This document shows positions 1 to 64,000 of a DNA stretch of 64,000 nucleotides, in pieces. Source of the DNA: Asterochloris sp. CNOR1 (taxonomy: Eukaryota > Chlorophyta > Trebouxiophyceae > Trebouxiales > Trebouxiaceae). Location of the stretch: positions 3,534,001 to 3,598,000 of the forward strand of contig OZ017749.1 of the NCBI GenBank assembly GCA_963969365.1, read 5' to 3'. The notes beneath the pieces were generated by a model. The model was given only the letters and a program-made list of their open reading frames with translations, was not told the origin of the DNA and searched no databases. A program made the translations under genes and the position numbers. Each line of letters opens with the position of its first letter. Positions within the stretch are counted from its first letter, which is position 1.

Positions 1-159
1 CTACAGCGGTGTGCACACACTTCAAGCATGCTATGTATGACTCCAATCACATCACGCTGCCGGTCTAGACCTGAGCAGCAAGTGTGTGTAACTTCGACGA
101 ACATCCCAGCAGTGAGTGCCTGTCAGCACACTTACTGTTGCTGTTGTGCAGTGCTGCAG

Positions 160-324
160 GTCACTCAGGATTGTTGCAGGGCAGCGCTGGATGGCAAGGC
201 GACTTCCTTGCAGCAGGATCAGGAAGTGCTAGAGCAGAGTGCTAGCAAAAGGTTCCGGCACCGGCTGACGGTGCAGTACCGCATCGGTCTCAAGCAAGCC
301 CTGGCAAAGTGCGCCGCCCTTTAA
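160..324 (+). CDS. C-terminal exon of a gene entering from the left (unknown)
   Basis: An open segment begins directly after a good acceptor (gtgctgcag, ending at 159) and runs in phase 0 to a TAA stop at 322-324. The encoded tail of about 54 residues is charged and helical, with a run rich in Q, E, K and R and the ending LKQALAKCAAL. Composition is protein-like and unlike the surrounding intronic sequence. The style resembles the helical C-terminal tail of algal SET-domain (Rubisco LSMT-like) proteins, but this is a weak guess. The rest of the gene lies outside the window. I do not recognise the family. Confidence 0.4.
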   Translation, partial: VTQDCCRAALDGKATSLQQDQEVLEQSASKRFRHRLTVQYRIGLKQALAKCAAL

Positions 325-1776
325 GGCTGTGTCTTGCTTTCTGGCTGCACACTCTAGCCTGGCACAGGCACTGCTGCTACAAGCCTGAGGTAGCCTTACC
401 CCTCCTAAGTCAACTGGGCGTCCCCATGCGCCATGTCTCTGGAAATCAAAGCTCACCCCACCAGACAAGCTCTCACTTTGTGCCTTGTACCGTAGATTGC
501 AACATTTGACAGACTTGGCAATCGAAGACCAGGAACAGATCGTTGACAGTGCCCAAGACTCATCTGGAAGCTGCTTGTGGGCAAGATCACATAGGTGAAT
601 CTCACCACATTTCAAAGGCTCTTTTGCGACTAGCAACAGGCACCTGAGACTGCATAAGTGCACACATCAGGCATTGCCAGTGCATCGGCCAGTGACCTGC
701 TGAGCACTAGCTCTGTCAACACTTGACACTGTACCAGAATATGCATCAAGGTTGTTGCCGGACGCACATCCAAAGGTCCACGCCTCAAGCACATGCAGCT
801 TTAGTAGGCGTATCAGTCAAGCAGGATGCATCCTTCTGCAGCCAGGTGGTGTGGCCTGTAGGCAATGTCTCAGTGCACTCTCAGGTGGGGGATTGGCATG
901 CAGAAGCATCATGGTGGGGTACCACCTGGCCAGGCATTTGTCCTCTGGCAGTCCCAGTCCTCAGTGCACGTGATGGTACGCTGTACTGCTTTGCATGTAA
1001 AGCTTTCACCATCGCGTGCGCTCCTTTCTGTAGCCAGATTGATGTGTAAATGGTGATGGCCGCCACAAGACCATTTGAACTTCAGGAGAAAGCTCTCATG
1101 CTAGAACATCCACATGCGTACCACTTGGGAGAGCAGGGTGTAGCTACCCACCTTGTTGGTCATGGAGAGCTGCCCAAGGGTTGGCATGCTGGCCATATGC
1201 ATATAGCAAGTGCATCTGTACATGTCACAGAATTGGCTTTGCGGTCGCAGCTTAGCCACATTGCGCAAGCACTGCCTCTGCTGCATGAGCCAAATGTAGC
1301 CAGCTGGGACAGTGATCTTGCTGAGAGGGATGTGCCACTGGCACAAGGCGTTGTCCCCAGCTGTGCATTGCAGTAGCGCATTCTCAAAGTATTGATGTTG
1401 ATATGCTGCAGCATAGCTGGCAGCACACCCCAAGGTCCCTCCAGTTGACACCTATACAAGTGACTCAGGAAAGACTGGTCTTCGAGACAGCTCGGCACTG
1501 GCCTCGAGCCATGTTGCCGTCTTCCGGCAGTGCCTGTCATTGTCCAGGGTCTTGAAGAATTCTGCTGGCTCAGTTGTCGCTGCTTCCCTTGACTCAGTAC
1601 TATTTTGACTTGTCCTTTCTCCTTATGCTACCTGTATAAGAAGGTGCTGGCTGTGTACAGTCGTTCAATCTTATTTGCTTTGATTTAGAGGAAAGGAAGC
1701 TGGTTAGTTAACAACCTAGAATGTTAACCACCTGACGCGTCAGTGCGAATCCTTGCAGGAGCTCTCTGAGGGCACC
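325..1776. other. Intergenic stretch, no supported gene
   Basis: This holds the 3' flank of the preceding gene and the 5' flank of the secreted-protein gene at 1777. Open frames of about 110-125 codons exist on the minus strand (1101-1540), but they overlap one another, have biased composition, and show no motif or splice pattern I can support. A TATA-like tgtataag lies near 1634-1641, about 140 bp before the ATG at 1777. That is only suggestive. Confidence 0.4.
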
Positions 1777-3767
1777 ATGGCAAGACTCCTGCAGCTGCTG
1801 TGCCTTCTTCTGGCAGGATCTTGTGTCATGGCGCAGGTGCGTGCTGCTGGGCGTTATCTCGACACCTGTTATCTTGACACCTCCTGTGGCCCCCATCAGC
1901 TGTAGACAGTGTCTCTCAGTCTTTGCCAGATCTGCAAAGCAACCACCTGCTTCCAGCTCCAGCAGCCATACCTTGGAAGGCACTCCTTCCCCCTGCTTCT
2001 GTGCATGGGTACTTTCCATTGCTGCACCAGCATCAGCTGCTGATGTGACTGCGACAGCCAAGGCAGCTATGCGCATGCCCCTTCTGCTTCAGCACCTGCA
2101 GTTGTCCGAGAGCTGCCCCTTAGTAAAAGGCCCTGGTCCCTTCCAGCATCCTGCAACTCCATAGTAGCATCCCTTTGCACACCGCAGGCTAGATCACCAG
2201 TCTCGTGGCTACCACCCCTGCCACAAACTGGTCCTGTAGTTGCCAGGTGGCCAGATCTCAGCAGTATCACCAACATGTTGTTGGGTTGCATGCCTGACCA
2301 GAGGTCTATGGCCTGCAGGTGGCAAGTGATGGCCATGCTGTGGCAGCTGCGCCACCACTGAATGCGTCTGCAGCTGTAGCAGGTGGGTGCAGCCCAGTCC
2401 CTGATTACAAGGCATTGGCTCCAAACAGCCACCCCGACTGCTGCCTAGCCTGTTGCAACATGGCACAGCATGATCCATCCAACAAATGCTTTTATTGCTG
2501 GCGCCCATACATGTTGCCAAGTTTCTGAGGTGGGCCCGTCTCGCAACGGCTGGTCCATCCATGATTGTGGTGGCAAGTGCGTCATGTCCCAGCACGCTTC
2601 TGCAGAGCCTGGCTCGCCATAATACATTGTGCCCCCTGACACTGCTCAATGTTCTTTACCCAGACTGCCTGCACTTGCAGAGGCGAAGGATTCCAGCCAG
2701 ACCTCCCTCACAACTTGCACTATGCTTTTGGCCAGACATCCATCACAACCCTGCATCGTGCTGACACATGCCTTTCTGCAGCCGTAGAGCCTGAAGCTGC
2801 CAGCAGCACAGATCCTGCATATGCCTGGACTGCGCTGACATCTGTTCAACTGTGCCTGAGAGCCTGAGTCCACCAGCAGCGTCTTCTGCGTTGGTCAGCT
2901 ACTCAACCTGGGGCAGTCGTCAGTGTGAACCTTGGATCGCATCGATACCTGTCTGCATGCACCTGCAGGGCCTGTGGCCATCAGCCACAGCACCTGCCCC
3001 CGATCGTAAGGCAGCCAGTAACAGTCATCCTCCTGGTCTCTGACATGCGCATACACCTGCCTGCCTGCAGAACCAGAGCCTGAGGCCGCCAGCAACAGCA
3101 CCTGCCCCTTGATCGTGCTGGCCCCCATTCTGGAGGCAGCCTTTGAGGAGGCCACCGCCCTGGGAGCTGTCATAGTGGAGTCCATTGCACCTGCCCTGGT
3201 CACAGCGGCCGCGGGACTCAGCGAGCCTGCGTTTGAGGAGGCTGTGGCGCTATCAGCAGAGGCGGTGGCCAATGCAAGCTTTGTGCTGGCCGAGGGCTTG
3301 ATGGAGGCTGTGGCAGACGTTTACCCTGGTGAGCATGGGGCATTACTGTCACGATGGGCTGGCTGCCTTGGCAGATCTCACCAGCCCAGTGGCTGCACTG
3401 GCTGAGGGCCTGGTCAAGGCTGTGGCTGTAGTCTATACCCTGGTCAGCTTTTGGAGCTGTAGCAGCTTCCATCATTGGGCTGGCTGCCAGCTGGCTATTC
3501 TTGTGAACCTGCCAGGCCTTGCTGGCCCCTTCATTGCAGTGTCATGTTTTGCACAAGGGCCACTGACAATGAAAGGGCCCAGTGCCAATGCAGGGGCCCG
3601 CATAGTGATTGGGCCTGACAGCTTACCATTCCCCTGCCTCTGCAGAGTGCGAGGGTGAGGACTTGAGCACCATCTCAGAGTATCTGGTCCTGGCTGGCTT
3701 TGGGACAGATGTGCTGGTCCCAGCCACAGAGCTGGAGGTTGAGCCCCCAGCACAGACAGCAGGCTAG
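1777..3767 (+). CDS. Secreted hypothetical protein with signal peptide
   Basis: The first exon, 1777-1836, encodes MARLLQLLCLLLAGSCVMAQ, a classical signal peptide (hydrophobic core, small residues before the expected cleavage), and is followed by a gtgcgt donor. A later exon, 3071-3328, gives an acidic, Ala/Val/Leu-rich amphipathic segment with two N-glycosylation sequons (NST, NAS) and internal repeats of the type AFEEAxAL. The last exon, 3646-3767, joins in frame (G + AG gives Glu), encodes CEGEDLSTISEYLVLAGFG and ends VEPPAQTAG with TAG at 3765-3767. One or more exons between 1837 and 3070 are needed to fix the phase and are not resolved. No known domain was recognised. It is probably extracellular or cell-wall associated, given the signal and sequons. 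Confidence 0.6.
3286..3490 (+). repeat. Tandem copy of exon end plus donor region
   Basis: The last ~43 nt of the exon ending at 3328, with about 75 nt of the following intron, recurs as a diverged copy starting near 3398. Exon text ctggccgagggcttgatgg matches ctggctgagggcctggtc, and tttaccctggtgagc matches tataccctggtcagc. Both copies then share a gatgggctggctgcc-like downstream stretch. The copy offset is about 112-121 bp. The second copy lies in the intron and its donor is altered (gtcagc). Confidence 0.6.
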
Positions 3768-4159
3768 ATCCGTTTAAGGTCCCCCATTCTTGGAAGCATC
3801 AGAGCGTCGACACCTTGAGAGAGTCTGCCTCATATTGTCCAGCCACCCTCAGCTGTGTTACCTTTGTTGAGAACCTGCTCCAGAGCACTCAATTGGCCAA
3901 TACAAGACCCCGATGTGCAGGTGATGACCTGCTGCTCAAACTTTCCCATTCCTCACTCCGTTGCATCTTTGATTACTGGTTCAATGCTGAAGGCCACCAC
4001 GTTTGAAGTTACTTGACGCGGTCACAAGACTGTCAGAGGCATTCATATGGGCCTGACCCTCTACTCAAAAACAGGCAGGAAGAATTTCATCTCTGCTAAA
4101 GCCTTGCTGAGCTGAAGGCGCTTGACAGAGATTTGGTGACAGGGATTTGGTGATAGGCT
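3768..4159. other. Convergent 3' flanks
   Basis: This lies between the stop of the secreted-protein gene (plus) and the stop of the S4 gene (minus, 4160). I see no conserved coding here. It probably holds the two 3' untranslated regions. Confidence 0.4.
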
Positions 4160-6196
4160 TCAAACCTGCAGGGGGCAGGCACAGCAGCTATCAGGGGCAG
4201 GCAGGGCAGCGGCACAGGCACTTGCCCAAGTGGGGGCCCCAGCACTGGTGCAGACAGTGTCTGATGAAAGTTGCTATCACCCATCATGGTAGCATGACCC
4301 AAGCACAAAGTACAGACAAGGGCTGCCAGCCCAGCCTACCTTTCGTGAGTAGAACTCCACAATCAGCAGCTCGTTGACTGTCAGCTGGATGTCAGCCCTG
4401 TTGACGATGCCGTTGACGACTGCTGACAGGGCGGACTTCTGGAGGGTCAGGTGCTGAGGCACCTCTGATGCCCCCCGGTCCAGCTCCTCGGTCACCATGC
4501 GCCGGCTCTGCTTGTGGGCATGCACGCCAATCTACAAGCCAGAAGGAAGAAGTCTGGAGATGCAGGAGTGAGGCGTCAGCAGATGAATGAATAAACCCTG
4601 CCTGTGGCTGCTGCAAAGATCCGCAGTGGCTGGGGTCACCTCACAGGACTCTACATGCACTGCCTGTAGCACACAGCACCCAGTACAGACGCATTCCAGC
4701 CCTCACCTGCTGGCCAGGCTTGCAGGAGAAGCTGGCAATGTTGACTTCCTTTCCATCGACAGTGATGTGCCCATGGTTGACGAGCTGCCGCGCTGCTGCC
4801 ATGGTGGGCGCAAAGCCCAGGCGGAAAACGGTGTTGTCCAGCCGCATCTCCAGCAGCTGAAGCAGGATCTCGCCAGTCGAGCCCTTCTGCTTCCTGCACG
4901 GGCGCAGGGCAGAAGTCAACAGCTGAGTCTGGGCCACCGCCCCCGCAGGCAGAGAGCACTATGTGACATTCAGCAAGCATGATCACGAGGTCTCAGTTTG
5001 CGCAGCCACAGCCATGCTCAGGCCCCACTTCTGCGTTTCCTGCAGATGCAGGACGAGGCAGGGCACAGCAAGGGCAGCGGCAGGGTCTGGAGCCTGTTCT
5101 GTTTCCTGCACAGGCGCAGAGGGTTACTATAATCAAAATGTCCAGCAGGCAGGCCCTTGTATGTATGGAGGCTCCTTCTGCTCCTGCAGCAATGTGAAGT
5201 GCGGACGGTTCATTCTGCTTTGCACTAGAGCGCAGGGCAGAGCTGCGTCTGTCTGGAATGGGGGTTCAGCAGCTGCAGCAGGATCTTGCCACTTGAGCCC
5301 TTCTGCTGGCTGAATTCGCCGAAAGAGTACCTCATAGGCCTGCCGCATGCAGCCGATGAGCTGCTGCCCTTCAAGCGCACATGCAGCACAGGAAAGCTTG
5401 AGCAGCAAGCCCCAGGCTGGCTGTCACCTACAAGCAATGCATCGTCTGGCCGACCAGATATGTACGGTGAGCTGCAGCACCCCGCCCAACATGTCAGAGT
5501 CCCCTGCAGCTCAAAGCCAGTGCCTTGCTCGTTCAGCCGACCCCTGCCACCACCAGCTTGTCTCACCTGGCCTGGCGGATGTAGTTGATGAGCTGGTGTT
5601 CGCTGACGCCATAGTTGTACCTCAGCTTCTGCTTCTCCATCAGGCGGATGCCATACTGCGAGGGCTTCTGGGGCTTGGCGCCATGCTGCCCCGGCGGGTT
5701 CTGCTTCTTGGGCGTCTTGGTGGTCAAGGCTGGCAGCTCTCCGAGGCGCCGCACGATCCTGAGCTTGGGCCCGCGGTACCTGCTCATCTCTGTCACCTGC
5801 AACTGGGACTGGCAGCCTGTCAGCCTGGGGTTGTTTAGGTGGTGTTCATCTTCTACTGCCTGCTGCCATGCCTGAGGTGGGACCCTCTGGATCCTGCAAA
5901 CACCTCTGGACCTGCAGACATGGGCACAGACAACCTGCAACTGGGATCCTGACAGGTCAGGTATGGATCAGACCGTGAGCCTGCGGCACCGGGTCATCCC
6001 TGTCACCTGTGGCAGGCCTGGGCAGGCTGCCAGCAGGCATCCACTTGGTCTGGCATGCTGTGCTGTGATGTAGGACGGCTGCGCTAACCAGCGGAGGTGC
6101 CTGCGGGGCAACAGGCCTGCAAGCAGCTCTGCTTGCATGCACCAGCTGCCTCAGCCCCTGCCCTGACTGCAGGCGCACCGTCTGACGCTGCCAGGC
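4160..6196 (-). CDS. RPS4: Plastid-type small-subunit ribosomal protein S4, intron-split (nuclear)
   Basis: Ribosomal protein S4 (uS4) binds 16S rRNA and nucleates 30S assembly. The reading is clearly cyanobacterial/plastid type. The exon at 5577-~5815 carries [19 protein letters not shown] and [16 protein letters not shown]. Exon 4707-4893 carries [17 protein letters not shown] and [12 protein letters not shown], the S4 RNA-binding motif. Exon 4340-4531 ends INELL-like, as [13 protein letters not shown], and a two-codon exon at 4160-4165 adds V plus TGA, giving the usual YSRKV end. The frames join exactly: AG + 187 nt, then 192 nt. Upstream, 6007-~6196 encodes an Arg/Ala/Ser-rich stretch suited to an organelle targeting peptide, entering by a non-ATG context. 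A further first exon around 6533-6696 (ATG at 6696) is possible but lies only 112 nt from the neighbouring stop. Green algae normally keep this gene in plastid DNA, so introns plus a presequence point to transfer to the nucleus. Confidence 0.85.
4850..5310 (-). repeat. Decayed copies of the S4 exon start within its upstream intron
   Basis: The acceptor and first codons of the exon at 4707-4893 (plus-strand text ctcgccagtcgagcccttct, then gcttcctgcacgggcgcag) recur upstream in the intron. Matches are tctgtttcctgcacaggcgcag near 5096, ctgctttgcactagagcgcag near 5215, and cttgccacttgagcccttct near 5284. Divergence is about 10-25 percent by eye. They look like stepwise tandem duplications at the 3' splice site, spaced roughly 115-215 bp. 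Confidence 0.5.
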
Positions 6197-6808
6197 GAGC
6201 TAGATGGGAGGCATGCTGCTGCTGAGTGGGCCCTGCAGAATAGTGGGGCTTGGACTGCTGACGTCATGGGTGGATGCTGTGCAGGGGCTTGCAGTCTGGT
6301 CGCTGCGGCACTACTTCATGACATCCCAGCATTGCTGTGCACGCCTGTCTGAAGGACTGAGTGCTCCTCATTTGTTGCTGCTGCTGTTGACCCTGCCTGC
6401 ATGCAGCCTTCATGCAGACAGCACGAGATTGCCATGCAGGTAGAGCAGCATGGGCCGGTCACGTGCTGCTCAGCCCCCCCCAAGTGGTGGCACCCAGTCA
6501 ACAGATCTGGTGTCACATCTGCCATGGACCTCACCTGTCTGCTGGCTGTGCCACATGTTGGGCAAGGCATGGCCACAGGCAGAGCCCGTCCGCTCATGTG
6601 GGCCGTGCTCTGCAGCGGCATGGTGCGTGGCCGCAGCAAGCCTGCCTGCATCTTCCCCGTTCTTGCCCACGCACTGGCCGGCGCCTCTCTGTTCAAGTAG
6701 ACGTTGACCTGAGACGCTATCTGACAATACCTGATTGCTGCATCTTCTCATCTATTATCATGCATTCGCCAAAAGGCTACACTGTTAGGCTCACTCAGGG
6801 CTGTGTCC
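6197..6808. other. Spacer between two minus-strand genes, possible S4 first exon
   Basis: The minus-strand frame 6533-6696 begins with ATG, is rich in Arg, Ala, Ser, Met and Pro, and ends at a gtgagg donor (AGACAG/gtgagg). It could be a presequence exon of the S4 gene. It could equally be the 3' untranslated region of the Trx-UBX gene, whose stop is at 6809. No other coding was seen. Confidence 0.3.
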
Positions 6809-9262
6809 TCAGGACTGAATGACAAGGGCATTTTCCAGCTGGGCATCCTGCAAGGTCTGCTTTGGGTCGGTGAGGGTTGTGGAGGGGTATTGAGTCTTCA
6901 GCTCAAAGCCAGAGCCCATGCCAGGGTGGCTCTGCTCCACAAACCTGCAGCAGACAGGCGCCCTCAGGTGCTGAGCTGCTTGCTGAGCCAGTACGCTCAA
7001 CAAGCGCTCTGCCCTGTCTGGTGCTCCTCCAGCAGGGGCTGGGCCGCAGTGCTCATGCCAATGCCACATTCATACCGCTGCCTCATCCCACTCACTTTCT
7101 GATGTCCCCAACAGTCTGGCTGAGGTTGAAGGTGCCCTTCAGCTTGCTGCCATCTGACATCCTGACTTGGATGTGAGTGGTGGGCTGCGAGGGGTCGGCC
7201 CCAGTGGCAGCAGTGTTTGCTGCAGCGCCACTGGGGCTGGGCGCGGCGCCATTGTTGCCTGCAGGTGCACAAGCAAGGTGAGGAGCTGTGAAGCCATGAT
7301 GTCCTGCAGAAGCACGGCCCATGCAGTTCCCTGTGTGTATATGGCTGGCAAACTACTGCAGCATGGTGCCCAGGCGGGGTTGCCCGCTTTATAGCCATTG
7401 AGCACCTCATACAAACAGTGCGCAGAGAGCACATGCCCCAGAAGTCAAGTGCCATTCGTAGTCAGCGGGCTCTTGTACACAGCAAGCTTTCGTCTGCCAA
7501 GGCAGTGCAGACTAGTCCACAAACCTGCCGTCAAGCCATCCACCCCTGCTGTGGCCCACACATCAAAGCAACAGCCACTGCTCAGCATTGCTTGCGTCAC
7601 ATGCACATTTTGGGAGGGGCATCTGCCATGTTTGCTCTGAGGTAGGGCACCTCCCCTTCAAGGGAATACTGCCCCGCGTAGCTGTCACCCGACAGAGGCA
7701 AATGTCACGCCCACCTCCAAGCTTCTGCCCGCTGCCCTGAAAGGGCCCGCTGATCTCGTTGTACTTCTCAGCCATCTGCTTCAGCCAGTTGGGGTCGGCG
7801 CCCTGCTTGGTGTCCACCTGCACGCAAGAAATGACTGTGGTTGGCAACAGGGGTGCTGCAGAGGGATTCAACCTGCATGGGGGCAGCATCAGGACTCAGC
7901 TCTAGGAGGCATTAGCGACTGCTGCAGAACAGTGCTGGCCTGGCACAAACTTCACTCAAAAGGTCTGGCTCCATGCCCAGACAGTGTAGGGTGGACTGGT
8001 CCATGGCAGTTGGGACCGCAGCATCAGGATGCTGCGGCTGAATCAGGCACAGCTTGCTGGCTAGCTGCAAGAGCAGCAGCCACACCGCTCAGCACTTGCG
8101 GGTCTGCCAGGACCAGCATACTTTCCTGGCTAGTGCTGCTGACTTGAAGGTGTCCTGTGGCCTGATGAGGCATCCGCTACCAGTGCTGCCCAGATCATGC
8201 ATTGTGGGAACAGCATGCTCCTGCCATCACCTTGTTGCCCTGCCAGAACAGGAAGAAGGTGGGCATGGCGCTGACGCCCAGCTCTGCCGCGAGGTCCTGC
8301 AGCAGTGGCACTTGTTGCTGCAATGCTAGGAGTGCAGATGCTGTATACTTATGCTCCTGAGGCCCCAAGCAGTCTTGGCCTTCATGACATGCACAGACCC
8401 GCCACCTAACATATGTGCCCGCTCTGCCCCAAACAGTCACGCTTACTCTAGAGAGTCTCAGGGCGAGCACCCTAATCATCACCTCATATTACCGTCAGGC
8501 AGCCCCATGCAGCAGGCGGCTGGGCCTCAACTGCAGATGCACCAGGCAGGCTAAGGGCGCCAGTGTTACAGTGCGGGATGCTGCAGTTGCAGCACCTCAG
8601 GCATTGCAACAGTGGCCAGCAGATGCACTCCAACCAATGAGGTTGATGCTCTCACCCTGGCCTTGTCCACGTCCACCTTGACAAATAACATGTTTGAGTA
8701 CTGCAGGACAAGTGTTTGTTGCAAAAGGGGTTGTTCTCCTGATTGCATGGGCACTGACTCATGCAGCAGGCCATGCGTGCAGAGCAGCACGCCACAGCAC
8801 GCGGCATGGACACAGGCAGGTGGCCAACTAAATGCAGACCAGCATGCCACACAGCAAGGCACCCGCCTGACCTGCTCGCTCATCCTCTCGATGATAGGGG
8901 CAATCTGCAACATCCAAGGCAAAGATGTGCGAGGGACAAAGTGGGAGGCTGCAAAGCCAAAAGCTCCTCCGTACCATCTTGCAGGGCCCGCACCATGCGG
9001 CGTACGCATCAACTAGAACCTGCACATGAGCATAGTGCAGGCGTCAGCCTTCATGGGACTGAGGCAGAGGGCATCAGACCTCTGCAGGCATTGTGCATGT
9101 GGTGCTGTGATTTGTGTCAGCAGGTGCTGGAAGTTGATCTGGCTCCTGTCACCAGTGAGTCCAGAGCATCAGCTGCTGCACGCTCACTGCTTGGCTCTTG
9201 TTCTGCTCAACCTTGGCCCGGAAGGTTGCAGTATCGTTGATCTCAATGACCTTGCCTCCCAT
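6809..9262 (-). CDS. Thioredoxin-UBX domain fusion protein, 221 aa
   Basis: Eight exons join in one frame with no residue left over: 9188-9262, 8975-9019, 8872-8904, 8656-8700, 8231-8296, 7715-7817, 7096-7258 and 6809-6944 (666 nt including TGA). Residues 1-~110 are a classical thioredoxin: MGGKVIEINDTATF, active site AAWCGPCKM, VKVDVDKA, the cis-proline segment GVSAMPTFFLFWQGNK and a final helix. A Gly/Ala/Pro/Ser linker (~125-155) leads to a UBX domain (~157-221): THIQVRMSDGSKLKGTF, a VGDIRKF helix, FELKTQYPSTTL and TLQDAQLENALVIQ. UBX domains dock on the p97/CDC48 ATPase. The usual FPR/FPN loop is YPST here, so p97 affinity may differ, while the beta-1 arginine is present. No targeting peptide is apparent, so it is likely cytosolic or nuclear. 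A role in redox handling of CDC48 clients is inference. Confidence 0.88.
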
Positions 9263-10668
9263 GATGGTGAGGATATCAGAGGCGATTGCAGTCAGGTACA
9301 GCTTACGTGCTGTCTGGACTGGGTGTCCAGCTGAAGGTGTCAGCCTTGACTTTGACCAGCTGGCTAAAGAAGAATCCTGTAGGTCTGATCCACTGAGGTG
9401 CTGGCCCAGCATGGCTGCATGCAGCTTCCTGGTGTGAGGTGCTGCAGGGAGTTGAGGTGCCTGATGACCACCGTGCTATGCTCTGCTCAATGTATTCAGG
9501 CCATGCTTGCACAGCCTATCCTAATGCACGCTTCCTTGCAGATGTGTGACTGATGCTGCTCTCAGGGGCTGGCACCCAACAATGGGGCAAAGGTGGCCAG
9601 CCATGCGTGCAACTGCCAAGGCACACAGTCCTGGCGCTAGAGATTCGCAATGAGTGCCAGCAGGGGGTGTCAGCTCCTGCAGCATTTGTGCGAGGTGTAC
9701 TTGATGCATTTATCAATTTTGCTGACGGCAGGGTGCAACCCCAAAGAGCTGTCGACTATTCCCTGATATACATATGACAGACTTTGCAGGTTCCATTTGC
9801 AGAAGCTCACACATCTGTCAGCAAGTGACGATGATGTGGACAGGTCCAAGATGCCCAACCTCTAGGCTCTCATACGTTACAGTCAGTCACTTGATGCTAG
9901 ACCAGCACCTCAGGAAGCAGCAAGGAAGTTGGCCAGGCTTGACAATCTGCTGCACACCTGTGGATCATGGTGCACTTCTTGCAGATTGGACCACTGCCGA
10001 ATTATGCCTGTTGCCTGGCCTGCCTGAAGCAGCACGGGAAGGTGACAGTGCGGCCAGTGTCCTGCTTGGAGACATCACTTCGGCAGCATGCCCTGACCAG
10101 AATGAGACCCACATCTCTCTATGGGCCACGCCTGGGAGCAAGCTTGCATTTCCTATGATGGTCTGGAGCACATGCAGCTCATGATTCAGCTCACACTCTT
10201 GGCTGCCCAAAGTCACTCAGAAATCAGACTGGATGGTGTGACGCATGGATGCCACTGCTACACAATGGCAGCCATTTCCTCTGGCCGGAGACCTTGCTCG
10301 GCACTGATTTGCACTTGCTCTGTGATGGACAGCCAACACAGCAGCTGGGTGCACATGCAGTTTGGTTCCTGGGTTCACAGCCGTATCACGCTGCTGGACC
10401 AAAATTGAGCAGGTAAATGGGCTGCCTTGTGGAACTTGAGTCAAACACACGAATTGACTTCAGACCAGCAGAGGAGAGAGCTGCCAAACCCACATCATCA
10501 CCGCTGCTTCTTATATACAGTCCTGCATGCAGACATGAGACCTGCAGATCCCATCACACCTGCTGCTAGCCAACAGCAGCACAGCCTTACTTGTACTTCA
10601 CTTGCTGCCCAGTGTCCGCTATGACCATGTCTGTATGTTGGGTCAGGGTGCTATTGTCCGATGAAAGT
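9263..10668. other. No clearly supported gene; weak minus-strand coding-like segments
   Basis: The minus frame at 9965-10216 has a fairly protein-like stretch (begins LGSQECELNHELHVLQ) and stays open for 83 codons. Another at 9670-9858 ends KIDKCIKYTSHKCC. Neither shows a family motif or clear splice partners. They could be exons of the unrecognised gene upstream at 10669-12027, remnants of mobile DNA, or chance. Confidence 0.25.
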
Positions 10669-12027
10669 TCAAAAGTATCTGCACAGGTGCCGCCAAAAGG
10701 GTTCTCCCATCTCACCCTGCATGGCACCCCGCACAGGCTGACCAGAGTGCTGCAGCAATTTGTCATGCACTAGCACGCATGCTGCGACCTTTGCGCTCAC
10801 TAGTTGACGGGGCTACCAAATGCCTGCTACCTCACAGACAGCCCCAAGCGCACAGGCTCCAGACACGCTTTCTCACTGGATGCAGGGACTCCCCCCCTCA
10901 TTCCTGACCACTCTGCCGAAGTGGTGGCCTCTGCGCTTGTCCCTCCTTGAGTGCTGTACCTCCTCGCCTGCATGGGCGCGGCCCACTGGCTTGGTGCAAG
11001 ATAGCTGAGCATATGCTGTTGCTGTTGCAGCGCGGCAGACCACGTCAAGGGAGCACAGGCACAAAATGGGAGTGTCGTGAGCAGCTTTGGGCTCAGCTCA
11101 GCCAGCTGCAGATCTGGCGCCCATGTCTTGATGAAAGACAGCGATGGAGGAGCTTGATATCTGATGGGACGCACCATTCCAAGGATACTTCTCGGCCACA
11201 TCCATGACGCCTCCAGCTTTGATAACTGTCCTGCATCACAGCCATTGGCAGCGTGAAGGTTCTGTGCTTGATGACGGCCAGCATACCATGGCAGGGCTGC
11301 ATGCACCTGAAGAAGGCTTGGCTGTCCTCCACCTGCAGGTCAGCACAGCTGAGTCAGATTGGCCAGAGACTGGCATGCACTCATTCATTGTACAGCTTCT
11401 ACACAAAACAGCTTGCCACGCACTTAATCAGAGGGACATGCTCCTAGCCCCCACAGAAGGCAAACACACCTCCAGTGTGTTCAGCAGGCCCAGCGCTCTC
11501 CGCAACACCCAGGACAGCTGCACAGCCTCACAGGCTGCTGTCATGTCATCACTATCCTCCTTGGACTTCTGCCATCGCCCTGTAATGGCCTGCCTGGCGG
11601 AATTTTGCTGAAGGCACTGTGCCAGGATCTTGCCACTGTAGGGCAGACATGAATAATGCTAGCACTGCTCAGATTTGCTTTTGTGCTGACTCATATGCTT
11701 GTGTCACCTGCCTGAGCCTGTATCACGGCCATATAGCTGCTTTGTGAAAACGGGCAAACTTTGCTGGATCTGATGTGATCTCCTTCGCCTGCAAAGCCAT
11801 TCGATACCTGGAATGTCCCTGGCAGAGGCCATCATGCTGGAACAATGGCACTCTGAGGGTCCTGAGGAGCGGGCTCTCGAGTAAGAGAGAAAGCAAGTGC
11901 TAGGTCAGCCTGCGTGCAAAGAGCTTACAGGCCTTGTGAGCTTTGCAGCAATCATATGATCATTCAGCATGTAAAGGCACCAGGGATATTTCCTGCTGCC
12001 AGGAATCCCATACCAAAAGGTTGCCAT
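10669..12027 (-). CDS. Unrecognised gene, coding-like exons on the minus strand
   Basis: Several stretches have strongly protein-like composition and plausible junctions. An exon at about 11720-11905 reads GLCQGHSRYRMALQAKEITS and continues FARFHKAAIWP to a gtgata donor. It joins in phase (CC + T gives Pro) to an exon at ~11485-11643 reading GKILAQCLQQNSARQAITG, then SKEDSDDMTAACEAVQLSWV and ending in LLNTLE. A short exon near 11310-11335 (VEDSQAFF) and one near 11100-11215 (GVMDVAEKYPWNGASHQ) follow. A last segment, ~10669-10770, ends WRHLCRYF with TGA. A possible start is ATG at 12027, but its junction would need a 29-nt intron, so the 5' end is doubtful. I recognise no family. Helix-rich, with no membrane segment seen. 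Confidence 0.4.
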
Positions 12028-12114
12028 CCCCGCAGATTGACAAGAAAGTAGGCAGTTTGAGACACTCGAGGCTCTCGTCAGTGCAGCCCGCCTCAGCAGC
12101 CTAGTGCAGCAGTG

Positions 12115-15100
12115 ATGAAGTCAATCGGGGCTCCCATGTTCAAAGTGGCCTTGCTACTGTTGCTTGGCAGCTTTGCAGCACATGCAGCCAGGCAAAAGTC
12201 AGGGAGGCTGCTTCAGGATGATACAACCATACTGGCAGTCAAAGGAGGTGTGCAACTCTCCTGCTTTAGCGCCTGACTTTGGTGCAGGGCGTGTGGCTCA
12301 ATGCATGACTGCAGCTGGCTACATATGTGGAGGCCCCCTAGCTTGGCAAAGCCCTCAATGCAAATGCAGTGTGGGTTCACCTGCAGGCCCCGGACGCGCA
12401 TTGCTGAACAACCCCCTCACATCTGCCCCTGTTGCAGGTGCGTGCATGCCTGTACTTGCCCTGTGCTTCAAACAATCCTGGCAGGTGTCACGCAACAACA
12501 ACACACAACCGCCAGGCACATGCTGTGCTGCTTGCCTGTTGCACTTGCACTTGCCAGCATGTGCATCGATGTGCACCTTGTTCTTAGCCTGGTCACTCAC
12601 AAAAAACCTTTTGCACCTGCCTGCAGTTGCCACAACAGCTACGCCTGTCAAAGCCACACCCAGCCCTGTGGCACCCACCCCTAGCCCGACTGTGAAAGCC
12701 ACAGCCCCACCCGCAACCCTAGCCCCTGTAGCCACCACCGCTGTGCCCACAACCACAACTGCCCCAGTGACCACTGCTGCAGTAACAACCACAAACGCAC
12801 CAACCACACCAGCTGCCGACAGCAGGCTCACAGCGCTGGTCGCCGTGCTGGAGGTGTCAGGGGAGGGGATCCTCCCAATCGACTCTGCCAAGCAGGTTTG
12901 TACAGCAGTACCTGTGTCATATCTCTTGCACCCCACATTTGCCTTCTTCTCTAAGATGAGGCACCGCCTGAGCAGCCAGGCAAACACAGAGGTCAGGCTG
13001 TCAGGCGCAAGCAGCTGCCAGTTTGTGCTGTCCTGTGCAGGCCAAGCTCCTGCTTGCTTTGGCAGACCTGATGACAACTGTGACAAACCCTAGGAGCAAC
13101 ATCCTGGTGGCAGGAGCCAAGACAGTGAGCACCACTGCAACAGTGGCCCCCACAACGACTCCGGAAGCGACCACAGCCGCACCCACCACAGCAGGTGTGT
13201 CTGCTACCCGGCAGGTGCACATGATGCAATGTCCAACCCACTGAAGAGGGTCTGGAGGTATTCCTCCAGTAGCTGGCTCTGCAGGCAGCACTGTATCTGC
13301 ACTTGGCATGCAGCTCGACACTTTTGGCCTCAGTTGATGCTGCCAAGTAAGGACTGCATCCTGAGTAGCCCCTTGGCTTCAAGGGTGCTGCCCAGTAAGA
13401 ACTGGAGGGCAGAACGTCTCCCCGTGACTGTGTTTGGGAGCTCTGTCTCTTGAGGCCCATAAACTCAAGTGTTGGCTGGCCACTGCTATATGCAGCCCCC
13501 ACCACGGCAGCGCCAAAGGTGACCACCGCAGCCCCCAAGGCCCCAGCTACCACCACGGCTCCTACCAAGGGCAGCGTCGTGGTGGGACGGCGCCGGCAGC
13601 TGCTGCAGGGAACGCAGGAGGTAGCGGATATGACTGTGGAGGTTGACATGGGGTCCGGCAACGCTGCTGCGGTGTCAGGGGCCTCTGACCAGCTGGCCTC
13701 CATAGCCAACAGCGGCCTGCTCAGGGTGAGACATGGGGCTGGCACTGACAGCTACAGGTGACAGCGTGTGGGGCACTCAGCCAGCTGGCTTCTGTGAGCT
13801 AACAGCACCTGGCGCAGGAGTGAGAGACTGCTTCATCTGTAGAGTAGCTGGCAAGTGAAGCAGGGATGCAGACAATGCCAAGCCAAGCTGCAGCAGCAGA
13901 CCAGAGTGCCAGCTGTCATGAGGGTCCCCTGGCAGCAGGGGTGATGCTGTGTGGACTTCATGGCAGCCACCTGCTCAATGACAAGGCTTGCAGCGCAACA
14001 CTAGCAGCATGTCTTGAAGGCTCGTGCCGCACTAGCACCCTGAGAGCCGCCTGATGCAGTGGAGCACTGAGCCTTGATGCTGCCAGGGGCTGCACAGCCT
14101 GGCTGCTGGACTGTTCAGCTAAAGCTCTGGGCTGCGTCTCCCCTGTGGCCCGGTGCAAGTCAGTCAAGCTGAGCACCTTGACCTGGTCTCCACCTTTCAC
14201 TGGGCTGTCTGTCGGCTGGCAGCCTGACGCTGAACCCCAGCTCGTGGCTGCAGTCCAACTTGTTCGCGCGGGGCGTGTCGCTGGGCAGCATCCAAGTCCT
14301 GTCCTCCCAAGCCAGCCTCCCAGGCCTCACCAGCGTGACGTGCCGCCTGAACAGCAATAACGAGTGTGCAGGTGGGGCAGCCTGCATCTGCTTGATACTG
14401 AAGTTGTCCAAGGCAGCACTGCTGCCTGCTGAGCGAAAGGGTCTTACAGGGTCACACCCCTGCATTGTGCATAGCCATGCCTTCAGGCCGGGGCAGCAGC
14501 ATGCTAGCGCAAGAGCATTGCAGCCAGCCTTGCTCATTGGTCAGCGGTGGGCGCTGTAAAGGTACACCATCAGGACTGTCCGTCTGTCTAACATGCTGGC
14601 TCCATGCTGTGCCAATACCTCCGCTCGAACTCCAGACTGTGCATGCAGCCAGAGCACTGAGCTTTTGTTGCAGGCAGCAGCAGCGACACCGGCAAGATAG
14701 TTGGCATCATCGTGGGGGTGGTGGCAGCTGTGGTGCTGTGCATGCTCATCCTGATTGTGGTGCTGCTGCTGCGGCGGAGGCGCCTGGCCAAACAGTCGGC
14801 GCAGCAGCCCGTCCCCAAGCAGGTGTGCTGCATGGACATGAATGGGGGCACGCGCTTGACCCAGGCAGCTGTCCAGCTGCAGTCTGCGCAGCAAATGGGG
14901 AGACATGAACTCTGGGTGGAGAGCTTGCCTGCCAGGAGCCAGTCATGGTGCCTGCCATGTTGGTCCGGCTGCAGCCTGGTGCCAGCTGACACCAGCGGTT
15001 GCAGCCGTCTGTTCAGTCTTTAAAAACTTCATGATGCCTGTGGACTGTGGCTGGACAGTGGCCACGCCCTGCAGCTGCTTTTTTTTCAGGCACTGGGGTT

Positions 15101-18100
15101 CCCTGACTTACAGGTTGACTCGCCAATCCACTTTACACAGCCAGGCGGGGTCCAAGTAAAGGCAGACGGCACTGCTCAGGTGTGCCATGCCATCACTTAA
15201 CCTGTCAAGTAAGCAGGGGTGTGCAGATGCCTGCTTAGACATTGTGAACCCTTGTCAAATGCAGCAACAGGTCCAATCCTACTTTGTGAGCAAAGCTGGC
15301 AATGGAAATGTGGTATAGTGCGCCTTTTCCAGCATACAGGTTTTCTTGTGAAGGCGCTGATTTGCTGCGCACATGACTGCATGGGGCTGCGCACTCATTC
15401 TGGCTTGCAAGATTGGAAGGAAGAACAGCCTGACAGAGAAGCATGTCAGCAAAGAATTGGTCATTCTTTCTGCTGTGCAGGCAAAGGATACAGAAGGGCA
15501 ACGCCAGATGGCTGCCCTCAATCAGATTACCTTCAAGAAACCGGCCACCAGGGCTGCCCCCAGCAGCCCCTCTGCCCAGTTTGATGGCCCCGGCATCATG
15601 GTCATTGCGGGAGGGGCCCAGACTGGCAGCCCCGCCTTTGGGCGCCAGCTCTCTGAGCAGAGCGCTCGCGCGGCGCCGCCTGTGAGCCAGGCCGGTGCGT
15701 GCTCCCTGTCTTTGCTCTGCCTGCTGAGGGAGGCAGCTGTGCTAAGCACTGAGGCTGTGGTGGTCACTCCAGCCCACATGACTTGTCTCAATTGGCAGCC
15801 CAGCGGTCGACAGCTGTGTGCACAGAGCCCTCAGGCAGCAGTGCCAGGGAGCCAGGCTGGTGCCTGTGTTGGCCCCTGTCAACCGTTGCTGTCAGATGAT
15901 GGCAGGGAAGTGGGCCACAGTTGCAGCTGCTTTGTGCACATGCCCTGCTTGCTTTGCACTGCTCTGGTTGCTCAACCTCTGCACGCCCAAGGTGTGGCCA
16001 GGCCCCAGATCATCAAGCGCAGCTGCAGTCTGCCTGAGCTTGCCTGCACTGTGATTCGTCATGGCCAAACCTGGTCCTGTCCTTGCACTGGGTGCTGCAT
16101 GGCTTCGGCAAGCAGCCATCAAGCATTGCCTGGCCTTTCCCTCACGCTGAGGGGTGCAACCCTCTGCTTCAAGCCAATGTGCCTCCCACAGATGAGGAGC
16201 CTGAGACGCCACGCTTGGGTGGCACTCCGCGGATGCAGACGCAGACCAGTGGCCCCTTGCGCAGTCCGCGAGTCAGTGGATCCCCCACAGCGCTGGGAGG
16301 CCTGGTGAAGAAGCTGTCGGGAGCGCCCCTGGGTCCACAGGTGGGCGGGGCTGCCTGATTGCTTTGCAGAAACCCTGCTTGAGAGAGAAACCCCTGGTGT
16401 GGGATGGTTCTTGCTTTTTGCCCGGTTCATGTACATGTGCCTTCAGTCTGACTGCAGGGCTGAGAGCATGCAGTGGCAACACAGGTCATCTGCAATCCGT
16501 GCAGGGAGGCTGCAGGAAACTCCCTGCACGGCTGCTGGACAGACGTGCTGCGTGCTGCATAGTCAGCTGACAGCATTCCCCCTCATGTGGGCAGCTTGGC
16601 TGCGGCTTAGCAGCAGCAGCAGCAGCAGGCTGTTTATGTACCTGTGGGCCGCAGATTGACGCGTTCTGACATGCCGTTCCTTTTAAGTATAGGCAACTAG
16701 TGGTGTCATACGAGCCAGATTTCTTCTTCTCATTTCTCGTCAGCTGGTGTTGCTTCCTTCTATGAACTGCAGAGGGACACACTGTCAAACCCTATCCAGA
16801 CTCAGATGTCAGTGAGGCTCAGCCTGTAAACTCAGTCTGTGCCTGTATGCTGCAGAGGAACACAGTGTGGGAGGCTGCCCGCATTGAGGTGGAGCAGAGG
16901 AGACGGATGGAGGCCGAGGACAGCCTGAGGGAGCAGATTGACAAGGGCACCCTAAAAGACAGGGCAGTGGACCTTGTGGCTGATAATGTGCAGCACAGAA
17001 CTGATTACTTCAGGTGAGGATGCCTCCACTTGTCATTGTCACTTGGCCTCATTGGCGGGCTGCAGATGACAATCGAGCAGGGCCAAACACACATGTAGGG
17101 CAGGGCGCCTGGCCCAGCACACTGGAGCCCAGCACTGCTGCTTGCGGCTCCCTGACCTGTAGATGACAGGATAGCAGAGCAGCACATACAAGTAGTCGCA
17201 GGGCGCCTGGCCTAGCACTATACACGACAGCGCAGTTTTTGGTTTGCGGCTTCCTGACCTGCTGCTTCAAGTGCTAGTCTGCATTGTAGAACCCCCCCGA
17301 GACCCAAACTGCAACGCTGCACACTCAAGAGCACCAGGTAAGCTGATTGAAGTGTGTGAACTGGCCTGACTGTCTGCTGCAAAGTGACTGCAGGAGCCAA
17401 GGCAAGGATGTGAGCGCCACTCACATGAACAATATCCAGAAGTTGCCTGTGCTCAGCCGTGCCAATGTGCTTGAAACTGGTTGCAGGAGCCAGGGGAAAG
17501 ACGCCCCATACTTCAGGCACAACATAGACTTCCTCCAAAATAAGGGCAAGGATGTGGTGATCTTCGATGTTGAATCCTGGCAGCAGTGGCGGGATGTGTT
17601 CAGCTTGTGGCTGGAGGTGCACTACCCTCAGACCAGTGACCTGTATGAAATGCAGAGGTGAGGCAGCCCACTAACAAGTCAGGCCTGGGTGTAACCCAGA
17701 GTGTGGCCCTTGTCTCACCCAGGTCTGACCCTGGGTGGGCCCTGACCCTCTTAGAGGTTATGACTTTTGCATTGTTATCTGGGTTTAATGGCCGTGACTG
17801 ATTTCACATGTGGTGGCAGCTTGTCAGTAGCTTACTCTCACTGGTGCCGTGAGAGCATGCTGGGAGAGCAGTGGCTGGAAGGTCTGCTGAGTTGCTGTGG
17901 CACCTTCAGGGAATCGAACTCTGTTGCTCCCTGTTTAGTGCTTTATCACCAAAAGCGTCTAGACCATGGACTTCTGTATGCAGGTATCAGGCAAAACTGC
18001 TGGCAAGGCAGCAGTCTTTGCCCAGCTCGCAGCCGAGCAGTCCCATTGCAGCACGCCCTCCAAGTGGCCAGTACGCATACCCACCGCCTGCCATGTCAGA

Positions 18101-18185
18101 CAAGATTGCGCCCGATTCCATCCCCCCTGGCCCGCTAGCCCAAGCCATGTCTGCCAGATCAGGTTTCATTCCTGCCAACTACTGA
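12115..18185 (+). CDS. Mucin-like single-pass membrane protein with long cytoplasmic tail
   Basis: The start at 12115 gives MKSIGAPMFKVALLLLLGSF, a signal peptide. The ectodomain is Thr/Pro/Ala-rich (exons ~12628-12895, ~13045-13195 and ~13495-13724; runs such as TTAAVTTTNAPTTPAA), typical of heavily O-glycosylated algal wall or surface proteins. It is followed by a Ser/Leu/Asn-rich segment (~14205-14371) with one CRLNSNNEC-like stretch. Exon ~14676-14821 encodes a transmembrane helix (GKIVGIIVGVVAAVVLCMLI) and an RRRR stop-transfer. The tail continues through exons at ~15481-15695, ~15800-15862, ~16190-16341, ~16746-16806, ~16856-17014 and ~17488-17659, and ends at ~17992-18185 (GFIPANY, TGA). 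It is basic, then contains a charged helix (RIEVEQRRRMEAEDSLREQ). No catalytic domain was recognised. A cell-surface sensor or wall anchor is inferred. That the two halves form one gene rests on the phase-0 join KQ/AKDTEG. Confidence 0.6.
15640..15865 (+). repeat. Duplicated exon 3' end (FGRQLSEQS / SGRQLCAQS)
   Basis: The exon ending at about 15695 (tgggcgccagctctctgagc, then VSQAG and gtgcgt) is echoed at ~15800-15862 by cagcggtcgacagctgtgtg, GSQAG and a gtgcct donor. The second copy is still open and may be used as an extra exon. The offset is about 168 bp. Confidence 0.5.
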
Positions 18186-18546
18186 CCCACTGCGCAGCTG
18201 TTTGATGAGATTTGAACTCACTGAACCATGCATTTTTAGGAAGTGCGACAGTTTGCTGAGTAGCGCTCTTCATACAGGTAGAGATCCTTCTGAGCACCAT
18301 CAATGCAAACGCAGCCCAAGTTAAGTTGCCATGTTGACAAACACTCAGCGCATAGGTTCTGGCAGGATCTGGGTCCAGCAAAAACAAGGGGGCAAATGCC
18401 CAACAGCAGCAGGTTGAGGGCACACAGCAGGCATTTGCCGTGGTCAAACCATATAGGCATGAGGTGGGGTGCACTGGAGACACTGAATGACCTAAGGGAT
18501 ACTCCTAGAGGTGGGTCGTCATCTGATCTGCGGGAGAGTCAGCAGG
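18186..18546. other. Convergent 3' flanks
   Basis: This lies between the stop of the membrane-protein gene (plus, 18185) and the stop of the Kelch-BTB gene (minus, 18547). No coding or structured element was recognised. Confidence 0.4.
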
Positions 18547-21500
18547 CTACGCGTCATCATCAGATTCTGAGGGACGACTGCTGCTTTCTGGAGAAGAGGC
18601 TGCCCCTGCAGCGGCGGGAGCCTTGCTGGCCTTCCCCGACTCCAGCGACCCTTCATCAGCAAAGTGCATGCCGCCCTTGATGCAGCACTCGCTGGCGAAC
18701 TGCATCGCGACAGCGGGCTGCTGCTGAGCCAGCTCCTGGAATGAGGGGGCCATCTGTAGAAGACACGCCACCCTCAATGCAGCAGTCACTGGCGAAATGC
18801 ATCTTGAGGACACGCTGCTGCTGCAATTGCAGCGCCACTGGTGGCTGCACACTAAGATGCGCAACACTGCTGACAGCAGCCGCAAACTACAAAGCATGGC
18901 AAAGTAAAGCCTGCTTTCTGTTAATAGTGATGCAACAGCCCTCAAGTAGAAATGTGAAACCCCAGGTGTATGCCCCGACTGCCTGAAGCACTGCTGAGCT
19001 TGAGCAGCTCAGGCTGCCTCTGACTGTCCTGTCTGAGAAAAGTGCTGTTGCGTTCAGTTCTGTTGCATACAGCATCTTGTGAATGTGGTGAATGCAGCAG
19101 AAGTGCGTTTGGTGCCCAGTGCTGATGGGTGGCATGCAGCGCTGAGTGCATTGTATTTAATTCAAAAACAGCTGCAAGCTTGTCTTGATCACAGGTTTGG
19201 AGGCTCACCAGCACATTGGGAAGACACTTGCCGGCCACCTGTGCTGCCACAGCCCTCAGCTCTGCACTGCTGCGCTCATGAGCCACCTGCACCAAGGCAA
19301 AAGCCGCAGGGAAACCCTGGCGTTGACAGCGCTGCAGAATGAACAGGCAGAGGGGGAATACTGAGTGGCCACAGAGAGCAGCAATCACAGCAGCACGATG
19401 TGACTGCATGCCAGAGGTGGAGTGAGACTGTCACACCCCACAGACAGGCAGCAGCACCAGCAGCTGGCTGGGGGCTGTGCAAGCTAGTGCTGCCCAGCTG
19501 ATTGCTGAAGGTCAGGCATGTACTGTGCAGGGGTGCCCAGAACGAGACCTGACCTGCAGCAGGGGCGCCACATCGTGCACCCAAGTGACCTTGCCGAGCA
19601 TGCTGACGCACTCTGCGCTCAGGCCTGGACAGTCATACTTGTCTGCCAGCTTGAACAGCTCAATCAACTGCAGCAGGAACGAGTGATCAGCCACAAGCAC
19701 CTGAGTACAGGCAAAGTTTTGACTTCTCTCATTGCCAGCAGTCATCTCCTCAGTAGGCGCTCAGGACAGTGGTGCTCTTGGTGAGCTCAGCATGCGGCTG
19801 CCACCAGAGTCTGACTGCACATGAGTCAGCAGCCGCAGGCAAGCAGAGATTGGCCCTGGCCGGCGCTGGGTGTCAGAGTCAGGCGTGCAGCACCTGTAGT
19901 GCTGACACAGCAGCAGACCCAGGAACATAAGCAAATTTTTGTCTACAACAAGCATCCGGGTCCCAAGCAAGTTGGGACTTGCCTGCGCGTGATTCTCTGG
20001 GATGGATTGCAGGCGCCCATACATCCACTGGAGCATCAGCAGGACGTCATCATGTGTGAAGTCCTCGATGTGCACCTCCTGCGTGGTTGCCTGCAAGCAG
20101 TGTGCAGACATGAGGCAGAGTTCTACTTCCTGTGGGCAGGGAACTGCAGCATCGAAAGCGTGCCTTGTCTCGAGTGTGGTGGATTCCCAGCAGGAAGCCT
20201 GCCGGCAGAGCAAAGACGGTGTGGCAGGAGGGTGTGTGGTCCGGTACTGCAGCAGCAGGATGCTGCGTGCCCCTAACTCTCACATCAGGCCAGGGCATCT
20301 GCTGAGTGATCACCCCAGCCGGAAACAGTAGGCTGAGTGCTGTCAGCAGCCCTTGCTGGGCAGAAGCCTCTGCCTGTGAAATGCAGCGTGCCTCTGCTCC
20401 AGTCTGCTGGTTCTTGCTTTGCTTCATGCATCGGTGGGCAGCCCTTTGAACAGTTGGCTGCCCTGTGGTCTGGCAAAGCAAGATGCTGCCATGTGGACAG
20501 CGTGTTCGACCAGCAGCAGGCAGAGGCAGCAGCTGCTCACCTCCTTCATGGGCTGGGCAAACATCCGAGCCAGCACCTCAGAGTGAGTCGCCAGCACGTG
20601 CCTGCAGGTCAGGGCAGCCCACTTCAGCCATTCCCGCTGACTGGGTTTTTTGGTAAATCAGGGATTGCACAGCATTTTACTGCAGCAGAGCCAGTCCGCT
20701 CATCCCAGGGGGCATCTGAGGACCATTGCTGGGAAAGCATTGAGCGCAATCAGTGAACACACCCATGTCCACCTGTTGAAGACGGCAGGCCTAAAGCACA
20801 AAGCAGCTGCCTGCCATCAGCCTGTAGTGCAAGCAGGGCTGGCACACCCTTCGACACCCCCTCCACGCAGCAGACGTGGCTGAGGTGGACAACAGACCAG
20901 CAAAACTGCAATACCAGCTTGTTTACAGAGAGGTCTTTGGCATCCTCTCCACACAGAGTGGCGGCCGCTCAGCTCTGCCCTGGCAGACTGGCATTTGAGG
21001 GCCAATGCTGCAAAGTGGTCTCACATGTGAGCAGGCCGCAAACACAGCATGGCACCTGCTGAGCTCTGGCCTAGTGCAGCACTCCCTTGACACAGTGACA
21101 GTTGCTCACCTCTGAATGGAGATGTGGCAACGATGCACCACAGAGCAGCAGTCACTAAGTCCTTCTCCAGCAGACAGGCTACAATGCTGCAGATGTTGCG
21201 CCACCTGTGAAACGGCCCTAAACACATCATGGCAGCTGCTGAGCTGTGGCAGTCAGGAAACATTCCAACACAACTTACAGCATATGCCTCACCGGTGGGC
21301 TGGAATGTGGCGGCCATCGACCACAAATCGGCAGTCGCTGAGCTCTGAACTTTTGAACAGGCGCTGGATGGCTGTGAGGGTCAGGGCGGGGCCGCAGGGC
21401 GAGTGCGGCTTGGCAGGCTGCTTCCACCACAGAATCTCGACTGCAGGGCACAGCGTTGACAGCTCACAGGCAATACTACCTGCTCTGCAGGAGAGCTGCA

Positions 21501-24500
21501 GAGAGCGGAAAGAAGCATCACAGGGTGGCAGCTGCAGAGCATGGCATGTAGTGTCAGGTAAATTCTGCACAGGGCCAGGGTTGTAACGGTAGCCCCCTTG
21601 AGCAACAGATTGGGACTTGAACCACAGCATACAAGCTGCTTCGGACTGTGGTAGCTTTTCAGCAGCTGCACTGCGCGCTTTGAGTTGCAGGTCAAAGGGC
21701 ATGGACAGGCACATAAACAGTTGGACAGCAATGTGACCTGCTGCACCACATTGCACAGGTCCCTGCTGTACTAGATATGTGAGGGGTCGAAAAGCCCGTG
21801 CCAGCAACAGCACATGGCAGGATGGCTCTTAAGGTGAGGGGTGGGGGCTTGCCTGCTGAAGCCATGTTGTCAGACGGAGGGAAGATTCCGGAGGCGGCGG
21901 ATACATGGTTGCCTCTTCCCCCCACGACCACCATGCAGTCCTGCAGGGTTCAGGACTCAGGGTTAAGGGTTTGCAGTCTTGCAGGGAATGCAGCAATTGG
22001 TCACAGTGCCCTGCCCACATCAATGGGTCTGTGAGCGGCCCAGCACGCTGCATGCTGAGCACAAGGAGGCAGCGTGTGCCTGTGAGCAGGTCTGAGCAAT
22101 GGGTCACAGGGTCCCGCCCACACCGAGAGGACCTGTGAGCGGCCCAGCATGCTGCATGCTGAGCACACACAGGGCGAGGGTGAGCAAGTGGGTTTGACGG
22201 CAGTCACCTGCAGGCCCAATCCTGAATGCCCCTCCCTTGCCATGGGAATGCACCCTTCCGTCAGCAAGTGGCTCCACCTGCACTGCCAGTGCTCACAGTG
22301 GATTCCAGCTTAGGACTCATGTGGCATTTGTTGACAGTCAGGTGAAATGCGGCGCTGCTGCTTGCTGGTGGCCTAACTTTGTGCAGCGCCAGCACACCTC
22401 CATGTATTGAGGTCAAGAACAAAGCTTTGCTGGCTACACGCGCCGCCCCGGCCAGGGACCAGCCCGCCGTGAATGATCCACCTGCAGGGCGAAGAGGTGC
22501 GTGTGGCCAGCAGACAAGCAGGGGCAGGAACCTGTTTGTATGCGCAGGGTTCTTGCTGCTAGCGGGTTGGGCCCGTGTTGCATCAGGCCATGTCACACAC
22601 TGCCGCGAAGGGGTCTCTCATCGCGAGCCGCAGACGCAGGCAGGACCTTGCCATGTAGTACAAAAGCATTGCAACAATGCAGCAGCCCGAGTATGGGTAT
22701 TACAGTAACTAGACTGCAGGTGATAGTGTGCGATCAGAGGAACACACACAATGCCTCGCCTGTTCTCTACCACCGCAGATGTAGAGCGCAGCCTGCAGTC
22801 AGGAACAGCATCTGCTTCAAGCACATGTCTAGGCCACCTGCAAATTCCCACATGCCTCTGCGTGGTGCAAGGTAATCTCACAGAAGTATGAGCAGCACCT
22901 GGCAGAGGGGCGACACATGCCATGAGACGGATGGCCAGGAATGAGTGCTGCATAGGAGGCCACCTCAAAGATGCACGCAGAATGACTCCAGCACATCAGG
23001 TGCTGGCCCTTCTGGTGGTAGCACAAGAAGCACCTGAGGGCTGTTGACCTTTTTGACTTGCGCTTGATGCCTCAAAAAGGGCGCGCAGTTATGCAAGAGC
23101 ACAAAGCTACAGTTGATCAATCCAGGGCTGCTTGTGCTGATGTGACTTGCGCACAACTCCAAAAAGGCCCCCCAGACGTGACAGCTCAGAGCAGCCAAGT
23201 GTTCTGAAGCGCAGAACCACTAATCCGATGCTGAGGTGAGAGTCCCTTGCCTGAACGGTGGCATGTAACCCTGCAGCCCTGCGCAGCTGCAGTTGAGCCT
23301 CGCCCACTCAAACGTAGTCAGGTCCAGCTGCCACACCTGCAGGATTGACAGTGCATAGTATTGAGCTTCATGAACGGCTCAGCGCTTGATGCAACAGCAG
23401 CTGTACAAGACTTGCTGCAACAGGGTTCTTCAAACTATAGGTGGCAGAGCACACCCTGTCTCAGCAGGCCTTCCCCCGTGCAGGGCTGCATGCTTACAAT
23501 GCTCGCATGGCGCACAGTCCAGCCGTGCAGGAACTCTGCGGCGGCGTGCCCTGTTTGCACAAACGCCCCTGTTTCTTATGAGGTGCAGAAGCAGGAGCAA
23601 CGCTGATCATCTCTGCTGTGTATGCCCAGAGCCCACATGTAGGGCCCGCAACTTGTGGCATGCCCATAAACTCAGGATCCCACCAAGCTCTCAGAACAGC
23701 GGGCACAGTCGCAGAGCTCACCTGGCATGGCCCAGGCTGGTCCTCCTTGCCGTGCATGCCCAGGGCGTACATGCAGGCCCCGCGCTTGATGGCATGCCCA
23801 AAGATCCAGTCTGTGCAGCCATTGCTGCACTTCCTGGCTGACCAGGTCTGGGAGTCAAAGTCAAACAGCCAGACGCACTCCATCAGGGGCCCACCTGTAC
23901 AGGTCACAGAGGCAAGGCATTGGAGCTCATGTTGTGCTGGGCTGCAGCCAGCAGTTCAAACTCGAGAAGACTCGAGAGAATCATCTGCCGCAAGCAGACT
24001 GCTTCTGTGTCGCTGCAATCTCCTCCTAGTGCACCATGCAGGTGGCGACATATCCCTCAATCCTCAGTCAGGCCTGCAATATCTTGGGAAGGTTTTGGCC
24101 TGAGGCGCGCCCTGTATTTGGCCCCTGCAGCCATCTACCAGCCTGCACTGAGCGCTTGTGAAGCAGTGCGTGCCTGACAATTCCGCAGGGGTTCCTGTCA
24201 AGGATGGTAAACTTCAACATGCTCCAGACCAGCCCTGATGCTGCCCTACCACTCCAGCACCCTGCAGACCGGTATAAATGCTCCCGTGCCCCAAGTGGCG
24301 CACTGTTGTTGTGGACGATGCAGGACGCATGAGAGGGCGCTGCAAGGTTGCGCCTCAGGAGCCTTAGTCAGGCCTGGGATGCAGACCGAAGCCTGCCAAA
24401 CACCCCAAGGGGCGCCTGTGCGCGCATGCAAGGCATGCCAAGCCCCAAGCAGCTTCCCTTTAGGGGAGCCTGCTGGCAGCTGCAGCTGCCAAGCAGAGTC

Positions 24501-27115
24501 TGTGGGCTGGCAAACAGACACACATGCCAATGCACGGTCCTTTTGATCCTTCTGGCACCAGCAGTGGGGCCAGCTCAGCAGAGCACTCCAGATGGGGTGA
24601 CTTAGGGTCACCAGAGACCACACAACTCACCACAGACCACTGAGCTCAGCACAGACCACTGGGCTCGCCAAACACCAGTGAGCTCACCAGACACCACTGA
24701 GATCACCACCGACCACTAGGCACACCAGAGACCACAGAGCTCACCACAGACCACCAGGCACACCTCAGACCACTAAGCACACCACGGGCCATTGAGCTCA
24801 GCACAGACCACTGAGCTCACCAAACACCAGTGAGCTCACCATGGACCACTAGGCACACCACAGGCCACCAGGCTCACCCCAGGCCACCAGGCTCACCATA
24901 GGCCACTGAGCCCACCAAACACCACTGAGGTCACCGCAGACCACTAGGCTCACCATACACCACAAGGCGCCTGCCATCCAGGATGCACTCCAAGTTCCTG
25001 CTCATCTTGCGGTCATTGGGTGTCTCGCCTGCTGCAGCCCTCTCCACCCACCTGCAGGCCGGAACCTTGAGGTTGCTGTACTGTGGGGCAGACATTCGGC
25101 CAGGCAGAGGGCAGGCTGCATGCAACCCAGGCACAGCAATCTGAAGGCTGTTGCTGCAGGCAAGCTTGCTGCACTGCAAAGCAGTGATGAGGCTGCCAAA
25201 GGGCAGGCACTCTGTGCACCCCGGGGACACATTTTGCTGTACCCAAGCAAGTTTTGTGTGCGCCAGAGCCCGTGCAGGCTGGCATGGCAAGAGATTTCTG
25301 AGCTGCCGTGGTGGCCATGAGAGCCGGCAGCTCATGTCTGGCTGCTCAGATCGGCACTGCACCTCGTCAAGAACCTAACAGGACCCTTGCTGTATGCTTG
25401 CAGATCAAGGATGCTCATGCCTGGCAATGAATCTGACAGCAGGCAGTGCTCAGCCGTTGGCAGAAGCCCCACCTGTAGGTCTGCAAGTTGAGACAGTGTA
25501 TGCGGCGCATGGCGACATTGCCCGGCCCAGGGAACACCCAGAGCTCGTCTTCATACACGCAGCAGAAGTGGCCAGCAGACATCTTCAGTGGTACCTCTCC
25601 CCTGCAGGTTAGGGTGTCATTGGTTTAAAAAGCTGCGCCAACACCCCACTTGCAGGACAACATCTGGTTCTCCGCTGCCGGCAGCGCTGCTTGGCTTTGT
25701 GGCATCCAGCATTAGCAGGGCAGGCCCATGGAGTCAGGCTGAGCTCAGATGGCTGTGCGAGCAGCACTACTGGAGTACTGCCCGAGCACTGCTGGCTGAC
25801 ACTGGCTGCCACACGCCTCAGCCCCAGGACGGTGGGGACGAGGCTCGCTTTGCCAGGCCAGCAGCTCTGCCCGGCTATGCATCTGGCTTTGGGCACACAG
25901 CACCAGCAGTGCCTGCACGCCTTGCTTCTAGAATTGCACTGCCCTGCATTGATGAGCCGGCTGTGCCCTGCCTGTGAGGTGTGCAGCAGGATACCACACA
26001 ACAAGCCCTGTATACCCTGCCCGTCAGGTGGGCCTGTCATCACCACCTGCAGGACTCGCTTCCTGCAAGCCCACTCTTCTGCTGCGACCCCAGACGCTGT
26101 GATGTTGCTGCCCATGTGCACTGGATGGCAGCGCGACTCAGTGCAGTGCACTTGCTGATCCCAATCTCACTGCGGCTGCATCCCAAGCCTCCAGACAGAG
26201 AAATAACATATCCTACAGCTATTCGTGATGTAATCAGCTTTTGAGCGCTCAGGCAACATCTGGGTTTGCGGCTTGACTCAGAGACAACACAACACATGAC
26301 CTCAATGCATGTGCAGGTGGGCCTCACTTGTAGTGCACTTGCTGGAAACCCTCGTCCCCGCTGAGATCCCAGACCCAGAGGTTCTGCTGCTCGCTCCCAT
26401 CCGCGTCCAGGCCGCCGAACACGCCGATGCTGTTGGCGTGAGTGAACAGCGACATGTGAGAACCCACCATCTCTGCAGGCAGGAGGGGCCCATGCTGCCT
26501 CACGAGCTGCCTGGGGTTGCGCGCGTGATGGCACAATGTCAGGCACCGAGGCGCCCCACCAGAGCAGCATGACAGGAAGAAATTGCTTTGTGTTCAAAAG
26601 GCAGTCAGCTGGCGGGCCAGGCAGCTGGTGTGCTGCAATGAGGAGACTGCTGCGGAGGCAAGGTGTGCCACTGTTGACATTGTTGCATCATGGTCAGGAC
26701 CTGTGCTCCCATGGCAGCACCACTCAGCAATATTCAAGGACCATTCAGCTGGGGATGCCCACCTGCATGAAAGCTGCCCGGCCCGCCAACATCGCCGCTT
26801 TCCCACTCCCAAGCAACAGTCTCTGCCTGCAGGGCCTCATGTAGTCGGGACATCAGATCATCCCTGCTGCCAACACAGGGCAGGCCCCGTGAAGCCAGCA
26901 TCATCTGCACAGCAACATTGAGATGAACTGGCTACCTGCACATGGTCAGCTGTGGAGCTGCAGTGTGGCTCAGCCAGGTCCCAGACGCTAGCACTGTAGG
27001 CAGAGGCTTGTCGCACCTGCAGATCCTCTTTCCGCAGCACCTCCAGCATGGCAGAGATGATCTGGGGGCCATGCACAGCAAGCCCGGTGGGCCCCTCAGC
27101 CCCCCCCTTCGGCAT
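18547..27115 (-). CDS. Kelch-repeat / BTB-BACK protein (LZTR1-like order)
   Basis: The likely start is ATG at 27115 (MPKGGAEGP). Kelch blades follow from N to C: ~26329-26500 (VFGGLDADGSEQQNLWVWDL), ~25490-25600 (ELWVFPGPGNVAMRRIHCL), 24954-~25050 (NDRKMSRNLECILDGRRLVV), ~23720-23900 (ECVWLFDFDSQTW), ~23220-23325 (VWQLDLTTFEWARL) and perhaps ~21800-21940 (CMVVVGGRGNHV). Then comes the BTB domain: ~21293-21440 (SELSDCRFVVDGRHIPAHR), ~20540-20607 (HVLATHSEVLARMFAQPMKE) and ~19960-20090 (EVHIEDFTHDDVLLMLQWMY). BACK-like helices follow at ~19552-19710 (FKLADKYDCPGLSAECV) and ~19205-19340, and an acidic Ser-rich tail ends SESDDDA. BTB-Kelch proteins are typically CUL3 E3 ligase adaptors, with Kelch binding substrate. 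Kelch before BTB is the LZTR1-type order, the reverse of KLHL proteins. A tandem second BTB was not found. Confidence 0.8.
18660..18850 (-). repeat. Copy of the last Kelch-BTB exon's 5' part in the preceding intron
   Basis: Plus-strand text gcagcactcgctggcgaact near 18680 in the terminal exon recurs as gcagcagtcactggcgaaat near 18780. It is followed in both by a c(a)gcgggctgctgctg / acacgctgctgctg stretch. The offset is about 100 bp. On the gene strand the copy lies upstream, across the 3' splice site. Confidence 0.6.
20940..21370 (-). repeat. Two decayed copies of the first BTB exon at ~184-bp period
   Basis: The exon text (plus strand) cgaccacaaatcggcagtcg, then ctgagctctgaacttttgaa, near 21317 recurs near 21134 (gcaccacagagcagcagtca, ctaagtccttctccagcaga) and near 20948 (ccacacagagtggcggccgc, tcagctctgccctggcagac). 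Spacing is about 183-186 bp. Both copies fall in the intron downstream of the exon donor on the gene strand. Confidence 0.6.
21985..22195. repeat. Two-copy ~103-bp tandem duplication in a Kelch-BTB intron
   Basis: ggtcacagtgccctgcccac at 21999 and ggtcacagggtcccgcccac at 22102 start two copies. Both continue with ctgtgagcggcccagca and gctgcatgctgagcaca. They are about 85-90 percent alike by eye. Confidence 0.75.
24604..24963 (-). repeat. Minisatellite of 19 x 19 bp built from a 5' splice junction
   Basis: On the gene (minus) strand the Kelch exon ends GTGGTGTATG at 24954 and the intron opens gtgagccta. From this point the 19-bp unit GTGGTSTRTG-GTGAGCYYA repeats about 19 times (360 bp) with substitutions but almost no indels. 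Most units keep a tggtgagc, tggtgtgc or tgctgagc core, so many are potential donor sites. The first unit straddles the exon-intron boundary itself. Confidence 0.85.
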
Positions 27116-27392
27116 GCTGCCAGAGTGCAGCTGCCCAGCCTGTTGTTGCACGGTAACAGTAAGCTGTTCCTGAAACTCTGCCAGTGCTGGGAGGTCTCGG
27201 CGGTGCTGCTGAGTGGAGTTCGTGCTACTCGATCTGGTGTAACTGCTTGCCCTCAGTTAGGTTGTGAAGTTTGGTGATGACATAGGGTGACTCAGGTCTT
27301 TGATCTGGGCTGAAGGCCGCCTCGAACAACAGCTTGAACTCTGGTGAACAAGACTCGGTTCTGATGGCCATGCGACTGAGTTAATCACTATG
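27116..27392. promoter_or_regulatory. Putative bidirectional promoter, Kelch-BTB / DDX27
   Basis: Only 277 bp separate the divergent start codons of the Kelch-BTB gene (27115, minus) and the helicase gene (27393, plus). Both 5' untranslated regions and both promoters must lie here unless further upstream exons exist. No TATA box or named element was recognised. Confidence 0.4.
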
Positions 27393-30300
27393 ATGGCCGT
27401 AGATTTTGAGCCCGGTTTCTCCTTTGATGCTGGGCAGGAGGCTGCACCTCCTCAGGCACCATGGGACATGACAGGCAAGCCCTTGAGCATGCAGCTGCAT
27501 CGATCTGCTGTGGCTGCTGTGCTCACAGCCGTTCTAGCTCACTCCTGCAGACGTCATTCTTGACAGTGAGAAAGACCGTGCGGGGACCAGCCTGGACGCC
27601 ATCATTCAGCGTAGGGTACAGGCAAAGCGCAAGCGGGGTGGGGCGCTGTTCACTCCAGAGGTGTGTGCTGTCGGCTCCCAAGCCTGAGCACAAGCTGGGT
27701 GTGCGCATGACCTGCCAAGTATCTTCCTGTCGCAGGTGCTCCTGCCCTGGCTGCAATCTGTTGATGCCCTGCCTGCAGACCGGTGGCAATGCCATTCCCT
27801 TAGGCGTCAGGAGGGGTGCTGTGCAGTCTCGGAAAGATATCAGCAGTGATGAGGAGGCTGGATTCAGCTCTGACTCTGATGCACCCCTTCCTGGCGAGCT
27901 CGATGGGGACGGGGAAGCCTCTGACCAGCAGGTGTGAATTACTTGCAACCTGTTGATTGGCTGCTGATCTGAGCAACCCAAGACGCTGCGGCTGTGGCCA
28001 CGCATCTGGCTGAGACAAACACCATATCTTTGGCAGGGGTTTGGTGTGCCGTCAAGGCAACATGTTGTTTGCAGCGTTACGGCCCTAAGCAAGATCGGCC
28101 ATGTAGGCGGCTCTGCGGTTGGACTGGAGGCCTGGCCTGTAAGTGGCCACCATTGCGCAGCCCTGGGCATGTCCCATGCACCTCTCTACCTCAGTAAGAA
28201 GCAAAACTCCGGCATCCTTATACTTGCTGGTGTGTCTCCCAGTGCCCCCAGGGATGTCACTGGCCACCCCTGTGCCACCAGCGCTCACTGACAAGGAGCT
28301 GGCACCCAACTGCCGGCGCCCCCCTGCCATGCAGGACTCGTACTCAGACGAGTCCAGCGATGAGCAGTGGCAGAGCCAGGAGGTGTCAGGCAGACCACAG
28401 CAGCAGCGGCAAGCACGTGCCAATCGGGCGGGGCCAGACACAGATGAAAGCGGGGACTCCGAGGAGGAAGAGGCACTTGCATCCGCCAGGCCTAGCAAGA
28501 GGCAGAAGCAGAGTGCTGCAGGTGCCAGGCCTGCTGCTTTGCAGCAAGCTGCAGGGGCAGGTGGCAGCAACCAGGCAGCTCAGCTCAAGGTGCGGCGGCA
28601 GAGGGAGCAGGCTTTCGACTGCAGGCAGAGCCGCGCTGCTGAAGTGGGTGTGTGCTTCAGCGCAGTCTGCTGGCTTCGTGTCCAGACAGCATTGGCAGCC
28701 TGAGCAGGCTGTGCATGCTGCAGCATGTGGCTCTGCTTTTCAGGGCTCAGCCCGCAGCTGCGCTTGAGGCAACAGTCTGGGAATGTGTAGGGGCCAGCGC
28801 TGCAGTCCGCATTGCAGGCCACCACGGCATTCCCCGCATTGTGCCCCTGCAGGGTGAACGCCAGGTCTTTGCTAAGACGCCAGAGGGCACCACGTTCAGC
28901 GCCAAGAGCTTCAGCGACCTGCACCTATCCCGGCCACTCATCAGAGCCTGCCAGGCACTGGGCTACCAGCACCCCACACCCATCCAGGTGGGAATCTGCC
29001 CACCTTTGCTGCTGGCTGGACAAGGCTTCCAGCCTGTGGGGCCCTCTGCAGATGGGCTCGCAGCCATGATGAGACTGATGGATTCCCCTTTGCTAGCCCT
29101 CTTTTGGGCCGTGAGCATCACAATTCCATCCCTGAGCTGCCATTTGTGTGCTTAGTATCAGCTTGTTTGGTCACCACTACCTCAGTGGCTGCCAGGTCAG
29201 TCTGCCGGTTGTCACCACCACCACCTGTGGTTTGTGTGTTTGTGCATGCGTACGGCGGCCAATACAAGAGCCATATCATGAAGCACATGTTGCCTTGAGG
29301 CGCACCTCTGCACTGTGCCCCTGCACCTGTCAACACGCTGTGTGCTTCTGCACCTGCCAAAATGCTGCATTCTGGAACACCTGCAGGCGGCCTGCATCCC
29401 TCTGGCCTTGACAGGGCGCGACATCTGCGGCAGCGCCATCACAGGGTCAGGCAAGACCGCCGCATTCTCCCTCCCAATACTGGAGCGCCTGCTGTTCAGA
29501 TCCCGCAAAATCGCTGCCACCTACGCGCTCATCCTCACGCCCACACGGGAGCTGGCTGTGCAGGTGACCACCTGTGTTGGGGTGTCATGGGCTGGAGCTG
29601 GAGCTTAGCTTGTTGAAGTGTGGCGAGGTGCCTAGAGCTTGGCCTGGAGCTTATGGCTCCGTGGAGTCTTGCTTCTGGGGGTAGGGGAGATTCCTTGTGA
29701 CTGGGCTAGTTCGGGAGCCTCACATCTTACCACAAAGTGCGGAAGTAGATTGCAGGCCTCACTCCTCCTTGCGCCCACATGGCGGCTGCGCCTGCAGGTG
29801 GGCATCTGGTGGCCCCCCGCTGACATGTCCAGGACGTGACAATGTGTTGCAAACAGGACAACTGCTGGCTGGCTGTGAAGTGGTGGGTTTGCCTCTGCAA
29901 ACGCCCAGCTCTTGGGGTCATCGCGGTCATGGCTGAGTAGACAGTGCATTGCCGGTTGCCCAAGTGTGATTGGGCACCTCCTGGTGTGTGGAGGCCCCAG
30001 CTTGCATCGTCAGGTCCAGCCAGTCCATCTATTGTCCCCCTGCCTGCAGGTGCACAGCATGATCCAGAACCTTGCCCAGTTCACAGATGTTCGGGCAGCA
30101 CTGGTGGTGGGTGGGCTCTCTTCCCAGCTCCAGGCTTCCACCCTGCGCAGCAACCCTGAGGTGGTGGTTGCGACGCCGGTGAGCACCTTGCAATCTTCAC
30201 GCAGACCTCAAAGGGGTATTCATGCAGCCCTGAGATTGAAAGACCTGGCTCCTGGACCCTGGGCCCCATTTGGGTCCAGCCTTGTGTACGGCAGCCCATT

Positions 30301-33300
30301 CAACTCCTGCAGGCATTGCCGCAACCTGTCAGCCGACAGTGGCATGTTCTGTGAGGTACTACTCCCCCTGCAAGGAGCAACAGGCACTGGCATGCCCAGG
30401 TCCCCATAATGGGATGTATGCATCAGCAGCCACTGGTTTGCTGTGTATGTGGCAGCTCAGCTCTGCATGCATCACCATTACCCGCATGTCATACCAGGGC
30501 TCCAGCCATGACGTGCTAAAGCGTGGATGCCACACCACTCAGGCAGATAAGCAGGTGTCCCAAAGCTCTGCAGTGCTGGGCTGCCTTTTGCACCTGCCGT
30601 ACATCTCGCTTCCTCATGAAATCCTCACCTGCCCAGCGCTGACCCCTCTGGACCGTGGCAAAGTTACCTGACCTGTCTATCAGCCAAGTCACAGCTGCCA
30701 CCAGAGCTGCAGCATCTCACACTTGACATGGCCATCACAGCTTGCGGGTGCCAACTCTTGGGGCAGCTGCACGCACTCTGCGCTTGCAGTGGCAGCCCGC
30801 CAGACTGCATGTTGGTGTGTGCAACAGCCTCTTCAGACACAGCCGTGACAGGCCTTTGCCCCTGCACCCCCCCCCCCCCAGGACACGCTGCTGGGTCTCA
30901 GGATCTGCTGCCCGTGTGCAGGGGAGGCTGATAGACCACTTGCGCAACACGCAGTCGGTTGGGCTGGAGGACCTGCAGCTGCTGGTGCTGGATGAGGCCG
31001 ACCGCCTGCTGGAGATGGGGTTCGCTGAAGAGGTCAGTTTCTGCATAAAACTTAGAGCGTGCTGAGTGAGGGGCTGTCCGTCCCTGCTGCTTGGCGCAGC
31101 TGCTTGCAGTACCGTTGCTGTCATTCTGAGGGATGTGGCCGCCTGCTGGTGAGGTGATTTACTGCGGAGGTAGGGGTAGTAAGAAGCCTGCCTTGGAGGG
31201 AGATGCAGCATCGTACCGGACCGCACAGGCAGGGTGCAGCAGGTTGTTGGCCGCCAGCTTGGCTAGGCCACAGCCATCTCCTTGCGCTCCTGCACACTCA
31301 AGGGGGCGCTGCCTGTGGCCCCTGCAGCTGTTCAGCTCAGACATTGCTAGCCAGTCGACTTTTTGCTGCCACTGTCATCTTGACAGGGTTTACCCTTGCC
31401 CCTATAGATCTTTGTAGTTACGTTGCAGAAAGGCCCGGCCAGCAGAGTGCTATGCCCGACCTGGCACCTGCATCAGTCTGTCTAGTCACCTTGCCTGGAC
31501 CCACCAAGCGCCAGTCAGCTGACTGCAGCCTGCCACTGTCTACAGTTGCCACTTGCCTGCTCATGCAGATCCATGAGATAGTGCGCCAGGCCCCCCGCAA
31601 GCGCCAGACAATGCTGTTCAGCGCCACCATGACGGAGCAGGTGCAGGAGCTGGTCACGGTGTCCCTCCAGCGCCCGGTGCGCCTGGCGGCAGACCCTTCC
31701 AGCCAGGCACCAGTGGAGCTGACTCAGGAGATCGTTCGGCTCAAGGTGGGGTTTTTAATCTGGGGGAGGGGAAAGGGGCGGATGGGGACTGTGTTCAACT
31801 GCTCCTTTGGCGCAAAAGGGGGAAAAGGTCTTTGTAGGTCGGCTTGTGAGGCTGGGATCAGCTGAGACCAGGTGGTGGGCTGTGCTGCCCTCATCCTGGA
31901 GCTGAGGCTGCATGCAAGCCCTGATGTTCTGTTGGTGGTAGCAGAGCAGTGGTCCAAGGGCAATCTCTGGTGCTAGGTGCATGTGAGTCAGAAGGTTGTC
32001 TGTCTCAAGCTGGGCGCAGTTCGCATCTCTGCTGCCCCTTGCAGGGCATGCAGCCATCCTGCTGACCCTGTGCTCCCGCACCTGCAGCGTCGGGCGCACC
32101 TGATGCAGACATCTGAACATGGAACCTGAGCATCTGCTGCAGATGAGCGACAAAGTATGAAGTGCAACTCATGGCTGTGTGCATGCCCCATGTTGCAGCA
32201 GCAAGCACTGTGGTGAAATGAGATTTAGAAGTCCAGAGGAGGGACAATCATGGTTCAGACCGTCCATGGTCACAGATAAGGACATTGGGCTTGGAGTTGC
32301 CACTCTTCCTTCTTTATTGCTGCAGGGTAGCCGCGGATCTGAGCGTGAGGCGGTCCTGCTGGCCCTGTGCGCCCGCAGCTTCCGCAGCGGCCGCACCATC
32401 GTGTTTTTCCGCACTAAGCAGCGCGCCCACCGCGCCAAGATCCTCTTCGGCCTGGCTGGGCTGCCTTCTGCGGCGGAGCTGCATGGCGACATGAGCCAGG
32501 CAGCTCGCCTCGAGTCCCTGGACCGCTTCAGAAAGGTGGGCCTGATGCTGCAGTGGGGCACCATTGTGAAGTGGGCTCATCCCTGTCTTGGTGCCCTAAG
32601 ACACTTTGATGGTGGGGAGGCATGGGTCCTCTGTGGTTCAGGCCATGCGCAGACATTGCTCATCATCCACTGCTACTGAGAGGGCTGCTGCGGAGCATTC
32701 TCCCTCAGTCCTCAAACTGGGAGACGAGGGAGAGATCAACCCATGTTTGTAGACATCTTGCTACACACAATAGCCAGGGCGCTTTTCAAGACAGCAATTG
32801 GCTGGCCCCCCTGCAGGGTGAGGTGGGTTTCCTGCTTGCCACTGATGTGGCAGCCAGGGGCCTGGACATCCTGGGCGTGGAAGCAGTGCTCAATTACGAC
32901 ACTCCCTCCAGCCTGGCCAGCTACCTGCACCGCATCGGGCGCACAGCCAGGGCAGGGCGCAATGGCAGGGCAGTCACCTTCATCGAGGACAGCGACAGAG
33001 CACTGGTCAAAGAGGTCTGCACGTTTGTTTTGTCCAGTGGTTGTTCAGACTTAGAGGAGGGGCTGAATCCCAGAGCACACAAAAACATCTGTACCTTCCA
33101 TGCAGCTAATACAGGCAAGGCTCTTGGTGTCTTGTCTGCGACCACCAAGCAGCATGCTTGTGCCCGTACAAATGATACAGGCCAAGTCTGTCTGTGGGCT
33201 AGCTCAAGAGCTCTTGAGCTGTGGCCTGCCATTGGCAGGCAGCATTCACTGTACGGTGGCTGCTCACTTCGCATGTCTCACAGTACTCTGCAGCGGGGCA

Positions 33301-36045
33301 GTGACAGCAAGCGCACCTTGGGGCCACCTCAAAGCTGCTTTGGCGCTGCAACGTGGCAGGCTGCCTGAATTGGAGCCAACTATCCTTGCCATCCTGCTTC
33401 ATGCAAGTGGGTGGTGCGGCTGATGGTCTCCAGACAGCAAGTGCCGGGATATCAGCCGCCTCCGCCTCTGCCAGGCCCTGGCTGGTTAAACTGCCTGTGC
33501 TACAGTTCTGCCGTTGTCTTCTCAGTCATGCCCTGCCATATGCACATCTACTTTTGGGTGTTTCAATGACCTCCATGTGTGCTGAAGGCAAAATCGTCTT
33601 CTTTGGACTTTATGGTGGCGGCCAGTGCATGTCACAGCAAAGGGTAGCAATCAAGGAGAACCATGCATGACAGCTGGCCTGTGGTTTACTGGGGCACCAC
33701 CTCTCAGACATGCACACCAGGCCAGAATTGCTATGCAGCACTGAAACGCCTGCAGGCAGCCTTTTGAGGCTGCGGACTTTGTCTGCAGATCGTGAAGAAG
33801 GTGAAGGTGCAGCTGCAGAATCGCCTGGTGCCTGCGACAGCTGTGAAGCAGATGACTGCCAAGATCGAGGGCCTGGAGGACGATCTTCACAGGATCGTGC
33901 AGGTAGGTGTTGTTGAGGTTGTTGCATGCTCTGCAGGTCTCCTGCATCCTTTGTGTGCATGCTCCTTTGGCTTGTGCAGCTGGGCTGCAGGGACCTAGTG
34001 AGTATCTGCAGGGGCGTGCAGGTTCAGCTGGTCTATGGGCGCCTGGTGGGTTCCAGCTGGTATTTGTCCAGCTGGTATTGTGCATCCCGGTGGGCTGCAG
34101 TTTGTTGTGTGTTGCAGCTGGTCTAGGCAACTGTAAATGGATTGCAGGTCCCTATTGGGCTGAGTGTGCAAGTCGCCTGCGGAGCACAGGCGCTGAATGG
34201 GCATGGTCTGGACGCATGAGCTTTGTGCAGGCTGCTGTGCTAGCAGCTTCATGTGCCACAAGTCGTCCTTGGCCCTGCTGTGCTGTGCTGACTGCGCCGC
34301 ACGATCAGATCATGCAGGTCTTGCTGCAGCCTGATGAAGAACGCTGTAGGGAGCAGTCACCCCCCATCTTCCTGCCTGCAGGAGGAGAGGGCTGAGCGTG
34401 AGCTGCGCAAGGCTGAGATGCAGGTGTGGCACCTGTCTTACAGAGAAGTGTAGGGTCTACACCTGAAGCTAAATGCACGGTGCTTGCGGCGGGTTGAGTG
34501 AGTTGCGCTGGTCATGGTCGGGAGCGTCTCTCTCTGCTCCTGCATCACACACAGCATGCTGAGCTGGTCTGGATGTCTCGGCAAGCTTTGCTTGTGCTTG
34601 ACTAGGGGCAAGGCAATATTTCACCTCCACAGGGCAAAAGGATCTCCCCTTGGGCACCAGCTCCTGGTCGGCGTAACAATTTGTCTCCTCATTTTGATGT
34701 GCTTTCTGCTGCAGGCTCAGAAGGCGGAAAACATCATGGAGCATGAGGCAGAGATCTATGCCCGGCCTGCTCGCACCTGGTTCCAGACCGAGCGCCAGAA
34801 GCGTCAGGCAGCTAAGGGCGCCAGGGAAGCTGCAACAAGCGCCCCAGACATCCAGGCAGCCGTCAAAGGCGTGGCTGCACGCAAGGGCGCCCAGGGCGGG
34901 GCTGCTGCCACTGGGAAGAAGGGCAAGCTGACCAAGCAGGAGCAGCAAGCATTGCGCGTGAAAAAGAACACCTTTATGGAGGTGGGCTTCTCCTTCTGCC
35001 ACGAAGTGTTGCTACAAGGCTGCACTCTGGGGCAAGGGGAGGAAGCCTCAGTGGCTCAAGACTTCCATCGGTGGCGGGGTGCTCCTTTTAGCTGTTAGCT
35101 GCAGCTGTGGTGCTCTGGTGACACCATGGGGAAGTTTGTGGGAGCACTTGCGGCTTAGCACATTCCAGCAGGTAGGTTTATAGCTATGGCGGGAAATGCC
35201 AACTGCAGGTAACGGTCACAAGGGGGCCTCAGATGGGGGTGGTGCTGCTGAGCATTGGCCCTGCTGCTGCCCTGAGTATGTTGTGCTCTGCATGGATCGG
35301 CATCAGCATGGCTGCAAGCCAGCCTGGGTGTATGGGGCAACAATGGCCCAGCAGGGTTTGCACTCCCTCTCCTGTGCAGCGCTGCTGTTCCTCATCATGA
35401 TCTTCACACACAGCAGATGTTTGCTGAGCCTCAGCTGCTGGACGCTGCAGGAGACGAAGGAGGCTGTGCATGCTGTGCGAGCTGTCAAGACCCAGCAGGC
35501 GCGCCTTCGAGAGTCTGGCATGACACCAGGGCTTGCAGGCAAAGCCGCTGCAGCTGCTGCACTGCTGGTGTCTGGCAAGACGCCCAAGCAAAGCCAGAAG
35601 GCAAAAGCAAAGTGAGTCTTCGCTCCATGCCATGGGAAGCTGCTAGCAGGCCTGATCCCCCTTACCCACTGAGTCATGAGGCCATTAGCATCCAACTGCC
35701 TGTACGGCTCAAGCAGTGTGAGCTGTGACAGAAGTGCAAACAGTCTCACCTGAGTGCAAACAGAACATGCTGCTGATTTACCTCTGCAAACCGGCGATGG
35801 CACCCAATGGCTGCCTCTCCCACTGCAGGGCTGCTAGGGCCGGCCAGGATAGGCTTTTTGAAGGGGATGGCATCAGCAAGTCTGACGTACACTCCAGATC
35901 AGCCAAGGTGTACGCTGGCGGGGGACGCAGTGGAAAGCTCAATGTGGATACTTCAAAGGGAAAGGCTGCGAAAAACAAGTTCAAGCGCCACGGCAGCGGC
36001 AAGCATGCCTTCAAGAGCAAGGCCAAGCACAAGCGGAGACACTGA
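27393..36045 (+). CDS. DDX27: DEAD-box ATP-dependent RNA helicase, DDX27/Drs1 (RH28) type
   Basis: Nucleolar helicase needed for 60S ribosomal subunit assembly (family knowledge). About 16 exons are visible. The start [14 protein letters not shown] at 27393 leads into an acidic N-terminus (27552-27931, ~28260-28645) rich in DSDE clusters. Helicase motifs follow in order: Q motif ([10 protein letters not shown], to 28987), I ([10 protein letters not shown], ~29389-29562), Ia (PTRELA), Ib region (VVGGLSSQ, 30051-30179), II (VLDEAD, ~30921-31032), III (SAT, 31567-31745), IV (TIVFFRTK, ~32326-32535), V ([11 protein letters not shown]) and VI ([10 protein letters not shown]; 32816-33013). A basic coiled C-terminal extension (33789-33901, 34381-34421, 34714-34980, 35452-35611) ends in a Lys/Arg/His-rich tail (35828-36045, HKRRH, TGA), as in Drs1. 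All catalytic residues are intact. The poly-C run at ~30869-30880 sits in an intron. Confidence 0.93.
34010..34135 (+). repeat. Short cagctggt-rich repeat in a DDX27 intron
   Basis: The octamer cagctggt with variants (cagctggtct, cagctggtattt, cagctggtattg) recurs at least four times at irregular spacing between 34025 and 34125. It is a degenerate simple repeat with no coding potential seen. Confidence 0.4.
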
Positions 36046-36112
36046 CTGGGGGTTGAGTGCATGAAATGAATCAAGTCTGGCAAACTCACTGACTCGACTG
36101 AGAGCCCTAGAA

Positions 36113-38081
36113 TCAATCAAATGGATGAAACAGTTTGCCGAGGCGTTTGCTGCCCAACACCTTGCTGTTGTGCTGCTCCTGTGGAACTTGCCCTGCTGGG
36201 TAAAGCGACCCATAATGTACTTCTGCCCAGAAGCTGAGGTACACGGTCCTTGGTGCGTGCTGATCCCTCTGAGGCACAACCTCGATGAAGCTCTCCTGGG
36301 GGAAGCTTGTCACAAGCGCTATCCTGATGTTGTAGTAGTCGGCTGCAGCCTGCAGAGTGACGTGGTCGCCCCAGGTACCATCCCTGCATGGGGCAGAGGT
36401 GGCAGTGCTGAACCCTCTGAGCAAGCCCCAGCTGAGCTTGGTGGCTGCATTTGTGAGCATGCCTGGCAGAGACGTGTCTGGGCGGCCATGACGGCCAGCT
36501 GTGCATGCTGTCAGCAACGCTTGTCCAAGAAAGTGTCACCTTGCCTGTGCCATCTCTTGGCTCAGCAGTTGTGCACAGTGGCCTCACCTGCCCATATCTT
36601 TGACGAAATGCTTGTAGTCCCCCATGGCAAATGGAGCATAGAGCTTTGGGTGCTTCTTCAACTGGGCCACAATGGCCATTCGCACACGATGATGCTCCTC
36701 TGGGGTGCGGTAGAGCTGGTCTGACAGAGCACGAAACTGCAGTATTGCACAAACAGGAGCTCAGCTGAGAATCTGACACAGGGGTTTTCTGTTTCCTGCT
36801 CGGGCACAGCTGCCAACCTCAATCCAGAGGGTGACTGTCTGTCCCAGCAGTTTGCAGGAGCCTAGTGCTTGCTTGCTCTGCCTGCCATCCCTGGCAGTCG
36901 GAAACTGCAGAGTGTCTCAGCAACCTTCTCTGTCAAACAGCAGTAGATGCCTGCCTATGAACCAAGGCATCAGTTTCATCCTCTTGTTCAAGCCTGTGTC
37001 CAAACAACACCTGTACCGTTCTCGGGCCAGCATGAGCTCACCTGGCAGTTGCCGTCCCCTGCCACCTCACGCTCCTGGAGCGCATACATGTCTAGCCTTA
37101 CCAGGAGCCTGCACAGCACAGAAAACATGTTATAGCAAGGCACACCAGACAGGCACAATGCAGCGCAGGCATGCTGTCTGAACGTGAAAGCTGCTGGCAC
37201 CTTGCAGACAGTTTCAAGCAGTCCCTTATGCATCTGGGCAGGACCATCTGGGCAACAAAAAAAATCAAGCATGCAGGAAGGAGCTTTTCACACGGTGCTG
37301 TGCTTGCAGAGACTTGGCCTAGTACTGGCCCACCTGCTGCGTGCCGTCTGGTGATCATCCTCAGGGTAAGTGGGCAGGCCCTTGGAGCTGGGAGCATGCT
37401 GCACGGCAGGCCACACACAGTATCACGAGCTTGGCACAGTGTAGGTGGACCACCACAGCACTGGGCTGTGCAATGCAACGCAGTGCTGCACAGCATGACA
37501 CAGCAAGAGCTCTGCAAGCTGCTGTGAAGAGCTGCATGCTCTACTTCTGTGCTGGGACGTGGCTGTGGCTTGCCATGAAAAAGGAAACGGTTGAAAGCTG
37601 TCTGGAGAGCCTCCTTCCCAAGTCATCCTCTGTTTGATGGTCATCTAAGCAAGCCTGGATGGCTGCAGGGCAGCAGCAGCACCTTGGAGCAGCAGCCTCT
37701 GGCTGGATCATGCATTTTGCAAGACTGCTCTCCTCACCTAGCTGCTGGTCGGGGTCGCCTGTCATGGCAGCGGCCTGAACCTGCTGAGATGCTGCAGGGG
37801 ATATATGCATGAGCTGCGGGTCTGGACTGTGTCCGTGTTCAGGCATCTCGTCCAGAGCAATTGCAAGTGCCAAGTCTGCACAAAGAGGTTGCAGGTGGAA
37901 GCATGAGCAGTGGCAGGTATCTGCCAGGCGCGATCTGTGTTGTATTGCTGAGCACATACAGACAGAGAGAGGGGGGGCTGCAGCATGAGCATGAGCAGCA
38001 GAGGCATTCACCATGATCCTTCTGCCCCATTGATGGGGTGGTGGACAGCTCCTCGTGCTGGCAGGTTGCTGGGCCTGCCAT
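36113..38081 (-). CDS. OTU-domain cysteine protease (deubiquitinase), plant OTU9-12-like
   Basis: OTU proteases cleave ubiquitin chains. The first exon begins at ATG 38081 (MAGPATCQHEELS). Exon ~37738-37877 carries DLALAIALDE, a helix resembling a ubiquitin-interacting motif. Exon ~37040-37100 has the catalytic segment EVAGDGNCQ with Asp and nucleophile Cys, joining to FRALSDQLYRTPEEHHRVR (~36590-36735) and KHPKLYAPFAMGDYKHFVKD. The last exon, 36113-~36385, contains GTWGDHVTLQAAADYYNIRI and the catalytic histidine in LSFWAEVHYGSLYP, ending LFHPFD with TAG or TGA at 36113-36115. Spacing and motifs match the plant-type OTU group (family knowledge). It lies 67 bp from the stop of the convergent helicase gene, so the 3' ends probably overlap. 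Confidence 0.88.
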
Positions 38082-38600
38082 GTGAAGTGCCCTCGCTAGG
38101 TCTGCTGTTGTCAGACTGATTTCTCAGTTGCCCAGCAAGCAATGCTGCTTCAGTGCATGACAAGTGCTTTCAGCTCCAAGACATTAGTCTGGAGCTGGCA
38201 GTCGCCCGCTGCAGTGGGAGCACGCGTGGACACCTGGCAGTAAACCTTTTAAGATATTTGCTTTCTTCCAGTCTCGGGCTCTTGACTCGCTTCCGCTGTC
38301 AGAGAGTTGACGCTGCTTCACGGAACTCAGTTCCAGGAAGTGCCGTTTACCCAGTCGTTGATTCTTGTTGTGAGGCGCCTCACCACAACGGACGCACTTT
38401 CAGGCAACGGGGAACGGAGATCTCTGGTGCGCTAGGTCGCACGAGGATGCCACAGTAGATTCTGCAAGTAACAACCTGCTGAGAGCCCAAGCCAGTGTCT
38501 GACTCTGAGTCTGCCTCAGACACTGTGGCTCTCTGCCTGCAGGCACTGCCACTGCCTTGCTTTGAGGTTGGCCTGCTGTTCAGCTCAGAAGAGCTGTGCT
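38082..38600. promoter_or_regulatory. Divergent spacer, OTU protease / Pumilio
   Basis: This holds the 5' flank of the OTU gene and the unresolved 5' part of the Pumilio gene. A short plus frame opening with ATG at about 38156 could encode the first Pumilio residues, but no junction could be confirmed. No core promoter motif was recognised. Confidence 0.3.
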
Positions 38601-41600
38601 GAGCGCAGGCCAGGCACTCGCTGGAGCGCACGGCACACAAGCAGCCCAGTACCACAGGCACGCTTGATTGTGGCTCTGGACTGCTCAGCGGCCTGATTTC
38701 TGCACGAGGGCCCCAGCATGGCCTCACAGGGGATAGCCGGAGCAGGGCACACACAGCCAGCCAGGAGCCTATCAGCACCGCCTACCTGCCCCTGATATCC
38801 GTGGCAGGCACCAGCCCGCACCTCAGGCAGGCGTGAGCACCCACCAGAACACAGCAGACGCAGGACTGGTGATCCAGATTTCCCGCCTCGTCGGGAGTGG
38901 CTCGGCAACCCGGTCCAAGGAGCTGAGCTGCCCCAGCCAGGGGCTCCTGTCAGCAGGCGAGTCAGGCACCGCAAAAGCCGTCAGCGGCAGGCAGCCTCGC
39001 ACATAGGGTGCCTTGATCCCGGACTGCTGGCTCAGGCGAGGGGTCACATGGGCCGGGATGGGGCAGGCTCTCCGGCAGAGCCTGCGCCAAACAGGTGTGC
39101 AGAGCTGCGGTGGCGGGCAGCGCTTGGGGTGGGGGCTTCAAGTGGTTTGCTCCGCATGGCCCAGCAGAGCCAATTTGCTTGCCATGCCCATGTTGCCATG
39201 CTTGCCCTGTGCAAGTTGCCACAGCAGCAGGGCACTGAAGAGATGCAAAGCATGCAGCTGGATGTCCAGAGCACTGCCGATGCATGCCATGCATTCTGTG
39301 GCGCAGACCCTGCTGCAGTCTGCCCCTCGCTGTGCAGTAACGGGGCTGCCAAGGGGCACGGCGAGCTGCCAACACCTGCAGCGTGCTTCCCGTTTGCCGC
39401 GCGCAGCCCGCGCCTGTCCAAGCACGGCTCAGGCGGTGCAGACCTGATCTGGCGCATGGATGGGTCAGAGCAGCAGCAGGCGCACAGCACTGGCAAGCCA
39501 GTGCTCAGGAGCATCTCACTGGTGAGTTGCAGTTCTGCACATGGGGCTGCGCACAGATGTCTGAGGGCAGGCTGTCAGGCTGAGGCAGGTGCTCTTGGCT
39601 GCAACTTGCAGCTCTGGCAAGGGGAGATACACGACCACCTGTAGATGTTCTGCCTTGCGCTCAGCCTTGTGTATGCCTGTTGATGTTGCGCCCAAGTTAG
39701 TCCCTGAGCAATGGCCGGTCGATGGAAGGTGGGCATAGCCTGGAGCCCATCTCATGCAAGATGCAGCCCTTGCCAGGCCCCCCAAGGTGTAAGGCCCTAG
39801 CCTTATACACACACACTCTGTACTGCAGGACCCTGCAACGCTGATGGGCCATGGGCCAAGCTCGCCAATTGGCACTCCCTTTGGGCAGCGCCCAGAGTCA
39901 AGGAGCAGCAGCCGGCTGTCCAACAAGCAGGCCGAGCCAGAGGATGCTGCACCTGGCAGAGCTCAGGAGGTGTGTGCACTTGGCCACCGCGATCGTTGCA
40001 GGCTAAGTTGCCGGCTGCCAGATGTGCGCAGCACTGCTTGCATCTTGTCACCATCCCCTGCTTGCACCGCTTGTGCTTTTGTTACATGATGCCAAGTGGT
40101 GCGTTTCTTGCATTTGCAGACTTGACTGTTGTCTTACAATGCCGCTTGCACATGGGAGACGTCTCATGTTAGCTGCACTCCTCCTGTGCCTGCCGCGTGC
40201 ACCAGCAGACCTCGCTTGAAACCCGCTTAAGTGCTTGCCACATCCCTTCCTCTGGCAGGAGACTCTACCAGAGGAAAGCCTGGTGGCCTCTTGTGTTTGC
40301 AAGTCCTGTCTTCAGAACCACCAAGCCAACTGCTGCACCTGCTCTGACGATGCACTGAGATTGCTTGCAGGCGGCAGCTCAGCTGCAGCGCCTCAGCCTG
40401 CAGCCGCAGGCGGAGCCCCTCCAGGCGCATGCAGACCCGCAGGATGTGGTGGGCTCAGAGCAGCAGGAGCAGCAGTCCTCTGCAGAGCCCACGGCGCAGG
40501 AGGACGGCAGCCACCAGCACAGCAGCTGGCACCCTCTGGGCAGGGTGAGCCTTCAATCTGCTGGGAAGGGGGTGACCATATGTTACAGCTGTATCAAGGG
40601 GGATGGCCCCTTGCAGGTCCGGGGATGGGAGTGAAGGTCTATCACAGCTTCATTGAGGGGAATGGCCCCGTGCTGGTGGTGCTGTGGGCCTGAAGAAGCA
40701 GCAAGCTGTCCTGACCCTCTGGAAAGCACCGGGACGGTGTGTGTGCACTGCCTACCTTGGGCTTTCATGCAGCTCCATGTGAGGAGATGGCATCCTTGTG
40801 GGCTGCCATGCTGGATAGAGCACAGCCTGCAGGTGGCACCTGCCTCCCGCAGTGCGATAAGGCATTGTGTCACGCAAGTGCACCTCTGTCAACTCACCTG
40901 GTGCTGTCAGCAAGGCCCTGAAGCAATGCCCATAATCCTGTCTCTCGGTGCTGCAGCAGAGCCCGTGGGGTGGCAGGGGCGGGCAGCACAAAGCCCCGTC
41001 TGGGCCACGCCAGGGGCCGGGTAGCTGGCACGGGCACCATTCGCCGTCCATGTCGCGGCAGGGCTCCGGATCCTTCCCCTCCCCGCGGCACCCAGGATTC
41101 CTGGTGCAGGCCCCCAGCCCAGGTGAGTCGGCCCTCTTTTCTGCTGCAGCACACTGGCTTCCTGGGATTACGGGCCCCGCCGCCCAAGTCAGTCAGGGGT
41201 CACTCCCTCCACCGCAGCCACTCTGGCAATCTGGTAGCATCCAGTTCAGGGCAGCATGCTGAGCTGCTGCTGGTCGCACAGCCCTCCTCTGATGCCTGCC
41301 AGGGCTGCCAGCCATAAGGCACTGCTTCCAGGCTGGGACTGCTGAGGCTCTGCAGATGGGATCACCCTCTGCCCTGTATGCATATTGCCTGCCATTGCGA
41401 CTGCAGCTGAGGCCAGCAGCTACACCTGCTGATCTGTGTAGTCCCGGCCTGCACCTGTGGTGTTGCTAGGCTGCCAGCTTCATCCGCTCAGTTGCAGATT
41501 GTCAGCCTGCATCTTTAAATGAATGGTCAGACTGCCACTCGAGTCTGCAGCCAGCTCCAATGGCTCACTTGCACGGCCCCTGCCTGCAGATGTTGCAAGG

Positions 41601-44600
41601 CCAGGCCTGCCCCCCCAGCAGCCGATGTACCCTTACATGCCATACATGCAGCCAAGCATGGCCCAGCAGGTAAAACCCAAAAAGGGGCCAGCTGACTGGG
41701 GTCCTGCCTGCTTTCCAGCCCCCTGTCTGTTGATCTGCTACTCCACCTGCAACTGCGGCAGCCTGCAGACAGTGCCTTGTGCAGTCTAGCAGCATTGGCT
41801 CCTCTGCACGCAGCCCAGCCTGAAGCCTCACAGGCAGATTCCCTGCACATTGGCTGGCCGCTGTCTGTATGGCAAGGCAGCTTTGTCCCCTTGTAGGTGC
41901 CAATGTATGGGCCCAACTACATGATGCCCTTCTACCCACCCATGCACCCAGGGATGATGCCGCTGTACCCAGGCCCACGGCCCATGCAAGACCCCCTGGC
42001 AGGTGCGATTTGAGTCAGCGACTCAATGCTGCATGGCTGCCATTTGTTGCAGCCTGAAGTGTCAGGGCTGCAAGGCAGGGTGCACACTGTCACAGCCTGG
42101 CAGGGCTGCACCTCCATCTCATGGCAGGATGTGCAGGGGTTTGAGGACAGGGATATTGCATTAGTCAGTGACCCTCCTCCTATTTGTGGGCAGGGAAGAT
42201 CTTCAGCCTTTTGTCATCTTCTGCACAGATACTCTATCCAAATCAGAAGAGTGTCATCATCTTGGAGTTTGCCAATTTGATTCACGGTCCCATTCCTGCC
42301 TGTGGCAGGCAGCACTCGCTCAACGCAAGACACCTCCTGTGCCGCCAAGGCCTTCCTTTGCAGGCAGGTAGCCTTCATGTAGCTCACAGCATCAGTGCCG
42401 CACTGCAGGGGGCTGTTCAGATCTCATGCATCCCGGCCTGCCCCATACAGCTTGTCTCATCGCCATGCCTGCAGAGTTTACATTGCACTGCAGGGGGACC
42501 TCCGATACGCAGGGGCATGCTAGCGTGCCATGATTCGAGGGCCACGCTGATTGCACAGCACACAACTCAAGCGCTAGGCACACTGCAGGGCCCATGCTTG
42601 ATGACAGGCGCCAGGTGCTCCATCTTTCCTGGTGCTCTGAAGGGAGCCCAGCCAGTGCCCCACGGCATGCATTCCGGCATGCATGCGCATTATAAGTTGG
42701 CAGGCGCCCCTCTACTTGCTTCTGCTGCTTGCAGGAGGCCACGGCAAGCTGAGCGCATGCGCCCTGACATGCAGACACACCCCACAGCACCTCCCGCAGC
42801 TGCCTGCCGGACACAAAGCAGAACGGCCCCTGTGCTGCAGGGAGTCCAGCAATGCCCCAGGGCATGAGCCCGGGCTTGCAGGAGCAGGCCAGCCCAGTGC
42901 GGCCCTTCTTCGTGCCAGGGGCTTCGGGGTTTGACCCCCAGTTTGCGGCCTACTACCGCATGCTGGAGCAGGGGGCAGTGGCGCCCATGATGGTGCCCCC
43001 CATGTATGGGCTGGAGAATGGGAAGCCCATGATGCAGGCTGAGCGGGTGAGCCATGAGCCTGGCACTTGAGCTGCTGCTGCATCATGGCGGGGCGCCAGT
43101 GTGCAGGATGGCAGCACTGGCAGGTGACAAATTTTCGTTGGAAGGCCATGATTACGTCATGGGCCTGCCTGTCTTGGCTCCTGGATGGCTTGACAGACGC
43201 TGTTCTCACTAGTCACAGGCTGAATCAAGCTGCCCCACATAGGCCAGAGCATGCTCCGGCCTTGAACACATTGCCAACCCTTTCTGTGCGTGCCCTGCAG
43301 CGACCGCCTTCCCGCAGCAGCACAGATGCAGGGCTGCAGCGGCGGTCCAGCAGCGGGTACAGCTCTGGTTCATCTGCCAGCGGGGCAGCCAGGTGAGTTT
43401 CTTCAGAGGCTGGTAACTGCAGGCTGGACTGAATATCTACTGGCTGGCTGGAAGCTCTCAAAGCAAACCTGCATGAAGGGCAATGCTGCCAGATCTTTTG
43501 AGAGCCACATTGCATGACAGCCGCTTTCTGACAGGCAGCGATGGCATCAACACTGCAATCCTTCAGCAGCAGCTCCTGATGCTGCTGAGCTCGGCACAAC
43601 CTTTTCTGAAGCTGTTGGTCAAGGTCTCAGCAGGCAGCTGAACGCATGCAAGGGAGCATGCCTTTGACACTCAGTGCAAGCGTCCTGCATGCCTGGCTAG
43701 AGCCTCTCCCCATCACCTTTGCTGATGCAGGAGCATGGAGAGGCCTGGACGTATGGGCAGAGGAGGCTGGGGGCCCCGCCCAGCCAGCAGCCATGGCGGC
43801 AGCCCTCTGGTGCCGGCTGGACCCTCGCAGGTGTGTACACACACCACCAAATTCATAGAGCAGGTCAAGTCCTTGTTTGGTGACTCACCTGTGGCAGCCC
43901 TCTGGTGCTGCCTGGACCCTCATGAGATGGCATGCACACCGTTGCTGCTACTCGAGTACTTGTGTTGATTTGAGAGGATCGCCCGCACGTGCAAAGCAGG
44001 ACAAGTTGCAAGGCTCCCTGCAGAGCCGAAGCACCCTGTTTCCTCACCTGTCGCCTGTCTGCCTGGCAGCTAACGAAGCGATCATGCAGGTGCAGGTGCT
44101 GCTGCAGCAGGGCCTGGTGCAGCCCAGCGCTGTGCAGCTGGACGCGGCTGCGGTGGTGGAGCACAGCCAGAAGGCGGCTGCCCTGTTGGAGCGCTTCAAA
44201 AACTCCCACAAGCGGCAACAGGCATTTGAGCTGCAGGTCGGACTCTGCTCCGCAAGCAAACAGGCTGTGCATGGGTCAACTTGGTGCCTGCAACATCTGA
44301 CAAGCACAGCTGCAGCAGGCTCTTTGAGCAAGCTGCCGACATGTGCCTCAGCTGGGGTCTGTATCCAGCTGACGAGTTCCTTGCGCTTGGTTGCTGGTGC
44401 TTGTGCGCCTACTGCGGCAGCCCAGCTGCTGCTCTGCCAGCATCACACATGCTGCTGTCAAAGCGGTCCCTGCCAGGCCTCTTGCTGTCAGGGGACGAGG
44501 CCTTGTCTGCAAGTTTTGCAGCAGGCAGTTGTTCCCGCATGGTTTTCTGCCTGCTGGCTACATGTCAAGGGCCTTGTGATGGAGTTCTGCTGTGACCAGC

Positions 44601-47600
44601 TGATGTCACACCTGGCCCCAGTTGCGCTCCTCATCAGACTGCAAAGTGTCCAGCCCTTATCGTGGTCTGCCAGCTGTGGACCCTCACGTGAGACTTCCTC
44701 ACTGCCAGCGGGCAAGGTGCAGGACGCCAAGGGTTTTGTCTTGGGTTCTGCCGCTGCCAGCAGATGTCACACTTCCTCCAACTGCGTTGTGCCTGGATCG
44801 CCGAGGCTTTGCATGTGCTGCGTCTAGGACGCCAGGAGCCAAAGCATGTGCCTCTGACACATTTGCAGCTGCCTTCATCTGACTCCCTGCTGGTTGTCTG
44901 GCTGCAGGACGCCAAGGGCTTTGTCTTTGAGTTCTGCCGCGACCAGCACGGGTCGCGCTTCATTCAGGAGCGGCTGGCCAAGGCCTCTGCAGAGGAGGTG
45001 CTGGCGCTGTACAGCGAGGTGCAGCCGCGCATGCTCAGCCTGATGACCGATGTGTTTGGGAACTATGTCATCCAGAAGTTCTTGGAGCATGGGAACCAGG
45101 TAGGCCTGTGTGAGCAGAGGTGCCCTGCCGTTGGACATCTCCTTGAGCAACTGTGTGCATCAGCTTGAGATTGCCCATTGCAACCAGGCAATCCTCTGGA
45201 GTGGGGTGCCTTGCAGCGTCGGAATGCCAGGCCGCCCTGCAGGCACACTGCCTGGGTCAGCTCCCAGCAGCACAGTGTGCACTCCAGGGCCATTCACAGG
45301 CAGGCAGCTGTCTAAACCTGCTGCAGGATGCTGCACAAGCTCCAGGGTGATAATCGCTGTGCATGCCCCAGCCTGTTCCCTGACGTCGTGTTGCCTGCTG
45401 TGCTGCAGGAGGTGCTCGCGAGGATATCAGCTCAGCTGAAGGACCATGTGCTGATGCTGTCCCTCCAAATGTATGGCTGCCGCGTCATCCAGAAGGCGCT
45501 GGAGGTGAGCTGCAGGGGCTGCCTTGAGAGTCTGGCAACTTCCCAGCACCCGTCTTACCTCAACGGTGCTGCAGCTGTGCTGGCCTGCCATGTCACCTAA
45601 CACCTTGTTAGAACAAGGACCCACCTGCAAAGATGCCCTGCTGGGTCTTTCAGCAGCTGCCTTCAGAATTTTGACTTGGATGTGTAGCTGCTGCGTCGCT
45701 TAGGGAGTGCTGCATGCCGCCATAGCCATGATGCGGTTGAAAACTGTAGAGCCCAGATGGAGCATGAGCTGATGGCAGGTTTGCAACCAGATGGTTCTGC
45801 GGCAACAGGTGCCTGTGTGGGTGCAGGTGCTGGCACTGGCAGACCAGCCCCTTACAAGCTGCTGCCACCTGCGGGATGGTGCTCTCGTTTGTGCAGAGTG
45901 CTCGAGCAAAGCCCTTCTGTGAGTGCAGGTGCTGGCACTGGCAGATCTGCGGCCCCAATTAAGCTGCCATCAACAGCTGATTCATGCTCTCTCTGTATGT
46001 TGCGCTCCAGGAAAGCCCATTTGGTGTTGCAGGTGCTGCCAATGGCAGGCCCCTCTTGAGCTGCCATTGACTGCTGCTTCATCTTTGGCTTTGCACACAG
46101 CGCACCAGCAGATGTCCACTTGGCGGTGCAGGTGCTGCCTGTGGCAGACCAGCGCTCCTTGACTGCTGAGCTGGAGGGGATGGTCATGCGCTGTGTGCGG
46201 GACCAGAATGGGAATCATGTCATCCAGAAGTGCATCGAGTGCGTTAAGCCTAGCACAGAGATCAGCTTCATTGTCGAGGTGCGTCTCAGCCCACTGTTCG
46301 CTAATCAAGTTGCCCAAGTAGCTGTTCATGGGGCATACTCAGGGTCTGCATGCCTTGAAAGGCAAGCCTCCACAACTCCCGTTCAAGTATCCTTCGAAAT
46401 TCACCCCAAATGATCAGCTTCATCATTTGAATGCCCTTCATCAGAGGGCCCTCTGCCCTGTTTGATCAAGCATTGCCTGCTGCATAAGAGCCTCAGGTGA
46501 CCACACAAGCGGCTCGCCAGCTGCAAGAGCAAGGCGCAGCACGCAGCAGGTGTCAGTGCCCTTTATGTCAGCGCCCTCTGCCTGAGATCCCTCAAGAGCT
46601 TGCATGGCCTCCTTCAGCACCCTGTCTTGCGCCTCAGGTTGGCACTGTTGCCCCGCAGCTCTGCCTCTCACGCCTCACCGTCCCCTACCATGTGCCATGC
46701 AGGCTGTCCGCAACGGGGTGGTCAACCTGAGCAGCCACCCCTACGGCTGCCGCGTGGTGCAGCGCGTCATGGAGCACTGCGACATGCCTCGCGTGCTGGA
46801 GGCCATTGTGGGCGACATCCTGGCCAACAGCATGGCCCTGGCGGCTGACCAGTATGGCAACTATGTCATCCAGCACACCCTGATCAACGGGCCTCCTCAT
46901 GCACGGTGGGTGCCCATCTGCTTGCTGGTGCTGTGCCATCGGGACAGTGTCCATGGCTTTACCTGCTAGCAGATGACTAGAATGTGAGCCGTGTCAACCA
47001 GCACACTGTGCACGATGAGCGGTTGGCCGCTTTGATGCTGGTGTGGCTCGCTGGGCTAACTGCTTCACTGCTTACCGACCACCATAGTGTGCACAGTGCA
47101 TGGCTGGTTGGCTGCCTATAGGCTTGGCCTGACTGCACTGTACCTGCTTGTCTACACCTGTTGTCTACACCCACTCAATGCAACAGCAGGCCGGCGTGCT
47201 CAAGCTGCCGCAGCTCTGTTGCCAACCCTATGATGTCAGCACCTGTGGCATTGCCTGCCTCTGCACAACCCTGCTACAGGTGCCCGGCTGACATGCCGCT
47301 GCCTGTGCCTGCTTGCTGTGTGGCCGCCTCTCTTGCCTGCCAAGCTGAGACATGCTGAGCCTAATTGGCCTGCCCCTCAGACTACAGCAAACCTAACTGC
47401 GTAGTTGCTGCTGTAACATGCATTGCCGCTGTAGAGCAGATGTTAGGTGCTATTGCCTTTCTATGCCTGCAGGCAGCACATCATTTCAGTGCTGACTCCC
47501 GCGGTGGTGCACCTCAGCCAGCACAAGTTTGCCTCCAATGTGATGGAGAAGTGCCTGCAGTATGGGGAGCCTGCAGACCGCGAGGTCAGCATCCAGTGGC

Positions 47601-48714
47601 CCCTGCCTGCTCGGGCTACCTGCTGCAATGCAACCCATTTCCGCGCTCGACTGCCTGTTGAGTCAGGCCTTGACACAGCGTGTTCCATGGCGCTGCCTTC
47701 TACTGCTCATGCGACAGGTACCATGCCACTGTGTTGCTCTGCGCAAAAAACAACTGAAGACTTACTGCTTTGCATGGGCACCAGAGGACCTCAGCAGGCA
47801 CCTGTGCGATTTGGATGCTGCTGGCTTTCACTGCTGACTTGAGCTCTTATGTGCTGCAGGCTATCATTGCCATTTGCCTGGTCCCTGGCCCAGATGGCAT
47901 GCTCCCCCTGCATGCTGTGATGAAGGACCAGTACGGGAACTACGTTGTGCAGAAGATGCTGGAGGTGGGCTGCTGCTCATGTGCAACCCCTCAACCCTTT
48001 CTCCTGGATGTGGGCTGTTGCAGCAGAAGCTGCCAAGCTGCAGGCCTGCTGGGGTGCGAGCTGCCAGGCAGCTTCATGCTGCAAGGGTGGCAAGGAGCTG
48101 CCGGCACAGACTCATTGACCTGGGCTGAGCTGGGCTGGCCTGGATCCTGCAGAGTGGTGCCTAGCTCAAGTCAGCCTAGGTTCCCATGCAACTGTCGGAG
48201 CTTTGTGCAGCGCTGATGCAGAGCCATGGAGGTCAACGTGAGCAGGCTTGCTGTTTACTGTGTGCAGGTGTCAGACCAGAAGCAATGGCAGGAGCTTATG
48301 GACCGCATACATGGCCACCTCCAGATGCTCAAGCGCTACGTGTACAGCAAGCATGTCACAGCTCGGGTGGAGAAGCTCCTCATTGCTGGGAACTCGATGT
48401 CCAAGGTGGGTTCAGTTCGATGCAGTCACCACTCCAGCAGAGGTCGCTGCAGGCGAATCTTGCTGAAGCTCACTAGTGCTGGGGGGAGTGGGTCTGAGGC
48501 CTGTGAGTGCTGTGCATGCAGCAGGAACCCAGAGATGCAGCATTGCCCATGCAGGGATACATGTCTTGCAGCACTGATATTGCTGTGCCTTCTGCAATGT
48601 GACAAGTGGTGGCTGCAGGTTGAGTTGGAGCCCTCCAAGGACTCAGAAACAGCAACAGATGACACTGCAAATGCATCCCAGGTAGAGCAGCCAGGCCAGC
48701 CTCAGGAATCGTGA
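38601..48714 (+). CDS. Pumilio-family RNA-binding protein (PUM-HD, eight repeats)
   Basis: Post-transcriptional regulator binding mRNA 3' ends. The 5' limit is uncertain (open, coding-like from ~38601). The N-terminal half is low-complexity: Ser/Gln-rich exons at ~39306-39521, 39829-39968, ~40371-40543 and ~40953-41122, then Met/Pro/Tyr-rich exons at ~41590-41669 (MYPYMPYMQPSM) and 41898-41995, then 42838-43047. The PUM domain follows. R1 HGSRFIQ and R2 FGNYVIQ are at 44908-45100; R3 YGCRVIQ at ~45410-45505; R4 NGNHVIQ at ~46124-46279; R5 YGCRVVQ and R6 YGNYVIQ at ~46703-46905; R7 FASNVME at ~47474-47583; R8 YGNYVVQ at ~47861-47963. The C-terminal helix exon 48270-48403 (VYSKHVTARVEKLL) and a tail exon ending QPGQPQES with TGA at 48712-48714 complete it. 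The base-contacting residues are those of animal and plant PUM proteins, so the predicted target is UGUANAUA. Confidence 0.9.
42400..42870 (+). repeat. Echoes of an exon start in a Pumilio intron
   Basis: The acceptor region of the exon at 42838 (ctgcagggagtccagcaatg, then ccccagggcatg) has looser matches upstream. These include gcactgcagggggctgttca near 42406, gcactgcagggggacctccg near 42484, and gggagcccagccagtgcccc followed by acggcatgc near 42643. Divergence is high and the relation is suggestive only. Confidence 0.3.
43785..43930 (+). repeat. Duplicated exon end in Pumilio gene
   Basis: ggcagccctctggtgccggc, then tggaccctcgcaggtgtgta, at the exon end near 43797-43837 recurs as ggcagccctctggtgctgcc, then tggaccctcatgagatgg, near 43894-43930. 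The offset is about 97 bp and identity about 85 percent. The second copy has lost the donor. Confidence 0.7.
44565..44970 (+). repeat. Two decayed upstream copies of the PUM repeat-1 exon start
   Basis: The functional exon text gacgccaagggctttgtctt, then tgagttctgccgcgaccag, near 44908 has a close copy near 44721 (gacgccaagggttttgtctt, gggttctgccgctgccag) and a looser copy near 44568 (gtcaagggccttgtgatgga, gttctgctgtgaccagctga). Spacing is about 155-187 bp. Both extra copies sit in the intron and cannot replace the true exon without changing the repeat. Confidence 0.75.
45820..46175 (+). repeat. Four ~100-bp tandem copies across a Pumilio acceptor
   Basis: The start of the R4 exon, gtgcaggtgctgcctgtggc followed by agaccagcgctccttgact, near 46124 is preceded by three related copies. 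These are gtgcaggtgctggcactggc at ~45822 (followed by agaccagccccttacaagct), gtgcaggtgctggcactggc at ~45924, and ttgcaggtgctgccaatggc at ~46026. The period is close to 101 bp. Each copy carries an intact-looking acceptor (tgcag). Confidence 0.8.
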
Positions 48715-49126
48715 TCAGCCACCCACATCTATGAAACCTGATCCGCTGCTGGAACCTGCCCTGCTCTGGCCCGAGCCTATAGGTTCTCCTGACATTTGCA
48801 GAGTGCGCATGCTGTCAACATGCCCAGTCACCCGGCCAATGGGTGTGGTTGCACCCACACCCGTCGCTGGGAGCCTTGCCATCAGTTTTGTCTGCTTGCA
48901 CTCCTTGTTGTCTCTTGATCTGACGTCTGGACCCCTGACAAAAGCTCTGACAAGTGCTTGAGTTTCTGTTGAATGGCTTTACAAAGGAGCAGATCTGCGC
49001 CTTTGTACAGCCTCCTCCACTCAAATGAAATGTATGCCAGAGTGCAAGGGAGGCTGGGGGTATACATGACACGCAGGCGTTTGGGGTCAGGCAGTGTAGC
49101 AATTGACAATTGCTTGTGTGGGTGGG
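48715..49126. other. Convergent 3' flanks
   Basis: This lies between the Pumilio stop (plus) and the isovaleryl-CoA dehydrogenase stop (minus, 49127). No coding was recognised. It probably holds both 3' untranslated regions. Confidence 0.4.
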
Positions 49127-51041
49127 TTACTTGGATGCTTCCTTTACCAGCTCGCGGCCAATTAGCATGCGCCGAATCTCACTGGTTCCAGCTCCAATCT
49201 CATAAAGCTTGGCATCCCGCAAGAGGCGCCCAGTAGGGTACTCCTTCAGCAGGTCAATCACAATGACTCACACACGCTGCACCTGAGCTGTGCATGCATG
49301 GTCTTGGGTAGGCAGCAGCGTGGGACGCCAGGCAGTTCCAATGCTGTCACAGAAATTTGTCACGGGGTATCAGTCATGCAGGCAACCAGCCATTTACCAC
49401 AGGAGCATACCTGGAAGCAGCCCTGCCACTCAGCAGATCGCCCTTCAGTATCAGCCCTGCCCAACACCCTCACCTGGATGTACCCATTGCCGCCCAGCAG
49501 CTGGATAGCATCAAGCGCCATCCTGGTGGCATGCTCGGCTGCATACAGAATGACTGCAGCGCAGTCCTTTCTGTCTGCCTGCCCAGCATCGGCCTGGGCA
49601 GCAGTGCGGTACAGGAGTGCCCGGGTGGCCTGGGTCACTGTGTACATGTCTGCCAGCTTGCCTTGCACCAGCTGCAGGGCAAATACAAAAATGGTCTGCC
49701 ATATTCTGCATACATTCAAGCCGTATGCAGAGTGGCTGCTCCCTGGTCAAGCTGAGCGGCTGGTGCTGCATGCACAGCCGCCAATCTGCCATCTTTCCCG
49801 GCACCAGCTACAGGCAACGAGGGAGTGTTCTGCCTGAGTCTGAGCTTTTACACCATGGCTATGCCACTCTTAAAGGTGGGCAGCAGCTGCTGTTTGCCGG
49901 GCAACCTGTTTGCCAGCTTCCCTGGCACCAGCTGTTGGACATATGCAGAGGGCTCTGTCTTGTGCTCCATGCAGAGCTGCACGAAGGAAAGGCCCTGTAT
50001 CAGTTGCAGGGCACATACAAGGTGTGCGCCCGCTGCTGCATGGTGTGGCTAGCATCTCCCCCACGCAGGCTGACACGCTTGTCAATGATGAGCGACTGTG
50101 TCACATGCAGCACAGGTACCTGCCAGCATTTCAGGCACTAGCACAGCAGATAACTGGCTCAATCCTTCTGTGCTGCTTCACGTGGCGCTTCCCTGCCGGT
50201 TTGCCTGCACAGCTTGCAGGGCAGGAGTACCCTGGCACTGTAGGATAGGCTGCATGAAGAAGCATAAAGCCATGGACACCACTAACAGGACTGCTGTTGA
50301 TGTGTGTGCAGAGGACTGCTGCGAGGGGCTTTGTGCACCACCTCAGAACAGACAGTGACCCTTCAGCATGGAGCTGATGCCAGACCGCATGTGGCAAGGT
50401 CAGTGGTCGACACTGCACAGTGATGTGGGGGCATCTGCCGCACATCTCCTATAGAGCTGCCTTGCCGTGCAGCCGCCCCTGGCGATTGTGCCCCCTGCAG
50501 AGGGTGTGAAGCAGCCAGCATGCATGCCAGTTGAAGAGCTGCATGCAAAGGGCAGCAGCAGCTGCGCACCTGAAACTCGCCGATGGGCTTGTCAAACTGC
50601 TTGCGCTCCACCACGTAGGGCAGAGCCACGTCCATGCAGGCCTGCATCAGCCCCAGCGGCCCTGCATTGCCACCACATGTACACTGTCAAACCGTGCAGG
50701 CTAGCAAATGCACGCCTGCATGTGGCAGAAGGCCCTGTACTGCCACCAGTCCGGCGTCTCAGTGTCAGTACCGAGCAGGCTGAGCACTGTCTGCGGTGTC
50801 ACAGCGGCAAAGCAACTCTGTGCAGGAGCAGGTGCTCCCATGCAAGACAGGCTGGACAGAGGCAGAGCCCAGGAACTGGTGCATCTACTTCTCCTTCCTT
50901 GCCTGCAAAGCGGCCCACCTGCTGCAAGCACAAGGCGCTCATAGTCCAGCCCACTCATCAGCCTGCACGCGCCAGCACACAGTTGAAGGGAAACACCAGC
51001 ACTGCCACTTGTCATGGCAAGGCCACCCAGCGGTGCCATGT

Positions 51042-51092
<51 letters not shown>

Positions 51093-54000
51093 GCATGCTG
51101 GCTGGCCAGAGGCATTGTACAGGCTGTGCACTTGAGCTGCAGACCATGCAGCCAAATGACCTCTGGGAAGCAGCCTGCACATGAGCTACATAGGCTCCTG
51201 CCTCTCTGCCTGGTTGGCTGACATAGCCTCCATGCCTCAGCACGTTCTGCTGAGCGGCTCCCTTGCAGCAGCTCACACATAGACTCCCTTGTCCACCTCC
51301 CCCAGCACGTTGTCTGCGGGCACCTCACAGTTCTCGAACACCAGCTCGCAGGTGTCGCTGCCCCGCATGCCAAGCTTGTCCAGCTTCTGCGCCGGGTGGA
51401 AGCCCTGCACCAGAGGGGCACCGCCATGAAGTGCACAGTACTGCACGGTGGTGCACCTGCTGCATCGCGCCCCCACCCTTGCAAAGGGGTTGCTCCTAGT
51501 TGCGCATCTCGCGCGGGGACTGCAGGGGCAAACATGTCAGCCGCCTACAGAGCTGATCCTGCAACACAGTCGCACAGAGCCTTAGAGCTTTAAACAAGGA
51601 GGCGGCCCAGGAGGCTGCCCAGCTTGTCCAGCTGGTGTGCTGGGTGGTTGCCCTGCACCACAAGGCACCCTGGGTGCCTTGATCCCCCAAACATCCTTAT
51701 TTTCCTTCACAAGAGGGCCGTGCGCCAGGTGGAATGCGGTCGGTGCTGGCGCGTTGACTTGCCCCAGCTCTTGTTCTCCTACAATAAAGTATTGTGCAGA
51801 GTGGGGGCCTTACAACATGGCCTCACAGCATTCCAGCAGCGTGCAGAATACAGATGACTGCCTAACTTGCCTGGCTGCTGTGCTGGGTGGAAGCCCTGCA
51901 CCATGACACAATACATGTTTGAATGCCTGATTCCTACCAAAAGCTTTTGTTCTCCCCACAAGAGGGCCCTGCGCAGGGTGGCAGGCCTGCAGCATTGGCC
52001 TACAACACTGCAGCATCATGCAGTAGCTGCCCCATCAAGAGCTGCATCAGCAAAAGGACAGGTGCCCCACAGCACTTGGAGCGCACCAGTGCCACAGCAG
52101 GTCAGCTGAAACTGCCACTGTATCCCCACCCATGGGCCCCTCTCCCTGCTGCTTTCCAGAGTCTATTCTGCTTTCTGACCTTCATTCCTTTCTCAATGAG
52201 GAAGGCCGTAATCCCATGCGGTCCAGCATCAGGCTTGGTCTTGGCGTACACCACCAATGTGTTGGCCACTGTTCCGTTGGTGCACCTGGCACAACAGGAG
52301 AGGAGGCGCTGGCGTTCAGATCACGTGCAGCCCAGGGCTTCCATGCATAGGGTGCGGCATCCACATGGGCACTCTGAGGGCCACACCCATGGGGTGGGGC
52401 ATCGGGTCTGAGCTGATGCCCCTCCAGACCTGTCAGCTGGCTGAGAGTACATGCACAACAGGAAGGGACCTGGCCTGCACATGCGCACCTCCCCAGGCGT
52501 CACCACAGAACTGGCATGCCAAGAGGGGGAACACTGGCTTCACTTCAGGCACGTGCACTGTGATTATCTCATAGCCGTGCATGAGCAGGTTGGGTACTGG
52601 GTTGACCTGACTTGCCTCGACAGGGGCCAGCCGGCTGAGTGTGCATGCAGGACGTCGTGCAATGTTTGAGCGGGTGCTGAAGTGCAGTGGCCTTGGTCCA
52701 CAGTGAGCGTGGACACTGGTTTCACTTCATGTTGGTTTGAAGTGGCCACCTTACAACTACTGCAGGTTGAATGCTGGCCACCCCTCTGGATGTAGCTCGC
52801 TTCTGACCCAGGCCACCAGCTTGCACACCAGCATGGTGCTTCCAAGAGGTCGGCCTCACAGAAAGTCTTTTGTGCACGCTCACCACATCTTTGTCCCATT
52901 GAGCACAAAGGCGCCGCCCCGGTGCTCGGCCTTGCAGCGCATGGAGACCACATCTGAGCCTGCCCCTGGCTCACTCATCGCCAGCGCACCCACATGCTCC
53001 CCTACAGGCGCATGCTCATTCGTAACGGAGCAACAGTGATGCTCTGTGGTGCCCGCTGCACACCCAAACTTTGGACATGGCCAAGTTACGGACCGTTGGA
53101 CAAGCAGATCTAAGGCAGCATCTCATGAAAAACATTGCGACCAGTATGAAGCAGTTTGCGAAAGTGCAGGTCACTGCCAGGCTGACCACACTTCTGGATT
53201 GAGGTGGATCTAGCCACAACAGAGCACCTGCCTGTTAGGAGCTGGGGAAGGTACTTGCGTTTCTGAGCATCTGTGCCGTTCCTCACAATTTGATTGATGC
53301 ACAGATTGCTGTGGGCGCCATAGCTCAGGCCAACTGAGCCAGACGCTCGGCTGATCTCCTGCAGCAAGCAGCAGCAGTCTGCTGTCCCTGACTGACCCTG
53401 CCCGACGCAGTCTGGCCCCTGCCTTGCATGTCAAGATGAGCACAGAGAACATGCTAAAGGCAAATGCTTGAGCCCAGAGCAGGCAGGGAGGCATGTGCTC
53501 ATCTGGGGCTTACCTCCATGGCTATGCAATGTGCTTGGTAGCCCATATCAAGTCCGTCATGCTCTGCTGGCACAGTCACGCCTGCAGGATGCAGTGACAC
53601 CCTTTGATGAGTTGCATCGGACCACTGTGCAGCACACAGCACTCACCCTGCAAGCCAGCCTTGCCTGGCCATGGGGCTTGCGCTGGCCTCAACTGCCTCA
53701 GGATGAGTTACCACACAGGCCAAGCTTACCCCCAGTTCCTGGTGCTGACAATGTCTGTGCACAGCACGACGTGCTCACCATGCAGGCCAAACTCGCCCAT
53801 GGCAGTCCAGAGGTTTCCTGACTTAGGGAAGGCATTGGTCCTGTCAATCTCTGCAGCATGTGGGGCAATGGACCTCTGTGCAAAATCCCTGACTGTTTCC
53901 CGAAATTCGCCAAGGTCATCCTCTGCAGCAGTGAGAGCCTAGGACTAGTGGAGGCAAGACATCCTGTGGCTGGCACTGCAGCCTGACACAGGCCTCCAAC

Positions 54001-54221
54001 CTTGGCCAGTGTGATCATGGGACTGTGCATGCTGCCATCTCATTGTCCAGCTTTGGCTGGCAAGAACTTGGCAGGCTGGCAGGTCCCGACTGAATCTCCG
54101 GGCAATCTGCCTCAACATCTCTATCAGTGTTCAATTGAACCTCTTGCCAGCTCAGCTGACTAGAACGGGAACAGAACCATGATTCTAAAATCAGTCTCGC
54201 CACCAACTTCCTCAGCTTCAT
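49127..54221 (-). CDS. IVD: Isovaleryl-CoA dehydrogenase, mitochondrial
   Basis: FAD-dependent acyl-CoA dehydrogenase of leucine breakdown, passing electrons to ETF in mitochondria. Exons in order: ~53780-53940 ([39 protein letters not shown]), ~53512-53560 ([14 protein letters not shown]), ~53232-53365 ([20 protein letters not shown]), ~52885-53005 ([20 protein letters not shown], the flavin/substrate loop), ~52170-52285 ([18 protein letters not shown]), ~51276-51411 ([20 protein letters not shown]), ~50935-50985 ([13 protein letters not shown], holding the Glu expected as catalytic base), ~50549-50671 ([24 protein letters not shown]), ~49480-49675 ([31 protein letters not shown]) and 49127-~49262 ([20 protein letters not shown], ending KEASK). 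The start is either ATG 54221 ([15 protein letters not shown], Arg/Leu-rich presequence) or one near 54030. No breaks were seen in conserved regions. Confidence 0.92.
49655..50230 (-). repeat. Repeated copies of an IVD exon start in the adjoining intron
   Basis: Plus-strand text at the exon's acceptor end, cttgccttgcaccagctgca then gggcaaatacaa (near 49658), recurs in part several times. Examples are ctttcccggcaccagctaca then ggcaacga near 49793, cttccctggcaccagctgtt near 49916, tatcagttgcagggcacata then caaggtg near 49996, and gcacagcttgcagggcagga near 50207. The copies are degenerate but share order. Confidence 0.45.
51043..51090. repeat. (CA)24 microsatellite in an IVD intron
   Basis: A perfect 48-bp CA dinucleotide run lies between two IVD exons (GT on the gene strand). 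It is likely to vary in length between strains. Confidence 0.98.
51375..52020 (-). repeat. Decayed copies of IVD exon acceptor region within intron
   Basis: The exon text (plus) cttgtccagcttctgcgccg then ggtggaagccctgcaccag (near 51378) recurs as cttgtccagctggtgtgctg then ggtggttgccctgcacca (near 51622) and cttgcctggctgctgtgctg then ggtggaagccctgcacca (near 51867). Companion stretches acaagagggccgtgcgccag (near 51710) and acaagagggccctgcgcagg (near 51959) show the larger unit of about 245 bp was duplicated. Confidence 0.7.
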
Positions 54222-54496
54222 CTCTGCTGCATGTCACTATCATGTGGAGTGTCTGATATGTAGACAGGCAGCAGCTGCCTTCTTATCACCCGATCTGTCG
54301 GGGTAAGTGCCCTGTTGGCTTGCAGGACGACTGGCTGTTGAGCATCCTGTCCTCTATGAGCCTCTGGCAGTCCATCCCTGCTGAAGAGGAGCCTCTGTTA
54401 CAGTCTCCACCGTATTGCCTTGCAGGAGCGCAGCTCCTCACTGCTCAGCCCAACACCTGTATGCCGTCCGGCACATATAGCAGCTCAGCAGCAGGC
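54222..54496. promoter_or_regulatory. Putative bidirectional promoter, IVD / MOS2
   Basis: There are 275 bp between the candidate IVD start (54221, minus) and the MOS2 start (54497, plus). The interval contains no coding recognised. If IVD starts at the inner ATG, the spacer is longer. Confidence 0.35.
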
Positions 54497-57400
54497 ATGG
54501 CTGACAGCAGCCAAAGGCAAGCCAATGGCCACTCTGAGGCCAATGGAACAGCCCCCACAGCTGCTGGCTTCAGCCTCACATTTGGCGCTGCAAAGGGCCG
54601 CGGTGGGCAGCCCCACCGCACTCTCAGGCCTGTGTCAAAACAAGCCAAGCCCGAGGCCGCCAATGGATTCGGCGTTGAGGACCAGAGCAGGGCAGGGCCC
54701 CGCATCATCCCCAAGCAGGCGGACACCTTTGCCACTGAGAGGCAACGGGCGCCGCGCTTCCTGCCGACAGCTGGCCAGGATCCGGCCAATGGGCTCAGCT
54801 TTGAGCTGGCGGATGCTGAGCAGGACAGGTGAGGCTTTAGCATCATGGTCCACTCATCCGGCAGCACCTGGGTCATCGCTATTGCTTTGAGGTCTTCAAG
54901 TGCCTTGCGCGTGGCTGAGTAAGCAGCGGCACAGAGACTCGGAGACTTCTTTGGACGCTACCACTGTCCACAGTGCTTTTGAGTTTCACAGCTTCTGGCG
55001 GAAGACTGCTGTCTGCAGCTGCATGCAGCATCCTGGCATATGACGTCTCCTCTCTAGGTCTGCTTCCTGTTGAGACTGCACTGCCTTTTTGTGTCCTCAA
55101 AGGTCACCCATCATGCCTGTATGTATGTCTGTGTGTTGCTTTGTGAGTCAGATAGGCTTTTCTGCAGCTGCACGCTGATGGCGCTTCTCTGACCTGCACA
55201 GGTCCGGCATCAGCTTTGGCCTCACAGTGCGTGTGAAGGAGGAGCCAGATGCCCAGGCAGTGCAGGCTGTGGCCACCGTGGCCGCGGCCACAGCAGCTAT
55301 GCAGGGCGATGTGGAGCGGGCGCGCTTCCTGCAGGTGACACATGCGGGTGTGCTAGCCGAGGTGTGTGCATCTCCTCCCATTGGCTATGCAGCAGGCGGC
55401 AGCAGCCACGCTGGGCAGGAGCTGCTGCAGCAGCCACCACCTGCAGCCGCCGTAGGTGAGGGGGGGCCGGCCTGCAGGTAACAGCTTTGCAGGCGTACTT
55501 GCCCTTGCCATGCACGTGCGCAGCAGGGGCAACAAGACAGGGCTGGCAGGGCTGTTCTTTCCTTGCCAGGTCATGCATGTGCCCCCCCTCTTGATTGCGT
55601 TCAGTGACAAGGGATTCAGCTGTGGCTGGTGAAGTACTTCTGCTATCCTTGCATGGCAAGGGTGGTAAAGGGCTGTCAGACACTTGCACCACTAGTTGAG
55701 CTCATGCTAGGCCTCCTGTTGGCTGACAATGCCCGTCACGCCTCTGCCCTTGTTGTTCTGCAGGAGGTTGAGGAGGTGCCTGAGGAGCTGGACCCCACCA
55801 GTGCTGCTTATGAGTCGATGCCGATTGAGGATTTCGGTCTAGCAATGCTGCTGGGCATGGGCTGGAATGAGAAGAGGGCTGTAGGTCTGTGCCTTATACT
55901 CAACTCAGGGTGCCACGCTGACTGCTGGGCACTCGTGTCAGTCCTCAGCAGTCTTCTCAAAGCGCAAGATGGGATTGTCAGGAGCATGCCTATTGTGCTG
56001 CTGTTGGAAAGCTGGGGCTTGGCTGCCCGCTGTGCTCTCCGGCGCTGTTGCCATCAAGGATATGGGCATGCCCAATGACTTGCTGGTGGTGTCAGTTATA
56101 ACATGACCCAGCACCTGCTATTGCCTCTTGACGCCTTGGTGCTTCTGTGCTGCGCAGGCAAGAACGACAACCTTAAGCCAGCGCAGGCCAAGCAGTATGT
56201 TGCTCGCCCTGGCCTGCTGGGCTTGGGGGCTGAACCGGTGCCTCAGGCTGAGAAGAAAGAGAGGCGCTTCATCAGGTGAGGTTGGTAGCATCACTGGTGG
56301 CCACTTAAGTGCTGCGACGTCGACAGTGTCATTGCATCCTGCAAGGCTGCCTGGGGTGACTGGATTTGCTGTCACGCGGGGGGAAATTAAGTCCATACGG
56401 CGGGACGTCTCACACAAGCAGGTCGGCACGAGGCACATGAGCACCCCTCCATGCCTGGCCAATGAGGGCTGATGATATGTGAGCATGCAGCCCCTAGATT
56501 TTGCAGCTTATGTGCCTCTGCTGCGACTGCTGCAACGTGCCAATCAGGCACTGCTCCAAACGTTTTCATGAGAGCTCTGTTCAGAATTGGTTGCTGGTGT
56601 TGCAGGCCCGGGGACACTCGTGAGGGCAAGAAGAACCTCATTTATGTGGACGAGAGTGGGCATCAGCGCCACATGAAGAGTGAGGATGACAGGCTAGTGG
56701 AGAGGGATGATGGCTCCCTGAAGCCGGGCCGGTTGGTGCACGTGGTGGCGGGGCGGCACAAGGGCCTGCAGGTGGGTTGACAGCTCCTTGCATCATAGCC
56801 ATGCAGTCGGCCCCTGGCCAGGGTGGGACGCCCCCTCAATGCCCGCATGGCCTCAAGGACCCGCATGCCAGGGATGCAAGGCACCTGCTAACCAGCCTGC
56901 AGCCCTTGTAGCCGCCACCACATGCACTGCCTGGCCAGGCCGTACGTGAGGGAAGGGTAAGCGATTGCTGCCACTGCGTCATGGAAACACCATCGCGGGG
57001 TGTTGCTGGCCCATGGTGCGCCAGCAGCTGTCCACCCAGATTGACAGTAGCTGTGCACATCCTGCTCTCTGGCTGTTGGCAGGGTGATGCAAAGATCTGC
57101 AGGGGGGCCAGCAGCTTTGTCTTGGCTGCTCTACAGCCCTGGTGCCCTTATGGTGCAGCAGCTTGCTTTCTGCAGGTGAGGCGCCACCGATCAAGGCAGC
57201 CTGTGACTGTGGTACTATGCTATATGTTCAGGCCACAGGCAGTGGGCACCTCCAGGCACTGATGTGCGGGCCAGTCCTGCTGCTGAGAAGCTCTCAGATG
57301 CATCAGGCATACCATGTTGAGTGTGGCCTCAGGTTGTGCGGTCTTGCTGCAGGTGATGACAGACGGATGATTTCAATTGAGCCACTGTCAGGCTGAAGGC

Positions 57401-58175
57401 AAGCTTGCACTGAGTTGATAGGTCCGTCTGGCTGCAGGGTACGGTGGTAGCGCTGCAGCCGCTGTCCGAGGGCCACTCCCAGAGAGCCACAGTCAGGCTT
57501 GAGCCCAGCGAGGAAGTTGTCACAGTCCGGTGCAAGGAGCTGAGCTCCAGCGCTGCCATGAACGGCACGGGGCGCAGGCCTAAGCACAGGCACAGCAGTA
57601 GCCACAAGCGGGGCAGCCGGGAGCGGGACGAGGAACCAGGCCTGCAGGGCTCCAAGCGCCACAAGCACAGCAACAGCAGTCGTGAGCCATCTGCTGCTGC
57701 TGCAGTGGGGTTGGCCCCGGCGCAGGCTGATGGCGGTGTCATCAGCCTAGACTCAAGCGAGGGACCTGCCACAAGGGCAACGCATGGCAGCCAGCCCCGT
57801 GAGCCAGCTTGGCTGGCTCCCCACATCTCAGTCAAAATTGTGGACAAGCTTTTGTCTGGAGGCAAGCTGTACCTAAAAAAGGCAGAGGTCATAGATGTCA
57901 CTGAGCCCCGTGTGTGCTCCATATACAGCAAGGACATACACAAAGCAGTACATGGCATCCACCAGAACTTGCTTGAGACGGTGGTGCCACATGAAGCTGG
58001 ATCGCGCCTCCTGGTTGTCAGGGGGGACCACCGAGGGCAGAGGGCACGCCTCCTGAGGCGCAACAGCCGCAGTCAGGCAGTGGCTGTGCAGCTCACCTCT
58101 GACCTGTCCCAGGTTGTCAACCTGGGCTTTGATGATGTCTCCCACTTTGTGGGTGAGGCAGGGGAGGAGGAATGA
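54497..58175 (+). CDS. MOS2: G-patch and KOW domain splicing factor, MOS2/GPKOW
   Basis: Nuclear spliceosome protein related to yeast Spp2, which couples through its G-patch to a DEAH helicase (family knowledge). ATG 54497 (MADSSQRQANGHSEANG) was chosen because the open frame upstream lacks conserved character. The first exon carries FSLTFGAAKGRG and later RFLPTAGQDPANGLSFEL. Exon ~55203-55334 (SGISFGLTVRVKEEPDA) follows. G-patch: ~55765-55880 (PIEDFGLAMLLGMGWNEKRA) and ~56160-56276 (LKPAQAKQYVARPGLLGLGA). First KOW: ~56606-56770 (LKPGRLVHVVAGRHKGLQ), then 57438-58175 (GTVVALQPL) with a long Ser/Arg/His-rich linker. The second C-terminal KOW-like region (VVPHEAGSRLLVVRGDHRGQ) ends FVGEAGEEE with TGA. 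All hallmark regions of GPKOW are present. Confidence 0.9.
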
Positions 58176-58383
58176 TTTTTCTGGGTTTTGAAGAATGAAT
58201 TTGCTACCGAACTGAACTTACACTGTACCTTCCCAGCTGCTGCTGCTTGCACACATTGTGCATCACATACTGATAACGAAAATGAGCAGAACTGCAATCT
58301 CAAAAGTCTGTGGGTTTGCAATTTTAGAGTCATTTGTCAGGGGATGGGAGGGGAATGCATCAATCAGAACTACAGCAGAGGGC

Positions 58384-60166
58384 TCAGCAGTCCCAGGATG
58401 CTGAGGGGCTGTTGAAAGCTGGGTTGCTCATTGCTGCAATGCACTTGTCATAAAACTGTCCAGCCTGCTCGAGGTCACCCAGGTCTGTGAAGACATCAGC
58501 AATGTCGCCCAGAATGTCGCTGTCACTGCTGTGCTCATCCAGCGCCTGGGACAGCTCCAAGCAGTACTGCAGCGATCGAATGGCCAGGCGTAGGTCTCCT
58601 GCCTGCAGGTAACATGTGCGGACAATGGTCTGTGTCTGTTGCGCTGCACACTGTGCGGCTGCGGGGAGCATACTGCAAGCGAGGCAGTGCTGCCTTGAGG
58701 CATTCAGGTGGTGCATGCTGGCGGCAGCACAGGTATGCCACTCCAAGAGCACACCAGTCAGATCGCTGCCAAGCTGTCTCAGGGCTCATCAGAACTTGCC
58801 TGTCTCAAAGCCAGCGCGTTAGCTCTGGCTACTGCACGCTCTGCACGCTTATCCTTCAACTCCTGCGCCAGGGAGGCAGCCTGCAGTGAAGTCATGATTG
58901 TTGCTTGTGCCAGCCTGCGGTGCACTCCCAGCTTGCTCTGACAGGCGGCCAACACTCCGGCTTGAGTTCCAGGATATGTCCTGTAATATGATGCAGCATC
59001 AGGTGCCCTCCAAGAGCGGGCAGACACAGCAGCGCTGGACATGGCTGATCTCCATGGTTGACAGTAATTCACAAAACAATGCTGGTTGCCACCCACTCTG
59101 GGGGCATTGGACACCCAGAAGAGCAGCAAAGCAGCTGCAGACCTGTCTAAACAGCTGCAGTGCGCCAGCCGAGTCCCTGCGCTCCACTTTCTCCCGGCCT
59201 TCTCTCAATTGCTTGGACAGGGCCCTGCGCGCCTGCAAGCCTTCACGTGATGCTGGGCTGTGCCTGACGTTGTGTATGCCGCAGCAGTCCCCACAGTCTG
59301 CACCCTGTGCCTGATCCCCAGCTGACAGAAGGGCACCACTGGAAGGCGCAGTCACAGCCCCATGAGCATTGCTGTATGTGCAGCTGCCATGCGATGGCTC
59401 CGGCTGCACAGCATGTTGGCCACAATGAGCAGCACAAGACGAGTGACAGCTGGCTTTGCCAGCCACAAAGCCCCAGCGCACAGGTCCGTGCCTTGCCTGC
59501 GAGAGGCTGAGGTTGTCATCCCCGAACCCTTCTGTGGGGTGGGCAGCTGAGGGGCCCTCCAGCGCCGTTTGCAGCGCCGCCCTGTAGGCCTTGATGGCCT
59601 CCTCATCTGTGGCCACGCAGACCAACTCTTCTTCCTGCAGCGTAGGAGCCTGTCAAGCGCAGCAAAGTTATGAAAGTGCAGGCAGATGTGGAAGCGCCGG
59701 CCTGCAGTGGGTTCACAACCCTAGACCAGTGATGCAGACCCATGGCACCAACAAACAAAACGAGAGCATAGCAGGGCCCAACACTGGTCTCCTTGCGTTG
59801 CTGCAGCTAAGAGGTGACTTGCCGCAGCCTGCCAGCTTGAAGTTTGTAATGCAGTTTCAACAGGCAGCACCTCACCTGCTCGTTGCGCTCCCGTAGCTGA
59901 CAGGAGACGTGCTGTAGCCTGCCAAGGTACTACGCAACAATTGCAGCGCAACTACGGGGGCCCACCTGTTCCTTGCGCTCCCGCAGCTGGCGGTTGATGC
60001 GCCGCAGCTTGCGGTTCATGCGCTCCACCTCCAAGCGGCGCTGCCTGGCCAGCCAGCCACCCACAAAGGCACCCACCACTGCAAATGCCTGCAGGCATGC
60101 AGCGCCCTGCCTTGCCAAACCACCCAACCAGATACACGCACCTGCACATGATAGATGCAGCCACAA
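58384..60166 (-). CDS. FLU-like TPR protein, regulator of chlorophyll (tetrapyrrole) synthesis
   Basis: FLU/FLP proteins sit on plastid membranes and restrain glutamyl-tRNA reductase through their TPR domain (family knowledge). A hydrophobic segment AFAVVGAFVGGWLARQ (~60040-60092) followed by a charged coiled coil (VERMNRKLRRINRQLRERKE) matches the FLU membrane anchor and coil. Exon 59497-~59625 (DEEAIKAYRAALQTAL) and exon 59143-59232 (ARRALSKQLREGREKVERRD, AGALQLFRQ) follow. A segment at ~58815-58950 reads QAASLAQELKDKRAERAVA. TPR helices come at ~58690-58800 and in the last exon, 58384-~58610 (SDSDILGDIADVFTDLGDLE, AGQFYDKCIAAM), ending SASWDC with TGA at 58384-58386. The intron 59233-59496 appears to use a GC donor (CAG/gcaagg). 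The plastid transit peptide and true start upstream of 60166 are not resolved. Confidence 0.75.
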
Positions 60167-60837
60167 TACGAGGTGGCCACAAGATCAAGCTAGACTTCCA
60201 TGGACACAAGCTGCCCCAGGAATTTCTGGGTTGGGGCTGATTGCAACAAGTGGCTGGCTGAAGCATCGGCTGCTGCTCAGCCATGCGTAGCCCTAAAGGG
60301 TGCCATCACTACAAAGCCCTGCAGATGCACGGTGCCTCACAGACCCCTATTCGGGAGGCATGACCTGCAGGATACGATTGCATGGCTAGATCACACCTGG
60401 GTACATGCCTGCAGGCGTGCACAGTACTCCACACAAAGTACTCAATCAGGGGCTGCCACCACTGTAAAAATGTTCAGCTGGCAGCACCTCATGAGCTTGC
60501 AGCACTGCCCCAAAACTGCACATGCCTGCCATTGCAGCTATCCAGAGTGCAGTGCCCGGCCAACATCTCAGCTCGTGGAGGCGTGTCACTGCAGCAACCA
60601 CTGCAGGCCTCCATCTGGTGCAGCCAATGTTGTGTGATTCCAGCGTCGGGCTGCACGGACGCTGGCAGGGACAATGGTGCAATCCTGGGTGGCTGCTACG
60701 GCTGCTATGATAATGTTGACGCAGCATGTGATGTGCAGAGGCTTGCCTGCATGAGCAGCAATGCCAGAAGCATGCGGGGGCGCCCCACATGCTGATGTTC
60801 AAGTGCTGGCGTCACAGCAGGGGCTTCCGCAAGGTAC
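60167..60837. other. Divergent spacer; probable FLU-like transit-peptide region
   Basis: This should contain the missing first exon(s) of the FLU-like gene (minus) and the promoters of both flanking genes. Candidate minus frames exist (an ATG at 60284, and a frame 60446-60802), but neither joins convincingly to the membrane-anchor exon. Confidence 0.3.
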
Positions 60838-61578
60838 ATGATGCACTGGTGCTCTGAACATGGTCTGCCCTCCGAGGATGCTGTTGCTGCTGCGCAGCAC
60901 CACTTGCGGCGAATTCCTGTCCCTTTTGTCAGGTGTGCTGCTTCCCACTGTGGTCTGCACGGATCACAGCATGTGATCTGGACATTGCACATGAGCTGAT
61001 CACAATCATTTGCATTCATGCTGGTGCCCACCTGAGGACACTTCGGCAGCCCTGCTGACAACATGGCGTGCTGATGTTCATGTCTCGGGGCAAGCAGGTT
61101 GTCCGAGACCGAAAGGGGAACATCACTTTTGGGGCGCTCTCCATATTGGGATAAGCTGCCAGCAGCCATGCTGCCTTCAGGCCTGCTCCAGCAATGCAAA
61201 AATTGCTTGCATGTCCCAGACCTGCACTGCCAGAATACAGCAGGCAGCAGCACTGCTTGGCGCATCAGACAGCAGCACTCTAATTGCCGTCAGGTTTGCG
61301 AGGCTGCATCTGACCAGAATTACATGCAGGACGATTTGTGCACATGTGCAGCATCTCAATCAAACAAGTGCATGCAGGGCATCTGCTGTGCCTCCGCACT
61401 GGAGCAGCTGGCGCAAAAGGAGCAAGACAGAACAGGCTCAGCTCCGCCCTGGGCCTTTGGCTTTCAGTGCAATGAGCGCTACCTGCAGTGGGATGACTCT
61501 GCACAGCGCCAGCTCATCAAGATTCATGTGGCAGAGAAGCTGGACAAAGTCAGCCGTTTGCCTGTCAGGGAGACATGA
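60838..61578 (+). CDS. Unrecognised small protein gene
   Basis: A probable first exon starts ATG ATG CAC at 60838 (MMHWCSEHGLPSEDAVAAAQ, then HHLRRIPVPF) and ends at a gtgtgc donor at ~60933. The last exon, about 61379-61578, reads ASALEQLAQKEQDRTGSAPP then WAFGFQCNERYLQWDDSAQR and ends VSRLPVRET with TGA at 61576-61578. A middle exon near 61290-61345 (VCEAASDQNYMQDD) is likely. The conserved-looking WAFGFQCNERYLQW patch suggests a real folded domain, but I cannot name it. No signal peptide or membrane segment is seen. It is divergent from the FLU-like gene. Confidence 0.5.
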
Positions 61579-61719
61579 TGGTGCTGCTTAAGGTTTCCAC
61601 CTGATGCGCACTTGTGCATGATGGTTGACACTGAGCCATGCTGCCCTGAAGGCTGCTTCAGAAGCGGGCTGGCTGATGTGATGTGATGTGCTGGCTGGCT
61701 CAGGGGTCTTACTTGTTGG

Positions 61720-62881
61720 GGGGGCTTGATGCTCTGGTGCGGTCGGCCACAGACCTCAACTGCGCACTGGCCTTCTGGTGGGGCTTTGGAGCTGTGCCTG
61801 AGGTGATCAAGCAGTTGGCCAGAGAAGGGTAACATTCAAGAAACTTTAGCTCCGCTCAGCCTGTTGAGATGTGGGTGTCTGCGAGTACGGGAGTACTTTT
61901 GGATCAGGGCAAAACTGCATAAGTGCGTCTTGCTTGTGTGGTGTTGTTGACAACATACTAGGTGCTGTGGTTGACAACTTACTAAAGATGGACATGCCGC
62001 TGAGCAGTCCCACCTTGTCTGGTTGCAGGAGGTGCCGTGGGTCGAAGACAGAATTGATGAACTGGCTGTCGTCCTGCCTGACATGCTGGGCAAGCTGGAA
62101 CGCATGAAGGCAGACATGCTGTTGGCCCTTGTATCAGACACAGAGGTGGCCACTGCTGTCTGCCGCATGGCTGCAACTTGGCAGGTCGTGTGTGGTGGCT
62201 GTTATGTTGTCAGCTGAATGGCCAACTGAGCACTGCCAGCATCTGGAAGGGCCCTGCCTGCTCCACACTGCGACTGCAGAGGAGCATCAGTGTCTGCAGG
62301 TCATTGCTCAGAAAGTTGTAAGACTGGCAGAGGCACTGCCTGGTGTCAATGTCTCCCAGATGGTTGCCAGGCAGCCCCGTATCCTCTTCAAATTTTCTTT
62401 GGAAGCACTGACAGCAAATGCCAGCGCCCTCAGGTGAGGTTGACATCCTGTGGACCCAGAGGAGCGCGCCAATTTCTTGCTATATCTGCATGTGGCGGCC
62501 TGTCTTGTAGTGTGCACGCGAATGGGCTGGATTTCGTCTGTCAAGTGCCCTCCGGGTGAACATCTGTCCTGCTATCCACCTGAGTGTTGCAGGCAGCCAT
62601 CCCCACTGCATCTGCTTGCCATCTCTGGCTGCAGCACAAGTCTCCTGCCAGCAGAAGACTGGTGTGCATGCAGGCAGGCTCTGCCCAATGCAGATCTGGG
62701 GAAGCTGCTCGCCAGGGAGCCTCTGATGCTTACTGTTGACGTGCAAGCATGCCTTCAAGAAGTCAGGCGCCTGTTGCCTGATATAGACCCGGTCGCCTAC
62801 CTGACTAACAACCCTGAAGGTGTGCTGGACATGGAGCAGTCTGCCCTGCCCTCTGCCTTGGATGGCAACCTGGTGGAGTGA
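61720..62881 (+). CDS. mTERF-like helical-repeat protein (organelle gene expression)
   Basis: mTERF proteins bind nucleic acid in mitochondria or plastids through about 30-residue helical repeats with a conserved proline. The exon at ~61720-61829 encodes LDALVRSATDLNCALAFWWG then VPEVIKQLAREG. Exon 62029-~62185 reads VPWVEDRIDELAVVLPDMLG. Exon ~62299-62436 reads VRLAEALPGVNVSQMVARQP then RILF. The last exon, ~62669-62881, reads PNADLGKLLAREPLMLTVDV then VRRLLPDIDPVAYLTNNPEG and ends SALDGNLVE with TGA. The LP-x-V/D-xxxL-xxxP-xLL spacing repeats at least three times, which fits mTERF or related algal helical-repeat families. The start codon was not found; a first exon with a targeting peptide is expected between 61579 and 61720 or further into the spacer. 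Confidence 0.6.
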
Positions 62882-63518
62882 AGGCATGTGCTCAGACCTG
62901 AAAGTTCTTTGAAGCTTGTATATCTGTCTAGACTCCATCCAGCAGAGTATGCACAGCTTGAGCTGCTTTACGATGCCAAAGCTGCATAGTGTTGTTCTAC
63001 GTTGCCCTGAGCTTGAAAGTGAGCTGTGCCTGTGCTGATCCTTTTGGCTGGCAGAACAATGTGTTGCCATTCGCTGTCTTGGTGGTTTCTGGTCCTGATG
63101 GTGAAGCCAGACTGCCAGCCTTTAGGTGGACTCTGGACATGGACCGTCCATCCATAGAGCACCTTGGGAGAGCTGCTGGTTCTCGGGAGATGGCATGGCC
63201 TTGTTGCTTGTGCATTGAGGGTGTGAGGCCTGCCAGCACTTTTGTATAGCACTGCAGCGATGCAGCCAATCCCTCAGCACCCCTTTTGTGAATGCTTCTC
63301 TGCAGCCGCTCACGCCATGTCCTCCTGAAGTTCTTGCCGCCGTAGATCCACCATCTGGTGCACTCCCTGAGCACTTCAGTATGACACAGTCCTTTGGTGC
63401 AGCTCTGATTTGATTGCTGCTCACTGCAGAGGGACTGAGTGCCAGACTGCAGGCCTGCCAGCTTAGCACATGCCTACGGCTGTCTGCAGGAACCACATGT
63501 GTAACGTTAGTGTTGATG
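62882..63518. other. No supported gene
   Basis: A plus-strand frame from ~63050 to 63249 opens after a ggcag acceptor-like site and is mildly protein-like (NNVLPFAVLVVSGPDGEA), but lacks a recognisable domain or partner exons. The remainder shows nothing. Confidence 0.3.
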
Positions 63519-63931
63519 CTAAGGCTTTAGAGATGTAACGTTGGCACTGGCGCCAGTGTCAAGCAACACCTTAAAGGGCTGCCCTGCAGATGTAGCAGAA
63601 TATAACATTGAGAGTCGCTCAGGGTCAGCACTGGAAGTTGCAAATGCATGAGACAAAGACCCAGAGCTGGGCCGCCATGAGGGCTGCCCAGGTGCATCAT
63701 GGTGAATAAGCATGTGCTGAGTGCACCGCTTAAGGGTGCCATTGGCATCCTCAAACAGTAGATGCCCTTTTGGAAACTGAGTGACAAGCTGCATGCATGG
63801 ATGCATATGCCCCTGAGCAAATGTAGCCAAGGTGCTTGCTTAACCTGGGGCACTGCAATGCAAGCTGAAGTTGTCATGGGCGCAGCAGACTTGCAGCGCC
63901 CATAGTGTTGGATGCTGTGCTCAATAAGCAA
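63519..63931 (-). mobile_element. LTR-retrotransposon fossil, gag-pol protease region
   Basis: The minus strand carries a retropepsin-like active-site segment (VLLDTGASANV) with an upstream Gln/Ser/Leu-rich flank, as in the protease region of Ty1/copia- or Ty3/gypsy-type polyproteins. Only a fragment is visible: no integrase, reverse transcriptase or terminal repeat was recognised in the window. More may lie beyond 64000. It looks degraded and therefore old, with several breaks. Confidence 0.5.
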
Positions 63932-64000
63932 GGTAGGTGGAGCCAGCCAGATGTGAGTGGGGCCTGCAACATGCGAAGCAAGGAGTGGATGGTCTGCATC

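Follow-up and report, generated by a model that had tools for sequence, protein, structure and literature searches.

The window, that is, the whole 64-kb stretch of DNA analysed here, carries genes for a secreted protein, a uS4 (RPS9-like) protein, a membrane protein, a Kelch-BTB protein, a Pumilio protein and an isovaleryl-CoA dehydrogenase. An earlier note had claimed that introns of these genes hold copies of the neighbouring exon edges, and explicit alignments at each gene show that the copies are real. The gene models were predicted ab initio by a self-trained gene finder whose intron and exon penalties are realistic, and homology shows at least two stretches of one model to be wrong. Pfam searches on the spliced predictions confirmed the S4, BTB, Kelch, PUF and acyl-CoA dehydrogenase families, and found no family for the secreted protein at E 0.001. 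The single Kelch-BTB gene of the earlier note corresponds to two predictions of this gene finder. The sites, gene by gene, are:

2733..2818, + strand: secreted-protein gene, upstream intronic copy of the acceptor edge at 3071 (70% to 3022-3105)
3286..3334, + strand: secreted-protein gene, exon end and donor (junction 3328/3329), used copy, aligned to 3398-3448
3398..3448, + strand: secreted-protein gene, decayed intronic copy of that exon end and donor, GT kept, period 112
4851..4896, - strand: uS4 gene, exon start and acceptor CAG, used copy (87% over 46 bp to 5267-5312)
5267..5312, - strand: uS4 gene, exon start and acceptor copied inside a 673-bp intron (alignment to 4851-4896)
5971..6034, - strand: uS4 gene, copy of the acceptor edge at 5796 (5761-5824), 72%
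13770..13825, + strand: membrane-protein gene, copy of donor edge 13678-13731 (alignment)
15640..15701, + strand: membrane-protein gene, exon end and donor (junction 15694/15695), used copy (alignment to 15805-15866)
15805..15866, + strand: membrane-protein gene, intronic copy of donor edge 15640-15701, GT kept (alignment)
21003..21159, - strand: BTB part, copy of donor edge 21182-21342 (alignment)
23591..23675, - strand: Kelch part, copy of exon edge 23725-23809 (donor 23721), 73%
42637..42689, + strand: Pumilio gene, copy of acceptor edge 42835-42886 (alignment)
43893..43921, + strand: Pumilio gene, exon end 43798-43826, close to donor 43830, copied at 93% over 29 bp
44506-44600, + strand: Pumilio gene, second copy of acceptor edge 44883-44966 (self-comparison)
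44698..44780, + strand: Pumilio gene, acceptor edge 44883-44966 copied with a single-base gap (alignment)
45816..46168, + strand: Pumilio gene, copies of 102-bp period up to acceptor 46132 (self-comparison, blastn)
49644..50146, - strand: dehydrogenase gene, overlapping copies around exons 49474-49671 and 49854-49976 (self-comparison, blastn)
51616..51669, - strand: dehydrogenase gene, copy of acceptor edge 51368-51422 (alignment)
51859-51903, - strand: dehydrogenase gene, further copy of acceptor edge 51368-51422 (self-comparison)

The best solved homologue lacks the stretch in which the predicted dehydrogenase exon 50570-50661 lies. By eye, this predicted exon looks like the start of the exon that follows it.

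Local direct repeats at exon edges

The sample consists of the window and five further 50-kb blocks of the same 56.4-Mb genome, 314 kb in all, with a G+C content of 0.577-0.604 in the five blocks measured. It holds 136 direct local repeat pairs and 6 inverted ones. Self-comparison of the window, counting pairs spaced by 60-700 bp with a score of at least 32 bits, gives 34 direct pairs and no inverted pair. Pairs of at least 40 bp in the five blocks other than block B5 have identities of 55-90% and offsets of 95-553 bp, with a median of 199, so that the period of 100-250 bp proposed earlier proves slightly too narrow. The window self-comparison, read unsystematically, points to between one and about three additional copies at a site.

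Block B5 has 21 pairs, 10 of them exon-exon, and is dominated by coding repeats. It was left out of the edge-share, mismatch, exon-part, planting and simulation tests and of all figures given as outside B5, and kept in the 40-bp edge test and in both register tests described below, the shorter-window one and the one of ±60 bp. A low-threshold search with long queries was set aside, its controls giving 71.6 matches for 150 observed.

The repeats are local. When three introns were searched against the whole genome, each matched itself and two also matched their own exon edge; the sole other match, of 60 bp at 80%, links the uS4 intron, which otherwise matches its own locus and exon edge, to C17, and Pumilio intron 45506-46130 has no other match. 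For these three introns, then, the distinction drawn earlier between local repeats and dispersed introners holds. The idea of a genome-wide phenomenon survives in that pairs occur in all six blocks, but they do so unevenly, at 0.13-0.97 pairs per kb of non-coding sequence, and block B1 is nearly devoid of them (4 pairs).

Edge pairs do not behave as minisatellites, that is, as arrays of many similar head-to-tail units, and the periods that Tandem Repeats Finder reports for the window are all 2-57 bp. A 19-bp minisatellite at 24570-24968, or 24603-24963 by a tighter delimitation, which supplies 5 of the 34 pairs of the window and touches a predicted donor by chance, is different in kind from the exon-edge copies. 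Its pairs were excluded from the wider simulation grid only, and remain in the other counts.

Each 40-bp exon edge was then matched to its own intron, with foreign introns as the source of the expected count. Donor edges match in 31 of 458 cases (1.6 expected) and acceptor edges in 21 of 479 (1.4 expected); in block B10, obtained after the first run of this test, the counts are 8 of 69 and 5 of 72, against 0.2 and 0.1. The reverse-complement control yields 1 of 458 donor and 3 of 479 acceptor edges. None of 276 exon segments at -120..-80 matches its own intron, and segments beyond 80 bp from the edge show little or no match. Matches are therefore commoner at exon edges than elsewhere, the reverse of the outcome that the earlier note had named as a refutation.

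Outside B5, one copy or both are mostly non-coding in 98 pairs, of which 70 touch a junction, 20 are confined to non-coding sequence and 8 are exon-internal. The partner of a junction-spanning copy lies in the intron in 54 cases and in the exon in 5, and a junction is present in both copies in 11 of 115 pairs outside B5.

Extent, decay and intron length

The exon part was measured in 49 edge copies. An earlier alignment, made for the shorter-window register test, had locked on to other repeats in 3 of 43 rows (exon parts of 382, -203 and -268); the measurement on 49 copies uses a narrower range that avoids this. The copies consist of one unit in which a splice site stands between intron sequence and a stretch of exon; the splice site itself is aligned in 36 of the 49. 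Their periods are broad (58-552 bp, with remainders modulo 3 of 0, 1 and 2 in 15, 20 and 14 cases) and the intron-side breakpoints look broad as well.

The exon part, in contrast to the periods, is narrow: it spans 22-79 bp and never exceeds 80 bp (0 of 49), whereas simulated breakpoints uniform along exon and intron, as expected of random neutral tandem duplication, would place 36-37% of exon parts above 80 bp. Uniform breakpoints thus do not describe the data, and the account requires either a filter or an anchored mechanism. On a looser blastn list 4 of 79 exon parts are longer than 80 bp, and shifting the pairs with their alignment lengths preserved yields a similar exon part (median 45, 10-90% range 14-108). 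The gene finder might have masked long exon parts by labelling them as exons; this was ruled out by planting copies, which were recovered in 151 of 191 long and 151 of 188 short cases.

Young copies are nearly absent: only one of 108 pairs of at least 40 bp exceeds 85% identity. The duplication process thus looks old, and the "habit" suggested earlier, while recurrent across blocks, probably belongs to the past. A RIP-like loss of young copies was ruled out from the substitution spectrum, with 172 transitions, 175 transversions and no C>T excess.

Copies go with long introns. Among introns outside B5, those 450 bp or longer contain them in 42 of 101 cases, those of 200-300 bp in 7 of 148. For the most part the copies enlarge existing introns, and their presence in long ones suggests that many long introns grew by local duplication, with splicing kept at the outermost copy.

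Origin of the copies

The explanation that we favour, and hold to be moderately probable, is that old random tandem duplications, tolerated at exon-intron borders, enlarged introns, and that those with long exon parts were filtered out. Tandem duplications of roughly 60-500 bp would have struck genes all over the genome, and selection would have removed most of those inside coding exons. Duplications spanning a border would have been tolerated when splicing kept the outermost site, the first donor or the last acceptor: the mRNA would be unchanged, the inner copy would become intron, the intron would gain one period, and the inner copy would then decay without constraint. With the exon copy held by selection, edge pairs would stay recognisable longer than duplications confined to introns. 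Copies with more than about 80 bp of exon would not be tolerated, and splice-site competition would be the most likely cause of this limit, a duplicated site accompanied by enough exon being able to compete for splicing. That the duplications occurred, and were blind to splice sites, is an inference, and the process has presumably slowed or stopped.

The alternative is that duplication was itself anchored to exon-intron junctions, for instance through breaks tied to transcription or to exon-border chromatin. The exon part, narrow at donors and acceptors alike when periods are broad, speaks for it, and so does the share of pairs at edges, 0.71, which a random shift of the pairs fails to reproduce (mean 0.46, sd 0.055, maximum 0.61 in 300 shifts); this share is 0.78 (66 of 85) without the minisatellite, and 44 of 52 by clusters. 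Simulated random placement followed by decay gives 0.51-0.63 at the observed similarity with few indels, but it reaches 0.74-0.81 with more indels or older copies, and only then; the broad intron-side breakpoints also weigh against anchoring. Much of the edge excess would already follow from short introns, the purging of exonic duplications and the slower decay of exon-anchored pairs, so that a splice-site-targeted mechanism is possible and not required by it. Random duplication, combined with selection and slower decay, accounts for much of the bias towards edges, though not demonstrably for the whole: under the 80-bp limit, simulated shares of 0.41-0.62 (up to 0.21 substitutions) mostly fall below the observed one, and some edge preference may remain unexplained. 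On balance we regard an anchored mechanism as unlikely. A little less likely still is its stronger form, in which much of the length of long introns would stem from one ancient border-anchored burst, its breakpoints placed 20-80 bp into exons by some process linked to transcription, splicing or exon-border chromatin rather than by random duplication and later selection.

The earlier note had appealed to models in which tandem duplication of an AGGT-bearing exon segment makes or enlarges introns. Lengthening is supported; creation as a rule is not. The creation model, due to Rogers, needs both copies in register across both splice sites and a period equal to the intron length. One clear case exists, on the minus strand of block B2: the copies of the 89-bp intron 8412-8500 lie 89 bp apart and are 79% identical over 58 bp, across both AG/GT sites. 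The shorter-window register test finds about 11 of 565 introns with at least 16 of 34 identical positions (4.1 expected) and 2 with at least 19 (0.1 expected), and very old cases could have lost their register signal. In the ±60-bp test, however, 1 of 593 introns scores at least 14 (0.4 expected) and 4 score at least 12 (3.0 expected). Elsewhere the copy sits inside a longer intron, its splice-site-equivalent point 31-736 bp from the opposite intron end in the 34 of 43 copies that could be mapped. Intron creation is thus clear in 1 of 593 introns, with a few more possible, and creation followed by growth is improbable as the general origin of the copies.

Could the copies be functional, as alternative exons or as decoy splice sites that regulate splicing? 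They hold 2 in-frame stops where a neutral model predicts 7.7 (P about 0.01), a hint that some were once translated, and AG is kept in 12 of 15 acceptor copies. Yet GT is kept in 13 of 21, about the neutral value (about 0.64 for either dinucleotide at 80% identity), 16 of 17 gapped copies shift the frame, mismatch is nearly equal at the three codon positions (0.18/0.17/0.22), amino-acid identity is 0.635 for 0.609 expected (sd 0.022), and the exon part stops before the other exon border in 48 of 49 copies. The copies decay mostly as non-coding DNA, and function is, in our view, quite improbable as their explanation. Least credible is that the matches are an artefact, whether of chance similarity, of a shared splice consensus or of errors in the gene models: splice motifs are strong in this genome (CAG/GTGAG at donors, CTGCAG/G at acceptors, the slash marking the junction) and copies can mislead the gene finder, as in the dehydrogenase exon, but the controls with foreign introns, reverse complements and inverted repeats come out close to zero and the blastn alignments are 27-271 bp long.

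Known systems

Intron length in compact genomes is usually ascribed to transposons. The present data suggest a readable fossil record of another source, boundary-spanning tandem duplications that enlarged many long introns; among titles and opening lines of abstracts in the open literature, we found no report that duplicated exon edges enlarged introns across the genome of an alga. If the cut-off near 80 bp is a splicing filter, it would be a natural measure of the exon sequence that a duplicated site needs in order to compete. On the practical side, exon-edge copies can mislead gene finders, as the dehydrogenase case in the window suggests.

Introner elements are dispersed families of similar introns that alter intron content genome-wide. 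The effect on intron content is alike, but the three introns searched genome-wide do not show one element in many introns. In plants, patch-mediated break repair or paired nicks yield small tandem duplications of about 100 bp, a product that resembles our direct repeats. Tandem exon duplication, including that of mutually exclusive exons, copies a whole exon and keeps the frame, whereas here the whole exon is reached in 1 of 49 copies and nearly all gapped copies are frameshifted; the deficit of in-frame stops speaks in the opposite sense.

Intragenic tandem duplications containing entire introns are a source of intron structure cited in PMC4974935 and PMC3488318; the tandem origin is alike, but our unit is one border with no more than some 80 bp of exon. 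The introns ascribed to AGGT tandem duplication (Rogers 1989; Hellsten 2011 for ATP2A1, both as cited in PMC4974935) share the local direct repeats around splice sites, but take both splice sites from two copies of one exon segment, a situation that is clear here in the single intron of block B2. PMC4974935 also describes a boundary-crossing tandem duplication that created a new intron in one gene. Its unit, like ours, is local and joins one splice site and intron sequence to part of an exon; there, one gene gained a new intron, whereas here many genes are involved, existing introns are mostly lengthened, and the copy decays.

Exon borders copied into introns

The earlier note held that introns of the window carry diverged copies of the adjoining exon border, usually with its donor or acceptor (edge copies), and suggested that this is a genome-wide tendency. 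The genome sampled spans 56.4 Mb in 21 contigs: the window lies on contig 4, and five further 50-kb blocks (B1, B2, B3, B5 and B10) were drawn from contigs 1, 2, 3, 5 and 10. Gene models were predicted ab initio by a small self-training gene finder, whose final training on the resulting 314 kb converged on 56 genes and 660 exons, and learnt the donor CAG/GTGAG and the strong acceptor CTGCAG/G. The acceptor is very uniform in all six blocks, with T 0.92, G 0.92 and C 0.96 at positions -5 to -3. The 609 predicted introns have a median of 254 bp, and their upstream exons one of 141 bp.

We aligned 40 bp of each exon end or start with the adjoining intron, using length-matched introns of other genes as control, and counted scores of at least 16. 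Donor edges match their own intron in 31 of 458 cases where 1.6 are expected, and acceptor edges in 21 of 479 (1.4 expected). Further into the exon, the donor side gives 7/371 at -80..-40 (1.0 expected) and 0/276 at -120..-80 (0.6 expected); the acceptor side gives 11/396 at 40..80 (1.4) and 3/285 at 80..120 (1.0). Reverse-complemented edges match in one donor case of 458 and three acceptor cases of 479, with 1.4 expected for each. B10 alone yields 8/69 and 5/72, against 0.2 and 0.1 expected for donors and acceptors: this block was obtained after the test had been run on the others, its sequence being part of the gene-finder retraining.

Compared with itself by blastn, with short words, the window shows abundant direct local pairs of copies at offsets (periods) of about 95-420 bp, and no inverted pairs in that range. 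Over the six blocks together there are 136 direct pairs and 6 inverted ones: the recurrence beyond the window is genuine and general, though uneven.

Direct and inverted local pairs per block (at least 32 bits, period 60-700 bp)
Window: 34 direct, 0 inverted
B1: 4 direct, 1 inverted
B2: 18 direct, 0 inverted
B3: 31 direct, 0 inverted
B5: 21 direct, 2 inverted
B10: 28 direct, 3 inverted

Five of the window's pairs stem from a single 19-bp minisatellite; this array and the repeats of B5 are as follows:
Window 24603-24963: intronic 19-bp minisatellite of about 18.7 copies, for which a 57-bp unit is an alternative reading; it reaches a predicted donor of the Kelch gene and is other in kind than the 95-553-bp duplications.
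B5, pieces L017-L021: repeats abound inside predicted exons, both copies being exonic in 10 of 21 local pairs; the region is probably one long gene for a repeat protein.
Outside B5, 115 pairs remain.

The copies are associated with long introns. Counting an intron as copy-bearing when it holds at least 25 bp of a repeat copy, and leaving out B5, we find 42/101 at 450 bp or more, 13/99 at 300-450 bp, 7/148 at 200-300 bp, 5/82 at 120-200 bp and 3/62 at 60-120 bp. Longer introns have more room for a match, but among those of at least 450 bp, edges match their own intron in 25 of 78 cases against 0.8 of 78 for foreign introns.

The predictions themselves call for some care. Pfam recognizes in the window an S4/S9 ribosomal protein, BTB, Kelch with SAP, PUF and acyl-CoA dehydrogenase, the nearest solved structures of the last being isovaleryl-CoA dehydrogenase (IVD, minus strand). 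In one alignment with 4o5m, 39 residues of the IVD prediction lie between two matched segments and a further 15 or so form an insertion; consequently, two parts of this model, if not more, are wrong. Their position assigns the 39 residues to predicted exon 50570-50661 and to the beginning of the exon after it. Gene models hold some error, partly produced by the copies themselves. Two features of this region are:
Window 50570-50661, minus strand: predicted IVD exon within the stretch missing from the best solved homologue, by eye like the start of the true following exon.
Window 51043-51090: perfect (CA)24 microsatellite.

Birth or enlargement of introns

Introns made by tandem duplication of an AGGT-bearing exon segment should show matching sequence, in register, around their own donor and acceptor. 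Comparing the two surroundings over +-60 bp in 593 introns gives one convincing case, with a score of 22, where none is expected at 16 or more:
B2, piece L007, 8393-8540, minus strand: 89-bp intron with copies 89 bp apart, 79% identical over 58 bp, and another copy, 67% identical, at offset 169; probably an AGGT-type intron.
With shorter stretches compared, slightly more introns match than expected, about 11 of 565 where chance gives 4.1 at 16/34 positions, and 2 against 0.1 at 19/34, so that perhaps one intron in a hundred was born in this way. To that extent intron creation under the AGGT model cited in the earlier note may stand; as the rule it is not supported. Elsewhere the point of the copy equivalent to the splice site lies 31-736 bp away from the other end of the intron (34 of 43 copies were mappable). 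Junction-spanning copies have their partner in the intron in 54 pairs and in the exon in 5, which fits use of the outermost splice site.

In 48 edge copies the mismatch rate at the three codon positions is 0.181, 0.172 and 0.221, and of 17 gapped copies 16 are frame-shifted. The periods leave remainders 0/1/2 modulo 3 in 15/20/14 cases. The splice dinucleotide is retained in 13/21 alignable donor and 12/15 acceptor copies, about 0.64 being predicted from 80% identity. In-frame stops, on the other hand, number 2 in 581 codons against 7.7 expected (P about 0.01): chance or ancestry may account for this deficit, the observation that hints most at former coding use. The substitution spectrum of the copies has no C>T excess. 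CpG is depleted in all six blocks (observed/expected 0.47 in exons, 0.32 in introns) and TpG raised, as methylation-driven decay would give.

Age, exon content and placement of the duplications

Outside B5, 108 pairs are 40 bp or longer; a single one lies above 85% identity and none above 90%. One 29-bp pair reaches 93%. Of 350 duplications simulated with 0.05 substitutions per copy, 326 were picked up, at 87-89% identity, so real young pairs would be visible. The absence of N from the blocks and the megabase length of the contigs sampled make collapsed repeats less likely. Most simply, the pairs would record a duplication process once active that later slowed or stopped.

The exon part of 49 edge copies measures 22-79 bp (median 38), parts below about 22 bp being invisible to the measurement. 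If breakpoints fell uniformly, at similar periods and processed by identical steps, 36-37% should exceed 80 bp; in the 37 cases where period and exon permit it, 19 are expected and 0 seen. Two results make the limit less sharp: a looser blastn list has 4/79 above 80 bp, and when the pairs are slid with their alignments held at full length, the exon part comes out similar (median 45, 10-90% range 14-108), so the limit is visible only against whole-unit duplications. We prefer to explain it by splice competition: a duplicated site with little exon would be ignored, while one with much exon would compete, and the allele would be lost. Exon sequence and proximity reportedly matter with duplicated splice sites (work of Reed and Maniatis, 1986). 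The rival reading is a limit set by an anchored duplication mechanism. Annotation hiding long exon parts is ruled out: on rerunning the gene finder, planted copies with 90-140 bp of exon were recovered like those with 30-60 bp (151/191 and 151/188).

Outside B5, one copy or both are mostly non-coding in 98 pairs, which divide into 70 that touch a predicted junction, 20 confined to non-coding sequence and 8 exon-internal (44, 8 and 8 of 60 merged clusters). The edge share is 0.71, against 0.46 (sd 0.055, maximum 0.61) in 300 random slides of all pairs along the blocks. We also simulated randomly dropped duplications, forbidding exon-internal or multi-junction ones and letting copies decay with exons constrained. 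Edge pairs are about 70% identical and non-coding pairs about 74%; edges make up 0.78 of edge plus non-coding pairs (66/85 without the minisatellite; 44/52 clusters). With few indels the simulated share is 0.60-0.63 where identity resembles that observed (0.12-0.18 substitutions per site and copy) and 0.77 for older copies, at 0.25; with more indels, 0.51-0.63 at 0.12-0.15 and 0.74-0.81 at 0.18-0.21; with exon parts above 80 bp barred, 0.41-0.62 up to 0.21. Much of the edge bias would thus follow from short introns, selection and slower decay, a full account hinging on the assumed decay settings, and a residual border preference is quite possible.

Local families and known systems

Three repeat-bearing introns of the window were searched against the whole genome:
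45506-46130: sole match, itself.
4898-5565: itself, its own exon edge and a 60-bp stretch at 80% on contig 17.
51405-52179: only itself and its own exon edge.
Matches are essentially local, unlike those of introners, as had been claimed.

The open-access literature searched yielded, by title or abstract opening, no report of genome-wide intron enlargement by exon-border duplication in an alga. PMC4974935 sets out the AGGT model, the vertebrate case of Hellsten and, in potato, a gene in which a duplication across an intron-exon border created a new intron. As described there, the potato event is apparently of the same kind as those reported here; the latter, however, are recurrent, old and mostly enlarge introns.
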